Part shown: piece by piece, positions 1 to 64,000 of the stretch | Layout: every line of letters begins with the position of its first letter | How positions within the stretch are numbered: the stretch's first letter is position 1 | Assembly: GCA_017985015.1 (NCBI GenBank) | Contig: JAGNYI010000009.1 | Coordinates: 1-64,000, forward strand | Length of the DNA: 64,000 bases | DNA from: Giesbergeria sp. | Lineage (GTDB): Bacteria; Pseudomonadota; Gammaproteobacteria; Burkholderiales; Burkholderiaceae_C | Direction: 5' to 3' | Made by a program: the position numbers and the translations under genes | The notes under the pieces: generated by a model | Told to the model about the DNA's origin: nothing | The model's database searches: none | What the model saw: only the letters and a program-made list of their open reading frames with translations

Positions 1-101
1 GCATGGGCGGTGGGCTCGTCCACTTGTTCACCAAAGGTCATGGTGCCGAGGCAGATGGGGGTGACGTGCAGGTCGCTCTGACCGAGTTGGAGTGTTTTCA
101 T
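1..101 (-). CDS. Aldo/keto reductase, N-terminal fragment
   Basis: Only the first 33 codons are in the window; the rest lies off the left edge. The translation begins MKTLQLGQSDLHVTPICLGT and continues with MTFGEQ. This is the typical N-terminus of Tas-like NAD(P)H-dependent aldo/keto reductases, where the G-TMTFG segment forms the first strand of the TIM barrel and part of the cofactor pocket. The gene is divergent from the hydrolase that follows. The substrate cannot be told from this fragment. Confidence 0.75.
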   Translation of the reverse strand, partial: MKTLQLGQSDLHVTPICLGTMTFGEQVDEPTAH

Positions 102-216
102 GCGGTGCGGGACTTGTCAAAAGCTAGCGCTGCAGTTTACGGGCGCAGGCGCAATCGTGCAGGCGAACAAGCGAGCAGGCGCTTGTCGCCGCGAGGACAA
201 GCCGCCACGGCCAGCC

Positions 217-1152
217 ATGAATAATCGGGCGATGTACTCCGAACGCTTTTCTGCGCGCACCGAATTCGTGCGTATCCGCTCACTCGATTACCACGTCTGG
301 CGCTGGGGAGCACCCGAGGCCGATGCTCCGCCACTTGTTTTGGTGCACGGCTGGATGGACGTGGGCGCTTCCTACCAGTTCATGGTGGACGCCCTGTCCG
401 AGGCCTTCGTGCAAGGCCGGACCATCCTCGCCCCCGACTGGCGTGGTTTTGGCCTCACCAAACCCCCGGCCCCGACCGACCACTACGCCTTTGCCGACTA
501 CCTGGCAGACCTCGACCAACTGCTGGACCACTGCGCCGGCGATCGCCCGGTGGACCTGGTGGGCCACAGCATGGGCGGCAACATCGCCATGATGTACGCG
601 GGGGTACGGCCAGCGCGGGTGCGGCGCCTGGTGAACCTGGAGGGCTTTGGCATGCCCGCTTCCAAACCTGAGTCTTCGGCGCGCCGCTATGCCGAGTGGA
701 TGGACGAAATCCGCCAACTCGAACGCGGCGAAATGGCGCTCAAAAGCTACGACAGCCTGGACGGCGTGGCGCGGCGGCTCATGAAGACCAATCCCCGCCT
801 CTCTCAGGACAAGGCGCAATGGCTGGCCCAGCATTGGGCCGCGCAGGACGCGTCAGGCCGCTGGGCCATCCTGGGCGACGCGGCGCACAAGGTGAAGAGC
901 GCGCAGATCTACCGCGTGGACGAGGCGCAAGCGCTCTACGCCGCCATCACCGCGCCCACGCTGGCGGTGGAAGCCAGCGGAGACAGCCTGGGCCAGTGGT
1001 GGCAGGGCCGCTACACGCTGGCGCAGTACCACGAGCGCCTGAAAGCCGTGGCGGACTGCCGCACCGCCGTCATCCAAGACGCCGGCCACATGCTGCACCA
1101 CGACCAGCCGGAGGCGCTGGCGAAGCTGATTGAGGCGTTTCTACTCGACTGA
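217..1152 (+). CDS. Alpha/beta hydrolase fold protein
   Basis: A 311-residue cytosolic hydrolase of the alpha/beta fold-1 family. The nucleophile elbow is GHSMGG (about residue 113), the oxyanion-hole segment is HGWMDVG near residue 43, and the likely catalytic His is in DAGHMLHHD near the C-terminus. The open frame extends upstream to position 100, but the first 39 codons overlap the start of the divergent reductase and do not look like family sequence. I therefore chose the ATG at 217; an ATG at 232 is also possible. No good ribosome binding site precedes either. It is convergent with glmM, with a palindromic repeat in the gap. Substrate unknown. Confidence 0.8.
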   Translation: MNNRAMYSERFSARTEFVRIRSLDYHVWRWGAPEADAPPLVLVHGWMDVGASYQFMVDALSEAFVQGRTILAPDWRGFGLTKPPAPTDHYAFADYLADLDQLLDHCAGDRPVDLVGHSMGGNIAMMYAGVRPARVRRLVNLEGFGMPASKPESSARRYAEWMDEIRQLERGEMALKSYDSLDGVARRLMKTNPRLSQDKAQWLAQHWAAQDASGRWAILGDAAHKVKSAQIYRVDEAQALYAAITAPTLAVEASGDSLGQWWQGRYTLAQYHERLKAVADCRTAVIQDAGHMLHHDQPEALAKLIEAFLLD

Positions 1153-1162
1153 ATCGCCGAAC

Positions 1163-1218
1163 TTTTGATAGAAATAGGCCTCTAGCGCATACCCAGTATG
1201 CGTTGAAAGCTATCAAAA
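1163..1218. repeat. Dispersed palindromic repeat, copy A
   Basis: An imperfect palindrome filling the gap between the convergent stops of the hydrolase and glmM. The outer arms are TTTTGATAG (1163-1171) and CTATCAAAA (1210-1218). The inner arms are CGCATAC (1186-1192) and GTATGCG (1196-1202) around a 3-base loop. The core AGGCCTCTAGCGC matches the other copies in this window. Either strand would form a hairpin, so it could act as a bidirectional 3' end signal. Confidence 0.8.
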
Positions 1219-1227
1219 TAGGAGTAA

Positions 1228-2562
1228 CTAAGCCGCTCGAACGGCTTCGGCCAGACGTTCGGCGCAACGGCTTGCCTGCGCGGCGTCGCGCGCCTCCACC
1301 ATCACGCGCAGCACGGGCTCGGTGCCGCTGGCGCGAATCAGCACGCGGCCCAGGGCGCCCAGTTCGGCCTGCACGGCTTCGGTTTCCCGCGCCAGATGCG
1401 CATTGCTGCGCCAATCGCTACCGGGCGTCAGCCGGACATTGAGCAGCACCTGCGGGAACAGCGTCACCTCTTCCATCAGCTGCGCCAGCGTGCGGCCACT
1501 GCGCACCACGCACTGCAGTACCTGCAAGGCACTCACCAGGCCGTCGCCCGTGGTCTGCTTGTCGAGTGCCAGCAGGTGACCCGAGCCTTCGCCGCCCAGC
1601 AGCCAGCCGCGCTGCGCCAGCTCTTCCAGCACGTAGCGGTCGCCCACCTTGGCGCGCACGAGCTTGACCCCGCGTTCGGCCAATGCCAGCTCCACCGCCA
1701 TATTGGTCATCAGGGTGCCGACCACGCCCGGCACGAGTTCGTCGCGCCCCATGCGCTCGCGTGCCATGAGGTAGAGCAGTTCGTCGCCGTTGTAGAGGCG
1801 GCCTGCGGCATCCACGACTTGCAGACGGTCGGCATCGCCGTCGAGTGCAATGCCGTAATCGGCATGGTTGGCGCGCACCGCAAGCACCAGGGCGTCGGGA
1901 TGCGTGGCGCCGACCTCGTGGTTGATGTTGAGGCCGTCCGGCGAGCAGCCCATGGCGATCACGTCAGCACCCAGCTCATGAAACACCTTGGGCGCCACCT
2001 GGTAGGCGGCGCCGTGCGCGGCGTCCACGACGATCTTCAGCCCCTTGAGCGTCAGGTCGTGTGCGTACGTACTCTTGCAAAATTCGATGTAGCGCCCGGC
2101 GGCGTCGTCCAGCCGGCGCGCCTTGCCGAGCGAGGCCGAATCGGCCCAGACGGGTGCTTCGGCCAGCGCTTCTTCCACGGCCATTTCCCAGCTGTCGCTC
2201 AGCTTGCTGCCCTGTGCGCTGAAGAACTTGATTCCGTTGTCGGGAAACGGGTTGTGGCTGGCGCTGATGACCACGCCCAGGCTCGCGCGCTGGGCGCGGG
2301 TCAGATAGGCAACCCCCGGTGTAGGCAGCGGGCCGAGCAGCACCACGTCCACACCGGCCGAATTGAAGCCCGATTCGAGCGCGCTCTCGAGCATGTAGCC
2401 CGAGATGCGCGTGTCTTTGCCGATCAGGACCGTGGGGCGCTCTTCGCTGCGCTTGAGCACGCGGCCCACCGCATGGCCCAGCCGAAGAATGAAGTCGGGG
2501 GTGATCGGCGGCTCCCCCACCGTTCCGCGAATGCCGTCGGTGCCGAAATACTGTCTCTGCAT
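1228..2562 (-). CDS. glmM: Phosphoglucosamine mutase GlmM
   Basis: Converts glucosamine-6-phosphate to glucosamine-1-phosphate, the precursor of UDP-GlcNAc for peptidoglycan and lipid A. The 444-residue length is normal. It has the N-terminal YFGTDGIRG, the phospho-serine loop ISASHNP (about residue 100), the metal loop DGDADR, the sugar loop GEGSGH and the C-terminal phosphate loop RASGTEP. The frame is open to a TTG at 2577, but a GGAGAGG ribosome binding site sits just ahead of the ATG at 2562, so that start is preferred. It is the last gene of rlmE-ftsH-folP-glmM and starts 46 bases after folP. Confidence 0.97.
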
Positions 2563-2608
2563 GCTGGTCCTCTCCAAGATTCTTATGTTCTGTGCTGCGC
2601 AAGGCGGC

Positions 2609-3442
2609 TCAATCTACCGCGTTGCTGGCTGCCTGCCAGACGGTAAGTGCCTGTACCGTTTCGGCCACGTCGTGCACGCGCACCACGCGCGCCCCACGTT
2701 CCACCGCAAGAAGCGCCGCAGCAATGCTGGGAATGATGCGGGAGCCAACTTCCAGGCCGCTGACTGCGCCCAGTGGCGATTTGCGCGACCAGCCGGCCAG
2801 CAATGGGTAGCCCGCCTGCAACAGTTCGTTCTGGCGCGCCAGCAGCGCGAAATTCTGGGCCACGGTCTTGCCAAAACCGATGCCGGGGTCCAGCAGAATT
2901 CTGGCCTTTTCGACTCCCAGCGCTTGCACTGCCATTGCACGTTGCTTCAAAAAAGAGAGCACCTGCGCCGGAACATCGCCCTCCATGGGCTGCACCTGCA
3001 TGGTTTGTGGCTCACGGTGCATGTGCATCAGACAGACACCGCAGTGGGGGTGTCTGGCGACTATTTCCACGGCTCCGGTTTGGCGCAGCGCCCACACGTC
3101 GTTGACGATGTCTGCGCCCAAGTCGAGCACCTGCTGCATCACCCCCGGCTTGTAGGTATCCACAGAGACCGGAACGCCCAGGGAGACGGCGCCGCGCACC
3201 ACGGGCAGCACGCGCGCAAGTTCTTCGTCCAGCGGTACCGGGGGGCTTCCCGGCCGGGTGGATTCGCCTCCAATGTCGAGCAGATCAGCTCCGTCTCGCA
3301 GCAGCGCTTCACAATGCCGCAAGGCCGCCGCGCTGCCGGCGTGCTGCCCACCGTCCGAGAACGAATCGGGCGTGACATTGACGATCCCCATGACCTGCGG
3401 GCGGCTGAGGTCTATGGCGAAACGACTGGTTTGCCAGAACAT
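2609..3442 (-). CDS. folP: Dihydropteroate synthase
   Basis: Condenses p-aminobenzoate with hydroxymethyl-dihydropterin diphosphate in folate synthesis; this family is the sulfonamide target. At 277 residues it carries the hallmark motifs in order: [14 protein letters not shown] (about residue 19), [10 protein letters not shown] (about 57), DPGIGFGKT (about 188), [10 protein letters not shown] (about 219) and RVHDV near the C-terminus. The start is the ATG at 3442; the ribosome binding site is weak. It sits between ftsH and glmM, the conserved order in gamma- and betaproteobacteria. The ftsH-folP junction holds a hairpin that may lower read-through. Confidence 0.97.
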
Positions 3443-3475
3443 GCGTGGGGACGGAGAGGGAGATGGAGAACGAAC

Positions 3476-3498
3476 AAACGGGGCTTGCGCCCCGTTTT
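3476..3498 (-). terminator. Hairpin between ftsH and folP
   Basis: A perfect 9-bp stem, AAACGGGGC (3476-3484) with GCCCCGTTT (3489-3497). Read leftward, the loop is the stable tetraloop GCAA and the stem is followed by TTTGTTCGTT. It lies after the ftsH stop and 34 bases before folP. It resembles a leaky intrinsic terminator. Read rightward it has a TTTT tail, but no rightward gene ends here. Confidence 0.65.
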
Positions 3499-3520
3499 CT
3501 TCATTGCGGAAATGCCTGCA

Positions 3521-5440
<1,920 letters not shown>

Positions 5441-5558
5441 GCGGGACTCCAGAGTGGATAGCAGGGTAAGTTTGACCCAGATAGTGGCAATTTTAGGCTT
5501 TTCAAGCCGGGCCTCTCTTCAGCGCCCTGACAACAGGCCATTGCGCCAGCACGGTCTC

Positions 5559-6191
5559 TCAGGGTTTAAGGCCAACGCCCACCAGAAAGGTTTCCGACGA
5601 TTTGTCGCGCGAAGCCTTGGGTTTGAACGGTTTGACGAGACGAAAATTCGCGCGGAACGCGTCTGCCAACTCGGCATAGCCGCCGCCATGAAACACTTTG
5701 GCCACCAGCGCCCCGTCGGCCTGCAGATGGTTGCGGGCAAAGTCGATGGCCAGCTCCACCAGGAGCGAAATGCGCGTCGTGTCGGTCGCCGCGATTCCGG
5801 AAAGATTGGGCGCCATGTCGGAGACCACCAGATCGGCCTTGCGCTCGCCCAGCGCCGCTTCCAGTTGGGCCAACACCACGTCTTCTCGAAAATCGCCCAG
5901 AAGAAAGCGCACGCCCTCAACCGGCTCCATGGGCAGCAAGTCCAGGGCCACGATGGTGCCAGTGCCGCCCAGCCGGCGGCGTACGTACTGGCTCCAGGCT
6001 CCGGGCGCGCTGCCCAGATCGACCACCACGGCGCCTGGGCGGATCAGGCGAAAGTGCTCATCAATCTCTTTGAGCTTGTAGGCGGCGCGCGCGCGATAGC
6101 CTTCCTGCTGCGCGAGCTTGACGTAGGTGTCATTGACGTGGTCGTTGAGCCACGCCTTGTTGACCTTCTTGCTCTGGGTTTTGACTTTCAT
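5559..6191 (-). CDS. rlmE: 23S rRNA 2'-O-methyltransferase (U2552), RlmE/FtsJ
   Basis: Methylates the ribose of U2552 in 23S rRNA during late 50S assembly. The 210-residue protein starts MKVKTQSKK and has the SAM motif [14 protein letters not shown] (about residue 55) and the catalytic K-D-K-E tetrad seen as KLKEID, SDMAPN, AKVFHG and SSETFLVG. The frame is open far upstream, but that part overlaps the divergent yhbY gene and is spurious. The ATG at 6191 matches the family N-terminus. It heads the rlmE-ftsH-folP-glmM cluster and is divergent from yhbY. Confidence 0.96.
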
Positions 6192-6272
6192 GTAGCTGTA
6201 TTGTCGCCCGAGCCTCGTCATCGGTACTTTTGCATGAAAGGCGGCCCGCGCGAGGCCGCAGATAATACGGCC

Positions 6273-6749
6273 ATGCCCCAAATAGAACTCAACTCGGCCG
6301 CGCGCCGCGAATACCGCGCCCAGGCGCACCACCTCAATCCCGTGGTGATGGTGGGCGGCGACGGCCTGACACCCGCCGTTCGCAAGGAGATCGACGCTGC
6401 GCTCAATGCCCACGGCCTCATCAAGATTCGTGTTTTCAGCGACGACCGCGCAGCGCGTGAGCTGATGTATCAGGCACTGGCAGCCGAGCTCAACGCCGCG
6501 CCCATTCAGCACATTGGCAAGCTCTTCGTGCTGTGGCGCCCGCAACCCGAGAAAGAGCGCAGCGTGGACGAGGACCGCATGCCCGGCCCGCGCGATGTGA
6601 AGGTGCTGAAGTACAGCAAACGCGGCGGTCAGCGCCCCGAAATCAAGCAACTGCGCGTGCTGGGCAACCAGCGCTTGACGCCGGGCGGCCAGGTCAAGCG
6701 CGCCAAGAAGCCCAGGCTCACATCCATCAAGAAGCGCCAGTCCCCTTGA
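6273..6749 (+). CDS. yhbY: YhbY family RNA-binding (CRM domain) protein
   Basis: A CRM-domain protein that associates with pre-50S ribosomes in E. coli. Residues about 8-100 form the CRM domain, with the GxxG-type loop VGGDGLTP and the core KIRVFSDDR. The protein is 158 residues, longer than E. coli YhbY (about 97). The extra C-terminal 60 residues are rich in Lys/Arg ([12 protein letters not shown]) and probably add RNA affinity. It is divergent from rlmE, another 50S assembly factor, a conserved pairing. A GATAAT hexamer ends only 6 bases before the ATG. Confidence 0.93.
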
Positions 6750-6753
6750 TGCC

Positions 6754-7500
6754 ATGAGCGGTGCGAATCCGGCGCAGCCGCGCCATGTCATCTGCATGAA
6801 ATGGGGCAAAAAATACGGCTCCGAATACGTCAACCGCCTGTATGCCATGGTGCGCCGCCACCTGCGTGGCGACTTCCACTTTGTCTGCCTGACGGACGAT
6901 GCGGCAGGCATCCGCAGCGAAGTGCAGTGCCTGCCCATTCCGCCGCTGGATCTGCCGGCCGGCATCCCTGAGCGCGGTTGGAACAAGCTGGCCACATTCA
7001 GCGCCGATCTGTATGGCCTTCGGGGTACGGCGCTGTTTCTTGACGTGGACGTGGTGGTGACGGGCAGCCTGGACGACTTTTTTACCCAGCCCGGCGAGTT
7101 CCTGATCATTCACGACTACAAGCGGCCTTGGCGCATCACTGGCAACTCGTCGGTGTATCGCTTTGAGCTTGGGGCGCACCCGGACGTGCTGGGCTACTTT
7201 CGCTCCCATTTCAACGAGATTCGAGCCAATTTTCGCAATGAACAGGCGTATCTGTCGGATTTTTTGCACCGCCAGGGCAAGCTGGGCTATTGGCCCAAGG
7301 CCTGGTGTCCGAGCTTCAAGTACGACGGCATTCCGATCTGGCCCACCAATTACTGGCAGCCGCCCTTCGTCCCCGAAGGCGCGCGCGTGGTGATTTTTCA
7401 TGGCGAATGCAATCCGCCCGACGCGTTGGCCGGCCGGCGCAACCGGCGCTTTCGATTTATCCGGCCTGCCACCTGGGTGGCCGAACACTGGCATGAGTGA
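6754..7500 (+). CDS. Putative glycosyltransferase
   Basis: A 248-residue soluble protein with a GT-A-like layout. The N-terminal segment HVICMKWG is followed by CLTDDAAG (about residue 46), then the DXD motif in [10 protein letters not shown] (about residue 92) that would bind nucleotide-sugar and metal. It starts 4 bases after the yhbY stop, so the two are probably co-transcribed. It resembles a group of proteobacterial glycosyltransferases of unknown acceptor. No membrane segment or signal peptide is seen. Donor and acceptor are not inferable. Confidence 0.7.
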
Positions 7501-7635
7501 CACGTGCGCCTTCGCCGGTTTCGTCTGGAGCCAAGCTCAGTAGACGCCGCGCAAGGGCCGCCCCGCAGCGGTGGCCTCGTCCCCCTTCCCACGGCGCGCG
7601 GCGCGGTGAGAGAAGGAGGAAGCCGCATGAGCGGC
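7501..7635. other. GC-rich palindromic intergenic block
   Basis: A 135-base gap between convergent genes containing nested inverted repeats: GGCCGCC with GGTGGCC around 7557-7578, and AGCCGC/GCGGCT (7621-7626 with 7631-7636), which touches the DUF4149 stop codon. Purine-rich GAGAGAAGGAGGAAG lies between. No convincing ORF. It may serve as a 3' end structure for both genes, but the T-tracts are poor. Confidence 0.5.
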
Positions 7636-8058
7636 TCAGGGGGATGATGTTTTTTGCCCAGCGGTGCACCACAACACCATCAGCGCGCACAGCCACTGAA
7701 GGCCGAACATCACGCTGCCGGCGCTGTGCCACAGGCGCAGGTTCTGCCGCGCTTCAATGCGCGGTGCCACGCCAAACTGCACCAGCACCGCCAACAGCAT
7801 GCCACCCAGTATGAAAAGCATAGCTGCCCGCGCCCATGGATATTGCGCTACGTCCCCTTTTGGCCTTGAAATTACCATCAGCAAGAGGCCGCAAACCACC
7901 GACACCCAGGTCTGTGCAGCAAACAGCCGCGCCGCCATGTTCCCGGCCATGGCCGGCATGGGCAGATAGGCGAACAAAAGCGGCACGACGAGCGCCCCCA
8001 AGGTGGTGAGGCTGCCCCACCACAGCGCGGCGAGCAGCACGGGCAAGCGTTCGTGCAT
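7636..8058 (-). CDS. DUF4149 (TMEM205-like) membrane protein
   Basis: A 140-residue integral membrane protein of unknown function with four hydrophobic segments (about 6-30, 44-64, 77-97 and 113-133). This matches the DUF4149 family, which resembles eukaryotic TMEM205. The ATG at 8058 lies 2 bases after the greA stop, so it is very likely translated from the greA message. The stop codon overlaps the base of a small GC hairpin. No catalytic motif is visible. Confidence 0.8.
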   Translation of the reverse strand: MHERLPVLLAALWWGSLTTLGALVVPLLFAYLPMPAMAGNMAARLFAAQTWVSVVCGLLLMVISRPKGDVAQYPWARAAMLFILGGMLLAVLVQFGVAPRIEARQNLRLWHSAGSVMFGLQWLCALMVLWCTAGQKTSSP

Positions 8059-8060
8059 GC

Positions 8061-8537
8061 TCAGGCGTAGCTGATGCCCACGATTTCGTAATTGCGCACG
8101 CCGCCGGGCGCCTGCACTTCGGCGATATCGCCCTCGGTCTTGCCGATGAGCGCGCGCGCAATGGGGCTGCCAATGTTGATCAGGCCTTGTTTCAAGTCGG
8201 CCTCGTCTTCACCGACGATCTGGTAGGTGACGGCCTCACCGGTGTTCTCATCTTCCAGGCGGACGGTGGCGCCAAACACCACGCGGCCTTCCGCGTTGAT
8301 GGCGGTCGGGTCGATGATCTGCGCAGCCGAGAGCTTGCCTTCAATTTCCTGGATACGCCCTTCGATAAAGCCCTGGCGGTCTTTGGCGGCGTCGTATTCG
8401 GCGTTTTCGCTCAGATCGCCCTGCGCACGTGCTTCGGCAATGGCTGCGATGACCCCTGGGCGGTCTACGGTCTTGAGGCGATGCAGCTCGGTCTTGAGCT
8501 TTTCAGCGCCGCGTTTCGTGATGGGAAGAGTGGCCAT
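8061..8537 (-). CDS. greA: Transcription elongation factor GreA
   Basis: Rescues backtracked RNA polymerase by stimulating cleavage of the transcript 3' end. The 158 residues comprise an N-terminal coiled-coil hairpin with the acidic tip [12 protein letters not shown] (about residue 41), whose Asp and Glu reach the active site, and a C-terminal FKBP-like domain (QIVGEDEAD to the end). The frame is open to 8639, but the N-terminus [10 protein letters not shown] at 8537 matches the family. It follows carB after a probable terminator and precedes DUF4149 by 2 bases. Confidence 0.97.
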
Positions 8538-8627
8538 GGCCTGACGGCTCCGTTGGTGGTGTGCCGCTGAATGCGCGGCTTGTCTACGCATGCTCAGCCA
8601 GAAAGTGCTGTGGCATACCCCAAAAGC

Positions 8628-8657
8628 AAACCGCCGCACGTTGCCGCGCGGCGGTTT
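8628..8657 (-). terminator. Hairpin between carB and greA
   Basis: A 10-bp perfect inverted repeat, AAACCGCCGC (8628-8637) with GCGGCGGTTT (8648-8657). Read leftward it is followed by TTTGCTTTT. It lies 55 bases after the carB stop and before greA, consistent with an intrinsic terminator ending the car transcript. Confidence 0.75.
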
Positions 8658-8711
8658 TGTTCATGCGCGAATTATGCCGTGTTTGCTCAGGCAGACAAGG
8701 CCCCGTGCATC

Positions 8712-11966
<3,255 letters not shown>

Positions 11967-11971
11967 GGAAA

Positions 11972-12385
11972 TCAGTCGTTGGGGGCGGCTGGAGCAGCAG
12001 CGGGGGCGGGCGTGGCAGCGGCGCCGTCGCCCGGGCGTCGGCGCAGGTGCTCAAGCAGCACGGCGGCGCGTTCTGCAGGCAGGTTTTTCTGCATGAGCTG
12101 TAGCAGACCGTCGCCCTGCACCAGTGGGCTGAGCACTTCGGTCTCAGCTTCGTGAAACGTGACATCCCATTCTGCAAGAGCTTCATTGAAAGTGGCGTCG
12201 TCCCAGGTCTTGCCCTTGGACACCAGCGTGACCAAGGGCATGGCCTTGCGCTCCACAAAGGCCTTGCGGTAAGGTTTTTGCTGCCAACGGTCGGCAAACC
12301 ACTCGCGGTGCGGCGAAGCAAGTGTCAGCAGGCGCTTGTGGATCGCTTTTTCGAGCGCCGCGGCAGGAAAGCGGAAAAGCTTCAT
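11972..12385 (-). CDS. Conserved hypothetical protein between carA and carB
   Basis: A 137-residue protein of unknown function. Its start overlaps the carA stop as ATGA, and its stop lies 5 bases before carB, so it is translated as part of the car operon. The protein is mostly charged helix. It opens [20 protein letters not shown], contains a [15 protein letters not shown] segment, and ends in an Ala/Pro-rich tail from about residue 116. No signal peptide, membrane segment, cysteine motif or nucleotide-binding loop is visible. The position suggests a role near carbamoyl phosphate synthesis, but nothing in the sequence proves it. Confidence 0.8.
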
Positions 12386-13599
12386 GCTGCTGTCGCCGCC
12401 GAAACCGCCGTAGCTTCCGGAGCAGCCACCTTGCTGCGCGCAGCGCGCATGGCATCGATGAAGCGGTCAAACAGATAGTCGACATCGTGCGGGCCCGGCG
12501 AGGCTTCGGGGTGTCCCTGGAAGCTGAAGGCCGGTTGGTCCCGGTAGGCCAGGCCCTGCAAGGTACCGTCAAAAAGGCTGATGTGCGTGGCCCGCACCTG
12601 CGCGGGCAGGCTGTCCGCATCCACCGCAAAACCGTGGTTCTGGCTGGTAATGCCGACGCGCCCGGTGTCCAGGTCCTTGACCGGATGGTTGCCACCATGG
12701 TGGCCGTGGCCCATCTTGAAGGTGCGCGCTCCGGCCGCCAGGGCCATCAGCTGGTGGCCCAGGCAAATGCCAAAGGTGGGAATACCGGTGGCAACGATCT
12801 CGCGCACCGCATCGATGGCGTAGTCGCAGGCCTGCGGATCGCCCGGGCCATTGGACAGAAAGATGCCGTCGGGCGCCAGCGCCAGGGCCTCGCGCGCCGG
12901 GGTTTGCGCCGGCACCACGGTGACGCGGCAGCCGCGCTCGGCCAGCATGCGCAGGATGTTGAGCTTCATACCGTAGTCGTAGGCCACGACGTGGTGTGAT
13001 GGCGACTGCTGCTGCCCATAGCCGCTGCCCAGCTTCCACTCGGTCTGGGTCCACTCGTAGGGCGCGCGCACCGACACTTGGCGCGCCAGGTCCAGGCCTT
13101 CCATCGACGGCGCACCGCGCGCAGCGGCCAAAGCCTCTTCGCGGCGCTCGGAGGTCACCGCTTCGCCAGGAGCGAGCGCGAGGATGCAGCCGTTTTGCGC
13201 CCCATGGGCACGCAGGTGGCGCGTGAGCTGGCGGGTGTCGATATTGGCAATGGCCACCGTATTCGCGCGCATCAGGTAGCCGGACAGGCTGTCGGTGCTG
13301 CGGAAATTGCTGGCCAGCAAGGGCAGGTCTTTGATGATCAGGCCTGCGGCATGGACCTTGTCGGCTTCGATGTCCTCTGCATTGACGCCGTAGTTGCCGA
13401 CGTGAGAGACCGTGAGCGTCACGATCTGCTGGCAGTAACTTGGGTCCGTGAGGATTTCCTGATAGCCGGTCATGGAGGTGTTGAACACCACCTCACCGAC
13501 GGTGGAGCCGGCGGCTCCAATCGAATTGCCGACAAAGACCGTGCCGTCTGCAAGCGCCAGGATGGCGGTCGGGAAAGCTCCCTTTAGAGACAAAAGCAC
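12382..13599 (-). CDS. carA: Carbamoyl-phosphate synthase small subunit (glutaminase)
   Basis: Hydrolyses glutamine and channels ammonia to CarB. The 405 residues have an N-terminal CPSase domain ([25 protein letters not shown]) and a class I glutamine amidotransferase domain. The latter carries the nucleophile Cys in GICLGHQ (about residue 275) and the His/Glu pair in [11 protein letters not shown] (about residue 361). The start is a GTG at 13599, supported by GGAGA five bases upstream. The C-terminal Ala-rich tail (about 20 residues) runs into the overlapping orf137. It is the first gene of the car operon; no obvious promoter hexamers stand out upstream. Confidence 0.97.
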
Positions 13600-13810
13600 T
13601 GGGTTCTCCGGATGGTTACGGTCGCCCGGTGCCTGCGCGCCGCCCTGCGCTGGACGCGGTTGCGGCGGCTCTCGGATGAATTATTGCTTTGGGTGCGGTC
13701 GGGCGACGCTGTTGCGAGAAAAGCCCCCGATTGTAGCCGCAGGCGCCCCATCGCGCAGGGCAACGCCATGGTCTCGCCGGGCCTTTGAACGATCTTTTGT
13801 AAGCTCGAAG

Positions 13811-14584
13811 TCAGCGCGCGCTGGCGCTGGCATGCAGGCAAATGGCTGCCGCCGCGGCAACGTTGAGCGACTCTTCGCCGCCCGGCTGGGCGATGCGGAT
13901 GCGCCGGGTGGCCCGCACCTCCAGCGCGGCCGACACGCCCTGCCCTTCGTGGCCCAGCACCCACGCGCAGGGCCAGGGGAGTTCGGCGCGATGCAGGAAG
14001 TCGCCTTCATGCACATGGGTCACCAGCATCGGCACCCGCAGCGGCTGAAGGTCTTCAAGGCTTGCCGCCTCGATCAGGTCCAGCGCGAAATGCGCGCCCA
14101 TGCCCGCACGGAGCACCTTGGGCGACCACAGGGCGGCGCTGCCTTTGAGTGCAACCACTTGCTGAAATCCAAACGCAGAAGCGCTTCGCAGGATGGAGCC
14201 CACATTGCCGGCGTCCTGCACGCGGTCGAGCACCACCGTCGCAGCATCTGGCTGCAAGGCGGTGACGGCAGGCAGTTCGATAACGAAGCCCATGCGCGCC
14301 GGAGACTCCAGACCGCTGATGTCGGCAAACAAGGCATCGGAAAGCACTATCATTTTACTAGCTTCTTGGGACCATTCCACCGGCGCTAGAGGCCAAAAAG
14401 ACTCCGAAAAAACCGCAATTGACACGCTCTGCCCGCGCGCCAGCGCGGCGCGGCAGAGGTGATCCCCCTCGATCCAGACGCGGCCCTGCTTTCGATATTG
14501 CGTGCTGTCCTGTGCCAGGCGGCGCAGATCCTTGACGAAGGCGTTGTCCCGCGAATGGATGGCCGTCACCGAGGGCGAAGTCAT
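13811..14584 (-). CDS. TrmH/SpoU-family RNA 2'-O-methyltransferase
   Basis: A SPOUT-fold methyltransferase of 257 residues. The N-terminal substrate-binding domain (about 1-100) is followed by the knotted SAM domain with the three SpoU motifs: NVGSILRSA (about 131), VLGHEGQGV (about 212) and [16 protein letters not shown] (about 232). The ATG at 14584 overlaps the rnhB stop as ATGA, so it is preferred over the GTG at 14590. A dispersed palindromic repeat lies inside the gene and encodes residues about 62-79. The rRNA or tRNA target cannot be assigned; RlmB-like activity is one possibility. Confidence 0.88.
14347..14399. repeat. Dispersed palindromic repeat, copy B (inside methyltransferase gene)
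   Basis: A degenerate copy with the shared ends CTATCATTTTA-TAGCT and GGCGCTAGAGGCCAAAAA, compared with copy D and the copy in lpxB. It is in frame in the methyltransferase gene and encodes the linker [18 protein letters not shown], in a variable part of the N-terminal domain. Confidence 0.7.
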
Positions 14585-15219
14585 CGGCACATCTCTTCAC
14601 GCAGGCTCTGCGCCACGGGCGCAAACGAGCGCCGATGATGAACACATGCACCATGCGCGTGCAAGGCAGCCATGTGAGCGGCCGTACCGTAGCCCTTGTG
14701 TCCGGCAAAACCGTATTGCGGGAATTCGTCGTGCACCTGGACACACCAGCGGTCACGGTGCACCTTGGCCAGAATGGATGCCGCCGAGATGGCTGGAACC
14801 AGGGCGTCGCCCTTGACAATGGCCTCGGCCGGCATGTCGAGCAGCGGCAGGCGGTTGCCATCGACCAGCACCATGGCCGGCTTGAGCCGCAGGCCCATCA
14901 CGGCCCGGCGCATGGCCAGCAGCGTGGCCTGCAGGATGTTGAGCCGATCGATCTCTTCCACGCTGGCCTCGGCAATGCTGCAGCACAGCGCCTTGGCGCG
15001 AATTTCGTCGTAGAGTTTTTCGCGCCGGGACGGTGTCAGTTTCTTGGAATCGGCCAACCCGGCAATGGGGTGCAAATCATCCAGGATGACGGCCGCCGCC
15101 ACCACAGGGCCCGCCAGCGGGCCACGCCCGGCTTCGTCCACCCCGGCCACCAGGCCCGAAGGATGCCAGGGCAGGCGGGACTGTTCAGGCCGTGTTGGCA
15201 AGGACTCTCTGGATTGCAT
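14581..15219 (-). CDS. rnhB: Ribonuclease HII
   Basis: Cleaves the RNA strand of RNA-DNA hybrids and removes misincorporated ribonucleotides. At 212 residues it has the acidic active site in [19 protein letters not shown] (Asp-Glu, about residue 26), LVDGN (Asp) and KVHRDR (Asp), plus the RNase HII signature region [10 protein letters not shown]. The ATG at 15219 gives the usual N-terminus and overlaps the end of lpxB by 35 bases; a later GTG is possible. It sits between lpxB and the SpoU methyltransferase, the order usual in proteobacteria. Confidence 0.95.
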
Positions 15220-16348
15220 CGGCGGCCAGTTGGGGAGTGTTGCGCTGCAGACTTTCATGCAGTGCGGTAAAGCGCTGGTGCAGCGCGGTCATTCGGTCAG
15301 GGTCCTGCTCCAGTGCATCAAACCACTGAAGCACAGCGGCGGCCAGCGCCTGCGGCGTGGCATCATCCTGGAGAAGTTCCGGCACAACAAAATCGTTGCA
15401 CAGAATATTGGGCAAGCCCACCCAGGGCTGGAGCTGCTTGCGGCGCATCAGGCGCCAGCTCAGCGGATGCATGCGGTAGCCAATGACCATGGGGCGCTTG
15501 AACAGCGCAGCCTCCAGCGTCGCCGTGCCGCTGGCAATCAGGGTCACATCACAAGCGGCCAGCACCGTATGCGACTGGCCAGGAACGATCCGCAACACAT
15601 CGCCCAGGCCACAGTCATGCGCCGCTTGTTCGATACGGTTTTGTAAGGCAGGGACCGCAGGAACTATCATTTTAATAGCTGGAAACGCTTGATGGATAAG
15701 CGCTGCGGCCTCAAAAAATCTTGGAGTGATGTACTGCACCTCGGCAGAACGGCTGCCGGGCAGTATGGCCAGCACCGCATCACCGTCCCGCAGTCCCAAC
15801 TGGGCACGGGCCGCACGGCGGTCGGGCTCCATGGGAATCACACCGGCCAGGGGGTGACCTACATAGGTGGCCGTAATGCCGTGCTCGGCCAGCAGCGCGG
15901 GCTCGAACGGAAAGATGCAAAGCACGTGGTCGGCCGCACGGCGGATTTTTTCCACGCGATCGGCGCGCCAGGCCCAGATGGACGGGCAGACAAAATGCAC
16001 GGTCTTGATGCCGGCGGCGCGCAGGTCGGTTTCCAGTGCCAGATTGAAATCGGGGGCGTCCACGCCGATGAACACATCGGGCGGCTCAGCCAGCAGCCGG
16101 GCGCGCAACTGGCGTCGCATGCGAACGAGCTCGGCGAGGCGGCGCAGCAGTTCGAAACTGTAGCCGTGCACGGCAAGGCGCTCACTCGGCCACCAGGCAT
16201 CAAAGCCTTGCCTGGCCATCTGGGGACCGCCTATGCCGAATACCCGGAGATCGGGCCACAGACCGCGCATGCCGCCCAGCAGCAAGCTGGCCAGCAGATC
16301 GCCAGACGTTTCGCCCGCCACCATGGCGATGCGCGGTTGCTGCGTCAT
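15185..16348 (-). CDS. lpxB: Lipid-A-disaccharide synthase
   Basis: Condenses UDP-diacylglucosamine with lipid X to form the tetraacyl disaccharide of lipid A at the inner membrane surface. The 387 residues begin [19 protein letters not shown], the GT-B nucleotide region typical of LpxB, and include [24 protein letters not shown] and [10 protein letters not shown]. The ATG at 16348 follows the lpxA stop by 4 bases. Codons about 211-228 coincide with a dispersed palindromic repeat yet keep the family-like pattern [14 protein letters not shown]. It overlaps rnhB by 35 bases. Confidence 0.97.
15664..15718. repeat. Dispersed palindromic repeat, copy C (inside lpxB)
   Basis: The sequence CTATCATTTTAATAGCT followed by ACGCTTGATGGATAAGCG and GCGGCCTCAAAAAA matches the intergenic copies almost base for base. 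In the lpxB frame it encodes [18 protein letters not shown]. The arms CGCTT and AAGCG can still pair. Confidence 0.75.
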
Positions 16349-16352
16349 ACCC

Positions 16353-17141
16353 TCAGCGAACGATGCCGCGCGACGACGCATCAAGCAGATTGAGCATCAA
16401 CGCCACGTCCTGCTGCGCGTCCTCGGTTGGCAGTTCTGCAATGGCCGCGCGCGCTGCCGCCAGCGTCAGACCTTGGCGATAGAGCAGGCGGTGCATCTGC
16501 TTGATGAGTGCCACGCGCGCGCTGGAAAAGCCCCGCCGCCGCAGGCCTTCGGCGTTCAGGCCACGCACCGCCAACGGGTTGCCGTCCACCATCATGAAGG
16601 GCGGCACGTCCTGCGAGATATGGCTGGCAAAACCCGCCATCACATAGGCGCCCACGCGTGTGAACTGATGAACGCCCGTCAGCCCGCCGATGATGGCGAA
16701 ATCGTCGATCTGCACATGGCCCGCCAGCGTGGCATTGTTGGCCAGCACCGTGCCATGGCCCACCGTGCAGTCGTGCGCGATGTGCACGTAGGCCATGATC
16801 CAGTTGTCGTCGCCCACAGTGGTGACGCCGCGGTCCTGTGCGGTACCGGTGTTGATGGTGCAGAACTCGCGAATGGTGTTGCGATCGCCAATGACCAGGG
16901 CCGTGGGTTCGCCGGCATATTTCTTGTCTTGCGGCGGTGCGCCCACCGAGGCGAACTGATAGATGCGGTTGTCCTGGCCAATGCTGGTATGGCCATCAAT
17001 CACGCAGTGCGCCCCCACCGTGGTGCCCGCACCAATGCGCACGTTCGGTCCGATGACCGCATACGGCCCGATCTGCACCGAAGCATCAATCTGCGCTGCC
17101 GCATCCACCAGGGCGGTGGAGTGAATGTGGGCCGTTGCCAA
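16353..17141 (-). CDS. lpxA: UDP-N-acetylglucosamine acyltransferase
   Basis: First step of lipid A synthesis: transfer of the 3-hydroxyacyl chain from ACP to UDP-GlcNAc. The 262-residue protein is a left-handed beta-helix of hexapeptide repeats (about residues 3-190) with the catalytic His in [11 protein letters not shown] (about residue 122) and a helical C-terminal domain. The frame is open to 17180, inside fabZ. The best start is the TTG at 17141: it lies after the fabZ stop, has a perfect GGAGGA (17149-17154) 7 bases ahead, and gives the family N-terminus (M)[12 protein letters not shown]. Confidence 0.95.
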
Positions 17142-17155
17142 TCCCGCGTCCTCCG

Positions 17156-17596
17156 TCAGCCCACGGCGCGCATGGTGCACATGAGTTGGGCCTCACAGGC
17201 CACTTCGTCACCCACGCGGGCGATGCCGTTGAACTTCCAGATACCGCCACGTACGCGGTCGATGGTGATGTCCAGCATCAGCTGGTCCCCCGGCTCGACG
17301 GGCCGCTTGAACCGCGCGCCATCGATGCCGACAAAGTAGTAAATATTGTTTTCATCGGGCACCTGGCCCATGGCGTCGAACGCCAGCAGCCCTGCGGCCT
17401 GGGCCAGGGCTTCAAGAATGAGCACTCCTGGCATGACGGGGTGGCCGGGGAAATGCCCCATGAAATAGGGCTCGTTGAAAGTGACGTTCTTGACGGCCGT
17501 GATGCGCGTGTTGCGTTCGAGTTCGAGCACCCGATCCACCAGCAGAAAGGGGTAGCGGTGGGGGAGCTGTTTAAGAATTGCGTGAATATCCATCAT
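17156..17596 (-). CDS. fabZ: 3-hydroxyacyl-ACP dehydratase FabZ
   Basis: Dehydrates 3-hydroxyacyl-ACP in fatty acid elongation and competes with LpxA for the same substrate pool. The 146-residue hot-dog fold protein has the catalytic motif [19 protein letters not shown] (His about 49, Glu about 63) and the N-terminal [16 protein letters not shown]. The ATG at 17596 overlaps the lpxD stop as ATGA. It lies between lpxD and lpxA, the conserved order. Confidence 0.98.
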
Positions 17597-18585
17597 GAGC
17601 GTTCGATCTTGTTGTTCTGCAGGAGGCCTTCAAGCGCCTTGATGCGCTCGCGCAAGCTATGCAATTGCTTAAGCGTGGCAGCGTTCTTTTCCCATCGCGC
17701 ATTGTCATCGATAGGAAACATCCCCGTGTATTGACCAGGCCGCGTCAGCGAGCGCGTGACCACCGTGGCGGCTGACACATGCACGTGATTGGCCACGCTG
17801 AGGTGACCCAGCACGATGGCGCCACCGCCAAAGGTGCAGTGTTCACCAATCTGCGCACTTCCCGCTACGCCCACGCAACCGGCCATGGCGCTGTGGCGCC
17901 CGACGCGAACGTTGTGGCCGATCTGCACCAGATTGTCGATCTTGACACCGTCCTCGATCACCGTGTCGTCCAGCGCGCCGCGGTCAATGCAGGTGTTGGC
18001 ACCAATTTCTACGTCATCGCCAATGCGCACGGCGCCGAGCTGCTCGATCTTGACCCAGGTGCCGCGCTCGGGCGCAAAGCCAAAGCCGTCCGCGCCGATG
18101 ACCGCGCCGGAGTGCACGATGCAGCGCTCACCGATATGGCAGTTTTCACCCACGGTGACGCGTGGGTGCAGCACCGTGCCCGCGCCCACACTGGCACCCC
18201 GCTCCACCACGCACAAAGGTCCGACGCAGGCTGTGGCATGCACCTGTGCGTCGGTACTCACCACCGCGCTCGGGTGAATGCCGGCCTGCTGGGGCGGCGC
18301 CGTGCGGTGCTTCCACAGCTGGGTGGCGCGGGCGAAATAGACATAGGGGTCTTCCGCCACGATGCAGGCCCCACGCGCACGCGCCGCATCGGCCATGGCT
18401 GGCCCCACAATGACGCAGGCCGCCTGAGAGGCGGCCAGTTGCTGCTGATAGCGCGGGTTGCTGAGAAAGCTCAGCGCGCTTGGACCCGCCGTCTCCAGTG
18501 GCGCCAGCCGCTCAATGCGCAGTTCGGCGTCTCCGTGCAGGCAGCCACCCAAGGCCTCAACGATTTCCCCCAGGCGAAGACTCAC
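17593..18585 (-). CDS. lpxD: UDP-3-O-(3-hydroxyacyl)glucosamine N-acyltransferase
   Basis: Adds the N-linked 3-hydroxyacyl chain in lipid A synthesis. The 330 residues contain an N-terminal uridine-binding domain (about 1-100), a left-handed beta-helix of hexapeptide repeats (about 105-290) with the catalytic His in QIGHNVRVG (about residue 233), and a C-terminal helix ([18 protein letters not shown]). It starts 27 bases after skp and overlaps fabZ. Confidence 0.97.
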
Positions 18586-18612
18586 GCCAAACCCGCAGGA
18601 TGCTCAGCGCGC

Positions 18613-19131
18613 TTATTTGGCCGGCGCAGCATTGAGCGCCTTGATCACTTTGTCGGTGATGTCGTTCTTGGGATTGATGTAGACGGCCTGGTCAAGAATG
18701 ATGTCGTACTTTTCCTGCTCCGCGATCTGCTTGACCACCTTGTTCACGCGATCTCCCATCTGGGTCAGCTCTTCGCTCTTGCGCAAGTTGAGGTCTTCCT
18801 GGAATTCGCGGCGCTTGCGCTGGAAATCACGGTCCTGGTCCACCAACTGGCGCTGGCGCGTCGAGCGCTGGCTCTCGGACAGCGTCGGGGCTTCTCGCTC
18901 GAATTTTTCATTGGCTGCCTTGAGAGCATTGCCCTGATCCAGCAGTTCCTTGTCGCGCCGCGAGAACTCCTGCTCAAGCTTGGCCTGAGCAGCCTTCGCG
19001 GTGGTGGCTTCGCGAAAGACGCGCTCGGTGTGAACGAAACCAGCCTTGAATTCCTGGGCCTGCGCAGGCGCCCCGGCAACCACGGCGGCCAATGCCAATG
19101 TGCATGCGGCGTAACGAGAAAAATGTTTCAT
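18613..19131 (-). CDS. skp: Periplasmic chaperone Skp/OmpH
   Basis: A periplasmic chaperone that holds unfolded outer membrane proteins and passes them to BamA. The 172 residues have a signal peptide (MKHFSRYAACTLALAAVVAG with cleavage near AQAQ, about 26) and a long helical coiled-coil region rich in Lys, Glu and Gln (about 40-150). The start codon shares a base with the bamA stop (TAATG), so translation is probably coupled. Confidence 0.94.
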   Translation of the reverse strand: MKHFSRYAACTLALAAVVAGAPAQAQEFKAGFVHTERVFREATTAKAAQAKLEQEFSRRDKELLDQGNALKAANEKFEREAPTLSESQRSTRQRQLVDQDRDFQRKRREFQEDLNLRKSEELTQMGDRVNKVVKQIAEQEKYDIILDQAVYINPKNDITDKVIKALNAAPAK

Positions 19132-21428
19132 TAGAAAGACGTTCCGATCTGGAATTGCAGTTCCTGGATTCTATCGCCGGCAAATTTACGCACTGGCTTG
19201 GCATACGCGAGGCGCAAGGGACCGAGCGGCGAGATCCAGCTCAGGCCAACGCCCACCGAGGCACGCATTTCACTGAGACGGACACGCTCGTTGTCGCCAT
19301 ACACGTTGCCGATGTCGGCGAAAGTGAAGACACGCAGCGTGCGGTCGTTGCCCGCGCCCGGGAAAGGAGCGATCAGCTCGACATTGAGCGAGACTTTTTT
19401 CGGACCACCCAAAGATGCACCGGTGACGTCACGCGGACCCAGGGTGCCCTGGTCAAAGCCACGCACAGATCCCAGGCCGCCCGAATAGAAGTTCTTGAAC
19501 ACCGGGAATGGCCGCCCATTGATGCCCTTGCCCAGCCCAAGCTCGCCGTTAAAGGCCAATGTGAACTTCTTGTTCAGCGGCACGTACTGCTGGTACTGGT
19601 AGTTCGCCCGCAGGTAGCGCGCATCGCCCGCAACGGACCATTCCGAATTGAGCTTCTGGTAGACCCCTGAATTGGGGGCCAAAGCGCTGTCGCGGCTGTC
19701 GCGCGACCAGCCAATGGTGAGCGGCACAGCCGAGCTGGTGTAGCCATAGCGATCCGCATAGACCAGATACGCCGCGGGAATGTTGGTGCCCGGCTTGATG
19801 CGGGTCTGCTCCAGCCCGCCACCGAAAAACACGGTATCGGTTTCGCTGAAGGGCACGCCGAAACGTGCGCTGGCCCCCGTGGTCACCAGTTCGTAGTTGC
19901 CGCCCTGGTCCTCATAGGGCTTGTCAGTGCGGTAATACAGGTCGATCGTGCGAGAAATACCGTCCTGGGTGAAATACGGATTGGTGGTGCTGAACACCAA
20001 GGTGCGCTTGTACTTGCTGGTGTTGACGTCGACGCCCAGGTAGTTGCCCGAACCAAAAACGTTTTCCTGCTTGATGGCAAACGAGAAGGACACTTTCTCG
20101 GCGCTGGAAAAGCCCGCGCCCAACTGCAAGGAGCCAGTCGGCTTTTCCTTCACGCTGATCACCAGATCAACCTGATCGGGTGCGCCAGGCACTTCCTGAC
20201 TCTCCACGTCGACCTCGGTAAAGTAACCCAGCCGGTCCACGCGGTCGCGCGAGAGGCGGATCTTCTCGCCGTCGTACCAGGACGCCTCAAACTGACGGAA
20301 TTCGCGCCGAACCACTTCGTCGCGCGTGCGATCGTTGCCCGCGACGCTGATGCGCCGCACGTAGGCCCGGCGCTGCGGGTCAGAGGTCAGAACGAGCGCC
20401 ACCTGGTCCTTCTCGCGGTCGATTTCGGGAACGGCCTCGATGCGCGCAAACGCAAAACCGAAGTTTCCAAAGTGGTCAGAAAACGCCTTTGTCGTTTCCG
20501 CCACCTGATCGGCGTTGTAGGGCTCGCCGGCGCGGATCGCCACCAGGGACTTGAACTCGTCGTCGCGGTCCAGGTAATTGCCCTCCAGCTTGACGCTGGA
20601 GACCACAAAGCGTTCGCCTTCGGTCACGTTGACGGTAATGGAGATGTCCTGCTTGTCCGGCGTGAGCGCCACTTGCGTGGAATCGATTCGGAACTCCAGG
20701 TAGCCGCGCTGCAGGTAGTACGAGCGCAGCGTTTCCAGATCGGCATTGAGTTTGGAGCGCGCATATCGGTCAGACTTGGTGTACCAGCTGAGCCAGCCGC
20801 CGGTGTCCTGGTCAAACAGGCCCTTGAGCGTCGATTCACTGAAGGCTTTGTTGCCAACAATGTGGATGTCCTTGATGCGCGCCGTATCACCCTCTGTCAC
20901 CGTAAAAGTCAGGTTGACGCGGTTGCGCTCAACCGGCGTGACCGTGGTGACCACCTCAGCAGCATAGAAGCTCTTGTTCAGGTACTGGCGCTTGAGTTCC
21001 TGCTCAGCGCGATCGGTCAGCGCCTTGTCGTAAGGGCGTCCGTCCGTCAGGCCGATGTCGCGCATGACGTTCTTGAGCGTTTCCTTGTCAAACTCGCGTG
21101 CACCGGCGAACTCAACATCGGCAACGGTGGGGCGCTCCTGCACCACCACGACCAATACGTCACCCGAGGCTTCGAGGCGCACGTCGGTAAACAGACCCAG
21201 GCCAAACAGCGCGCGAATCGCCGCCGAGCCTTTGTCATCACTGTATTCGTCACCTACACGCAAGGGGAGCGACGCAAACACCGTCCCAGGTTCGACGCGC
21301 TGCAAGCCTTCGACCCGGATATCGCGCACCTTGAAAGGCTCCAGGGCCCAGGCCGACTGGGCCGCGAGAACCAGAGCCGCCACGGCCGCAATGGTCCGCA
21401 CGCCAAAGCGAGGTAGTTTTTTATTCAT
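19131..21428 (-). CDS. bamA: Outer membrane protein assembly factor BamA
   Basis: Core of the BAM complex, which inserts beta-barrel proteins into the outer membrane. The 765 residues have a signal peptide (MNKKLPRFGVRTIAAVAALV, cleaved near AWALEP), five POTRA domains (about 30-430), and a C-terminal 16-strand barrel (about 435-765) with the conserved VRGFDQG loop and a terminal Phe (QIGTSF). The open frame extends upstream to 21488, but the ATG at 21428 starts the signal peptide. It lies between rseP and skp, with the skp start overlapping its stop. Confidence 0.98.
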   Translation of the reverse strand: MNKKLPRFGVRTIAAVAALVLAAQSAWALEPFKVRDIRVEGLQRVEPGTVFASLPLRVGDEYSDDKGSAAIRALFGLGLFTDVRLEASGDVLVVVVQERPTVADVEFAGAREFDKETLKNVMRDIGLTDGRPYDKALTDRAEQELKRQYLNKSFYAAEVVTTVTPVERNRVNLTFTVTEGDTARIKDIHIVGNKAFSESTLKGLFDQDTGGWLSWYTKSDRYARSKLNADLETLRSYYLQRGYLEFRIDSTQVALTPDKQDISITVNVTEGERFVVSSVKLEGNYLDRDDEFKSLVAIRAGEPYNADQVAETTKAFSDHFGNFGFAFARIEAVPEIDREKDQVALVLTSDPQRRAYVRRISVAGNDRTRDEVVRREFRQFEASWYDGEKIRLSRDRVDRLGYFTEVDVESQEVPGAPDQVDLVISVKEKPTGSLQLGAGFSSAEKVSFSFAIKQENVFGSGNYLGVDVNTSKYKRTLVFSTTNPYFTQDGISRTIDLYYRTDKPYEDQGGNYELVTTGASARFGVPFSETDTVFFGGGLEQTRIKPGTNIPAAYLVYADRYGYTSSAVPLTIGWSRDSRDSALAPNSGVYQKLNSEWSVAGDARYLRANYQYQQYVPLNKKFTLAFNGELGLGKGINGRPFPVFKNFYSGGLGSVRGFDQGTLGPRDVTGASLGGPKKVSLNVELIAPFPGAGNDRTLRVFTFADIGNVYGDNERVRLSEMRASVGVGLSWISPLGPLRLAYAKPVRKFAGDRIQELQFQIGTSF

Positions 21429-21480
21429 GGAAAGAGGTCGATGTCGGTGCCACCGTGCGCCATCGCCCGGGGCCCGCAGT

Positions 21481-22842
21481 TTAGCCAAACAGCCGGTTCA
21501 GATCGTTAAACAATGCGATGGACATCATCAGCAGCAGCACCGCGACACCGCCGCGCTGCAGCTTTTCCATCCAGGCCTCGGACACGCCTTTGCCCGTGAG
21601 ACCCTCCCAAAGATAATACATCAGGTGCCCACCATCGAGCACCGGTAAGGGCAGCAGGTTCAGCACGCCCAAGCTCACGCTGATGAGCGCGAGAAATGTC
21701 AGATACTGCGTCAGTCCGCCATGCGCCGAACGGCCGGCATAGTCGGCAATGGTCAACGGACCGCTGAGATTCTTGATCGAGGCTTCTCCGACCAGCATGC
21801 GCCCCATCATTTTGAGCGACAGCGCAGACACTTGCCAAGTGCGCTCCACACCACCCCACAGACCTTCCAGCGCACCATAACGCACGGTGGTGAACCGAGG
21901 TGGCTCGCCCACGAAGGCACCGATGCGGCCAATCTGCGCACCCTCTTCATCCACCATATCGGGAGCGAGGTCCAGATCGAGCACGCGTCCACCCCGTTCG
22001 ATGTGCCAACGCTGCGCCACAGGCGCCCCGGCCCGCACCGAAGTGCGAATGTGCTCACGCAATTGCTGCGCATCGCCAATTTCCGCATCACCAATGCGCA
22101 AGACCAGATCACCCTTCTGCAGGCCGGCGCGGGCCGCTGCGCCGCCCTCCATCACCTCGCCGATCACGGGCCGCGTCCAGGGCGTGGCAATGCCGATTTT
22201 GCGCAGCAACTGGGCATCGGCCTCGCGCACATCGAGTTGATCGAGGGGCAACAGCACCGAGCGCAAAGGAGCGCCAGGGCGGGCCTCCACTTCCAGCCGC
22301 ACCGGCGTGCCATCCAGCGCGCCGCGGGTAAGAGTCCAGCGCAGGTCTTCAAAAGAACGCAGCACACGCGGTTCATCGCTGCCCAGCGCTGCGCTCTGCA
22401 CGCGTTCACCTCCATGCAGTCCTGCCACTTGCGCGATGGAACCGACCGGCGGGCTCGAGATGTACGCCATGGGCTCCTGGACGCCCGCCCAATTCACCAG
22501 CGCATACAGCAGCACCGCGAGCAAAAGATTGGCCAAAGGCCCCGCTGCAACGATCGCGGCGCGCGCGCGCAAGGGTTGCGTATTGAAAGCCAGATGCCGC
22601 TCCTCGGGGGGCACCGGGGCTTCGCGCTCGTCGAGCATGCGGACGAAACCACCCAGCGGAAAGGCAGCCAACACAAATTCCGTCGATGACCCCTTGGGCT
22701 GCCAGCGCAACAAGGGTTTGCCAAACCCAATGGAAAACCGCAGCACCTTTACGCCGCACGCCACAGCCACACGGTAGTGGCCGTACTCGTGCACGGCAAT
22801 GAGGATGGCAAGCGCGCCAATGAAAGCGATCAGTGTCAGCAC
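21481..22842 (-). CDS. rseP: Site-2 protease RseP
   Basis: An intramembrane zinc metalloprotease; in E. coli it cleaves the anti-sigma factor RseA in the envelope stress response. The 453 residues have the zinc motif HEYGH (about residue 18) in the first membrane helix, tandem PDZ domains (about 110-300), and the third zinc ligand in LPVLDGGH (about 390). The start is a GTG at 22842, supported by AAGGAG six bases ahead; an upstream frame to 22917 overlaps dxr. It sits between dxr and bamA. Confidence 0.96.
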   Translation of the reverse strand: MLTLIAFIGALAILIAVHEYGHYRVAVACGVKVLRFSIGFGKPLLRWQPKGSSTEFVLAAFPLGGFVRMLDEREAPVPPEERHLAFNTQPLRARAAIVAAGPLANLLLAVLLYALVNWAGVQEPMAYISSPPVGSIAQVAGLHGGERVQSAALGSDEPRVLRSFEDLRWTLTRGALDGTPVRLEVEARPGAPLRSVLLPLDQLDVREADAQLLRKIGIATPWTRPVIGEVMEGGAAARAGLQKGDLVLRIGDAEIGDAQQLREHIRTSVRAGAPVAQRWHIERGGRVLDLDLAPDMVDEEGAQIGRIGAFVGEPPRFTTVRYGALEGLWGGVERTWQVSALSLKMMGRMLVGEASIKNLSGPLTIADYAGRSAHGGLTQYLTFLALISVSLGVLNLLPLPVLDGGHLMYYLWEGLTGKGVSEAWMEKLQRGGVAVLLLMMSIALFNDLNRLFG

Positions 22843-22861
22843 GTGCAACTCCTTGCGAAGG

Positions 22862-24052
22862 TCAGGCCGCCATGCGCGCGGCGTGCTGCTGCGCGCTGCT
22901 GCGCGCCCGAGCGTCAAGTTCGAGGAGCGCCGCCAGCGAATCGGGCTTGGAGGAGGGAACTGTGGTCAAAGTTTCGACATTCAAGGCGTGAATCTGGTCA
23001 AACCGGATGCGCCGCTCCAGAAAAGCCGCCACCGCTACCTCATTCGCCGCATTGAGCACCACAGTGGTTCCCGGCGGGGCGGCCAGGGTTTCCCAGGCCA
23101 GACGCAACGAAGGGAATCGCTCTGGATGCCCGTGATCGTCGATGGACTCGAAGGTCATGGCGCCGAGCGCATGAAAATCAAGCGCTGCAGCGCCCGAAGC
23201 GACGCGCTCGGGCCACGACAGGCCGTAGGCAATGGGCACCCGCATGTCCGGCGTGCCCATTTGCGCCACCACCGACATGTCGCGGTACTGGACCATCGAG
23301 TGGATGGTGCTTTGCGGATGGATGACGACGTCGAGTTGCTCCGGCGCCAAACCGAACAAGTAGCGCGCCTCGATCACTTCGAGCGCCTTGTTCATCATGG
23401 TGGCCGAATCGACCGATATCTTGCGGCCCATGACCCAGTTGGGGTGGGCGCAAGCATCCGCGGGGGTCACGTCCCGCAGGCTTGCTGGCGCGCGCGAGCG
23501 AAACGGGCCGCCCGAGGCCGTGAGAATGATTTTGTCGACCCGCTCGCCCCAGGTCGCTGGATCGTCCGGCAGGGACTGAAAAATCGCCGAATGCTCGCTG
23601 TCAATGGGCAGCAGCGTGGCGTGGCCGTCTCGCACCGCGCGCAGGAAAACCTCACCCCCCACCACCAACGCCTCCTTGTTGGCGAGCAGCAAGCGCTTTC
23701 CTGCGTGCGCGGCCGCCAGGCAGGGAGCCAGACCGGCCGCTCCGACGATGGCCGCCATCACGCTGTCTACCTCCGCGTGAGATGCTATTATTTCAAGAGC
23801 ATCTTGCGATTGCAGTACCTGCGTTGGAAGCCCATTGGACTGGATTTTTTCCGCCAGATCGCGTGCGTGCGGTGCGCTCGCCATCACGGCGTAACGGGGC
23901 CGAAATTGCGCGCATTGCGCCAGGAGCAAATCGGTCTGCGTCGATGCGCTCAAGGCAAAGACTTCAAAGCGCTCTGGGTGGCGCGCGATCACGTCGAGGG
24001 TGTTCTTGCCAATCGACCCGGTGGAGCCGAGCACCGTTACGCGCTGGCGCAT
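22862..24052 (-). CDS. dxr: 1-deoxy-D-xylulose 5-phosphate reductoisomerase
   Basis: Committed step of the MEP isoprenoid pathway. At 396 residues it has the NADPH loop VLGSTGSIGKNTLDV (about residue 7), the metal-binding IDSEHSAIFQ (about 148) and the NKALEVIEARYLF segment. The ATG at 24052 overlaps the cdsA stop as TGATG; a GTG three bases earlier is an alternative. A diverged copy of the dispersed repeat lies at codons about 73-89. Confidence 0.97.
   Translation of the reverse strand: MRQRVTVLGSTGSIGKNTLDVIARHPERFEVFALSASTQTDLLLAQCAQFRPRYAVMASAPHARDLAEKIQSNGLPTQVLQSQDALEIIASHAEVDSVMAAIVGAAGLAPCLAAAHAGKRLLLANKEALVVGGEVFLRAVRDGHATLLPIDSEHSAIFQSLPDDPATWGERVDKIILTASGGPFRSRAPASLRDVTPADACAHPNWVMGRKISVDSATMMNKALEVIEARYLFGLAPEQLDVVIHPQSTIHSMVQYRDMSVVAQMGTPDMRVPIAYGLSWPERVASGAAALDFHALGAMTFESIDDHGHPERFPSLRLAWETLAAPPGTTVVLNAANEVAVAAFLERRIRFDQIHALNVETLTTVPSSKPDSLAALLELDARARSSAQQHAARMAA
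23785..23836. repeat. Diverged dispersed repeat, copy D2 (inside dxr)
   Basis: CTATTATTTCAAGAGCATCTTGCG followed, after the loop, by TGCGTTGGAAGCCCATT. This resembles the consensus CTATNATTTNATAGCNNCTAGCGC plus GCGCTAGAGGCCNATT, with several mismatches. It encodes DALEIIAS in the same frame as the KMIV peptides of the other two in-gene copies. This is the weakest member of the family. Confidence 0.45.
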
Positions 24053-24903
24053 CACGACACCAGGCGGGTTAGCATCATGGCGATGGGCAGCGTGGGCAAC
24101 AAGGCGTCGACGCGATCAAGCACCCCGCCGTGGCCCGGCAGCAAATTGCTGCTGTCCTTGGCGCCTGCGCTGCGCTTGACCAGCGATTCAATGAGATCGC
24201 CCACCACGCTCATGCAAGCCATGAAGAGCGCGCCCAGCAGCAGCAGCCAGGCGCCCTGTGCCCACAGGCGCGAATAAAGACTGGGCACGGCCGCCTCCCA
24301 ACGCGCATCCGCCACTATCCAGCACAAACCCAGCAACAATACGCCTGCCATGCCGCCCCAAACGCCCTCCCAGCTCTTGCCGGGACTGATGGAAGGCGCA
24401 AGCTTGTTCTTGGTAAAGCGCAGGCCAAAGCTGCGACCGGCGAAATACGCAGCGATGTCGGCCATCCAGACCAGCGTCATCACCGATAGCAAAAAATTGA
24501 TGCCAATGACGCGCGCCTGCACCACTGCGAGCCACGCCAGCCACAATCCGAGCACACCCAGCACAAGACGCAATGCGCGTGGAATGCGAGGCCAACCCGG
24601 CACGCCCGCGCGCAGCAACCAGGCGCTGCCCAAGACCCAGACACCGGCGGCCAAGGTCCACAGCAGGGTCAGAGGCTGCGCCGCCCAACCGGCCAGCCAG
24701 GCCGCGGCGCACAAGGCAACGCACACAGCGGAAAGCGCCAGCGACGCTGCAAACGAACAGCCATTGAGGCGTCCCCACTCCCAAGCGGCGCCAGCCATCA
24801 GCACCAGCACCACACCGGCAAACGCGGCCGGGTCGGGATAGAACAGCGCGGGCAACAAAATGGCCAGCAGAACCAGGGCGGTGAGAATGCGCTGCTTGAG
24901 CAT
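24052..24903 (-). CDS. cdsA: Phosphatidate cytidylyltransferase
   Basis: Makes CDP-diacylglycerol for phospholipid synthesis. The 283-residue polytopic membrane protein has about seven hydrophobic segments. The family signature near the C-terminus reads SLVKRSAGAKDSSNLLPGHG followed by GVLDR (about residue 238). It lies 9 bases downstream of uppS, and its stop overlaps the dxr start. Confidence 0.97.
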   Translation of the reverse strand: MLKQRILTALVLLAILLPALFYPDPAAFAGVVLVLMAGAAWEWGRLNGCSFAASLALSAVCVALCAAAWLAGWAAQPLTLLWTLAAGVWVLGSAWLLRAGVPGWPRIPRALRLVLGVLGLWLAWLAVVQARVIGINFLLSVMTLVWMADIAAYFAGRSFGLRFTKNKLAPSISPGKSWEGVWGGMAGVLLLGLCWIVADARWEAAVPSLYSRLWAQGAWLLLLGALFMACMSVVGDLIESLVKRSAGAKDSSNLLPGHGGVLDRVDALLPTLPIAMMLTRLVS

Positions 24904-24912
24904 GAAGGCCTT

Positions 24913-25671
24913 TCAGGCGCGCGCCAGCACCGGCGACTCACTGGCAAGTTGTTCGGAAATCAGGCCAAAACGGCGCTCACGGGCGTGGTACGCGGCAATG
25001 GCGGAGTCCAGCGCTGCCTCATCGAAGTCGGGCCAGAGTTTGTCGCTGAACACCAGTTCCGAATAGGCCGCCTGCCAGAGCAAAAAATTGCTCAGGCGCA
25101 TCTCCCCGCCGGTACGGATCAACAGGTCCGGGTCACGGACATGCGAGAGGGCCATGGCCCTGTCCAGACTCTCCGGCGTGATGGCCTCCCCGCGCGCCGC
25201 CAGGCCCGCCGCTGCCTGAGCGATGTCCCAACGCCCACCGTAATTGAAGCAAATGTTGAGCAGCATGAGCTGGCAATGGGCCGTCTCGGATTCGGCCTGC
25301 TCCAGGCCAGCGCGCAACTGCACTGACAGGCTGGCGCGGTCGCCCACGAAACGCACGCGAATACCGTCGCGGGCCAATTGGGGGACTTCGCGCCCGATCG
25401 CCCGGGCAAGCAACTCCATCAGGCCAGAAACTTCCTCGGGCGGGCGGCTCCAGTTTTCGGAAGAAAAGGCGAACACCGTCAACGCCGACACGCCGCGTTC
25501 GGCGCAGGCCTTGACGCAGCGGCGCAAGGAATCCACGCCCTGCTTGTGGCCAGCCAGGCGCGGCAAAAATCGGCGCTTGGCCCAGCGGCCATTGCCATCC
25601 ATGACGATGGCAATGTGCTCAGGAGCAGGCAGGGGTGAGACCATGTAGGGAGCGTGCCGCAGCGGCTTCAC
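24913..25671 (-). CDS. uppS: Undecaprenyl diphosphate synthase
   Basis: Cis-prenyltransferase making the C55 lipid carrier for peptidoglycan and O-antigen. The 252 residues show [13 protein letters not shown] (catalytic Asp about residue 25), [11 protein letters not shown] and the C-terminal [15 protein letters not shown]. The GTG at 25671 overlaps the frr stop as GTGA and is my choice. An ATG at 25644 ([10 protein letters not shown]) would give a 243-residue protein and cannot be excluded, since neither has a strong ribosome binding site. Confidence 0.96.
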
Positions 25672-26225
25672 ACCGCCAGGATGTCCTGCTCCTTGGCGGC
25701 TACCAAGGCATCGATTTCGGTGATATGGCGGTCGGTAATTTTCTGAATATCGGATTCGGACCGCTTCTGGTCGTCTTCAGACGCCAGCTTGTCCTTCACC
25801 AGGCGCTTGACCGCCTCGTTGGCGTCGCGGCGCAGGTTGCGCACGGCGATCTTGGCTGACTCGCCCTCGTTGCGTGCAAGCTTGGTCATCTCCTTGCGGC
25901 GCTCTTCGCTCATCGGCGGCATGGGCACGCGAATCAGCTCACCCAGGGACGCGGGGTTCAGGCCCAGATCGCTCTCCCGAATCGCCTTTTCGATTTTGGC
26001 GCCCATGTTTTTTTCCCAAGGCTGCACGCTGATCGTGCGGGCATCGAGCAGTTGCACGTTGGCCACCTGGCTGAGCGGCACCATCGAGCCGTAGTAATCG
26101 ACGTGGATCGAGTCCAGCAGGGCCGGGCTGGCACGGCCCGTTCGGATTTTCTGCAGGTTGTTCTTGAAGGCCACGATGGACTGATCCATCTTGCCCTCCA
26201 TGGTCTTGCGAATGTCGGCTGTCAT
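25668..26225 (-). CDS. frr: Ribosome recycling factor
   Basis: Splits the post-termination ribosome together with EF-G. At 185 residues the length is exact for the family. It has the N-terminal three-helix bundle start [17 protein letters not shown], the conserved [13 protein letters not shown] (about residue 26) and the C-terminal helix [11 protein letters not shown]. It lies 45 bases after pyrH and overlaps uppS. Confidence 0.98.
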
Positions 26226-26270
26226 GTTCGTTCTCCTCGAAATCGGGGCCTGCGGCCGCCGTGCAGCGCT

Positions 26271-26993
26271 TCAGGCGTGCACCAGCGTGCCTTCGTCCAG
26301 GCCCATGACGACGCGCTTGAGCGCGCCGGGTTTGAAGATGGAAAACACCTTGACGGGGAGCTTCTGGTCGCGGCACAAGGCAAACGCCGTGGCGTCCATG
26401 ATGCCCAGGTTGCGTGCCATGGCTTCGTCAAATGTCAGTGTCGCATAGCGCGTGGCCGAGGGGTCTTTGTGCGGGTCTGCGGTGTACACGCCATCGACTT
26501 TGGTGGCCTTGAGGACGAGCTCGGCGCCAATCTCGGCACCGCGCAGGGCCGCTGCCGTGTCGGTGGTGAAAAATGGATTGCCGGTGCCGGCGGCAAATAC
26601 CACCACCTTGCCTTCTTCGAGGTATTGCAACGCCTTGGGGCGCACATAAGGCTCAACCACCTGCTCGATGGAGATGGCCGACATCACGCGCGCTGTGAGC
26701 CCCTGCTTGTCCATGGTGTCCGCCAACGCCAGTGCATTCATCACCGTAGCCAGCATACCCATGTAGTCGGCTGTAGCACGGTCCATGCCTTCGGAACCGC
26801 CCGCGACCCCGCGAAAGATATTTCCCCCGCCAATCACCACCGCCACCTCGACGCCCATGCGGGTAATTTCCGCCACCTCGCCCACCATGCGCACGATGGT
26901 GGCACGGTTGATGCCGAACGCGTCGTCGCCCATCAGCGCCTCGCCCGACAGCTTGAGCAAGATGCGCTTATAGGCCGGCGTGGAGGAGGTCAT
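26271..26993 (-). CDS. pyrH: UMP kinase
   Basis: Phosphorylates UMP to UDP for pyrimidine nucleotide supply. The 240-residue amino acid kinase fold protein shows [12 protein letters not shown] (about residue 9), [10 protein letters not shown] (about 53), [17 protein letters not shown] (about 133) and [10 protein letters not shown] (about 163). It sits between tsf and frr in the standard order. Confidence 0.98.
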
Positions 26994-27045
26994 GGGTTTC
27001 TTTCGTAAGACGAGGCAAAAAACAGGTGGCGCGGTGGTCAGATGC

Positions 27046-27969
27046 TCAGGCCCCGGCCTTGGCGGCGGCGACCTGGGCAGCCACTTCGGCAGCGAAGTCG
27101 TCCGCCTTCTTCTCGATGCCCTCGCCGACCACGTACAGCGTAAAACCCTTGACAGCAGTGGCGCGCTCTTTGAGCATCTGCTCGACGCTTTGCTTGTCGT
27201 TCTTCACGAAAGCCTGGTTGTACAAAGACACTTCCTTGAGGTACTTTTGCACGCCGCCTTCGATGCGCTTGGCCACGATTTCGTCGGATTGAACAGGCTT
27301 GCCTTCGGCCTGCGCCTTGGCCTTGTCTTCAGCAGCCTTGGCGGCAGCGACCGAGCGCTCTTTTTCAATCAGCTCAGGAGGCACGTCGCTGCTGGCGAGC
27401 GCCACCGGCTTCATGGCGGCAATGTGCATGGCCACGTCCTTGGCTGCCGTCTCGTCGCCTTCGTACTGCACCACGACGCCGATGCGCGTGCCGTGCAGGT
27501 AGGAAGCAAGCTTGTCGCTGCCGGCAAAACGCTGGAAGCGGCGGAACGACATGTTCTCGCCAATCTTTCCGATCAGACCCTTGCGAACGTCTTCCAGCGT
27601 GGGGCCGAAGCTGTCCTGCTCATAGGGCAGCGCACCCAGGGCGGCGATGTCGGCAGGATTGTGCTGGGCGACCAGCTTGGCTGCTCCATTGGCCATGGCG
27701 AGGAAGCTGTCGTTCTTGCTGACAAAGTCGGTTTCGCTGTTGACTTCGAGCAGCGCGCCGGTGTTGCCGTCGATGAAGCTTGCCACCACGCCTTCGGCCG
27801 TGATGCGCGACGCGGCCTTGCCGGCCTTGGTGCCGAGCTTCACGCGCAGCAATTCTTCGGCCTTGACCATGTCACCAGCGGCTTCGGTCAGTGCCTTCTT
27901 GCATTCCATCATCGGCGCGTCGGTCTTTGCGCGCAGTTCGCCTACCATGCTTGCGGTAATTGCAGCCAT
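27046..27969 (-). CDS. tsf: Elongation factor Ts
   Basis: Nucleotide exchange factor for EF-Tu. The 307 residues comprise the N-terminal domain ([19 protein letters not shown]), the core with SETDFVSKN (about residue 79) and the coiled-coil insert rich in Ala/Lys/Glu (about 190-230). It follows rpsB after an attenuator-like hairpin and precedes pyrH by 52 bases. Confidence 0.98.
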
Positions 27970-28002
27970 CAGTCGTTCTCCAGAATCAATTCATATCAAT
28001 AT

Positions 28003-28029
28003 AAAAAAAAGGGGGCAATTGAGCCCCGC
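28003..28029 (-). terminator. Attenuator-like hairpin between rpsB and tsf
   Basis: Read leftward, a stem GGGGC/GCCCC (28027-28023 with 28016-28012) is followed by eight Ts (28010-28003), the form of an intrinsic terminator. It lies in the 100-base rpsB-tsf gap. Partial read-through would set the S2:EF-Ts ratio, as is known between these genes in E. coli. Confidence 0.8.
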
Positions 28030-28069
28030 TTTTTTCCGCGACACAGCGTCGCGCGGCCAGGGGGAAGGC

Positions 28070-28822
28070 TCAGGCAGCGGAGCTTTCCACTTCCACGAAC
28101 TCGTCCGAGGCTTCTGTGGAAACCGCCTTCACCACGTCGTTGACCGCGTTGTTGCGGCCTTCGATGACTGCGTCGGCCATGGCGCGCACATACAGATCCA
28201 CCGCCTTGGCGGAGTCGTCGTTGCCAGGAATGACGTGGTCAATGCCTTCAGGCGAGTGGTTGGTGTCGACCACGCCAATCAGCGGAATACCGAGCTTCTT
28301 GGCTTCGGCAATGGCAATCTTGTGGAAACCCACGTCGACCACGAAGATGGCGTCGGGCAACGCAGCCATATCCTGAATGCCGCCAATGTCCTTTTCCAGC
28401 TTCTCGATCTCACGCGTGAACATGAGTTGCTCTTTCTTGCTCAGGGCTTCGAGGCCGCCTTCCTGCTGCGCCTTCATGTCCTTGAGGCGCTTGATGGAGG
28501 TCTTCACGGTCTTGAAGTTGGTCAGCATGCCGCCCAGCCAGCGCTGGTTCACGTAGGGCACGCCAGCGCGCAAGGCTTCGGCCGCCACGGTGTCACGGGC
28601 CTGGCGCTTGGTGCCAACAAACAGCACGGTGCCGCGATTGGCGGTGAGTTGCTGGGCAAACTTGGTGGCTTCCTGGAGCAGCGGAAGCGATTTTTCCAAG
28701 TTGATGATGTGAATCTTGTTGCGATGGCCAAAGATGTACGGAGCCATCTTGGGGTTCCAGAACCGGGTCTGGTGGCCGAAGTGAACGCCGGCTTCCAGCA
28801 TTTCGCGCATAGTGACTGCCAT
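28070..28822 (-). CDS. rpsB: 30S ribosomal protein S2
   Basis: A small-subunit protein of 250 residues with [20 protein letters not shown] at the N-terminus and the conserved [19 protein letters not shown] (about residue 190). The frame is open to 28876, but the ATG at 28822 is preceded by GGAG at good spacing and gives the family N-terminus. It heads the long leftward operon. The 154-base gap to the divergent amidase must contain its promoter and leader; a TAGAAT hexamer on the leftward strand lies at 28969-28974. Confidence 0.98.
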
Positions 28823-28976
28823 AAAAGTGCTCCAAAGGTTGGGTCTAAAATCCAGTCCGACATCGCTGCCCACCACTCAATTCGCTGGCTGGGCCGCAAC
28901 ACCTTGGCGGGACTGGTTTGCTATTGGTTTCGCTAAGGGCTAACGCCCCGCAAAACCCAAGGATTCTAGCATAGAC

Positions 28977-30347
28977 ATGGCAAAAGACCTTGACAGTACG
29001 CTGCGCCTGCTGCACGCCGGCGGCACCACTGCAATGGCGGAAATGGCGCGCTGCATCCAGCGGGCGCTCACTCCCGAATGCCAGCATGTCTTCACACCCT
29101 TGCTGCCGGAGCAGGCTGCCCGCGAAGCCACCAACCCTGGGCAGGCCCATCGCCCCCTGGCCGGCCTGGCAGTTTCGGTGAAAGACCTGTTTGACATGCA
29201 AGGGATGCCTACCCCGGCGGGCTCCCGGGTGCTGGCCGAGGCGCCGCCTGCGGCTTGTGATGCACTGGCCGTGCAGCGTCTGCGTGCGGCAGGCGGCGCC
29301 GTGATTGGGCGCACGCAGATGGTGGAATTCGCCTTTTCCGGTGTTGGCATCAACCCCCACCATGGCACGCCAGCTGCTTTTGACGGCCGCTTTGGCGCGC
29401 TGCCAGGGGCGCCGCGCGTGCCTGGAGGCTCGTCCTCGGGCGCGGCCGTGTCGGTAGCTACCGGGGCCGCGTTCATTGGCCTGGGTTCGGACACCGGGGG
29501 TTCGATTCGCATTCCTGCGGCCTTGTGCGGCATTGTCGGCTTCAAGAACACCGCCCGCCTGGTGCCCACTGCGGGCGCCGTGCCGCTCTCGACCACCCTG
29601 GACACCGCTTGCGCCATGACGCGCTCGGTGCGCGACGCCGTGCTGGCGCACGAAATTCTGGCGGCGCGGCGCGTGACGCGCAGCCCGGCACCCTTGTCGG
29701 CGTGGCGGCTGGCGGTGCCCGGCGGGGTGTTTCTCGAAGGCTTGGAGCCCCCCGTGCGCACCGCGTTCGAGCGCAGTGTGGAGCAATTGCGCCGCGCCGG
29801 CGCACGTATCGTGGAAATCGACCTGCCCGAAGTGGCGCAACTCGCGGGCCTGCAAGCCACTGGCGGTTTTGCCGCCGCAGAGAGTTTCGCCTGGCACCGG
29901 CAACATTTGGCCCGAAATGGAGCCGCCTACGACCCGCGCGTGCGGGTGCGGATCGAGCGCGGCGCACGCATGTCTGCGGCGGACTACATCGACCTGTTGC
30001 ACGCGCGCACCGCCTGGATCGCGCAGATCGAGACCGCCATTGGCGACTTCGACGCCCTGCTCTCGCCCACCGTCCCCATCCTGGCCCCATTGCTGGCGTC
30101 GATCGCACCGGCGGACGGCAGCGATACGCAGCAGGATGCAGCACGCGACGCGGAGTTTCAGCGCGTCAATGCCCTGCTGCTGCGCAACCCCAGCATTGTC
30201 AATATGCTTGACGGCTGCGCGCTGTCGCTGCCCTGCCACCAAGCCGGAGAACTTCCGGTGGGCATGATGCTGTGGCACGCCGCGCTGCACGACGATGCGG
30301 TGCTCAATGTGGGCCTGCGGGTGGAAGAACAACTACAAAAATCATAG
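28977..30347 (+). CDS. Amidase (amidase signature family)
   Basis: A 456-residue amide hydrolase of the amidase signature family, with the Ser-cisSer-Lys triad: Lys in LAVSVKD (about residue 68), cis-Ser in VPGGSSSGAA (about 152) and nucleophile Ser in SDTGGSIRIPA (about 176). The ATG at 28977 has AAGGA about 12 bases upstream. The substrate is unknown; it is not part of a gatCAB set. The stop codon TAG lies inside a copy of the dispersed repeat. Divergent from rpsB and followed by the FAD oxidoreductase. Confidence 0.88.
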   Translation: MAKDLDSTLRLLHAGGTTAMAEMARCIQRALTPECQHVFTPLLPEQAAREATNPGQAHRPLAGLAVSVKDLFDMQGMPTPAGSRVLAEAPPAACDALAVQRLRAAGGAVIGRTQMVEFAFSGVGINPHHGTPAAFDGRFGALPGAPRVPGGSSSGAAVSVATGAAFIGLGSDTGGSIRIPAALCGIVGFKNTARLVPTAGAVPLSTTLDTACAMTRSVRDAVLAHEILAARRVTRSPAPLSAWRLAVPGGVFLEGLEPPVRTAFERSVEQLRRAGARIVEIDLPEVAQLAGLQATGGFAAAESFAWHRQHLARNGAAYDPRVRVRIERGARMSAADYIDLLHARTAWIAQIETAIGDFDALLSPTVPILAPLLASIAPADGSDTQQDAARDAEFQRVNALLLRNPSIVNMLDGCALSLPCHQAGELPVGMMLWHAALHDDAVLNVGLRVEEQLQKS

Positions 30348-30386
30348 CTACTAGCGCTTTATGGATAAGCGCTAGAGGCAAAAAAT
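30331..30386. repeat. Dispersed palindromic repeat, copy D
   Basis: Contains TCATAGCTACTAGCGCTTTATGGATAAGCGCTAGAGGCAAAAAAT (given here as consecutive short blocks: TCATAGCTACTAGCGCTT, TATGG, ATAAGCGCTAGAGGC). The arms CTAGCGCTT and AAGCGCTAG pair perfectly. The repeat supplies the TAG stop of the amidase and ends 11 bases before the next ATG. Confidence 0.85.
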
Positions 30387-30397
30387 ACCCAGAATTC

Positions 30398-31663
30398 ATG
30401 AAGATTGCGATTGTGGGCGCCGGCGTGGCCGGCGTGACCACGGCTTACGAGTTGGCGCGCCACGGCCACACCGTCACCGTGTTCGAACGGCGCGCCAGTG
30501 CCGCCGAAGAAACCAGCTTTGCGCCTGGCGCCGTGCGCGGCCTGGGTCCACTGGCTCCGTGGGCGCTGCCCGGGGCCATGGGCGTGCCGCGTGCCCTGGG
30601 CAGTTCGGCCAGCGTTCAGGCCGGCCGCGCCAGCAGCTTGGCGCAGCTGCGTTGGCTCTGGCAATGGCAAAGCGCTGCGCGCAAAGCACTGCGCAGCGAA
30701 GAGCCGACACCCGCCATGCGTGCGCTGGCGCAGCTCTCGCAGTGGAGCCAGCACTGCTACCTTGACACCGCCGAGGCACTGGAGCTTGACCTGGAGCACA
30801 GCTGCGGCGCACTGCTCTTGCTGCAAGACGACCGCACCGCCGCGCCGCTGCGCCAGGCCGTGCAAGCGCTGCGCAGCGCAGGTGCTCTGCTGCACGAACT
30901 GGACGCCGCAGCCGCGCGCAAGCTCGAACCCGGGCTGGCGGAGAACGCAGAATTCGCCTTGGCGCTGCACCTGCCCGCGGCCGAGGCCGGCAACTGCCGC
31001 CAGTTCAGCGTGCTGCTGCGACAGGCCGCGCAGCGCCTGGGCGCCGAGTTCTTGTTTCAGGCCGAAGTCACCGCAATTCGCAGCACCTCCAACGGCACCA
31101 CGCTGCAACTGCGCGGCGAAGCCGAGCCCCGGCGCTTCGAAGCTGCCGTGCTGTGCAGTGGCGCCGATGCCTTGTCCCTGCTCGCGCCGCTGGGCGTGCG
31201 CACCGGCATGGTGGCACTGTGGGGCTATTCGCTGACTGCACCGCTGCGCGAAGGCGTTCCTGGACCGCAAGGCACCGTGCTGGACGCGGCGCGGCAGGTG
31301 AGCCTGGCGCGCCTGGGCCAGCGCATCCGCGTTTCCGGCGGCGCCGAACTGGGCGGCACCGGAGCGGCGCAGCACCCGAAGGCCCTGCACGCGCTCTATG
31401 AGGCTCTGGACACCTGGTTTCCCGGCAGCGCCCAGCGCGGCGCCGGCCTGCAGATGTGGCGCGGCGCCCGTGCCATACGGCCAAGCGGCCTGCCCCTGCT
31501 CGGAGCCAGCGGCGTACCCGGCCTGTGGCTCAACCTGGCCCACGGCGACGGCGGCTGGTCCCTGGCCAGCGGTTGCGCGCGGGAGCTGGCTCAGCAACTG
31601 GTCGGAAGCGAATCAGCGCTCACACCCACCGACCTGCTGCACTTCGCCCCCAGCGGTGCCTAA
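30398..31663 (+). CDS. FAD-dependent oxidoreductase, DadA-like
   Basis: A 421-residue DAO-family flavoprotein. The N-terminus MKIAIVGAGVAGVTTAYELA is a Rossmann FAD-binding fold followed by the acidic residue of TVFER. The C-terminal FAD contact is in LWLNLAHGDGGWSLA (about residue 375), similar to the SHGHLGWTLAPG-type region of D-amino acid dehydrogenases. The start at 30398 has no clear ribosome binding site because a repeat copy occupies the upstream DNA. The substrate is probably an amine or D-amino acid, by family resemblance only. Confidence 0.8.
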   Translation: MKIAIVGAGVAGVTTAYELARHGHTVTVFERRASAAEETSFAPGAVRGLGPLAPWALPGAMGVPRALGSSASVQAGRASSLAQLRWLWQWQSAARKALRSEEPTPAMRALAQLSQWSQHCYLDTAEALELDLEHSCGALLLLQDDRTAAPLRQAVQALRSAGALLHELDAAAARKLEPGLAENAEFALALHLPAAEAGNCRQFSVLLRQAAQRLGAEFLFQAEVTAIRSTSNGTTLQLRGEAEPRRFEAAVLCSGADALSLLAPLGVRTGMVALWGYSLTAPLREGVPGPQGTVLDAARQVSLARLGQRIRVSGGAELGGTGAAQHPKALHALYEALDTWFPGSAQRGAGLQMWRGARAIRPSGLPLLGASGVPGLWLNLAHGDGGWSLASGCARELAQQLVGSESALTPTDLLHFAPSGA

Positions 31664-31698
31664 GTGCACGCGCCTCGGAGGCGCAATGCCTGCCCATA

Positions 31699-33213
31699 AT
31701 GGCGCACATGCTGCGCATCCTGCCCGATAGCCCCCACCCACTTCACGACCTGGAAGCGACGCGCTCCATTGAGCACAGCGCGGCGGCAAGCCTGCCGCCC
31801 TACACGCTGATGCAGCGTGCCGGTCTGGCCACCGCACGCCTGGCTCGCGCCCTGGCGCCGCACGCCCGTGCCGCGTGGATCGTCTGTGGGCCGGGGAACA
31901 ACGGCGGCGACGGGCTGGAAGCTGCCGCACACCTGCACCGCGCGGGCATTCGCGTCACCGTCACCTGGCTGGGCAGCGAGGCCCGTTTGCCGCCCGATGC
32001 CCAACACGCGTTGCACCGGGCGCGGGGCGCGGGCGTAGTTTTTGCCGATTCCCCTTCCATTGCCCTCACTGCGGCTGACATCTGCGTGGACGCCATGCTG
32101 GGCATCGGTCTGGCGCCTGGCGACGCAGCGCGTCCGCCTCCGGCCCACTGGCTGGCCTTGCTGGCGCAATTGCGCGCCGGCCCCGCCTGCCTGCTGTGTG
32201 TGGACCTGCCCAGCGGCCTGCAGACCGATACCGGGGCCTGGGCGGATGGCTTTGCTCCCGAAATGGCCGCGCGCGCACCCTGCCACACGCTGTCACTGCT
32301 CACGCTCAAACCCGGCCTCTTCACCGCCCACGGCCGCGACGCCGCAGGCACCGTGTGGCTGGACACGCTCGACACCGCTGCGAACGAGACCCGCGCCACC
32401 GCCTGGCTGACCGGCCCGCCCCCGGCCGCGCACCGCGTGCATGCCAGCCACAAGGGCAGCTACGGCGATGTCGCCGTCGTCGGCGGCGAGGGTCTGGCAC
32501 GGCGTGGCATGGGCATGGAGGGCGCTGCGCTGCTGGCGGCCGGCGCCGCCTTGCACGCTGGCGCCGGCCGTGTGCTGCTGGCGCTGCTGGACGGCGCAGC
32601 GCTCCCAGCCGCCCTCTGGGCGCCCGAGCTGATGCAGCGCCGCTTTGAGGTGCTCGAGCTGGAAGCGCTGACCGTGGTCTGTGGCTGCGGCGGCGGCGAG
32701 GCCGTGGCCGAGGTGCTGCCCGCCGTGCTGGCCCGCGCCGCCCGGCTGGTGCTCGACGCTGACGCCCTTAACGCCGTTGCCAGCAGCGCGGCGTTGCAAA
32801 CCGCACTGGCAAAGCGTGCAGCGCTCCGGCAGGGCACCATCTTGACACCGCACCCGCTCGAAGCCGCCCGCCTGCTGGGCTGCAGCGCCCAGGCGGTGCA
32901 GGCCGATCGCCTGGCGGCAGCGCAGAGCCTGGTACAGCGCTTTGGCTGCGTCTGCGTGCTCAAGGGTTCGGGCAGCGTGGTGGCCGGGCCGGGGCGCGTG
33001 CCCGCCATCAACCCCACGGGAAACGCGCGCCTGGCCACGGCCGGCACGGGCGATGTGCTGGCCGGCATGCTGGGTGCCCACTGGGCGACAGGGAAAGAAT
33101 CTTTCGCGGCAGCGTGCAGCGCCGTCTACCAGCACGGCCGCTTGGCCGACCGCTGGCCTGCAGACCAGGCACTGGTTGCCAGCGCGCTCTCAAAGGCGTC
33201 AAATTTTGATTAA
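31699..33213 (+). CDS. nnr: Bifunctional NAD(P)H-hydrate epimerase / ADP-dependent dehydratase
   Basis: Repairs hydrated NADH and NADPH. The 504 residues fuse an N-terminal YjeF_N epimerase domain (about 1-230; VCGPGNNGGDGLEAA at about 58) with a C-terminal ribokinase-like dehydratase domain (about 245-500; HKGSYGDVAVVGG at about 250 and NPTGNARLATAGTGDVLAGML at about 435, given in part). The ATG at 31699 is chosen; the one at 31708 is also possible. The TAA stop lies within a repeat copy. Ala-rich and high in GC, like its upstream neighbour. Confidence 0.94.
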   Translation: MAHMLRILPDSPHPLHDLEATRSIEHSAAASLPPYTLMQRAGLATARLARALAPHARAAWIVCGPGNNGGDGLEAAAHLHRAGIRVTVTWLGSEARLPPDAQHALHRARGAGVVFADSPSIALTAADICVDAMLGIGLAPGDAARPPPAHWLALLAQLRAGPACLLCVDLPSGLQTDTGAWADGFAPEMAARAPCHTLSLLTLKPGLFTAHGRDAAGTVWLDTLDTAANETRATAWLTGPPPAAHRVHASHKGSYGDVAVVGGEGLARRGMGMEGAALLAAGAALHAGAGRVLLALLDGAALPAALWAPELMQRRFEVLELEALTVVCGCGGGEAVAEVLPAVLARAARLVLDADALNAVASSAALQTALAKRAALRQGTILTPHPLEAARLLGCSAQAVQADRLAAAQSLVQRFGCVCVLKGSGSVVAGPGRVPAINPTGNARLATAGTGDVLAGMLGAHWATGKESFAAACSAVYQHGRLADRWPADQALVASALSKASNFD

Positions 33214-33265
33214 AAATAGGCCCTAGCGCTTATTCCACCAGCGCAAGCAGCTCCTGAAATAAGAG
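33203..33265. repeat. Dispersed palindromic repeat at the nnr 3' end
   Basis: TTTTGATTAAAAATAGGCCC, then CTAGCGCTTATTCCACC, then AGCGCAAGCAGCTCCTGAAAT. It is in reverse orientation relative to copy D. It provides the nnr stop codon (TAA, 33211-33213) and lies in the convergent nnr-rnr gap. Confidence 0.8.
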
Positions 33266-33313
33266 CGAATCGGCACAGCTGCAGGGGCGGACCAGGCAGA
33301 CCCGCGCTGCGCC

Positions 33314-35638
33314 TCAGTGGCGTGTTCCGCGTCCCTTGGCCTTCCCCGAAGGCGCTTTGGTCAGCAAGGAAGCTTTCTGTTTGGATTTGCCGCCAGATCC
33401 ACTGGATCCACTGGATCCACCGAAATCTTTCGAAGCCGCAGCCTCGTGCTGCCTGCGTGAGGGCGCCGGAGCGGCCTCTTCGCTGCCCCGCCGCTCGCGC
33501 GCCGGCTTTTCGCTGGCTTTGGCACTTTTCTTGCCTCCACTGCGCTCGCCGGGACCGCGCGGCACTGCGATCTCGCCTTCGTTCACAAGACGAAAATCGA
33601 TGCGCCGGCCGTCCAGATCCACCCGGCTGACCTGCACGCGCACGCGCGAGCCAATGGCATAGCGGATTCCGCTGCGCTCGCCGCGCAGTTCCTGGCGCGC
33701 CTCGTCGAACTTGAAGTAGTCGCCGCCCAGCTCGGTGATGTGCACCAGACCCTCGACGTACATGGCGTCGAGCGTGACGAAGATGCCAAAGCTGGTGACC
33801 GAGGACACTACTCCGCCGAATTCCTCGCCCAGGTGCTCGCGCATGTACTTGCACTTGAGCCAGGCCTCCACGTCGCGGCTGGCTTCGTCGGCGCGGCGCT
33901 CGTTGGCGCTGCAGTGCAGGCCAGCCGCTTCCCAGGATTGTGTCTCTGCCAGAGCCGCGCCCGTTTCCTTCTTGCGCGGCTCGGTGCCTGGCTTCTGGGC
34001 CCGTGCCGCCAGGCGCTTGCTCAGCTTGGCATGCGCCTCGCCGGGAAGCGGCAGGGCCGGCAGCCGGTAGCGCGTATTGCCCAGAATCGACTTGATGACA
34101 CGGTGCACCAGCAGATCGGGGTAACGCCGGATCGGACTGGTGAAATGCGTATACGCCTCGAACGCGAGACCGAAGTGGCCGCTGTTGTTGGGTGTGTAGA
34201 TGGCCTGCTGCATGGAGCGCAGCAGCATGGTGTGGATTTGCTGCGCATCGGGCCGGTCCTTGGTGGCTTCGGCAATGGCCTGAAATTCGGATGGCGCCGG
34301 GTTGTCGCTGATCGACATACCGACCGCCATGGCTTTCAAGTAGCTGCGCAGGATGTCCTGCTTCTCGGGCGTGGGGCCTTCGTGCACCCGGTACAGGCCG
34401 TGCTGCTTGCCCTGGGCGATGAAGTCGGCGCTGCAGACATTGGCCGCCAGCATGGCTTCTTCGATCAGCTTGTGGGCGTCGTTGCGCGTGCGCGGAATGA
34501 TTTTTTCGATGCGGCCGTTGTCGTCGCAGACGATCTGCGTCTCGGTGGTTTCAAAATCCACCGCGCCGCGCTCGCGCCGCGCAATCAACAGAGCGCGGTA
34601 CACATCGTGCAGATTGAGCAAATCGGGAACCCGCTCCGTGCGTTTCGCCGCTTCGGGGCCGCGCGTGTTGGCCAGAATCGCCGCCACTTCGGTGTAGGTG
34701 AAGCGCGCATGGCTGAACATCACCGCCGGGTAGAACTGATAGGCGTGCACTTCGCCCTTGGCCGTGATCAGCATGTCGCAGACCATGCACAGGCGCTCGA
34801 CGTCGGGATTGAGCGAGCACAGCCCATTGCTGAGCTTCTCAGGCAGCATGGGGATCACGCGGCGTGGAAAGTACACGCTGGTGGCGCGGTCGTAGGCATC
34901 GATGTCGATGGCGCTCCCGGTCTGGACGTAATGACTTACATCGGCAATGGCGACGAGCAGGCGCCAGCCCTTGGCGCGGCCGACCTTGGCGGGCTCGCAG
35001 TACACGGCGTCATCAAAATCGCGCGCATCTTCGCCATCGATGGTGACCAACGGCACGTCAGTCAGGTCGATGCGGTCCTTTTTGTCCAGTGGTCGCACCT
35101 TGTCGGGCAGTGCAGCGGCCTGCGCCAGGCAGGTTTCAGAAAATTCGTGCGGCACGCCGTATTTGCGTACCGCAATTTCGATTTCCATGCCGGGGTCGTC
35201 GACCTCGCCCAGCACTTCGGTGATGCGGCCCACCGGCTGGCCGTAGAGCGCAGGCGGCTCGGTCAATTCGACCACCACCACTTGTCCCGGCTCGGCATCG
35301 CCCAAAGCGCCTTTGGGAATGAGTACGTCCTGGCCGTAACGCTTGTCTTCGGGGGCCACGATCCAGACACCGCTTTCCTGCAGCAGCCTGCCAATCAGGG
35401 GTTGCTTGGGGCGTTCGATGATTTCCACCACGCGGCCTTCGGGTCGGCCGCGCCGGTCCTGGCGCACGATACAGACACGCACGCGGTCCTTGTGCAGGAC
35501 GGCGCGCATCTCGTTCGGGGGGAGAAAAATGTCAGACAGGCCATCGTCGCGCAGGACAAAACCGTGGCCATCGCGGTGCCCTTGAACCGTGCCTTCAAAT
35601 TCATCGGAAGGCTGGTTGGCAGGCAATTTTTCGCTCAT
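33314..35638 (-). CDS. rnr: Ribonuclease R
   Basis: A 3'-5' exoribonuclease that degrades structured RNA. The 774 residues hold N-terminal cold-shock domains (about 15-190), the RNB catalytic domain (about 215-560; TIDGEDARDFDDAVYCE with the metal-binding Asp cluster at about 245) and an S1 domain (about 625-715), followed by a basic Ser/Gly/Lys-rich tail. The frame runs on through the divergent tRNA gene, but that part is an antisense artefact. The ATG at 35638 (MSEKLPANQPSDEF) is the real start. TATAGT ends 6 bases before it. Confidence 0.96.
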   Translation of the reverse strand: MSEKLPANQPSDEFEGTVQGHRDGHGFVLRDDGLSDIFLPPNEMRAVLHKDRVRVCIVRQDRRGRPEGRVVEIIERPKQPLIGRLLQESGVWIVAPEDKRYGQDVLIPKGALGDAEPGQVVVVELTEPPALYGQPVGRITEVLGEVDDPGMEIEIAVRKYGVPHEFSETCLAQAAALPDKVRPLDKKDRIDLTDVPLVTIDGEDARDFDDAVYCEPAKVGRAKGWRLLVAIADVSHYVQTGSAIDIDAYDRATSVYFPRRVIPMLPEKLSNGLCSLNPDVERLCMVCDMLITAKGEVHAYQFYPAVMFSHARFTYTEVAAILANTRGPEAAKRTERVPDLLNLHDVYRALLIARRERGAVDFETTETQIVCDDNGRIEKIIPRTRNDAHKLIEEAMLAANVCSADFIAQGKQHGLYRVHEGPTPEKQDILRSYLKAMAVGMSISDNPAPSEFQAIAEATKDRPDAQQIHTMLLRSMQQAIYTPNNSGHFGLAFEAYTHFTSPIRRYPDLLVHRVIKSILGNTRYRLPALPLPGEAHAKLSKRLAARAQKPGTEPRKKETGAALAETQSWEAAGLHCSANERRADEASRDVEAWLKCKYMREHLGEEFGGVVSSVTSFGIFVTLDAMYVEGLVHITELGGDYFKFDEARQELRGERSGIRYAIGSRVRVQVSRVDLDGRRIDFRLVNEGEIAVPRGPGERSGGKKSAKASEKPARERRGSEEAAPAPSRRQHEAAASKDFGGSSGSSGSGGKSKQKASLLTKAPSGKAKGRGTRH
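33396..33422. repeat. 9-bp tandem repeat in the rnr tail
   Basis: Three head-to-tail copies of GATCCACTG (the third with one change), encoding a Ser-Ser-Gly repeat in the disordered C-terminal tail of RNase R. Unit length is a multiple of three, so gain or loss of a unit keeps frame. Confidence 0.85.
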
Positions 35639-35644
35639 TTTTTT

Positions 35645-35650
35645 ACTATA
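35645..35650 (-). promoter_or_regulatory. Candidate -10 element for rnr
   Basis: Leftward TATAGT ends six bases (all A on that strand) before the rnr ATG. If used, the transcript would begin at or next to the start codon, giving a leaderless message. No ribosome binding site is visible and the -35 region is weak, so this is tentative. Confidence 0.4.
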
Positions 35651-35672
35651 CAATCTCGTTCTTTCCTGAAAT

Positions 35673-35757
<85 letters not shown>

Positions 35758-35768
35758 AGTTTAACGAG

Positions 35769-35799
35769 AAGCCGCTGCATAAGCGGCTTTTTTGTTTTT
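35769..35799 (+). terminator. Terminator of tRNA-Leu copy 1
   Basis: The stem AAGCCGCT (35769-35776) pairs with AGCGGCTT (35782-35789) around a 5-base loop, followed by TTTTTT, G and TTTTT. A classic intrinsic terminator 11 bases after the tRNA. Confidence 0.9.
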
Positions 35800-35836
35800 A
35801 TTCGCCAGAGTACCGCATCAACCCTGCCTCCTCTGC

Positions 35837-35842
35837 TATAAA
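35837..35842 (+). promoter_or_regulatory. Candidate -10 element for tRNA-Leu copy 2
   Basis: TATAAA 21 bases before the tRNA, between the terminator of copy 1 and copy 2, so copy 2 likely has its own promoter. No good -35 hexamer is seen at the expected spacing. Confidence 0.45.
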
Positions 35843-35862
35843 ATTCAAGCATTCGATATCTG

Positions 35863-35947
<85 letters not shown>

Positions 35948-35950
35948 AGC

Positions 35951-35981
35951 AAAAAGCCGCTGCAGTTGCAGCGGCTTTTTT
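35951..35981. terminator. Bidirectional terminator between tRNA-Leu 2 and the DUF349 gene
   Basis: The stem GCCGCTGCA (35956-35964) pairs with TGCAGCGGC (35967-35975), flanked by five As on the left and six Ts on the right. It can end both the rightward tRNA transcript and the leftward DUF349 transcript, whose stop is at 36012. Confidence 0.9.
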
Positions 35982-36011
35982 ATTTCCGAAGCGCTTGGCC
36001 GCTTCTGCGCG

Positions 36012-38687
36012 TCACCCGCGCATCAAAGCCTTCAGAACGTTCTGCAAACGGCGTGCGGCAGCGGCGTCGCTGGGCTGGGCGAGCAACTCGGCCACATCCT
36101 GCGCCCAAGTCTGCGCTGGCGCCGCTTCGTTGCGGCGCGTCAGCAACTGCAATTGCATCATGCGGCGATCCGAAAGATGCTCGGCCGGCGTGGGAACCTC
36201 GGCGGCAATTTCCAGCCGCAGCAGCAGATCAGCGCCGGAGACCTTGCCCCCCGTTCGCGGCGGCGCGGTCAACGCCTGCGTCCAAGCATTGCGCACGGCG
36301 CCCGTCACGCTGCGGCCAAACTCCTGCGCTGGCGGCACCAGGTCTGCATCACGTTTTTCCCATGCGGCAAGCAGATGCGTAAGGGCTTCCCCGTGGGCCT
36401 GAGCCGCCAATTTTCGCAAAGCGGCCTCGGCATGCTCCAGAGCCTCGCGCTGGGCCCGAAAGGCTGCGTCGCCCAGACGTGGGCCACGATCTTCAAAGGC
36501 GGGTCGATCGCCAAAGCGCCCAGAACCCGCGCCGTCGCGGCCGCCGTCACGCGCGGGTCGGCTATCGCGCCGCTCGCCGGGACGTGCACCTCGGCCCGGG
36601 GCCGCCGGCACATCCTTCTTCATCCCTGGCCGGTCGTCCCCGCGCACCGCCACCACCCGGCGCGGAGCCGGAGGCGGAGTCACCGGCGTGGCTGCCGGGC
36701 TTTCGTCGACCGAAGCGTCTTGCGACTCGGCAGACTCTTGCGAGCTCGGTTCCGACGGGATAGGCGCTTCGCCTGCAGCTTGTGCTGGCGCTGGCACAGG
36801 AGCCTGTGTGGCGGCATGCGCAGCCTGACCGCGAAGCGCCGCCTCCAGTGCGCTCACGGCGGCGCGAATGCGCTGCGCGTCACCACTGGCATTGGCGGCA
36901 TCGAGCGCCTTGGCGGCTTCAAGCACGGCCCTGTCATGTGCGCTGGCCTGACCCGCGCCCCGTTCGCGTTCAGCGGTTTTGCGGTTGAAGGCTTCATCAA
37001 TGGGCTTGCGGAACGCATCCCACAACTTTTGCTCCTGGCGGCGCTCCAGCGGAACCGTCTGGGCTTCGACTTGCCAGCGCTGCTGCAATGCCTTCACGGC
37101 ATCCACACGCAGCATGGGGGAGGCCCCCAGGGCGATGGCTTCCTCAATCATGGCGTGGCGACGCGCCAAGCTGGCGGCCTGCGCAGCTTCGAAAGGCCCA
37201 GCGGCGGCGTCCATGGCGCGTTTCCACTGCGGCTGCAGTTCCGCCAGCAGCTTTTCGCCCACATGGCCACCGTCCCGCCAGCGGGCACCAAACTGCTGAA
37301 GACCGCGCAAAACCGACTTCCAATCGGTATTGGTGGCGTTTTGCTCGCCCCAGGTCTGGAGTTCGGAAATCAAGGCCAGACGCTGCGCCTTGTGCTCGGC
37401 CGCGTCGGTGCGCACTTTCTCCAGCCAAGCCTCAACCACCTTGTGCGCCTCATTGCAGGCTTCGTCAAACTTCTTCCACAAGCCATGGTTGGGCGCCCCG
37501 CCCTGGTCGGCCTGTTTCCATTGCTCGCGCAAATTGCGCAAGCTCTCCTGCATCTTGCGCCCCCCCAATCCTTGACCTTCAGGCCGTTGCAACAAACCCT
37601 GCGCCTTGGCAACCAGGTCTTCGCGCACCTGATCTGCACTCCAACGCTGCCAGCCTTCGAGCTCACCCGCCGCCACCAACGCCGTGTGCACGCGCTGCTC
37701 GAGCGCAGTATCGATATGCCGGCCATGCTGCTTGAGCACGGTGCGCAAAGCCGTCGCTGCACCGGCACTGGCCTTGCCGTGACCCTGGGCTGTTTCTTCT
37801 TCCAGTTTGTTCAGGGCATCCATGACGCGGGCTGCGGACTGCGCGGCCAGCTCCGGGTCCACCCGGGGTTTGCTGGGCCGCTGCGCCGCGGGAGCAGCGG
37901 CAGGTGCCTCACCACGCGCTGCGCGCAACTCTTCAGCCCACATAGGAACCGCAGGAAGCGGTGCCTGTGCGTCGGCCGCAGCAGTTGCCGCTTGCCCGAT
38001 GGCGGCCTGGAATGCCTCCCAAACCACTAGGAGCTGCGCTTTGGAGGCATCCAACAGAGGAGGAAAGCGTGCCTCGACACTCGGCCAACTGGCGTCGCCT
38101 GCGAGCGCCTGGGCCTGGTCCTGCCAGTGCTGCACATCGGTAGACAACGCGTCCTGCGTCGCATGGGCATCCTGCCAAGGTTTGGTGGACAGCACTTCAA
38201 TGCGTTGCGCCAGCAACACCGCCGCTTCACGCTGCACCTGAACACGGTGCTGCAGGTCTTCAATCACCTTGATGCGCTCGGTCAGCTGCGTCTTGAGTTC
38301 CGCCAAAGGTTCACGCGAGAGGGGCGCACCGGCCTTGGCTGCATCGCGCTGCCAGGCCATGGCATCGGCAATATTCAGCTTGGGCGCTGCCAGCAATGCA
38401 TTGGCCTTGTCTGCCCAATCAGCGGCGATAGCCTCCTGATTCTTGGCGCGACGGAGCTCGTCCAGACGCTCACGCACGGCTCGCGCTGCGCCTTTGTCGC
38501 GGCCACTGAGCTCCTTGAACACATCCTGCAGTTGCGCTGGCGTCGGCTGCGACGCCAGCCAGTCGCGGATGCGTGAGGCGCGCTCGCCCGAAGTCGCGGC
38601 AGAGAAAGCTCCGCCAGTCAGCGCGTCAAGCGGATGCACGGGCGTCGTCGGAGGCGGCGTAGTGGGCAGATCAGGAGCGTCAGACAT
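36012..38687 (-). CDS. DUF349 domain-containing protein
   Basis: A large (891-residue) soluble, mostly helical protein of unknown role. Repeated DUF349 units of about 70 residues can be seen from about 50 to 650, each with a Trp-containing helix pattern such as LWKKFDEACNEAHKVV and KLWDAFRKPIDEAFNRK. A Pro/Ala linker (about 640-700) leads to an Arg/Gly/Asp-rich disordered stretch (about 705-770; GRGARPGERRDSRPARDGGR), then a helical C-terminal domain. The ATG at 38687 (MSDAPDLPT) is preferred; 38714 is possible. Neither has a good ribosome binding site. Function not inferable from sequence. Confidence 0.85.
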   Translation of the reverse strand: MSDAPDLPTTPPPTTPVHPLDALTGGAFSAATSGERASRIRDWLASQPTPAQLQDVFKELSGRDKGAARAVRERLDELRRAKNQEAIAADWADKANALLAAPKLNIADAMAWQRDAAKAGAPLSREPLAELKTQLTERIKVIEDLQHRVQVQREAAVLLAQRIEVLSTKPWQDAHATQDALSTDVQHWQDQAQALAGDASWPSVEARFPPLLDASKAQLLVVWEAFQAAIGQAATAAADAQAPLPAVPMWAEELRAARGEAPAAAPAAQRPSKPRVDPELAAQSAARVMDALNKLEEETAQGHGKASAGAATALRTVLKQHGRHIDTALEQRVHTALVAAGELEGWQRWSADQVREDLVAKAQGLLQRPEGQGLGGRKMQESLRNLREQWKQADQGGAPNHGLWKKFDEACNEAHKVVEAWLEKVRTDAAEHKAQRLALISELQTWGEQNATNTDWKSVLRGLQQFGARWRDGGHVGEKLLAELQPQWKRAMDAAAGPFEAAQAASLARRHAMIEEAIALGASPMLRVDAVKALQQRWQVEAQTVPLERRQEQKLWDAFRKPIDEAFNRKTAERERGAGQASAHDRAVLEAAKALDAANASGDAQRIRAAVSALEAALRGQAAHAATQAPVPAPAQAAGEAPIPSEPSSQESAESQDASVDESPAATPVTPPPAPRRVVAVRGDDRPGMKKDVPAAPGRGARPGERRDSRPARDGGRDGAGSGRFGDRPAFEDRGPRLGDAAFRAQREALEHAEAALRKLAAQAHGEALTHLLAAWEKRDADLVPPAQEFGRSVTGAVRNAWTQALTAPPRTGGKVSGADLLLRLEIAAEVPTPAEHLSDRRMMQLQLLTRRNEAAPAQTWAQDVAELLAQPSDAAAARRLQNVLKALMRG

Positions 38688-39010
38688 CTTGTTGCGCAAA
38701 GAGAATGGAAACATGGGAAGTGAGGAGCAAAGGCGCAAAGCGCCAGCCCGTACAAACGAGCGATGAAGGAAGCACGCACAAGGGCGAGCGCAAGCCTATT
38801 TTCACAGGGTTTTGAAGAAGCTCCCTAAACCTTGGTCAACACATGCTTTCCGAATGCTCTCCACGCTGACTCAGATGCGCTGTCAACGGCGCGGCAGAAG
38901 GGAAAGGCGGGTGCCGCGGAATTCGTTGGAGGCAGACCGCGTCTTCCCAAAAAAGGGGATACATACAGTCTTTTAAATACTATTAAGTCTAACATTTAGC
39001 TTTAATAGTG
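38688..39010. other. Intergenic region upstream of the DUF349 gene and the lytic transglycosylase
   Basis: A gap with no supportable gene. It holds a short hairpin GGCGC-AAA-GCGCC (38732-38744) near the DUF349 start. From about 38965 there is an AT-rich stretch, unusual for this genome, carrying the inverted repeat ACTATTAA (38979-38986) / TTAATAGT (39002-39009) directly before the -35 box of the next gene. I see nothing else recognisable between 38763 and 38965. Confidence 0.7.
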
Positions 39011-39040
39011 TTGACTTGGTATTTGATCGGCCTCTAGAAT
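39011..39040 (+). promoter_or_regulatory. Sigma-70-type promoter of the lytic transglycosylase gene
   Basis: TTGACT (39011-39016) and TAGAAT (39035-39040) with an 18-base spacer, five of six matches to consensus at -35 and four to five at -10. An AT-rich, UP-element-like stretch and an 8-bp inverted repeat lie just upstream. It implies a transcript start near 39047 and a leader of about 170 bases. Confidence 0.7.
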
Positions 39041-39046
39041 CCGCCA

Positions 39047-39218
39047 GCTTTTCCGAAAAGCTAAGTATTAACCCCAGTTCCGCTGCCGAAATCGGCTAAG
39101 TCAAACCGACCTTGTGCTAAGCGCCAGGCACGAATTTGATGGCGTACCAATCAGGTGAATATCGATGCTCCAGCTCTTTGGGTCTTGGAGGATTCGACAT
39201 TGCCGCCGAAAGGAAGCT
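39047..39218 (+). other. Long untranslated leader of the lytic transglycosylase gene
   Basis: About 170 bases between the predicted promoter and the ATG. It begins next to a near-perfect palindrome AGCTTTTC-C-GAAAAGCT (39046-39062) and contains GCCGAAATCGGC (39085-39096). It matches no riboswitch I recognise. The ribosome binding site AAGGAAG lies at its end. Confidence 0.5.
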
Positions 39219-40076
39219 ATGACAGCGACAGGATCCTTGGTCTCCGGCCTGCGTACAGTGGTACACGCGCTGGTCAACGGTGTTTTCAAACTTACGCACA
39301 ACGGCTTTGCCCTTCTGGGCTTGGCAGTTGCTTGCCTGATCATTACCCTGACCGCCCGCACCGACCTGCGCGAGCAGGGAGAAATGCAGTTGCGCAGCTG
39401 GCTGCAGGCTCGTCAAGGGCCAGAAGCAGATGTGGACGCCGAGCTCGACGAGCCCATTGAGCGCACTTTGGCGGCTGACCCGCGCGGTCTGCCCAAAGAG
39501 CAGGCCCGGGTGGCCTTCTGGTTAAGCAAAAAGTACAGCGTAGCGCCCGAGCCGCTGAGCGTGCTGGTGGGCGAAGCTTATGAACTTGGTACCAAGACCA
39601 AGCTCGACCCGACTTTGATTCTGGCCATTGTGGCCATTGAATCGAGATTCAACCCCTTCGCCCAGAGTGCTGTCGGCGCACAGGGCTTGATGCAGGTGAT
39701 GACCCGCGTGCATACCGACAAGTACGAAGCCGTGGGTGGACAGCTTGCAGCCTTCGATCCGGTCACCAATTTGCGCGTGGGCGTGCAGGTGTTGCAGGAA
39801 TGCATTCGCCGCGCGGGTTCGCTTGAAGGCGGGCTACGCTATTACGTCGGAGCCGCCAACCTGGAAGACGACGGCGGCTACGCGGCAAAAGTGCTGGCTG
39901 AGCATTTCCGCCTGCGGCAAGTGGCAGGTGGGCGCGGCGCACGCGCTGCCACGCCCCCTGCCGGAACGCTGACCACCAAAGCCGACGCCCCGCCAGCCAC
40001 CACAGCTGTGGCAGCGCCCGAAGCACCCGTGGTCGTCCCGAGCTCCGAAAAAGTGGCCCTTCTTTCGGCGTCCTGA
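39219..40076 (+). CDS. Membrane-anchored lytic transglycosylase (SLT domain)
   Basis: Cleaves peptidoglycan glycan strands with formation of 1,6-anhydro ends. The 285 residues have an N-terminal membrane anchor (about 27-47, FALLGLAVACLIITLTA) and an SLT domain (about 110-215) with the catalytic Glu in AIVAIESRFNPFAQS (about residue 133) and the downstream GAQGLMQVM. The C-terminus is an Ala/Pro/Thr-rich tail without a fold. The ATG at 39219 has AAGGAAG just ahead. The anchor suggests a periplasmic enzyme held at the inner membrane. Confidence 0.88.
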   Translation: MTATGSLVSGLRTVVHALVNGVFKLTHNGFALLGLAVACLIITLTARTDLREQGEMQLRSWLQARQGPEADVDAELDEPIERTLAADPRGLPKEQARVAFWLSKKYSVAPEPLSVLVGEAYELGTKTKLDPTLILAIVAIESRFNPFAQSAVGAQGLMQVMTRVHTDKYEAVGGQLAAFDPVTNLRVGVQVLQECIRRAGSLEGGLRYYVGAANLEDDGGYAAKVLAEHFRLRQVAGGRGARAATPPAGTLTTKADAPPATTAVAAPEAPVVVPSSEKVALLSAS

Positions 40077-40134
40077 AACCTCGGCACCTTCGGCCACCTG
40101 GCTGGGCAAGCTTCACTCGGTTAAACTCACACCC

Positions 40135-40273
40135 GTGCGCGACTGGCGATAGGCGCGGCCCTGACCGGGCTGCCGCTGACGTGGAAACCGACAAGGCTTT
40201 GCCCTTGTGAACCACCGGGAAGCGTGCCGCACCGGCTTTTTGCTGGCTGCGTTCCGCCGTTCGCCTGGGCAGC
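40135..40273 (+). promoter_or_regulatory. ZTP (pfl motif) riboswitch upstream of glyA
   Basis: The three conserved blocks of the ZTP riboswitch occur in order: GCGACTGGCGAT (40139-40150), CCACCGGGAAGCG (40212-40224) and CCGTTCGCCTGGGC (40257-40270). The first half contains the P2 closing arms GTGG (40181-40184) and CCAC (40212-40215) with an inner hairpin ACAAGG/CCTTGT. ZTP/ZMP signals low 10-formyl-tetrahydrofolate, and GlyA is the main one-carbon source, so the placement makes sense. There is no U-rich terminator before the ATG at 40309, so control is probably at translation. Confidence 0.9.
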
Positions 40274-40308
40274 CCTTGTTTCAAGGGACACAAGTTCACA
40301 GGACTGCC

Positions 40309-41556
40309 ATGTACCACCGAAGTATTCTCGTAGAGCAAACCGATCCTGAGCTGTTCGCAGCCATTCAGGCGGAAAACCGGCGCCAGGAAGAGCACATCGA
40401 ACTCATCGCCAGTGAAAACTACGCTTCCCCAGCGGTCATGTGGGCCCAGGGCACGCAGCTGACCAACAAGTACGCAGAAGGCTATCCCGGCAAGCGCTAT
40501 TACGGCGGCTGCGAGTTCGTCGATATCGCCGAGCAACTGGCTCTTGAGCGCGTCAAGCAAATCTTCGGCGCCGAGGCGGCCAACGTGCAGCCCCACTGCG
40601 GCGCTTCGGCCAACGAAGCCGTGTTTCTCGCCTTCCTCAAGCCGGGCGACACCATCATGGGCATGAGCCTTGCCGAAGGCGGACACCTGACGCACGGCAT
40701 GGCACTCAACATGTCGGGCAAATGGTTCAACGTGGTCTCCTATGGCCTCAATGCCAAGGAAGAAATTGACTACGACGCCATGGAGAAGAAGGCGCACGAG
40801 ACCAAGCCCAAGCTCATCATCGCGGGCGCCTCGGCCTACAGCCTGCACATCGATTTCGCTCGCTTCGCCAAAGTGGCCAAGGATGTGGGCGCGGTTTTCA
40901 TGGTGGACATGGCGCACTACGCCGGCCTGATTGCGGCGGGTCTGTACCCCAATCCCGTACCGCACGCCGACGTCGTCACGAGCACCACACACAAGAGCCT
41001 GCGCGGCCCGCGCGGCGGCATCATTCTGATGAAGGCGGAGCACGAAAAAGCGATCAACAGCGCCATTTTCCCTGGCTTGCAAGGCGGCCCACTGATGCAC
41101 GTGATTGCAGCCAAGGCGGTGGCGTTCAAGGAAGCGCTGCAGCCCGATTTCAAACAGTACCAGCAGCAAGTGCTGACGAATGCACGCGTCATGGCCGAGA
41201 CGCTGACCCAGCGCGGACTGCGCATTGTCAGCGGCGGAACGCAAAGCCATTTGATGCTGGTTGATCTGCGCGCCAAGGGCATCACCGGCAAGGAAGCAGA
41301 GGCCGTGCTGGGCCAGGCCCACATGACGATCAACAAGAACGCCATCCCCAACGACCCGGAAAAACCCATGGTGACCAGCGGCATCCGCGTGGGCACGCCG
41401 GCCATGACCACACGCGGCTTCAAAGACGAGGAAGCCCGCCTGACCGCCAACCTGCTGGCCGACGTATTGGACAAGCCGCGCGACGAGGCCCACATTGCCG
41501 CCGTGCGCGCCAAGGTGAATGCGCTGACCAGCCGCTTCCCGGTCTACCGCGACTAA
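40309..41556 (+). CDS. glyA: Serine hydroxymethyltransferase
   Basis: Interconverts serine and glycine, charging tetrahydrofolate with a one-carbon unit. The 415-residue PLP enzyme shows [16 protein letters not shown] (about residue 22), [15 protein letters not shown] (about 52) and the PLP lysine in [16 protein letters not shown] (about residue 227). The ATG at 40309 has AGGA about 6 bases ahead; the longer open frame reaches back into the riboswitch. It is followed by nrdR, the usual pair. Confidence 0.98.
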
Positions 41557-41567
41557 GGGCTCGCCCC

Positions 41568-42017
41568 ATGAAATGCCCGTTCTGCGGCCATCTCGACACC
41601 CAGGTGGCCGAGACCCGGGTGGCCGAGGACGGCGGCTTCATCCGCCGCAGGCGCCGCTGCGGGGCCTGCGGCAAGCGCTTTACCACCTATGAAAAGCCGG
41701 AAATCAATTTCCCGGTGGTGGTGAAGAAGGATGGTCGGCGCACCGAATACGCCGCCGCCAAATTGCGCGGATCCTTCGCCATTGCCCTGCGCAAGCGCCC
41801 TGTGAGCACGGCGCAGGTGGACGCCGCCATCGAGCGCATTGAAGAGCAATTGCTGAGCCTGGGCCTGCGCGAACTGGCGTCCAGCCGCATCGGTGAACTG
41901 GTGATGCGCGAACTCAAAAAACTCGACCAAGTGGCATACATCCGCTACGCCAGCGTGTATCGCAGTTTCGAGGACATCGACGAGTTCAAGAGCCTGGTAG
42001 ACGAAGTCAGACGCTGA
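41568..42017 (+). CDS. nrdR: Transcriptional repressor NrdR
   Basis: Represses ribonucleotide reductase genes in response to dATP/ATP. The 149 residues have an N-terminal zinc ribbon (CPFC at residue 3 and CGAC at about 31) and an ATP-cone domain (about 49-139; [11 protein letters not shown]). It begins 11 bases after glyA, so glyA-nrdR is one transcription unit and is probably also under the ZTP riboswitch at the transcript level. Confidence 0.98.
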
Positions 42018-42081
42018 GAACGCGCGCACGATCCGAGCCCCACCCTTCGCCTGGAACGCGGCGCAAGCACGATTTTTCCGA

Positions 42082-42140
42082 CTTTTTAGGCCTCCAGCGC
42101 TTACTGGGTAAGCGTTGTCAGCTATCTATTCAATAGTATT
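42082..42140. repeat. Dispersed palindromic repeat, copy E
   Basis: CTTTTTAGGCCTCCAGCGC, then TTACTGGGTAAGCG, then TTGTCAGCTATCTATTCAAT. The inner arms CGCTTAC and GTAAGCG pair perfectly. It fills the convergent nrdR-aroC gap and ends 4 bases before the aroC stop. Confidence 0.85.
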
Positions 42141-42144
42141 GCGT

Positions 42145-43242
42145 TCAGCGAGCGGCGGCCGAAATCGGTGCCACCGCCTGGCGCACATCGCCGCATTGGG
42201 CTCTGTGGCGCAGGGCATGGTCGATCAGCACCAGCGCCAGCAAAGCCTCGGCAATAGGCGCTGCCCGGATACCGACACAGGGGTCATGGCGCCCACGGGT
42301 GGACACCTGCACGCTCTGGCCGGCCGTGTCGATGGATTCGCGCGGACTGAGGATGGAGCTGGTCGGTTTGATGGCCATATGCACCTCAATGTCCTGGCCG
42401 CTGCTGATGCCGCCCAGAATGCCGCCTGCGTTGTTGCTGCGAAACCCGTCTGGCGAGAGCGAATCGCCGTGCACCGTGCCGCGCTGCGCGGCACTGGCAA
42501 AGCCAGCGCCAATTTCCACGCCCTTGACCGCGTTGAGACCCATCATCGCCCAGGCGATATCGGCGTCGAGCTTGTCGTAGATGGGTTCGCCCCAGCCCAC
42601 GGGCACGCCGGTTGCCTGGACCCGAATGCGCGCACCGCATGAGTCGCCCGACTTGCGCAGCGCATCCATGTAATCCTCATAGCGCTGGACATCGGCTACC
42701 GGTGCAAAAAACGGGTTGCGGCCCACGTGCTCCCAGGATTCAAATCCGATCTCCAATTCGCCCAGTTGGCTCATGCAGGCTCGAACCTGGGTGCCGAACT
42801 GCGCCGCCAGCCATTTTCTGGCGACGGCACCGGCCGCCACCGTGGGCGCAGTCAATCGGGCCGACGAACGCCCGCCACCCCGCGGGTCGCGCACGCCGTA
42901 TTTGTGCCAGTAGGTGTAGTCGGCGTGGCCGGGGCGAAAGCGCTGGGCAATATCGCCATAGTCCTTGCTGCGCTGATCGGTGTTGCGAATCAAGAGCGCA
43001 ATCGGCGTGCCCGTGGTCATGCCTTCGTACACGCCTGAGAGGATTTCCACTGCGTCGGGTTCGGCGCGCTGGGTGACGTGGCGGCTGGTGCCGGGCCGGC
43101 GCCGATCCAGATCTGCCTGAATGTCGGCCTCGCACAAGGCCATGCCGGGCGGGCAGCCATCGATCACGCAGCCTATGGCTGGGCCGTGGGATTCACCGAA
43201 GTTGGTGACTGCGAAAAGGGTGCCGAAAGTATTGCCGCTCAT
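42145..43242 (-). CDS. aroC: Chorismate synthase
   Basis: Last step of the shikimate pathway, using reduced FMN to convert EPSP to chorismate. The 365-residue protein carries all three family signatures: [18 protein letters not shown] (about residue 16), [20 protein letters not shown] (about 103) and [16 protein letters not shown] (about 270). The ATG at 43242 gives the family start [10 protein letters not shown]. Convergent with nrdR; the next gene leftward-transcribed is the CBS protein upstream. Confidence 0.98.
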
Positions 43243-43376
43243 GGAGAGCGATTATCGGGGCAGTAGAACGACCTGCGGTGGTTGCGCGCAGCATTGTCCG
43301 CGCCTGCCGTGGCTTGTATCGGCCCCATCGCCTGCCTTCGCACTTCCTGGCGCGCGCAGGCAAAAGGCGCGGAAAC

Positions 43377-43844
43377 CTACAGCAGCTTTTCGTCCGAATC
43401 GTCGGCTTCGCCCTCGGGCCAGTCACGGATGTAGGCCTTGAGCATCTTGTTCTCGAAATTCTGGCTGTCCACTACGGCCTTGGCCACGTCGTAGAAGCTG
43501 ATGACACCCATCAGCATGCGGTTGTCCATGACGGGCATGTAGCGCGCATGGCGATCCAGCATCATGCGCCGCACTTCGTCCATGTTGGTCTCGTAAGTGC
43601 AGGTCAGTGGGTGGTCGTCCATGGCCGTACGCACGAGCATGGTGCCCACATTGCCGCCATTTCGCACCAGGGCCTGGATGACTTCACGGAAGGTGAGCAT
43701 GCCCACCAGATCCCCGTGCTCCATGACAACCAGCGAGCCGATGTCCTTCTCGGACATGACGCGCACAGCGTCGGCAAGAGGTTCGGCTGGGTGGGCGGTG
43801 TAGAGCGTATTGCCCTTCACTCGCAGGATGTCGCTAACTTTCAT
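43377..43844 (-). CDS. CBS domain-containing protein
   Basis: A small (155-residue) cytosolic protein made of two CBS motifs (about 8-60 and 75-130) forming one Bateman module, which usually binds adenine nucleotides. It has no other domain. It starts MKVSDILRVKGNTLYT, with GGAG seven bases ahead of the ATG at 43844. The C-terminus is acidic (EGEADDSDEKLL). The partner it regulates is not visible. Divergent from the sulfhydrylase gene. Confidence 0.88.
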   Translation of the reverse strand: MKVSDILRVKGNTLYTAHPAEPLADAVRVMSEKDIGSLVVMEHGDLVGMLTFREVIQALVRNGGNVGTMLVRTAMDDHPLTCTYETNMDEVRRMMLDRHARYMPVMDNRMLMGVISFYDVAKAVVDSQNFENKMLKAYIRDWPEGEADDSDEKLL

Positions 43845-43933
43845 GGCGTGCTCCGTACTGTTTGCAGCCAGTGTCGCTTGCTGGTGCCTCTGCAAATATA
43901 GCCCACAATGCCGCTATCGCTTTGGAGAAAACC

Positions 43934-45235
43934 ATGCCCGGTTACGCCGATCCCGGCTTCGACACGCTGGCCCTGCATGCAGGCGCCACCCCAGACCCCG
44001 CCACCGGTGCGCGGGCCGTGCCCATTCATCTCACCACGTCCTTCGTTTTCGAGTCCAGCGATCACGCCGCCTCGCTCTTCAACATGGAGCGCGGCGGACA
44101 TGTGTACTCGCGCATCAGCAATCCCACTACCGCGGTTTTCGAGCAGCGCATGGCCGCGCTCGAAGGCGGCGTCGGCGCGCTGGCCACGGCCAGTGGCCAG
44201 GCCGCACTGCATTTGGCCATTGCCACGCTGATGGGCGCGGGTTCGCACATTGTGGCCAGCAGCGCGCTGTACGGCGGATCGCAAAACCTGCTGCACTACA
44301 CGCTGCGCCGCTTTGGCATTGAAACCAGCTTCGTACCCACGGGCGACCTTGACGCGTGGCGCGCAGCGATCCGCCCCAACACGCGTCTGCTGTTTGGCGA
44401 AACCGTGGGCAACCCCGGCCTGGACGTGCTAGATATCCCCAGCGTAAGCGCCATTGCGCACGAAGCGAGGGTGCCTTTGCTGGTGGATTCCACCTTCACC
44501 ACGCCCTGGCTGATGAAGCCCTTTGAACATGGCGCCGACATCGTCTATCACTCAGCTACCAAATTTCTCAGCGGCCACGGCACGGTGATTGGCGGCGTGC
44601 TGGTCGATGGCGGCAGCTTCGACTGGGAAGCATCGGGCCGCTTTGAGGAGCTCACCCGCCCCTACGATGGCTTTCACGGCATGGTGTTTACCGAAGAAAG
44701 CACCGTAGGCGCCTTCCTGCTGCGCGCTCGCCGTGAAGGCCTGCGCGACTTTGGCGCCTGCATGAGCCCGCACACGGCATGGCTCATTCTTCAGGGCATC
44801 GAGACGCTGCCGCTGCGCATGCAGCAGCACATGCGCAACACGGAGCGCGTGGTGGAGTTTCTGGTCAGCCAGGCTTTTGTCGCGCGCGTCGGTCACCCGA
44901 TGCTGGAGACACACCCCAGCCACGAGCTTGCCAAGCGGCTGCTGCCGCGCGGCGCAGGCTCGGTGTTCAGCTTTGACCTCAAAGGAACGCGCGAGCAGGG
45001 CAAAAAATTCATTGAAACGTTGAAGATATTCAGCCACTTGGCCAACGTGGGCGACTGCCGCAGTCTGGTCATCCACCCGGCCAGCACCACCCACTTTCGT
45101 TTGAGCGACGAGGCTCTGGCGTTGGCCGGCATCACCCAGGGCACGATTCGCTTGTCGATTGGCCTCGAAGACGCAGACGACCTGATCGACGATCTCAAGC
45201 GTGCGCTCAAAGCGGCTGAGAAGGCGGGGGGCTGA
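43934..45235 (+). CDS. metY: O-acetylhomoserine aminocarboxypropyltransferase (sulfhydrylase)
   Basis: A Cys/Met-metabolism PLP enzyme that makes homocysteine from O-acylhomoserine and sulfide, or related thiols. The 433 residues have PIHLTTSFVFES and YSRISNPTTAVFEQR (about residue 57), the PLP lysine in YHSATKFLSGHGT (about residue 211) and THFRLSDEALALAGI (about 375). The length fits the MetY type better than MetZ (about 390-400). The ATG at 43934 has GGAG 6 bases ahead. Two bases separate it from the next hydrolase gene. Confidence 0.9.
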   Translation: MPGYADPGFDTLALHAGATPDPATGARAVPIHLTTSFVFESSDHAASLFNMERGGHVYSRISNPTTAVFEQRMAALEGGVGALATASGQAALHLAIATLMGAGSHIVASSALYGGSQNLLHYTLRRFGIETSFVPTGDLDAWRAAIRPNTRLLFGETVGNPGLDVLDIPSVSAIAHEARVPLLVDSTFTTPWLMKPFEHGADIVYHSATKFLSGHGTVIGGVLVDGGSFDWEASGRFEELTRPYDGFHGMVFTEESTVGAFLLRARREGLRDFGACMSPHTAWLILQGIETLPLRMQQHMRNTERVVEFLVSQAFVARVGHPMLETHPSHELAKRLLPRGAGSVFSFDLKGTREQGKKFIETLKIFSHLANVGDCRSLVIHPASTTHFRLSDEALALAGITQGTIRLSIGLEDADDLIDDLKRALKAAEKAGG

Positions 45236-45237
45236 AA

Positions 45238-46056
45238 ATGGAACTGTTGGTCAAAGGAGCGCGCACCTACTGCTACACCGGCGGTCAGGTCTTCAACCCC
45301 GTAAAACCCAGCGTAGTCATGATCCACGGCGTGCTCCATGACCACAGCGTCTGGGCCATGCAAAGCCGCTGGTTCGCCCACCACGGCTGGAACGTGCTGG
45401 CCGTCGACCTGCCGGGCCACTGCCGCAGCGCTGGGGCCGCGCCACAAAGCGTGGAGGAAGGGGCGGAATTTGTCATCGCGCTGCTGGACGCCCTGGGCAT
45501 CCAGCGCGCTGCGCTGGTGGGCCACAGCTGGGGCTCCCTGATCGCACTGGAGGCTGCGGCAAGACTGGGCAATCGGGCCACGCATTTGGCGCTGGTCGGG
45601 ACGGCCTGGCCGATGAAGGTTTCGCCTGCACTGCTGGACGCCGCGCTGAACGAGCCTGAAAAAGCCCTGCGCATGGTCAATGTGTTTTCGCGCAGTACGC
45701 TGTCTGCGCCCCCATCGGCTTTGGGGCCGGGAACCTGGGTGTTTGGGGCCCAGATGGCACTTGGCCGGCGCGTGCTGGGCAGCAACCCCGAAGTCAATCT
45801 GTTTCATCGGGGGTTTGTGGCTTGCGACCGCTATGCGGGCGGTGAAGCGGCAATCGGGCGCGTCGCCTGCCCCGTCCTGTTCGCGCTGGGCACGCAGGAC
45901 CAAATGACCCCGCCCAAGGCCGCCCAAACCCTCGTCAACGCCGCCCGGGCCGCAGGCAAGGCAGTCTCGATGGCGTTGCTTCCCGTGGGCCACAATGAAA
46001 TGACCGAAGCGCCCGAGGAAACGCTAATGGCCTTGCGCGATTTCCTGTCCGCCTGA
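45238..46056 (+). CDS. Alpha/beta hydrolase fold protein
   Basis: A 272-residue fold-1 hydrolase with oxyanion HGVLHDHSVW (about residue 25), nucleophile GHSWGS (about 95) and catalytic His in LPVGHNEMTEAP (about 250). It begins 2 bases after the sulfhydrylase stop, so the two are almost certainly co-transcribed. It is not a homoserine acetyltransferase: it is too short and lacks that family's motifs. The substrate is unknown. Confidence 0.82.
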   Translation: MELLVKGARTYCYTGGQVFNPVKPSVVMIHGVLHDHSVWAMQSRWFAHHGWNVLAVDLPGHCRSAGAAPQSVEEGAEFVIALLDALGIQRAALVGHSWGSLIALEAAARLGNRATHLALVGTAWPMKVSPALLDAALNEPEKALRMVNVFSRSTLSAPPSALGPGTWVFGAQMALGRRVLGSNPEVNLFHRGFVACDRYAGGEAAIGRVACPVLFALGTQDQMTPPKAAQTLVNAARAAGKAVSMALLPVGHNEMTEAPEETLMALRDFLSA

Positions 46057-46104
46057 ATCGCGCCAGTGGCCAAGCTTGGGATTCAGTGGAGCCACAATCC
46101 AGGT

Positions 46105-46159
46105 AAAAAGGGCTCTGCCGCTTTGCCCTATTGCGCTGGTAGCTACTCAAAACATAGCG
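46105..46159. repeat. Degenerate dispersed repeat, copy H
   Basis: AAAAAGGGCTCTGCCGCTTTG, then CCCTATTGCGCTGGTAGCTACT, then CAAAACATAGC. It matches the family core (GGCCTCTAGCGC, GCGCTAGTAGCTAT) with several mismatches. It lies in the convergent gap between the hydrolase and the FimV-like gene. Confidence 0.55.
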
Positions 46160-46234
46160 CACCGCACCGCTGAATGTAGGCTGCATCCCAACGGGAAGCC
46201 GTGTCGGATACCGTCCAATAGCTCCCGGTACAAC

Positions 46235-48286
46235 TCAACGCGGCTTGCGTTCGTCTGGATCGACCCGTGCTTCAAAACGGTCGCTGTTCACACCGAAGCC
46301 CACGGGTTGGTTCGGGGCCGGCGGCGGCGTGCTGGCTACCGCCGGCACCTCCTGCTGCGTCAGAAAAGGCAGCGGCTGGCTGATTTCGCCCGACTCGGCC
46401 AGTGCATCGAGATGGGTCAGATCGCTCAGGTCAAGGTCGATTTCCATCGGCGCGCCGGGTGCAGGCGCAGCTTGCCTCGACGCAGCCGCCTGGGCATCGA
46501 AATCCCAGTCGGGCTCAAACTCCATGAGGTTGCTGGCCGGGTCAGGTCCGGTCGCTGTGGCCGAGGCCTTGCCCTCTTCTGCTGCGGCGGCCTCCATCGG
46601 CGTGGTGCGTCGGCGCGGAGCAGACTGGCCACGGGCCGAGGCGGGCGTGGTCCGTGCAACGGCATGCAGCAGCAGCAGATCGTCGTAGGCCGGCAGATCG
46701 AAGCGCTGGTCCTGCCCCTGGCCGCGGAACAACAACTCCTGCAGCATGGGAACGACCGAGGGATCACACCACAGCGCCTCGATGCGGGCGAGTACGTCGG
46801 GGTAGCCGAAAAGGGTTCTACCGGGCCGCGCAAACGCAGCGAACTCGGGCACCTGGGCATTGAAATACCGGTGGAACTGCGCGCGCAATTCGTTGAACTG
46901 CTCGATGCGGCTGAGCGAACGGTACAGCCGCAGAAGCTCGAGATAGGCCGAGGGCGAAGCCGACTGATTGGCCTCGATGTGCTTTTTCATCACCTCGATG
47001 GCCTGATCGTGCTCGCCGACGGACACGAAAAATTCGGCCTGCTGCTGCAGATCAAACAAGTCTTCGGGATTGAGCACCGCCGTGACGGGCGCGGGCGCTG
47101 CAGCCTGCACGGAACTCGCCGCTGAAGCAGGCTCAGGCGCGTCGACCGACGTCCCAAATTCGAGCGGCATCATGCCCGATGGCAGCATCTCGGGTTCAGC
47201 CGGTTGCGGCCGGGTTGTGACGTCGTGCTCGTCAGCGACGTGTCGCACGGCCCCTGCCGGAGCCACAGAGGTGGCCGCTTTGGCTGGGCCGTGAGTCCAG
47301 GATTGTTCGCTGTCGCTCGGCAGCCCCTGTCTGCGCGTCCACACCCACGCCAGCAACGCAGCAAGCGCGACGAGCAAAGCCAGCAATGCATAGACGAGGT
47401 TGGCAGGAAAGCGCGCAGCAGCGCGCTCTTGAAGCTCCTGCTGCACCGCCAAGGCAGCCTCCTTGTCGCGCTCGGCAGCGGCAAGTTTCTCGCTTTGGGC
47501 TTTGTCCTGCGCGGCCCGGCGTGCGTCTTCCTGCAGCAAATCTTCGGACTGCATGTTCAGGGCGCGCCAGCGCGCAGCCGCTTCCTCGCGCAGCGATGGC
47601 GAGGTCGATTCTGGCAGGGCCGCCATTTCCGTCGAAGCGCGCAGCACCGAAGGAGCCTGCAACCAATCAGACAATGGCTCCATCACCAAACGCGGGCGAC
47701 CCGGTTCAAGCTCCGGCTTGCGGGCCACAGCGGGCTTGACCGCCCGCTCAACGCGAGACGAGCGCTGCGTGACGACTTGATCCGCAGGAACAGCGCCTGA
47801 GCGTGTGCGCACGCCATCACGCGCACCTGCTGCATCGGGAGTCAGCGTGCTGCGCAAAACCAGCGGCGCCGCAGCAGCACTCGTGCGTTCGGCGCTAGCC
47901 TGCGATGCGCTCAATGCCTCCGCTGGGTAGGCCAGCACGGTGTAGGTGCGCACCACGCTGCCCGAACAACCGGCAGAAAGGCGCACATCGATCACTGGCT
48001 CGTTGATCGGCTGGCTGCTTCGCAATCGCACGCTTGCCGACCGCCCCGCAGCGTTGGGCAGGGGGGTCACGGAAATCTGGCTTTGCGAAATCGGGTCATC
48101 GCCCGCAGTGACCTTGGCAGTGACACAAGCGTCGGACACATCGGTTCCGTCGGTACGCACGTCGAATACGAGATCCAACGGACGCCCCAACACCACGGTG
48201 CCTTGCGGATTGCCAAGCGAAAGTGCTGCAGCCCCACCCGCCGCAACGACCATCACCATTCCGAGTAAAAGTTTACGAAGTCTCAC
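46235..48286 (-). CDS. FimV-like protein
   Basis: A 683-residue envelope protein. The N-terminus (GTG start at 48286) is a signal peptide or anchor (LRKLLLGMVMVVAAGG) followed by a FimV-type N-terminal domain (about 20-115; LGRPLDLVFDV, PINEPVIDVRLSAGC). Then come a Pro/Ala-rich linker, a coiled coil (about 225-285), a membrane helix (about 292-312) and a TPR-like segment (about 410-490; FDLQQQAEFFVSVGEHDQAIEV). FimV proteins are tied to type IV pili and cell poles. No LysM motif is seen. An in-frame ATG slightly downstream could instead be the start. Divergent from the 3-hydroxyacyl-CoA dehydrogenase gene. Confidence 0.78.
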   Translation of the reverse strand: MRLRKLLLGMVMVVAAGGAAALSLGNPQGTVVLGRPLDLVFDVRTDGTDVSDACVTAKVTAGDDPISQSQISVTPLPNAAGRSASVRLRSSQPINEPVIDVRLSAGCSGSVVRTYTVLAYPAEALSASQASAERTSAAAAPLVLRSTLTPDAAGARDGVRTRSGAVPADQVVTQRSSRVERAVKPAVARKPELEPGRPRLVMEPLSDWLQAPSVLRASTEMAALPESTSPSLREEAAARWRALNMQSEDLLQEDARRAAQDKAQSEKLAAAERDKEAALAVQQELQERAAARFPANLVYALLALLVALAALLAWVWTRRQGLPSDSEQSWTHGPAKAATSVAPAGAVRHVADEHDVTTRPQPAEPEMLPSGMMPLEFGTSVDAPEPASAASSVQAAAPAPVTAVLNPEDLFDLQQQAEFFVSVGEHDQAIEVMKKHIEANQSASPSAYLELLRLYRSLSRIEQFNELRAQFHRYFNAQVPEFAAFARPGRTLFGYPDVLARIEALWCDPSVVPMLQELLFRGQGQDQRFDLPAYDDLLLLHAVARTTPASARGQSAPRRRTTPMEAAAAEEGKASATATGPDPASNLMEFEPDWDFDAQAAASRQAAPAPGAPMEIDLDLSDLTHLDALAESGEISQPLPFLTQQEVPAVASTPPPAPNQPVGFGVNSDRFEARVDPDERKPR

Positions 48287-48357
48287 TTTTTTTTGTAAAT
48301 TGCTTTTGCCGATTCTTGCATAAATTACATTGCCTGCGCGAACGACATAATCCAACG

Positions 48358-49878
48358 ATGACAATGAACTTTCCCCAGGTGGGCGTGGTGGGTGCGGGTG
48401 CGATGGGCCAAGGCATCGCACAAGTGTCGGTCCAAGCAGGCAGCACTGTCTTGCTGCAGGACGCCCGGGCAGGTGCTGCGCAGGCAGCTATCGAGGCCAT
48501 AGAAGCGCAATGGCGCAATATGTCGGAAAAAGGGCGCGCTACGTCCGAGCAAACGAGCCAGTGGCGAAAAGCGCTTCAGGTGGCCGACGATATTTCCGAA
48601 CTGGCGCAGTGCACCCTGGTGATCGAGGCAATCGTTGAGGATCGACACGCCAAGCATGTCTTGTTTGAGCAACTGGAGTCCGTCGTGGCAGTCGACGCCG
48701 TGCTGGCTAGCAACACATCGTCGCTCTCCATTACCGAATTGGCTTGCGGCTTACGCCAACCCGGGCGTTTTTGCGGTTTCCATTTCTTCAATCCGGTCCC
48801 GCTGATGAAGCTTGTGGAAGTGGTTCCCGGGCTGCGAACGCATTCGGCAGTGTGCGAAAGTCTGGCTGATTTCGCTCGGAAGATGGGCCACACGCCCGTT
48901 CGCGCACAGGATACGCCGGGATTCATCGTCAACCATGCCGGGCGCGGCTTTGGTACGGAAGCGCTGCGCATCGTTTCCGAGGGAGTGGCGGACTTTGCGA
49001 CGGTGGACCGCATTTTGCGCGAACAGGCAGGCTTTCGCCTGGGTCCGTTCGAGTTGATGGATTTGACCGGCCTTGATGTCTCACATCCGGTGATGGAATC
49101 CATCTACCGCCAGTTCTACGAGGAACCCCGTTTCCGTCCCAGCGTAATCACAGCGCAGCGCCTGGCTGCAGGCGTGTTGGGTCGCAAGAGCGGCGAAGGT
49201 TTTTATCGCTATGCAGACGGTGCAGCACAGGTACCGGCCGAAGCACCTGTGCCGACAATGGGGCCGCTGCCTCCCGTGTGGGTCTCGCCACGCGCCGCAC
49301 GCCGCACCGAGATTTACCAATTGCTGAAAGATCTTGGCGCCTCCATCGAGACCGCGGCAGCACCGTCCGCGAAAGCGCTGTGCTTGGTGGCCCCGCTTGG
49401 CTTTGACATCACCACCGTTGCTGTGGTGGAAGGCCTGGACCCGTCGCGCACCGTGGGGATTGACATGCTGATCAACGACGCCAGCACGCGCCGCCGCGTA
49501 TTGGCTACGAATCCCGCCAGTCGCGAGGACATGCGCGATGCCGCCCACGCCCTGTTCGCACGCGACGGCAAGCCGGTGAGCGTGCTGCGCGACAGCGGTG
49601 GTTTCGTGACCCAGCGCGTGGTTGCGCACATCGTGAACATTGCCTGCGATATCTGCCAGCAAGGTATTTGCAGCCCCGCTGATCTGGAGATGGCAGTCAC
49701 ACTCGGCTTGGGCTATCCGGTTGGCCCGCTGGCCATGGGCGACCGCTGGGGCCCTGCCAGCATTCTGGAAATCCTGTTCAACATGCAGACCGTCTACGGC
49801 GACCCGCGATACCGCCCGAGCCCCTGGCTGCGTCGACGCGGTGCCCTGGGACTGAGCCTGACACACGTGGAGCACTGA
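48358..49878 (+). CDS. 3-hydroxyacyl-CoA dehydrogenase (PaaH-like)
   Basis: Oxidises 3-hydroxyacyl-CoA with NAD+. The 506 residues contain an N-terminal Rossmann domain (VGVVGAGAMGQGIAQ, about residue 7), the catalytic His/Glu region (GFHFFNPVPLMKLVEVV, about 140), a first C-terminal domain (about 185-285, DTPGFIVNHAGRG) and a second related C-terminal domain (about 410-500, DSGGFVTQRVVAH). This double arrangement is typical of the PaaH/PaaC type used on 3-hydroxyadipyl-CoA, but no other paa genes are present. The ATG at 48364 is an alternative start. One base separates it from the hydratase gene. Confidence 0.9.
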   Translation: MTMNFPQVGVVGAGAMGQGIAQVSVQAGSTVLLQDARAGAAQAAIEAIEAQWRNMSEKGRATSEQTSQWRKALQVADDISELAQCTLVIEAIVEDRHAKHVLFEQLESVVAVDAVLASNTSSLSITELACGLRQPGRFCGFHFFNPVPLMKLVEVVPGLRTHSAVCESLADFARKMGHTPVRAQDTPGFIVNHAGRGFGTEALRIVSEGVADFATVDRILREQAGFRLGPFELMDLTGLDVSHPVMESIYRQFYEEPRFRPSVITAQRLAAGVLGRKSGEGFYRYADGAAQVPAEAPVPTMGPLPPVWVSPRAARRTEIYQLLKDLGASIETAAAPSAKALCLVAPLGFDITTVAVVEGLDPSRTVGIDMLINDASTRRRVLATNPASREDMRDAAHALFARDGKPVSVLRDSGGFVTQRVVAHIVNIACDICQQGICSPADLEMAVTLGLGYPVGPLAMGDRWGPASILEILFNMQTVYGDPRYRPSPWLRRRGALGLSLTHVEH

Positions 49879-49879
49879 C

Positions 49880-50659
49880 ATGGCCGCAGAACTCACCAGC
49901 CGCACCGAAGGTCAGACTCTGGTTCTGACGCTGAATCATCCGGGCCAGCTCAACACCTTGAGCCCTGACATGTACGCTGCAGGCATCGAGGCGCTCAACG
50001 GCGCCGAGCGCAGCGCCGAGGTCCGCTCTGTGGTGCTGACAGGCGCCGATGGCTTGTTCAGCGCCGGCGGAGACCTTGCGCGCTTGCGCGCCAACCGCAA
50101 ATATCCGCCCGCGGTCCAGGCGGCAAGCATCGACGCGCTGCACGACTGGATTGAGACCATCCGCGCCTATCCAAAGCCCATCGTCGCTGCCGTCGAAGGG
50201 GCGGCGGCCGGTGCTGGCTTTTCCTTGGTGCTGGCCTGCGATTTCACCGTCGCATCGCGAAGCGCACGCTTCTCACTGGCATACAGCCGCGTGGGTCTCT
50301 CGCCCGACGGGGGCGCCAGTTGGGCCTTGGCGCATGCGGTGCCGCGGGCGCTGGCAGCACAGTGGCTGATGCTGGGTGAAGCGGTTTCGGCCGAACGCCT
50401 GCACGCGCTGGGCCTGATCAACCGCCTCACCGAGCCGGGAGCCGCGCTTGCGGGCGCGCTGGACCTCTGTGCAGGCCTCAATGCACATGCGCCGAATGTA
50501 TTGGCCAGCGTCAAGGAACTGCTTTCCGAAGCAGTGGGAAGCGATCTGCATGCACAGTTGGCCCGTGAGCGCAGACATTTCGTTGAGAACCTGCACCATG
50601 AAAACGCGGGTGAAGGGATCGCGGCCTTCTTCGACAAGCGCGCGCCACTCTTTCGATAA
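49880..50659 (+). CDS. Enoyl-CoA hydratase/isomerase family protein
   Basis: A crotonase-fold enzyme of 259 residues. The oxyanion-hole segments are FSAGGDLARL (about residue 63) and VEGAAAGAGFSLVLACDF (about 104). In the active-site helix it reads YSRVGLSPDGGASW (about 135), with Asp where hydratases have the second Glu and no Glu at the first site. This is like PaaG-type isomerases rather than true hydratases. It starts one base after the dehydrogenase stop, so the two enzymes act in the same acyl-CoA route. Confidence 0.88.
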   Translation: MAAELTSRTEGQTLVLTLNHPGQLNTLSPDMYAAGIEALNGAERSAEVRSVVLTGADGLFSAGGDLARLRANRKYPPAVQAASIDALHDWIETIRAYPKPIVAAVEGAAAGAGFSLVLACDFTVASRSARFSLAYSRVGLSPDGGASWALAHAVPRALAAQWLMLGEAVSAERLHALGLINRLTEPGAALAGALDLCAGLNAHAPNVLASVKELLSEAVGSDLHAQLARERRHFVENLHHENAGEGIAAFFDKRAPLFR

Positions 50660-50766
50660 CAGAGATACTGGCGTCCCACCCGCCAGTCCCCAAAGACGCT
50701 GCGATTCGAGTGCGCTGGTCCCCCACGCGACAACGAAGCCGCCACCAGTCACACAAAGGACAGACC

Positions 50767-51486
50767 ATGGACGACCCCATCCTTACTATCGATGAACGCG
50801 AGGCGATCAATTCCGGTCGCTGGTTCTCCACCCTTTCTCCTTCGCTGCGACACGACATACTTCGATGCGCCTACGTCAAACGTTTCAAGGACGGCAGCCT
50901 GATTGCTGCCCGCGGCGATCCGCCCGAGGAATGGATCGCTTGTGCACGCGGCGCGGTGCGAGTGAGTTCAACGTCGATTTCGGGAAAGCAAATCACGCTG
51001 ACCTATGTGGAGCCGGGCATCTGGTTTGGCGACGTGGCGATCTTCGATGGGGACCAGCGCACCCACGATGCCTACGCACACGGCGCGACCACCATCCTGT
51101 GCGTCGCCAAGGCCGATTTCAAGAAGATTCTGGCCAACCACGTGGAGTTCTACGAAGCCATGCTGCGCCTGCACGCGCGGCGTATTCGCCAGCTCTACGG
51201 TCTGGTGGAGGATCTCAACACCCTGCCCTTGCGCGCACGTCTTGCCAAGCAGTTGCTGCATTTGGTACGCAGCTACGGCATCTCCAGCCTCTCGAACAAC
51301 GAAGAAATGCGCATCGGCCTGCAACTGGCGCAGGAGGAACTGGCGCAGCTCCTGGGTGCTTCGCGCCAGCGAGTGAATCAGGAACTCAAGGCCATGGAGC
51401 GCGAAGACATCATTCGGATCGAGCCCGGGGGCCTGGTGGTGCGCGACCGATCTGCGCTGATGCGGCTGACAGAAATAGACACTTAG
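50767..51486 (+). CDS. Crp/Fnr family transcriptional regulator
   Basis: A 239-residue regulator with an N-terminal cyclic-nucleotide-binding-like domain (about 20-135), a dimer helix (about 136-165) and a C-terminal winged helix (about 170-235; LAQEELAQLLGASRQRVNQEL is the recognition region, given in part). The Cys residues are scattered, without the Fnr iron-sulfur pattern. The effector is unknown; the pocket lacks an obvious E-RS pair for cAMP. The ATG at 50767 has AGGA seven bases ahead. It lies between acyl-CoA genes and probably controls them. Confidence 0.88.
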   Translation: MDDPILTIDEREAINSGRWFSTLSPSLRHDILRCAYVKRFKDGSLIAARGDPPEEWIACARGAVRVSSTSISGKQITLTYVEPGIWFGDVAIFDGDQRTHDAYAHGATTILCVAKADFKKILANHVEFYEAMLRLHARRIRQLYGLVEDLNTLPLRARLAKQLLHLVRSYGISSLSNNEEMRIGLQLAQEELAQLLGASRQRVNQELKAMEREDIIRIEPGGLVVRDRSALMRLTEIDT

Positions 51487-51499
51487 GAAAAATCCTGCC

Positions 51500-52585
51500 A
51501 TGAGCAACTTTGACCACTTCGTCGGAACCCGCGAGGTATCGGGTGCTCATGCCTTCGACACCGATGTGCTGAGCGCTTGGCTGGCGCCCAGGCTGGAGGG
51601 TTTTTCGGGCCCGTTGCAGGTGGAGATGTTCAAGGGGGGGCAGTCCAACCCGACCTACAAATTGATCACTCCGGCGCGCAACTACGTAATGCGTTCCAAG
51701 CCCGGACCAGTGGCCAAACTGCTTCCCTCAGCGCACGCCATCGAGCGGGAGTTTGCCGTGATGAGCGGCCTGCAGGGCACACAAGTGCCCGTCCCCCACA
51801 TGCACGTACTGTGCGAAGACGAAAGCATCATCGGTCGCGCCTTCTACATCATGGAGTACATGGAAGGCCGCGTGCTATGGGACCAGGCATTGCCCGGCAT
51901 GACGCCGGCCGAACGCAGCGCAATTTACGATGAAACCAACCGGGTGATCTCCGCGCTGCACACTGTGCCGTTTGCTGAGCAGGGGCTGGCGGGATACGGA
52001 AAACCAGGCAACTACTTCGAGCGCCAGATTGGCCGCTGGAGCAAACAGTACCTGGCGTCCATCACGCAGCCCATTGCCGAGATGGACCGGCTGATGGAAT
52101 GGCTGCCAGCACACATTCCTGCTGGCGCCCGTGACGAAAGCCGAACCTCCATCGTGCACGGTGACTTCCGGCTCGACAACCTCATGTTCCACCCCAGCGA
52201 GCCGCGCGCAATTGCCGTATTGGACTGGGAGCTTTCCACACTCGGCCATCCGCTGGCCGACTTCAGCTACCACTGCATGGCCTGGCACATTCCCCCGGGA
52301 ATGTTTCGCGGCATTGGGGGGCTGGACCACCAGGCGCTGGGCATTCCCACCGAGGCCGAGTACATCCGGCGCTACTGCGAGCGTACGGGTCTTGCCACGC
52401 CCGACGAGTTGGCGCGCGACTGGAATTTCTATCTGGCCTACAACCTGTTTCGGCTGGCAGCGATCCTGCAAGGCATTGCCAAGCGCGTCGAAGCGGGCAC
52501 GGCCTCAAGCGCCCAGGCCAAGGCCTCGGCCGCCGGTGCGCGGCCGCTCGCGGAAATGGCCTGGGGCTTTGCCCAGACCTCCTGA
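51500..52585 (+). CDS. Aminoglycoside-phosphotransferase-like kinase (ACAD10/11 N-terminal type)
   Basis: A 361-residue kinase-fold protein of the APH/choline kinase group. It has the nucleotide-binding region [12 protein letters not shown] (about residue 45), catalytic loop [13 protein letters not shown] (about 217) and metal site [13 protein letters not shown] (about 236). This subfamily is the kinase-like partner of an acyl-CoA dehydrogenase and corresponds to the N-terminal half of ACAD10/11 and to LvaA of Pseudomonas putida, which phosphorylates 4-hydroxyacyl-CoA. It starts 13 bases after the regulator and 35 bases before the dehydrogenase gene. An antibiotic-resistance role is unlikely. 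Confidence 0.85.
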
Positions 52586-52620
52586 CTCGCCACCGTACCC
52601 CTGTTTTTGAAGGAGATCCC

Positions 52621-53868
52621 ATGGACTTTGACTACTCACCCAAAACCAAGGACTTGCAGGCCCGGCTGCTCCAGTTCATGGATGACTACATCTATCCCGC
52701 CGAGGCCGCCTACACGGCTGAACTGGCCGCCAACACGGCCGCCGGCAAACGCTGGACACCGCTGGAGACGATTGAACAACTCAAGCCCAAGGCGCAGGCC
52801 GCCGGGCTCTGGAATTTGTTTCTGCCTGTGGACACGGCCGAAGCCTCTGGCTACCAGGGCGCTGGCCTGACCAACCAGGAGTACGCACCCCTGGCCGAAA
52901 TCATGGGGCGTGTGCTGTGGTCGAGCGAAGTCTTCAATTGCTCGGCGCCCGACACCGGCAACATGGAAACCATCGCCCGCTACGGCGACGATGCCAACAA
53001 GGCGCGCTGGCTCAAGCCCCTGCTGGAGGGCAAGATCCGATCGGCCTTTGCCATGACCGAGCCAGACGTCGCGTCGAGCGACGCCACCAACATTGAAACC
53101 CGCATCGAACGCCAGGGGGACGAATACGTCATCAATGGTCGCAAATGGTGGACTTCGGGCGCCAATGACCCGCGCTGCTCCGTGTTCATCACCATGGGCA
53201 AGACCGATCCGCAAGCGCCGCGCCATTCGCAGCAGAGCATGATTCTGGTTCCCGCCGACACTGCGGGGGTGAAGATCGTGCGAGCGCTTAACGTGTTTGG
53301 CTACGACGACGCACCGCACGGCCACGCCGAAGTGCTGTTTGAAAACGTGCGTGTGCCCGCCTCCAACATTCTGCTGGGCGAAGGCCGCGGCTTCGAGATC
53401 GCACAAGGGCGCCTGGGCCCGGGGCGTATTCACCATTGCATGCGCCTGATTGGGTTGGCCGAGCGTGCGCTGGAGCTGATGTGCAAGCGCTCGATGTCGC
53501 GCGTCGCTTTTGGAAAGACCGTGGCCCAGCAAGGCGTGACCCAAGAGCGCATCGCCGAAGCACGCTGCAAGATCGACATGGCACGCCTGCTCACCCTCAA
53601 GGCCGCCTGGATGATGGACGTGGCCGGCAACAAGGTGGCCAAGACGGAGATCGCGATGATCAAGGTTGTCGCCCCCACCATGGCCTGCGAAGTCATCGAT
53701 TGGGCGATCCAGGCCCACGGCGGCGGTGGCGTGAGCAATGATTTTCCGCTGGCGTTTTCCTACGCGCAGGCGCGCACGCTGCGTTTTGCCGACGGCCCGG
53801 ACGAAGTGCACCGCGCCTCGATCGCCAAAATGGAACTCGGCAAATACGCGCCACCCAAGGCGCACTGA
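52621..53868 (+). CDS. Acyl-CoA dehydrogenase (ACAD11-like)
   Basis: A 415-residue FAD enzyme of the acyl-CoA dehydrogenase family. It has a helical N-terminal domain, a central beta domain ([20 protein letters not shown], about residue 140) and a C-terminal helical domain with [17 protein letters not shown] (about 267) and the substrate loop near [16 protein letters not shown] (about 380). The ribosome binding site AAGGAGA is strong. Together with the preceding kinase it matches the two halves of ACAD10/11. The substrate is probably a 4-hydroxy or branched acyl-CoA; this is inferred from the pairing only. Confidence 0.9.
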
Positions 53869-53944
53869 GCAAACACAGAGCACACCCTGCGGTTGGCAGG
53901 CCGCAGTTGAAGGGCACACGCCAGTGCGCGTCGTGGCCCTCCAA

Positions 53945-54000
53945 TTGCTACTAAATAGATAGCTACTAGTGCTTATCAAATAAGCGCTAGCAGACATTTT
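53945..54000. repeat. Dispersed palindromic repeat, copy F
   Basis: TTGCTACTAAATAGATAGCT, then ACTAGTGCTTATCAAATAAGC, then GCTAGCAGACATTTTT. The arms GCTTAT and ATAAGC pair around CAA. It lies in the convergent gap between the acyl-CoA dehydrogenase and the cyclase and abuts the cyclase stop codon. Confidence 0.85.
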
Positions 54001-54926
54001 TAGCTCAACTTCATGCTGCTGCCGGTAACATGAAACTTCAGCACGGGAGCACCGGGCCCGAAGGCAATGCCCAAGGAAATGGTGCCGCTACCGTGAAGGA
54101 TGCAGGCGTCGCGCCGCAGTCGTACCTCAGCGTCGCTGCCGTCAAAGCGAACCCAGCTGCCAAAGCTGCTCAGATCGGTCAGCGTGAACACCCCCTGCCG
54201 CCAGTCGATGCGCGCATGCATGCGCGAGACGCGCGGATCATGGACAAAGCAATCGGCCTCGGGCGAACGCCCCACATGTACGGGGACCTCGTCCGAGTTG
54301 AACACGCGCTTCTCGTCTGTCCACGCCAGCTCCACCGTGCCCAGCACATTGTCGAGCGGGGCGAGCACGCTCGGCAGCAGTGCGTGCTGCGTCAACGCCT
54401 CCTGGGGCTGGTCGTCGCGCCAATCTGCCTGGTAGACCACCTGCGACTCGGACTTGCCCCGGATGTCAAACATCCCCAGCCGCCGAAAATGCACACGCGG
54501 CACGACACCAGCGTCCACGGCCGTGGCGTCTGTGACCCAAATCTCGCTGGCACCCGCCCGCTCGCACAGACGCGAGGCGACGTTGACAGCGTCGCCATAG
54601 GTGTCACCTTCGAGTTCCACCACTTCACCGGTGGCGACGCCAATCCGTATCGCCATGCGCATCGGTTCCGCCCAGCGCGCCAGCGTGAGCTGGTGGTCAC
54701 GCTGCAAATCGGCAGCGGCATGGACTGCGGCGTGAGCGTCGGTGAAAACGCTCAGCACGCCATCGCCCAGCTCCTTCACCACGCGGCCGCCATGGCCGAC
54801 CACGACATCTCCCATCCAGCGCGTCAGGCGCGTAACGGCCTGTGAAGCGCGCTCGTTGCCAAGGGACTCATAGAGGGCCGTGCTTCCCGACAGATCAGAA
54901 AACACTACGGTGGCAAAGATGCGCAA
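54000..54926 (-). CDS. Class III adenylate cyclase with C-terminal FHA domain
   Basis: A 308-residue soluble signalling protein. Residues about 3-165 are a class III cyclase domain with both metal-binding Asp (D11 in FSDLSGST, D55 in KELGDGV), substrate Lys (K51) and Asp (D108), and the transition-state Asn/Arg (N115, R119 in GDAVNVASRL). All six canonical residues are present, so it should be an active adenylate cyclase. Residues about 215-290 are an FHA domain (VGRSPEADCFVHDPRVSRMHA) that would bind phosphothreonine. A kinase partner is not visible nearby. No membrane segment. Confidence 0.88.
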   Translation of the reverse strand: MRIFATVVFSDLSGSTALYESLGNERASQAVTRLTRWMGDVVVGHGGRVVKELGDGVLSVFTDAHAAVHAAADLQRDHQLTLARWAEPMRMAIRIGVATGEVVELEGDTYGDAVNVASRLCERAGASEIWVTDATAVDAGVVPRVHFRRLGMFDIRGKSESQVVYQADWRDDQPQEALTQHALLPSVLAPLDNVLGTVELAWTDEKRVFNSDEVPVHVGRSPEADCFVHDPRVSRMHARIDWRQGVFTLTDLSSFGSWVRFDGSDAEVRLRRDACILHGSGTISLGIAFGPGAPVLKFHVTGSSMKLS

Positions 54927-54999
54927 GAGAACAGCCTGAAGATAGATTGCTAAAGAAACAGTTTAAAACAGCCCCATGCATTTGGCTGCAATATGCGTG

Positions 55000-56325
55000 T
55001 CAGATCGATGCATTTGCGCCAACGCCGAGCCACAGCGCCGCACCCTCTCCTGCCACCCTGCCGCTGGCAATGCAGGCAGTGAGCAGGTAGCCTCCCGTCG
55101 GTGCCTCCCAATCGAGCATCTCGCCGCAACAGAACACGCCCGGACGGCGCGTCAGCATCAAATGCTCGTTCAGGTCTTCCAGCGCCACGCCACCCGCCGT
55201 GCTGATGGCTTCGGCCACCGGACGCGCGGCACACAGCACCAGCGGCAGCTCCTTGATCGCAGCGGCCAGCAACGCCGGGTCAGCCATTTGCTCCTTGCTA
55301 AGCACCTCGTGCAGCAAACCCATCTTCACGCCGCCCAGACCCAAGCGGCTCTTGAGATGGCTCGACAACGAGCGCGCACCGCGCGGATGGGCGGTCTCGC
55401 TCAATACCCGTTCTGCGCTGTGGTCCGGCAGCAGATCAAGATGCACTGTGGCGCTGTGGTTCCGAGCGATTTCCTCGCGAACCAGGGCCGAAACGGCGTA
55501 AATGAGACTGCCTTCCACTCCAGTCGCCGTGACCACGAACTCGCCGCGCCGGGAGAAGCTCGCCCCCACCGCATCGGTAAAGCGCAAAGCCACCGACTTG
55601 AGCGCAGCGCCTGCGTACCGCTCGACAAAGTGCGGCGTCCAGCCGCTGGGCGACGCCCCGCCCTGACCGAACAGCTCCTTGAGGAACTCCCGCCGGCTCT
55701 CGCCACGCAAGCCCTGGCCCCCTACAACGTCGAAACCGCAGTTGGCAGGAGCCAACGGCTGTACGCGGGTGCCATCAGCCGCCAAAGCCTCTACCCAAGC
55801 GCCGTCGGAACCCAGCTGTGGCCAGCTGGCCCCACCCAGCGCCAGCACCGTCACACCCGCTGCGACGCGGTAGGCCCCCGCAGGGCCTTGAAACAGCAGC
55901 GTGCCATCGTCGGCCCAGCCGTGCCAGCGCTGGCGCATATGGAACTGCACCCCTGCAGCGCGTAGACGTACCAGCCAGGCGCGAAGCAGCGGCGCGGCCT
56001 TCATTTCCGCTGGAAACACCCGCCCCGAGGTGCCCACAAACGTGTCAATCCCCAAGGCTTGCGCCCAGGCACGCACCTGGTCCGCACCGAAGCGCGCCAG
56101 CCAGGGCGCCACCCAGGGGGCGCGCGCACCATAGCGGCTCAGGAACACGTCGGCGGGCTCGGAATGGGTAAGGTTGAGCCCACCCCTTCCGGCCAGAAGG
56201 AATTTGCGCCCCACCGAGGGCATGGCGTCGTACACATGCACCTGGCGCCCCGCAGCGGCGAGTTGCTGGGCCGCCATCAGGCCGGCCGGGCCGCCGCCGA
56301 TGACGACGGTATCGTGCGAATGCAC
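55000..56325 (-). CDS. HI0933/YhiN-family flavoprotein (TIGR03862-like)
   Basis: A 441-residue FAD-binding oxidoreductase of unknown reaction. The N-terminus has [20 protein letters not shown] and the family-specific [18 protein letters not shown] (about residue 43); the C-terminal FAD segment is [20 protein letters not shown] (about 400). The GTG at 56325 gives the expected family N-terminus. An ATG at 56397 and a TTG at 56349 also remain open, but that DNA looks regulatory. Divergent from trxA, 73 bases after the cyclase. Confidence 0.85.
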
Positions 56326-56371
56326 CGAATCATTCAGGCCTTGCTGCAATTTCGAGATCCTTCCATATCGT

Positions 56372-56404
56372 ATTTCGCTATGACTGTGATAGCGCATTTC
56401 GCTA
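56372..56404. promoter_or_regulatory. Inverted and direct repeats upstream of trxA
   Basis: The inverted repeat CGCTAT (56376-56381) / ATAGCG (56389-56394) around seven bases overlaps a direct repeat ATTTCGCTA (56372-56380 and 56396-56404). It lies in the divergent region between the flavoprotein and trxA genes and looks like an operator. No known regulator site is recognised. Confidence 0.4.
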
Positions 56405-56481
56405 CCGTCGCGGGCAAGTGTGCAGTGGTTTCTGTCACAATGAATGGACTCTATCTCTTTCGCACCCGTCAAAGGAAAAGC

Positions 56482-56814
56482 ATGGCCAGCGACCTCATCA
56501 AACATCTTTCCGACGCCAGCTTCGAGGCCGACGTACTCAAATCGTCCACCCCCGTTCTGGTGGACTATTGGGCCGAATGGTGCGGCCCCTGCAAGATGAT
56601 TGCCCCCATTCTTGATGAAGTGGCCGCCAGCCACCAAGGCAAGCTGCAAGTGGCCAAGATGAACGTGGACGACAACCGCGAAGTGCCTGCACGCTACGGC
56701 ATCCGTGGCATTCCCACGCTGATGCTGTTCAAGAACGGTGAGCTTGCCGCGACCAAGGTGGGCGCCATGAGCAAGGCGCAACTCACCGCCTTTATCGAGC
56801 AACAACTCGCCTGA
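56482..56814 (+). CDS. trxA: Thioredoxin
   Basis: A 110-residue cytosolic disulfide reductant. The active site WCGPC is at about residue 33, in [15 protein letters not shown], with the buried Asp and the cis-Pro in [12 protein letters not shown] (about residue 77). The ATG at 56482 is preceded by AAAGGAAAAG. The order trxA-rho is common in proteobacteria. A GC stem without a T-tract follows the gene (56824-56853). Confidence 0.98.
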
Positions 56815-56823
56815 TTTTCCCGC

Positions 56824-56853
56824 GCGTGCAGTCCTGCCCCAATGGCTGCACGC
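56824..56853. other. Hairpin after trxA
   Basis: GCGTGCAG (56824-56831) pairs with CTGCACGC (56846-56853). No T-tract follows, so it is not a standard intrinsic terminator; it may stabilise the trxA 3' end. Confidence 0.5.
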
Positions 56854-56917
56854 AACGCGCCTAATTTGTTGACCTAGATGTCCATGCCGATCCCCCGCAT
56901 CCGGCCCATTTTTTTCC

Positions 56918-56926
56918 TGTCATAAT
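56918..56926 (+). promoter_or_regulatory. Candidate extended -10 promoter of rho
   Basis: TGTCATAAT fits an extended -10 (TGN plus CATAAT, five of six to consensus). It implies a leader of about 128 bases before rho. rho leaders are commonly long because Rho controls its own transcription. The -35 region is poor. Confidence 0.5.
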
Positions 56927-57060
56927 CTTTTCTGCTCACTGCGTCGCAAACCCATGCGATCGGTTCGAGCAACTTCAGACGTGCCAAGCCCGCGTTCCGC
57001 GGCTCTCCTGGCATCCAGCCTCTCCCCCTGATTCATACCACTCCGCTCAGGAGTTTCTCC

Positions 57061-58323
57061 ATGCACCTTAACGAACTCAAGGCACTGCACGTGTCCGAAG
57101 TCCTCAAGCAGGCCGAAGAGCTTGAAATCGAAAACGGCGGCCGCATGCGCAAGCAGGAGCTGATGTTCGCGATCATCAAGAAGCGCGCGAAGGCCGGCGA
57201 GCAGGTGTTTGCCGATGGCGTGCTCGAAATCCTGCCCGACGGATTCGGCTTCCTGCGCAGCCCGGACACGAGCTACACCGCCAGCACCGACGACATCTAC
57301 ATTTCGCCCAGCCAGGTGAGGCGCTTCAACCTGCACACCGGCGACATGATCGAAGGCGAGGTACGCACGCCCAAGGACGGCGAGCGCTACTTTGCCCTGA
57401 CCAAGCTCGACAAGGTCAACGACGGCCCACCTGAGCAAAACAAGCACAAGGTGATGTTCGAGAACCTGACGCCGCTGTTCCCCAAGGAACAGATGCGCCT
57501 GGAGCGCGACGTCAAGAGCGAAGAGAACATCACTGGCCGCATCATCGACATCATCGCGCCCATCGGCCGTGGCCAGCGCGCACTGATCGTCGCGCCACCC
57601 AAGAGTGGCAAGACGGTGATGATGCAGCACATCGCCCACGCCATCACCGCCAACAACCCCGACGTGCACCTGATGGTGTTGCTCGTCGATGAGCGGCCTG
57701 AAGAAGTGACCGAGATGCAGCGCACCGTCAAGGGTGAAATCATTGCGTCCACCTTTGACGAGCCCGCAGCGCGCCACGTGCACGTGGCCGAAATGGTGAT
57801 CGAGCGCGCCAAGCGGCTCGTCGAGCTCAAAAAAGACGTGGTGATCCTGCTTGACTCCATCACCCGTCTTGCCCGGGCTTACAACAACGTCGTGCCTTCA
57901 TCGGGCAAGGTGCTTTCGGGCGGCGTCGACTCGAATGCACTGCAACGCCCCAAACGCTTCTTTGGCGCAGCGCGCAAGGTGGAAGAAGGCGGTTCGCTGA
58001 CCATCATCGCCACGGCGCTGGTCGATACCGGCAGTCGCATGGACGAAGTGATTTTTGAAGAATTCAAGGGCACGGGCAATTGTGAGATTCACCTCAATCG
58101 CCGCCTGTATGAAAAGCGTGTGTTCCCGGCCATTGAACTCAACAAGAGCGGGACGCGCCGCGAGGAACTCCTGCTCACGCCCGAGATTCTGCAAAAGACG
58201 CGCATCCTGCGCCAGCTCATGTACAACATGGACGAGATGGAATCCATGGAACTCATGATCAAGAACATGAGAGCCACCAAGAGCAACGTCGAGTTTTTTG
58301 ACATGATGCGCAGGGGTGGATAA
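57061..58323 (+). CDS. rho: Transcription termination factor Rho
   Basis: Hexameric RNA helicase that ends transcripts at C-rich, untranslated sites. The 420 residues have an N-terminal helical domain ([20 protein letters not shown]), the cold-shock-like RNA-binding domain (about 48-118; [10 protein letters not shown]), Walker [10 protein letters not shown] (about 177), Walker [17 protein letters not shown] (about 260) and the Q loop [14 protein letters not shown]. The ATG at 57061 has AGGAG nine bases ahead. It is followed by rpmE2. Confidence 0.98.
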
Positions 58324-58327
58324 AAGC

Positions 58328-58333
58328 TATAAT
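58328..58333 (+). promoter_or_regulatory. Candidate -10 element of rpmE2
   Basis: A perfect TATAAT five bases after the rho stop and 70 bases before rpmE2. The nearest TTGACA (58298-58303) is 24 bases upstream, too far for an ordinary promoter, so this remains uncertain. Confidence 0.35.
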
Positions 58334-58403
58334 TTAGGGCTTTTTTGCGGAAAGTAGGCTGGACGGTCCGGCCCGGCTCCCGCAGCGACCTCCAAGGAAC
58401 ATC

Positions 58404-58664
58404 ATGAAAGACGGCATTCACCCCAACTACCGCGAAGTGCTCTTCGTCGACCTCTCCAACGGTTTCAAGTTCGTCACGCGCTCGTGTGTGAACACCAAGG
58501 AAATGGGCAAGACCGAAGACGGGCGTGAACTGCCGATGTTCAAGCTCGATACGTCCAGCGAATCACACCCCTTCTACACCGGTACGCAAAAGTCGGTCGA
58601 CAATATGGGTGGGCGCGTCGAGCGCTTCCGCAACCGTTTCGGCAAGACGACGACGGCCAAGTAA
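58404..58664 (+). CDS. rpmE2: 50S ribosomal protein L31 type B
   Basis: An 86-residue L31 of the zinc-independent (type B) class. It begins MKDGIHPNYREVLFVDLSNG and lacks the paired CxxC zinc motif, having a single Cys (CVNTKE). In many bacteria this form replaces zinc-bound L31 under zinc limitation, but here no zinc-bound paralogue is in the window, so it may be the only L31. AAGGA lies before the ATG. It follows rho. Confidence 0.96.
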   Translation: MKDGIHPNYREVLFVDLSNGFKFVTRSCVNTKEMGKTEDGRELPMFKLDTSSESHPFYTGTQKSVDNMGGRVERFRNRFGKTTTAK

Positions 58665-58737
58665 GCGTCTGCGGGCACGCTGGCAGGCCTTCGAAAGCGC
58701 CCTGTCCAAGCGCCAGTGCCCTCGCACCAGTCCAGAG

Positions 58738-58767
58738 GCAGCCCGGGAAACCGCGCTGCTTTTTTTT
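58738..58767 (+). terminator. Terminator after rpmE2
   Basis: The stem GCAGC (58738-58742) pairs with GCTGC (58755-58759) with a smaller GG/CC inner pair, followed by eight Ts (58760-58767). It separates rpmE2 from the membrane protein gene. Confidence 0.75.
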
Positions 58768-58806
58768 GCCCGTATGCTTCACAGCGACTCTGCAGCCTGA
58801 CTTCGC

Positions 58807-60513
58807 GTGAACCAACCCACTCCCGCCATCGTTCCCCACAGCGCCGTGCGGCCCCTGCCGCGCTGGGCTTTGCTGCTTTTGTGCGCGGCCTACGTGCTGC
58901 CGGGTTTCATCGGCCGCGACCCCTGGCGCGGGGCCGATGTCACTGCTTATGGCTACATGCTGGAATTGGCGGGCGGGCATACATCTTGGTTCGCGCCCCT
59001 GCTGGGCGCCTTGGCGCCGGAATCGGACGGTCTGCTGCCCTACTGGCTGGGCGCCTGGGCCTTGCAGATCACGCAGGGCCTGCTGCCTGCCATTTTTGCG
59101 ACGCGCATTCCCTTCGCCTTGCTGCTGGTGCTGAGCTTGTGGGCCACCTGGTGGGGCATTTACGCATTGGCGCGCAGCCCCGGTGCGCAGCCCGTGGCGT
59201 TTGCGTTTGGCGGCGAAGCCTCGCCTGCCGACTACGCGCGCGCTATCGCCGACGGCGGCCTGCTCGCATTGCTCGCCAGCCTGGGACTGGCCCAGCCCAC
59301 CCACGAGACTTCGGCCTATCTCACGCAGCTTTGTGGCACAGCGCTTGTCTTTTATGGGCTGGCGGCCATGCCACGCCAGCGCTGGGGGCCGTGGCTGGCA
59401 ATCGCATTAGGCCTGCCTGGACTGGTGCTCAGCGGCGCGCCGATCCTGGCGGTGCTCTACGGCGCGGGTGGCACGCTGCTGTGCCTATGGGCGACAGACG
59501 AGGCACAACCCGAGGCTCCCATGGCGCGCCGTGCGGCCCTGGGCCTGTTGGTACTGACGCTGGCAACCGCATGGCTTGCCTGGCAACTGGGTCTGTGGGA
59601 GCGGCGCGTCCTTTGGCCCGACTTTGAAAAGGAAGCGCGCAGCCTGGCGCGCCTGTTGCTGTGGTTCACCTGGCCCGCCTGGCCGCTGGCGCTGTGGACG
59701 CTGTGGCGCTGGCGACGCCATGTTTTGGTCCTGCCTCTGCGGCGCCATCTTTGGTTACCGTTGTGGTTCGCCGTCTGCGCCCTTGTGGCCATGGCGCTCT
59801 CGCGGCCTGCCGACCGCGCGCTGCTGCTGGGCCTGCCGGCGCTGGCGGCGCTGGCGGCGTTTGCTCTGCCCACGCTCAAACGCAGCGTGTCGGCGCTGAT
59901 CGACTGGTTCACGCTGCTCTTCTTTACGGCCTCTGCCATTGCCATCTGGGTTATCTGGGTATCCACGCAAACCGGTTTCCCGGCCAAACCCGCCGCCAAC
60001 GTGGCCAGACTTGCCCAGGGTTTTGTTCCGGAATTTTCTGCCCTGGCCTTTGCTGTGGCCTTGGCTGCCACCGCTGCTTGGTGCGCGGTCGTTGTCTGGC
60101 GCACAGGGCGCAACCAGAGCGCGCTGTGGAAAACACTTGTGCTCCCAGCGGCGGGCACCACGCTGTGCTGGCTTCTGCTCACCACGCTGTGGCTTCCCAT
60201 GCTGAATTACGCGCGCAGCGACGCGCCCCAGGTGCGGGCAGTAATGGCGCTGACCGGAAACGCGCCCTGCGTGCACGTGCTGGGCCTGGACCAAGGCCAG
60301 TTTGCCGCGCTGCAGGTGTTTGGCACCGTCGCCACCCGCCCGCTGACGGCTGCCGCTCCCACGTGTCCCTGGCTGCTCGTGGCCGACGATGCACCCCGGC
60401 CTGCCTTGCGCCGCAGCCCGCCAGACGAAAAAGAATGGATATTTACAGCCCGGATCGGACGGCCTACCGACCGCAACGATGCGCTGGTGGTGTACCGGCG
60501 CCTGCCACCTTAA
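58807..60513 (+). CDS. Polytopic membrane protein, ArnT/PMT-like glycosyltransferase candidate
   Basis: A 568-residue inner membrane protein with about ten to twelve hydrophobic segments. The first loop DPWRGADVTAYGYMLELAGG (about residue 38) has the Asp-containing pattern of the first periplasmic loop in ArnT/PMT glycosyltransferases, which use polyprenyl-phosphate sugars. The C-terminal 100 residues are soluble. The start is a GTG at 58807 with a weak ribosome binding site. Its stop codon overlaps that of the convergent phoR (TTAA). The acceptor is unknown, and the family call is by layout only. Confidence 0.7.
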   Translation: MNQPTPAIVPHSAVRPLPRWALLLLCAAYVLPGFIGRDPWRGADVTAYGYMLELAGGHTSWFAPLLGALAPESDGLLPYWLGAWALQITQGLLPAIFATRIPFALLLVLSLWATWWGIYALARSPGAQPVAFAFGGEASPADYARAIADGGLLALLASLGLAQPTHETSAYLTQLCGTALVFYGLAAMPRQRWGPWLAIALGLPGLVLSGAPILAVLYGAGGTLLCLWATDEAQPEAPMARRAALGLLVLTLATAWLAWQLGLWERRVLWPDFEKEARSLARLLLWFTWPAWPLALWTLWRWRRHVLVLPLRRHLWLPLWFAVCALVAMALSRPADRALLLGLPALAALAAFALPTLKRSVSALIDWFTLLFFTASAIAIWVIWVSTQTGFPAKPAANVARLAQGFVPEFSALAFAVALAATAAWCAVVVWRTGRNQSALWKTLVLPAAGTTLCWLLLTTLWLPMLNYARSDAPQVRAVMALTGNAPCVHVLGLDQGQFAALQVFGTVATRPLTAAAPTCPWLLVADDAPRPALRRSPPDEKEWIFTARIGRPTDRNDALVVYRRLPP

Positions 60514-61844
60514 GCCTCAAGAATTCCAGCACGCCGCAGCCGAAAGGCGGGGAAGCGGATGCTGAAGGTCGAGCCCCTTCCCGGCGTGCTCTCCACCACC
60601 AATTGCGCTCCGTGGCGCTGCACCACGTGCTTCACGATGGCAAGTCCCAGACCTGTCCCGCCAGTGTCGCGCGAGCGGCTGCGATCCACACGGTAGAAGC
60701 GCTCGGTGATTCGCGGCAAATGTTCTGCATCGATACCGGGCCCGGTGTCACGCACACGGAACACGGCGTCGCCACCGGGCTGCCACGTCCACTCCACCTC
60801 AATGCTGCCATCGGCGGGCGTGTAGCGCACCGCATTGCCCACCAGGTTGGACAACGCACTGTGCAGCTCGGCGCCGCCGCCGGCAATCTCGCCCGCGTCT
60901 TCTGGCTGTGAAAACCGGGGGAAGCGCAGGCTCTGCCGTAGCCCCATGACTGCGGCCAGCGCGCCGGCCTCCTGTTCGCAGCGCTCCAGCAGTGCCGCCA
61001 CCGGCATCCACTCCGCCAAGCCCGGCGGCGGGCTGGCCTCCAGCCGGGAGAGCGCCAGCAAGCCCTCGACCACACGCTGCATGCGCTGGGCTTGCTGCGC
61101 CATCAGTGCGAGGTAGCGCGACTGCTCCTGCTCCTCCAGCGGCAAGGTCTGCAGCGTCTCGACGAAGCCGGCCAGTACGGTCAGCGGCGTGCGGATTTCG
61201 TGCGAGACATTGGCTACAAAGTCGCGCCGCATGGACTCGGCCTGCTCCGCCGCCGTGACATCGCGCGTGAGCATGAGCTTCTGGCCAACGCCGTAAGCAC
61301 ACAACTGGATGGACAGGCGCGCCGCCCGTCCATCGCTCTGGCCATGGGTGGTGATGACGAGTTCGCGCGACCAGTCGCCACCAGCCAGATAGGCCGAGAA
61401 ATCGGGGTCGCGCAGCAGGTTTCCGATGAACTGCTCGACATCGCGCTGGGCGTCGATGGACAGATGCCGCGCGGCGTTGTGGTTGCACCAGACGATGCGG
61501 GATTTGTCATCCAGCAGCAGCACACCGCTCGGGGTGGCCTGAAGAGCGTCCAACATACCGCCCAGCCGCTGGTCGCTCGCAGTAGCTTGCTGCTCACGCT
61601 GACGCAGCAGACGCTGGACGCGATCCACCGCTTCGCCCCAGACGCCGACGCGCGCTGGCACCGGGCCTGGCGGCGCATCGCGCAGCCAACGCAGCACGCG
61701 CCCCGCCCGCATCAGGTCGACGAGGAACCACAGCCAGACTACAGCCGCCGCACCTGCCAACGCGCCCCAGGCGCCATGCAGAGCAAAGCCCAGGCCGGCG
61801 CCCAGCAGTTGGGCGCCAAGAAAGATCAGCGAGCGGGTCCACAT
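60510..61844 (-). CDS. phoR: Phosphate regulon sensor histidine kinase PhoR
   Basis: Senses phosphate status through the Pst-PhoU complex and phosphorylates PhoB. The 444 residues have two membrane helices at the N-terminus (about 5-46), a PAS-like domain (about 95-190), the HisKA box NVSHEIRTPLTVLAG (phospho-His about residue 216) and the ATPase boxes NLVGNAVRYTP, DTGPGID and GGTGLGLAIVKH. It is separated from phoB by 100 bases holding a repeat copy. Its TAA stop overlaps the stop of the convergent membrane protein gene. Confidence 0.96.
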   Translation of the reverse strand: MWTRSLIFLGAQLLGAGLGFALHGAWGALAGAAAVVWLWFLVDLMRAGRVLRWLRDAPPGPVPARVGVWGEAVDRVQRLLRQREQQATASDQRLGGMLDALQATPSGVLLLDDKSRIVWCNHNAARHLSIDAQRDVEQFIGNLLRDPDFSAYLAGGDWSRELVITTHGQSDGRAARLSIQLCAYGVGQKLMLTRDVTAAEQAESMRRDFVANVSHEIRTPLTVLAGFVETLQTLPLEEQEQSRYLALMAQQAQRMQRVVEGLLALSRLEASPPPGLAEWMPVAALLERCEQEAGALAAVMGLRQSLRFPRFSQPEDAGEIAGGGAELHSALSNLVGNAVRYTPADGSIEVEWTWQPGGDAVFRVRDTGPGIDAEHLPRITERFYRVDRSRSRDTGGTGLGLAIVKHVVQRHGAQLVVESTPGRGSTFSIRFPAFRLRRAGILEA

Positions 61845-61876
61845 GGGCGGCCGTCAGAATAGGAAAAAATAAAGTG

Positions 61877-61929
61877 AAAATTGCCCATAGCGCTTACTAC
61901 ACAAGCATTAGCAGCTATGAAATCAGGAG
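61877..61929. repeat. Dispersed palindromic repeat, copy G
   Basis: AAAATTGCCCATAGCGCTTA, then CTACACAAGCATTAGCAGCT, then ATGAAATCAGGA. The core AGCGCTTA with AAGC-TTAGCAGCTAT matches the family. It lies between phoB and phoR within the leftward operon, so it would sit in the middle of the message. Confidence 0.75.
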
Positions 61930-61944
61930 AAATATGCGGTCATG

Positions 61945-62673
61945 TCATGGCCTGTTCGCTTGCGCATCCGCCGGACCCGTCTGACCCGCCAGTGCAGAAA
62001 ACCGGTAGCCCGCGCCACGCACCGTTTCCACCATGCCGCTCGCGGTGCCCAGCGCCTCACGCAGGCGTTTGACGTGCACATCCACCGTGCGCTCCTCGAT
62101 AAATACGTGGTCACCCCAAACCTTGTCCAACAATTGTCCGCGCGCATGCACGCGCTCCGGGTGCGCCATCAGATAGCGCAGCAGCTTGAATTCGGTGGGG
62201 CCGATGCGCAGCTCCTGCTCCTGAAAACTCACTCGGTGCGCTGCCGCATCGAGCCGCAGGCCGCCCGCTTCCAGCGCTTCGCTCGCTTGCTCGGGCGCGC
62301 GGCGGCGCAACACGGCGCGGATACGCGCCAGCAGCTCCTGCGTGGAAAAGGGCTTGGTGATGTAGTCGTCCGCACCGGCGTCGAGGCCGGTCACCTTGTC
62401 TGGCTCGCCACCGCGCGCCGTCAGCATCAGGATGGGAATGTCGCGCGTGCGCGCGTCGGCGCGCCACTTGCGCGCGAGCTGCAAGCCGCTCTGGCCAGGG
62501 AGCATCCAGTCCAGCAGGATCACGTCGGGCAGCACCGCGTCGAGCTCGCGCTGGGCACTGGGACCGTCTTCGGCCCACACGGGCGCAAAGCCGTTGTGGC
62601 GCAGGTTCACGGCAATCAGTTCGGCAATCGCGGGCTCGTCCTCGACCACCAGCACTTTGGGGAGATGCCTCAT
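61945..62673 (-). CDS. phoB: Phosphate regulon response regulator PhoB
   Basis: OmpR-type activator of phosphate starvation genes. The 242 residues comprise a receiver domain (about 5-120; acidic pair in VVEDEP, phospho-Asp in VILLDWMLPG at about residue 54, Lys in TKPF) and a winged-helix domain (about 140-228; RIGPTEFKLLRYLMAHPERV and the RTVDVHVKRLR recognition helix). Its ATG overlaps the phoU stop as TGATG. Confidence 0.97.
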   Translation of the reverse strand: MRHLPKVLVVEDEPAIAELIAVNLRHNGFAPVWAEDGPSAQRELDAVLPDVILLDWMLPGQSGLQLARKWRADARTRDIPILMLTARGGEPDKVTGLDAGADDYITKPFSTQELLARIRAVLRRRAPEQASEALEAGGLRLDAAAHRVSFQEQELRIGPTEFKLLRYLMAHPERVHARGQLLDKVWGDHVFIEERTVDVHVKRLREALGTASGMVETVRGAGYRFSALAGQTGPADAQANRP

Positions 62674-63374
62674 CAGCGCAGCACCGATTCAATGTCTTCG
62701 AGCGAGGTGTGGCGCACGTCCGTGCCCTCGACCAGGTAGATGATGAGCTCGGCCACATTCTTGGAATGGTCGCCAATGCGCTCAATGGCCTTGGCGATGA
62801 ACAGCAGGTCGAGGCTGGGCGAGATGGTGCGCGGGTCTTCCATCATGTAGGTGACGAGCTTGCGCACGAAGCCGTCGAATTCCTCATCAATCAGGTCGTC
62901 TTCCTTGAGGATGGCGAGTGCGGCGCGCGTGTCGAGCCGGGCAAATGCGTCCAGCGCCTTGTGCAGCAGGCCGGAGGCCAAGTCGGCCGCCACGCGCAGG
63001 TCTGTTGTGGGCAAGTTGCGCGGGGCGCCGGTCTCGATGATCGAGCGCACCATGCGCGCCATCTTGCTGGCCTCGTCGCCCATGCGCTCGAGGTTGGCCG
63101 TGGCCTTGGAGAACGCCATCAAAAGGCGCAGGTCCCGCGCCGTGGGCTGTCTGCGCGCAATGATGGTGGAAAGCTCTCGGTCGATGTCCACTTCGAGCGC
63201 ATTTACGCGCGTCTCCAGCGTGGCCACCGTCTCCACGGCCTCCAGGCTGAAATGTGACAACGCGCGGATGGCGTGGCCGATTTGCGATTCGACCAGCCCG
63301 CCGAGTTCCATCACCCGAGCGGACACGGTATTGAGTTCGGCATCGAACTGCGAAGAGAGGTGCTTTTGCATCAT
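62673..63374 (-). CDS. phoU: Phosphate signalling complex protein PhoU
   Basis: Negative regulator linking PstB to PhoR. The 233 residues form two PhoU helical bundles (about 15-105 and 120-215), with metal-cluster residues in patterns such as MGDEASKMARM and IERIGDHSKNVAELI. It lies 12 bases after pstB and overlaps phoB. Confidence 0.97.
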   Translation of the reverse strand: MMQKHLSSQFDAELNTVSARVMELGGLVESQIGHAIRALSHFSLEAVETVATLETRVNALEVDIDRELSTIIARRQPTARDLRLLMAFSKATANLERMGDEASKMARMVRSIIETGAPRNLPTTDLRVAADLASGLLHKALDAFARLDTRAALAILKEDDLIDEEFDGFVRKLVTYMMEDPRTISPSLDLLFIAKAIERIGDHSKNVAELIIYLVEGTDVRHTSLEDIESVLR

Positions 63375-63386
63375 GAAAGGTTCCGC

Positions 63387-64000
63387 TCAGCCAAAACGGC
63401 CGGTGATGTAATCTTCTGTCTCGCTGCGTTCGGGCTTGACGAAGAGTTGCTCGGTTTCGCCAAACTCGATCAGGTCGCCGAGGTACATGTAGGCGGTGTA
63501 ATCGCTGCAGCGCGCGGCCTGCTGCATGTTATGCGTGACGATGACGACGGTGTAGTCGGTTTTGAGTTCGGCAATCAGCTCTTCAATTTTGGCGGTGGAA
63601 ATCGGATCGAGCGCTGAGCACGGCTCATCGAGCAGCAACACCTCTGGCTTGATGGCAATGCCGCGCGCAATGCACAAACGCTGCTGCTGCCCTCCCGAGA
63701 GGCTGGAGCCGCTCTGGTGCAGCTTGTCGCGCACCTCTGTCCAGAGCGCTGCCTTGCGCAGTGCCCATTCCACGCGCTCGTCCATCTCCGGGGCGCTCAG
63801 GCTGTCGAACAGCTTCACGCCGAAGGCAATGTTGTCGTAAATCGACATAGGAAACGGCGTGGGCTTCTGGAACACCATGCCCACCTTGGCACGCAGCAGG
63901 GCCACGTCCTGCTTGCTGGTCAGCAGGTTTTCGCCGTCGAGCAGGATCTCACCTTCGGCGCGCTGCTCGGGATAGAGCTCGAACATGCGGTTGAAGGTGC
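63387..64000 (-). CDS. pstB: Phosphate ABC transporter ATP-binding protein PstB, C-terminal part
   Basis: The gene runs off the right edge; 204 C-terminal codons are present. The frame continues past the internal ATG at 63986 ([10 protein letters not shown]), so the true start is outside. Visible motifs are the Q-loop [15 protein letters not shown], the signature [13 protein letters not shown], Walker [15 protein letters not shown] and the switch His in [11 protein letters not shown]. Walker A is outside. It powers phosphate import through PstCA and, with PhoU, controls PhoR. Confidence 0.97.

What the first reader, a model, noticed from the sequence alone, without database searches (positions are those of the whole stretch)
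1163..61929. Family of about ten dispersed 50-60 bp palindromic repeats
Copies sit at 1163-1218, 14347-14399, 15664-15718, 23785-23836 (weak), 30331-30386, 33203-33265, 42082-42140, 46105-46159 (degenerate), 53945-54000 and 61877-61929. Seen: a shared layout of CTATNATTTNATAGCT, an arm CTAGCGCTT, a short loop, an arm AAGCGCTAG, then AGGCCNAAAAA, in both orientations. Density is about one per 6 kb. Similar elements are, from general knowledge, common in Comamonadaceae genomes, but I know of no assigned function or transposase. They may be REP- or MITE-like elements moved by a rare transposase elsewhere.
Basis: partly seen in the sequence, partly recalled or inferred. Interest (0 to 1): 0.7.

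Follow-up and report, generated by a model that had tools for sequence, protein, structure and literature searches.

The report
Evenly spaced 70-bp chromosomal DNA repeat
This bacterium's chromosome carries several hundred evenly spaced copies of a 70-letter DNA signal, some written into essential genes without disturbing the protein; related species have lost the whole set, so some unknown protein probably reads it.

Summary
The repeat family is real and larger than reported. All ten listed sites belong to it. A 70-bp profile finds 123 copies in 861 kb of this genome, none in Markov-simulated sequence; about 480 per genome by extrapolation. It behaves like a double-stranded DNA signal: its stem pairs no better than independent columns predict, A and T tracts swap as blocks, both orientations occur equally. 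Copies in lpxB and dxr align without gaps to solved homologues; in lpxB and spoU codons turn A/T-rich at the motif only in carriers. One copy, in moeA of a relative, is a true in-frame insertion. Copies stay at orthologous places, favour 3' gene ends and are more evenly spaced than chance. Two species nested among carriers have lost the set. A single-copy RAYT-family gene has a degenerate copy over its stop codon here and in six of 15 other carriers checked, so a RAYT origin is possible. But the GTAG-type head, compensated stems and (in most) paired inverted flanks of REPs are missing, and RAYT persists in losers. A core motif was printed in 2017 (PMC5217627) without a function. Best reading: a protein-read chromosomal site, perhaps RAYT-seeded. 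Uptake-signal and plain REP readings remain open.

The parts
1159..1230 (+). Copy 1, between convergent ORFs (strand given is the GGCC-first strand)
   Evidence: 80.7 bits; ORFs
7803..7874 (-). Weak extra copy not in the finding, inside a DUF4149 gene (7636-8058 -)
   Evidence: 31.4 bits; Pfam
14341..14412 (-). Copy inside a SpoU-family rRNA methyltransferase gene (13811-14590 -)
   Evidence: 45.1 bits; Pfam; at the same place in 14 of 16 carriers
15658..15729 (-). Copy inside lpxB (15185-16384 -)
   Evidence: 51.6 bits; ungapped alignment to solved LpxB; in relatives
23779..23850 (-). Copy inside dxr (22862-24055 -)
   Evidence: 48.8 bits; ungapped alignment to solved Dxr; absent from the ungapped orthologues of G002 and G028
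30327..30398 (-). Copy reaching the ATG at 30398 of an in-frame ORF
   Evidence: 81.5 bits; letters
33200..33271 (+). Copy at the ends of convergent ORFs
   Evidence: 74.4 bits; ORFs
42071..42142 (+). Copy between convergent ORFs
   Evidence: 72.4 bits; ORFs
46092..46163 (+). Degenerate intergenic copy
   Evidence: 39.5 bits
53942..54013 (-). Copy between convergent ORFs, overlapping the end of 54000-54926 (-)
   Evidence: 76.7 bits; ORFs
61864..61935 (+). Intergenic copy
   Evidence: 77.7 bits

Best explanation
Each copy is a double-stranded DNA recognition site of about 70 bp, repeated some 480 times (extrapolated) round the chromosome at fairly even distances. Shown here: constraint at DNA level, also inside genes; positions kept between species; both orientations; 3' ends preferred and divergent gaps avoided; the whole set lost in some genomes. 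Inferred: an unidentified DNA-binding factor, present only in some lineages, reads the sites (A/T tracts round the dyad CTAGCGCTTATnnnATAAGCGCTAG plus the half-site AGCTATnAAAAnAATAG); when it is lost or changed the sites decay together. The likeliest job, inferred from spacing and placement, is organising or bending the chromosome, functionally closest to BIMEs. The likeliest seed, also inferred, is the flank of a RAYT-family gene, which carries the right half-site even in some species without the family; some copies then came by insertion (moeA) and others by substitution (dxr).
For: Profile and simulated control. Stem pairing equals the independent-column expectation: 0.672 v 0.675 in 39 intragenic, 0.702 v 0.695 in 195 intergenic copies; strongest couplings are between neighbouring columns, AA/TT 91/30 with 1 TA and 1 GA. 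Tandem gaps: 33 same, 34 opposite orientation; 30 copies in 62 convergent, 66 in 326 tandem, 5 in 79 divergent gaps, 22 in none of these. A/T at four-fold sites inside against outside the motif: lpxB 0.63 v 0.14 (14 carriers), 0.24 v 0.22 (6 non-carriers); spoU 0.53 v 0.12 (13), 0.27 v 0.24 (6). Orthologous gaps with G012: both 12, own only 1, other only 1; G007: 7, 1, 0; shared ones all in the same orientation. Spacing CV 0.636 v 0.906 (sd 0.075) in a class-matched null, 0 of 2000 as low. RAYT flank.
Against: No reader was found. Evenness in G012 is weaker: P=0.07 with all 20 stretches; an earlier P=0.006 had left out the last stretch. G012 has 25 copies on + and 48 on -, P=0.0095, unexplained; leading 34 and lagging 28, P=0.53. 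A 10.5-bp phasing of A/T content was not significant, P=0.28. About 60 bits of shared information (G012 profile) is more than a simple binding site needs and is easier to get by copying. The moeA copy is an insertion, and 3 of 4 G028 gaps that lack the site are 104-249 bp shorter. Third-base change in lpxB and spoU is only modestly low: 30 of 376 and 69 of 236 windows are as low or lower. Some intergenic copies fold well as RNA. Losers G002 and G005 keep the RAYT gene.
Confidence: 0.38

Rival explanations
1. A REP-type element of this family's RAYT: spread in trans by the single-copy RAYT, kept near its gene, and otherwise parasitic or only loosely useful.
For: RAYT-family gene with a copy over its stop codon in 7 of 16 carriers and 5'-side copies in G001, G006 and G035; half-site after the stop in 13 of 20 genomes, 3 of 5 non-carriers included, a score reached by at most 1 of 335 other G002 genes; moeA insertion; high shared information; palindromic core; 3' preference.
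Against: No compensated stem; inverted flanks in 1 of 16 carriers; ungapped copies in lpxB and dxr; even spacing; few decayed copies; RAYT kept by losers, and absent from carriers G003 and G022. A sense copy of 24 bits or more stands near the 3' end of 52 of 735 own genes, and the RAYT genes are orthologues, so the flank copy may be one inherited event. The RAYT tree does not separate carriers.
Confidence: 0.3
2. A DNA-uptake or self-recognition signal, working like DUS of Neisseriaceae or USS of Pasteurellaceae: competent cells prefer DNA that carries it, and biased uptake with recombination maintains it.
For: Hundreds of copies in and between genes, both orientations, gain in a gene by substitution (dxr), genome-wide loss, possible dialects. 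ComEC: no match in G086 (6 motif matches) and G082 (1); comEC of G028 is split over three frames, and that genome has 0.029 copies per kb with the own profile against 0.100 and 0.125 in G029 and G035, though its own-dialect profile finds 22 in 240 kb.
Against: Far longer than DUS or USS. ComEC frames are open in losers G002 and G005 and in G356, G361, G234, G373 and G278, so motif loss does not follow comEC loss; G028 is one genome and could be sequencing error. A passage of PMC1939737 (cut at its start) uses lack of downstream bias and imperfect evenness to argue against other roles for uptake sequences; this motif has both.
Confidence: 0.18
3. A bidirectional transcription terminator or 3'-UTR RNA element.
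For: 3'-end and convergent preference; RNA folding z -1.9 to -4.7 in 6 folds of 3 intergenic copies.
Against: z -0.84 for a fourth intergenic copy and +1.57, -0.56, -1.84 for the three intragenic ones. No U-run next to the stem and no terminator-like call at the four copies within 1000-20000. No compensated pairs. Kept in sense orientation inside lpxB and spoU across species.
Confidence: 0.06
4. A functionless relic that is simply inherited.
For: Old, shared positions.
Against: Near-invariant columns beside free ones and few decayed copies; codon pull inside genes only in carriers.
Confidence: 0.03

Closest known systems
Motif pairs in PMC5217627 (2017, Table 7): GCTTAT(N)5AAGCG in Acidovorax ebreus, 114 copies; ATAGCT(N)22CAAAAG in Polaromonas naphthalenivorans, 125 copies
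   Same: The first pair lies letter for letter in columns 30-45 of the profile. Its 44 convergent, 4 divergent, 59 co-oriented and 5 genic copies of 114 match the placement here. So the core was in print as a potential novel motif.
   Different: No full unit, in-gene evolution, loss, spacing test, RAYT or function given in the section read. The second pair fits only partly.
REP elements with RAYT (PMC2817692, abstract part and passages) and BIMEs
   Same: Palindromic, abundant, 3' ends; a RAYT-family gene with a copy at its 3' end in several carriers.
   Different: That paper gives RAYT genes always flanked by two inverted REPs, GT(A/G)G heads and preserved complementarity; here these are largely absent, the unit is 70 bp, single and also inside genes.
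DUS / USS uptake sequences
   Same: Dispersed in and between genes, both orientations, lineage-bound.
   Different: About 70 bp instead of 9-12 (lengths recalled), sparser, 3'-biased, evenly spaced.
BRE, Betaproteobacterial repeat element (PMC3110155, section 14)
   Same: Also in Comamonadaceae genomes.
   Different: About 90 bp, mean 69% GC in Bordetella, partly in tandem; 1 copy in Acidovorax JS42, while the core pair has 114 in A. ebreus. Sequences not aligned here.
Rickettsia palindromic elements (recalled)
   Same: In-frame insertion into a gene, as in moeA of G012.
   Different: Host and mostly intergenic placement; not compared by tool.

Membership tests
REP element with RAYT | RAYT gene flanked by two inverted copies (PMC2817692) | tested here: inconclusive
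   RAYT-family gene 76.3 bits, cut-off 80. Of 16 carriers: 3' copy in 7, of which G001 also has an inverted 5' copy and G006 a 5' copy in the same sense; 5' copy only in G035; 17.0 bits at 3' in G029; no hit in the other 7
REP element with RAYT | Palindrome kept by complementary changes | tested here: not met
REP element with RAYT | GT(A/G)G head at the palindrome | tested here: not met
   No such head in the consensus; an (A/G)TAG lies at columns 64-67, not at a stem head. Read off the profile, no separate test
REP element with RAYT | Extragenic | tested here: not met
   16, 20 or 22 of 123 not intergenic, by margin used
MITE | Length step at an empty site and target duplication | tested here: inconclusive
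   Step in moeA and 3 of 4 G028 gaps; none in lpxB, dxr or the four G002 gaps. Target duplications not tested
DUS/USS | Short over-represented word | tested here: not met
   70-bp constrained unit
DUS/USS | Copies inside genes gained by substitution | tested here: met
   dxr ungapped against G002 and G028, -29 and -47 bits against +49
DUS/USS | Goes with competence genes | tested here: inconclusive
   ComEC in 148 of 150, 19 of 20 and 26 of 26 genomes (sets overlap), open in losers
DUS/USS | Raises DNA uptake | not testable with these tools
   Needs an uptake assay
Intrinsic terminator | GC stem followed at once by a U-run | tested here: not met
   (19 kb of the window scanned)
Rfam RNA family | Match to a curated model | tested here: not met
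   4 matches in the window at E<=1, none at a copy
Motif pair of PMC5217627, A. ebreus | GCTTAT(N)5AAGCG, intergenic, convergent bias | tested here: met

The most novel reading that the evidence does not exclude
No class known to me combines this length, spacing and in-gene evolution.
Probability: 0.4. Interest if true: 0.85.

Novelty: new variant of a known kind. Interest (0 to 1): 0.6.

Why it matters
If the sites are read by a protein, every several kilobases of these chromosomes carry a mark that could organise the chromosome or tell own DNA from foreign DNA. If a RAYT seeded them, this would show how a transposase-linked repeat becomes a host signal written even into essential genes. Annotators should note that the start of Pfam DUF1010, found in a common class 1 integron cassette, looks like translated repeat.

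Tried and rejected
That rested, whose model missed a 36.8-bit copy that my own profile list already held. Searches were made to test this, and odds were moved toward a REP/RAYT origin (0.2 to 0.3; best explanation 0.42 to 0.38; uptake 0.25 to 0.18; novel case 0.45 to 0.4).

A hairpin or RNA function: not supported. Pattern search with up to 2 mismatches: no match in the own genome; the pattern's loop was one base too short. Replacement dialect in loser G002 (480 kb): k-mer scans showed a CRISPR-like repeat and coding-type words, no dispersed substitute recognised. ComEC as predictor of loss: suggestive in three genomes, contradicted by losers. DprA: in 20 of 20, uninformative. A/T phasing at 10.5 bp: not significant. 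Dialects: column shifts in G028, G029 and G035 come from 22, 15 and 26 copies found from a profile trained on G000 and may include false copies, so they are only a lead. RAYT tree: does not separate carriers; G014 and G015 were left out because my script mis-framed them. Phages: one record, the integron cassette, listed as Salmonella. Plasmids of the family: 0, 2 and 1 copies in three 50-kb stretches, two of them chosen because they held hits.

Literature: ten searches. The only description of the core that I recognised is PMC5217627; one search held 633 papers, 25 listed, none opened. Seen: PMC5217627 passages and section 13; PMC3110155 passages and section 14; PMC1939737 one passage; PMC3630211 passages; PMC12616744 abstract and outline; PMC2817692 passages, part of the abstract included; PMC3733652 a term search with no occurrence of the genera asked. 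BIME and RPE features, DUS/USS lengths and the E. coli origin of solved homologues are recalled.
Full report
Observation. The ten sites are one family. I took 40 stretches of the own genome, mostly 20 kb, from contigs picked for size, which with the window make 861 kb. A profile grown from 29 of the 30 best copies (one was mis-oriented and dropped) converged on 123 copies above 28 bits; three more fell at 14.8-19.4 bits, and the simulated control gave none at 16 bits or more. Of these 126, 70 lie on one strand and 56 on the other. Extrapolated to 3.37 Mb this is about 480 copies.

Anatomy. Read with GGCC first, the unit is AAATTT, a second A/T tract (AAA or TTT as a block), GGCCT, the dyad CTAGCGCTTAT-nnn-ATAAGCGYTAG, then AGCTAT, a third A/T tract, and ATAGC with an A/T tail. 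Columns 29-31 and 52-54 are 97-99% conserved while others vary freely. The right arm is less conserved than the left, and column 46 is C or T while its partner stays mostly G.

Not a helix signal. Across 123 copies the strongest column couplings are neighbours, not stem partners. Pairing in the stem equals what independent columns predict, in 39 intragenic and 195 intergenic copies of the own genome and relatives. Of four intergenic copies folded, three fold better than shuffles and one does not; the three intragenic ones do not reach z -2. AA and TT swap as blocks (91 against 30, with 1 TA and 1 GA), which a narrow-groove A-tract would allow. Copies in tandem gaps point either way equally, 33 against 34. 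Together this favours a double-stranded DNA signal.

Place in the genome. With a home-made gene caller, 30 copies lie in 62 convergent gaps, 66 in 326 tandem gaps, 5 in 79 divergent gaps and 22 in none of these (with other margins gave 31 convergent, 64 tandem, 6 divergent, 20 inside genes and 2 at contig ends). Published counts for the core in Acidovorax ebreus show the same bias, 44 convergent to 4 divergent. Spacing is more even than chance: CV 0.636, against 0.957 for uniform placement and 0.906 for a class-matched gap null, 0 of 2000 simulations as low. In relative G012 the 20 sampled stretches hold 0-7 copies. The evenness test there gives P=0.07 with all 20; I first ran it without the last stretch and got 0.006; the full figure is the one to use. 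G012 has 25 copies on + and 48 on - (P=0.0095), which I cannot explain; relative to the GC-skew strand it is 34 against 28 (P=0.53).

Inside genes. In this window copies lie in a SpoU methylase gene, lpxB and dxr, and a weak one in a DUF4149 gene. LpxB and Dxr align to solved homologues with no gap at the site. The lpxB site scores above 28 bits in 12 of 16 carriers with a full gene, 17-28 bits in the other 4, and there is no hit above 12 bits in 6 of 6 genomes without the family or nearly so (G002, G005, G026, G030, G031, G032). At four-fold sites the share of A/T inside the motif is 0.63 against 0.14 elsewhere in 14 carriers, and 0.24 against 0.22 in those six; spoU shows the same, 0.53 against 0.12 (13 carriers) and 0.27 against 0.24 (G027 and G028 were left out of both carrier sets and G010 of the spoU set). 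The rate of third-base change is only modestly lower there (30 of 376 and 69 of 236 windows as low). The dxr copy is in G000 and G012 (49 and 43 bits), while the ungapped orthologues of G002 and G028 score -29 and -47; G004 and G007 could not be scored because their gene calls were cut. So some copies arise by substitution.

Insertion too. The copy in moeA of G012 (91 bits) adds a loop: 32 residues stand where the solved MoeA 1fc5 has 3, and a Rhodoferax MAG homologue is 24 residues shorter there, counted by hand. Five other intragenic copies were compared with solved structures: aminopeptidase N has 7 residues of gaps at the site, methionyl-tRNA synthetase carries it in a variable linker, and three gave no usable alignment there. 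New copies therefore arise in more than one way.

Stability and loss. For neighbouring genes that are neighbours in both genomes, G000 and G012 share 12 copies, one is private to each, and 84 pairs have neither; G007 gives 7, 1, 0 and 37; G004 gives 4, 1, 2 and 35; G028 gives 1, 4, 0 and 33; G002 gives 0, 4, 0 and 36; shared copies all keep orientation. In G002 the four gaps are not shorter by 70 bp (18, 6, -227 and 25 bp), in G028 three of four are 104-249 bp shorter. In a family sample 53 of 150, and in a larger overlapping one 116 of 330, have at least one match. On an LpxB tree of 22 rows built without the motif residues, losers G002 and G005 sit beside carrier G010 with 100/99 support (one gene only). 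Other genera hold both carriers and near-empty genomes: G356, G361 and G234 have one match each. Loss of a common reader would explain this.

The RAYT. The genome has one Y1 transposase gene, just under the cut-off of NCBIfam REP_Tyr_transpos, 76.3 against 80 bits. A 36.8-bit copy overlaps its stop codon. Of 16 carriers looked at, 7 have a copy of 23.7-69.5 bits there (G000, G012, G015, G014, G001, G006, G010), G029 has 17.0 bits, and 5'-side copies occur in G001, G006 and G035. A half-site GCTATnnATTTTGAT within 15-47 bases after the stop scores 10.6 or more in 13 of 20 genomes, 10 of 15 carriers and 3 of 5 non-carriers (G002, G005, G031); G012 scores 15.2 but elsewhere; at most 1 of 335 other G002 genes does as well. 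Against a special link: 52 of 735 own genes have a sense copy of 24 bits or more near the 3' end; in 15 carriers the 56 kb round the gene hold 6 copies of 28.0 bits or more where density predicts 8, though all lie close to the gene; losers keep the gene, G003 has no Y1 match and G022 only an IS200-like one, yet both reach the cap of motif matches. PMC2817692 describes RAYT genes as always flanked by two inverted REPs with GT(A/G)G heads and preserved complementarity; here only G001 has inverted flanks and the other two features fail.

Which function. ComEC is missing or broken in three genomes with few or sparse copies (G082, G086, G028) but open in losers G002, G005, G356, G361, G234, G373 and G278, so a competence link is not established. 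I lean to a chromosome-organising site, perhaps RAYT-seeded, then a plain REP element, then an uptake signal, and give none more than 0.38.

Prior print. PMC5217627 (section 13) lists GCTTAT(N)5AAGCG, which lies exactly in the profile, as a potential novel motif without function. The BRE of PMC3110155 is described as longer, GC-rich and partly tandem, and seems distinct; sequences were not aligned.

Side result. The gcuF cassette of class 1 integrons (beside dfrA12 and aadA2; cassette name recalled) holds a copy (53.8 bits) in the ORF that Pfam calls DUF1010. Of ten translated copies that I picked from 94 open ones among 234, five have DUF1010 as their only hit, in its first third to half and below its cut-off. 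That part of the family looks like translated repeat.

Noticed in passing
L161:2399-2689 (class 1 integron cassette): The DUF1010 ORF between dfrA12 and aadA2 contains a copy of the repeat (53.8 bits); 5 of 10 translated chromosomal copies hit the start of Pfam DUF1010 below cut-off, so part of that family may be translated repeat.
   Followed up: partly
L031:1103-1182 and L185-L204: Half-site GCTATnnATTTTGAT, mostly followed by TGTCCCC or the like, lies just after the stop of the RAYT-family gene in 13 of 20 genomes, also in species without the dispersed family.
   Followed up: partly
window 40129-40277: ZMP/ZTP riboswitch match at 40.7 bits, just over the gathering score of 39.
   Followed up: no
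window 35673-35757 and 35863-35947: Two tandem tRNA-Leu genes with the same CAG anticodon.
   Followed up: no
L165:10500-14500 (G028): comEC region open only in pieces over three frames, while G029 and G035 have 825- and 864-aa frames.
   Followed up: partly
G002 sampled stretches (L117-L120, L141-L160): Words of a CRISPR-like repeat such as TTCCCCACATG and GGGATGAACCG dominate the over-represented words and vanish when counted by 2-kb bins.
   Followed up: no
own genome stretches and G012: Words such as TCGGCAATG and GGCAATGGC are over-represented in both genomes; not the repeat, cause unknown.
   Followed up: no
G012:C1 sampled stretches (L121-L140): Copies lie 25 on + and 48 on - (P=0.0095) without following GC skew.
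   Followed up: no
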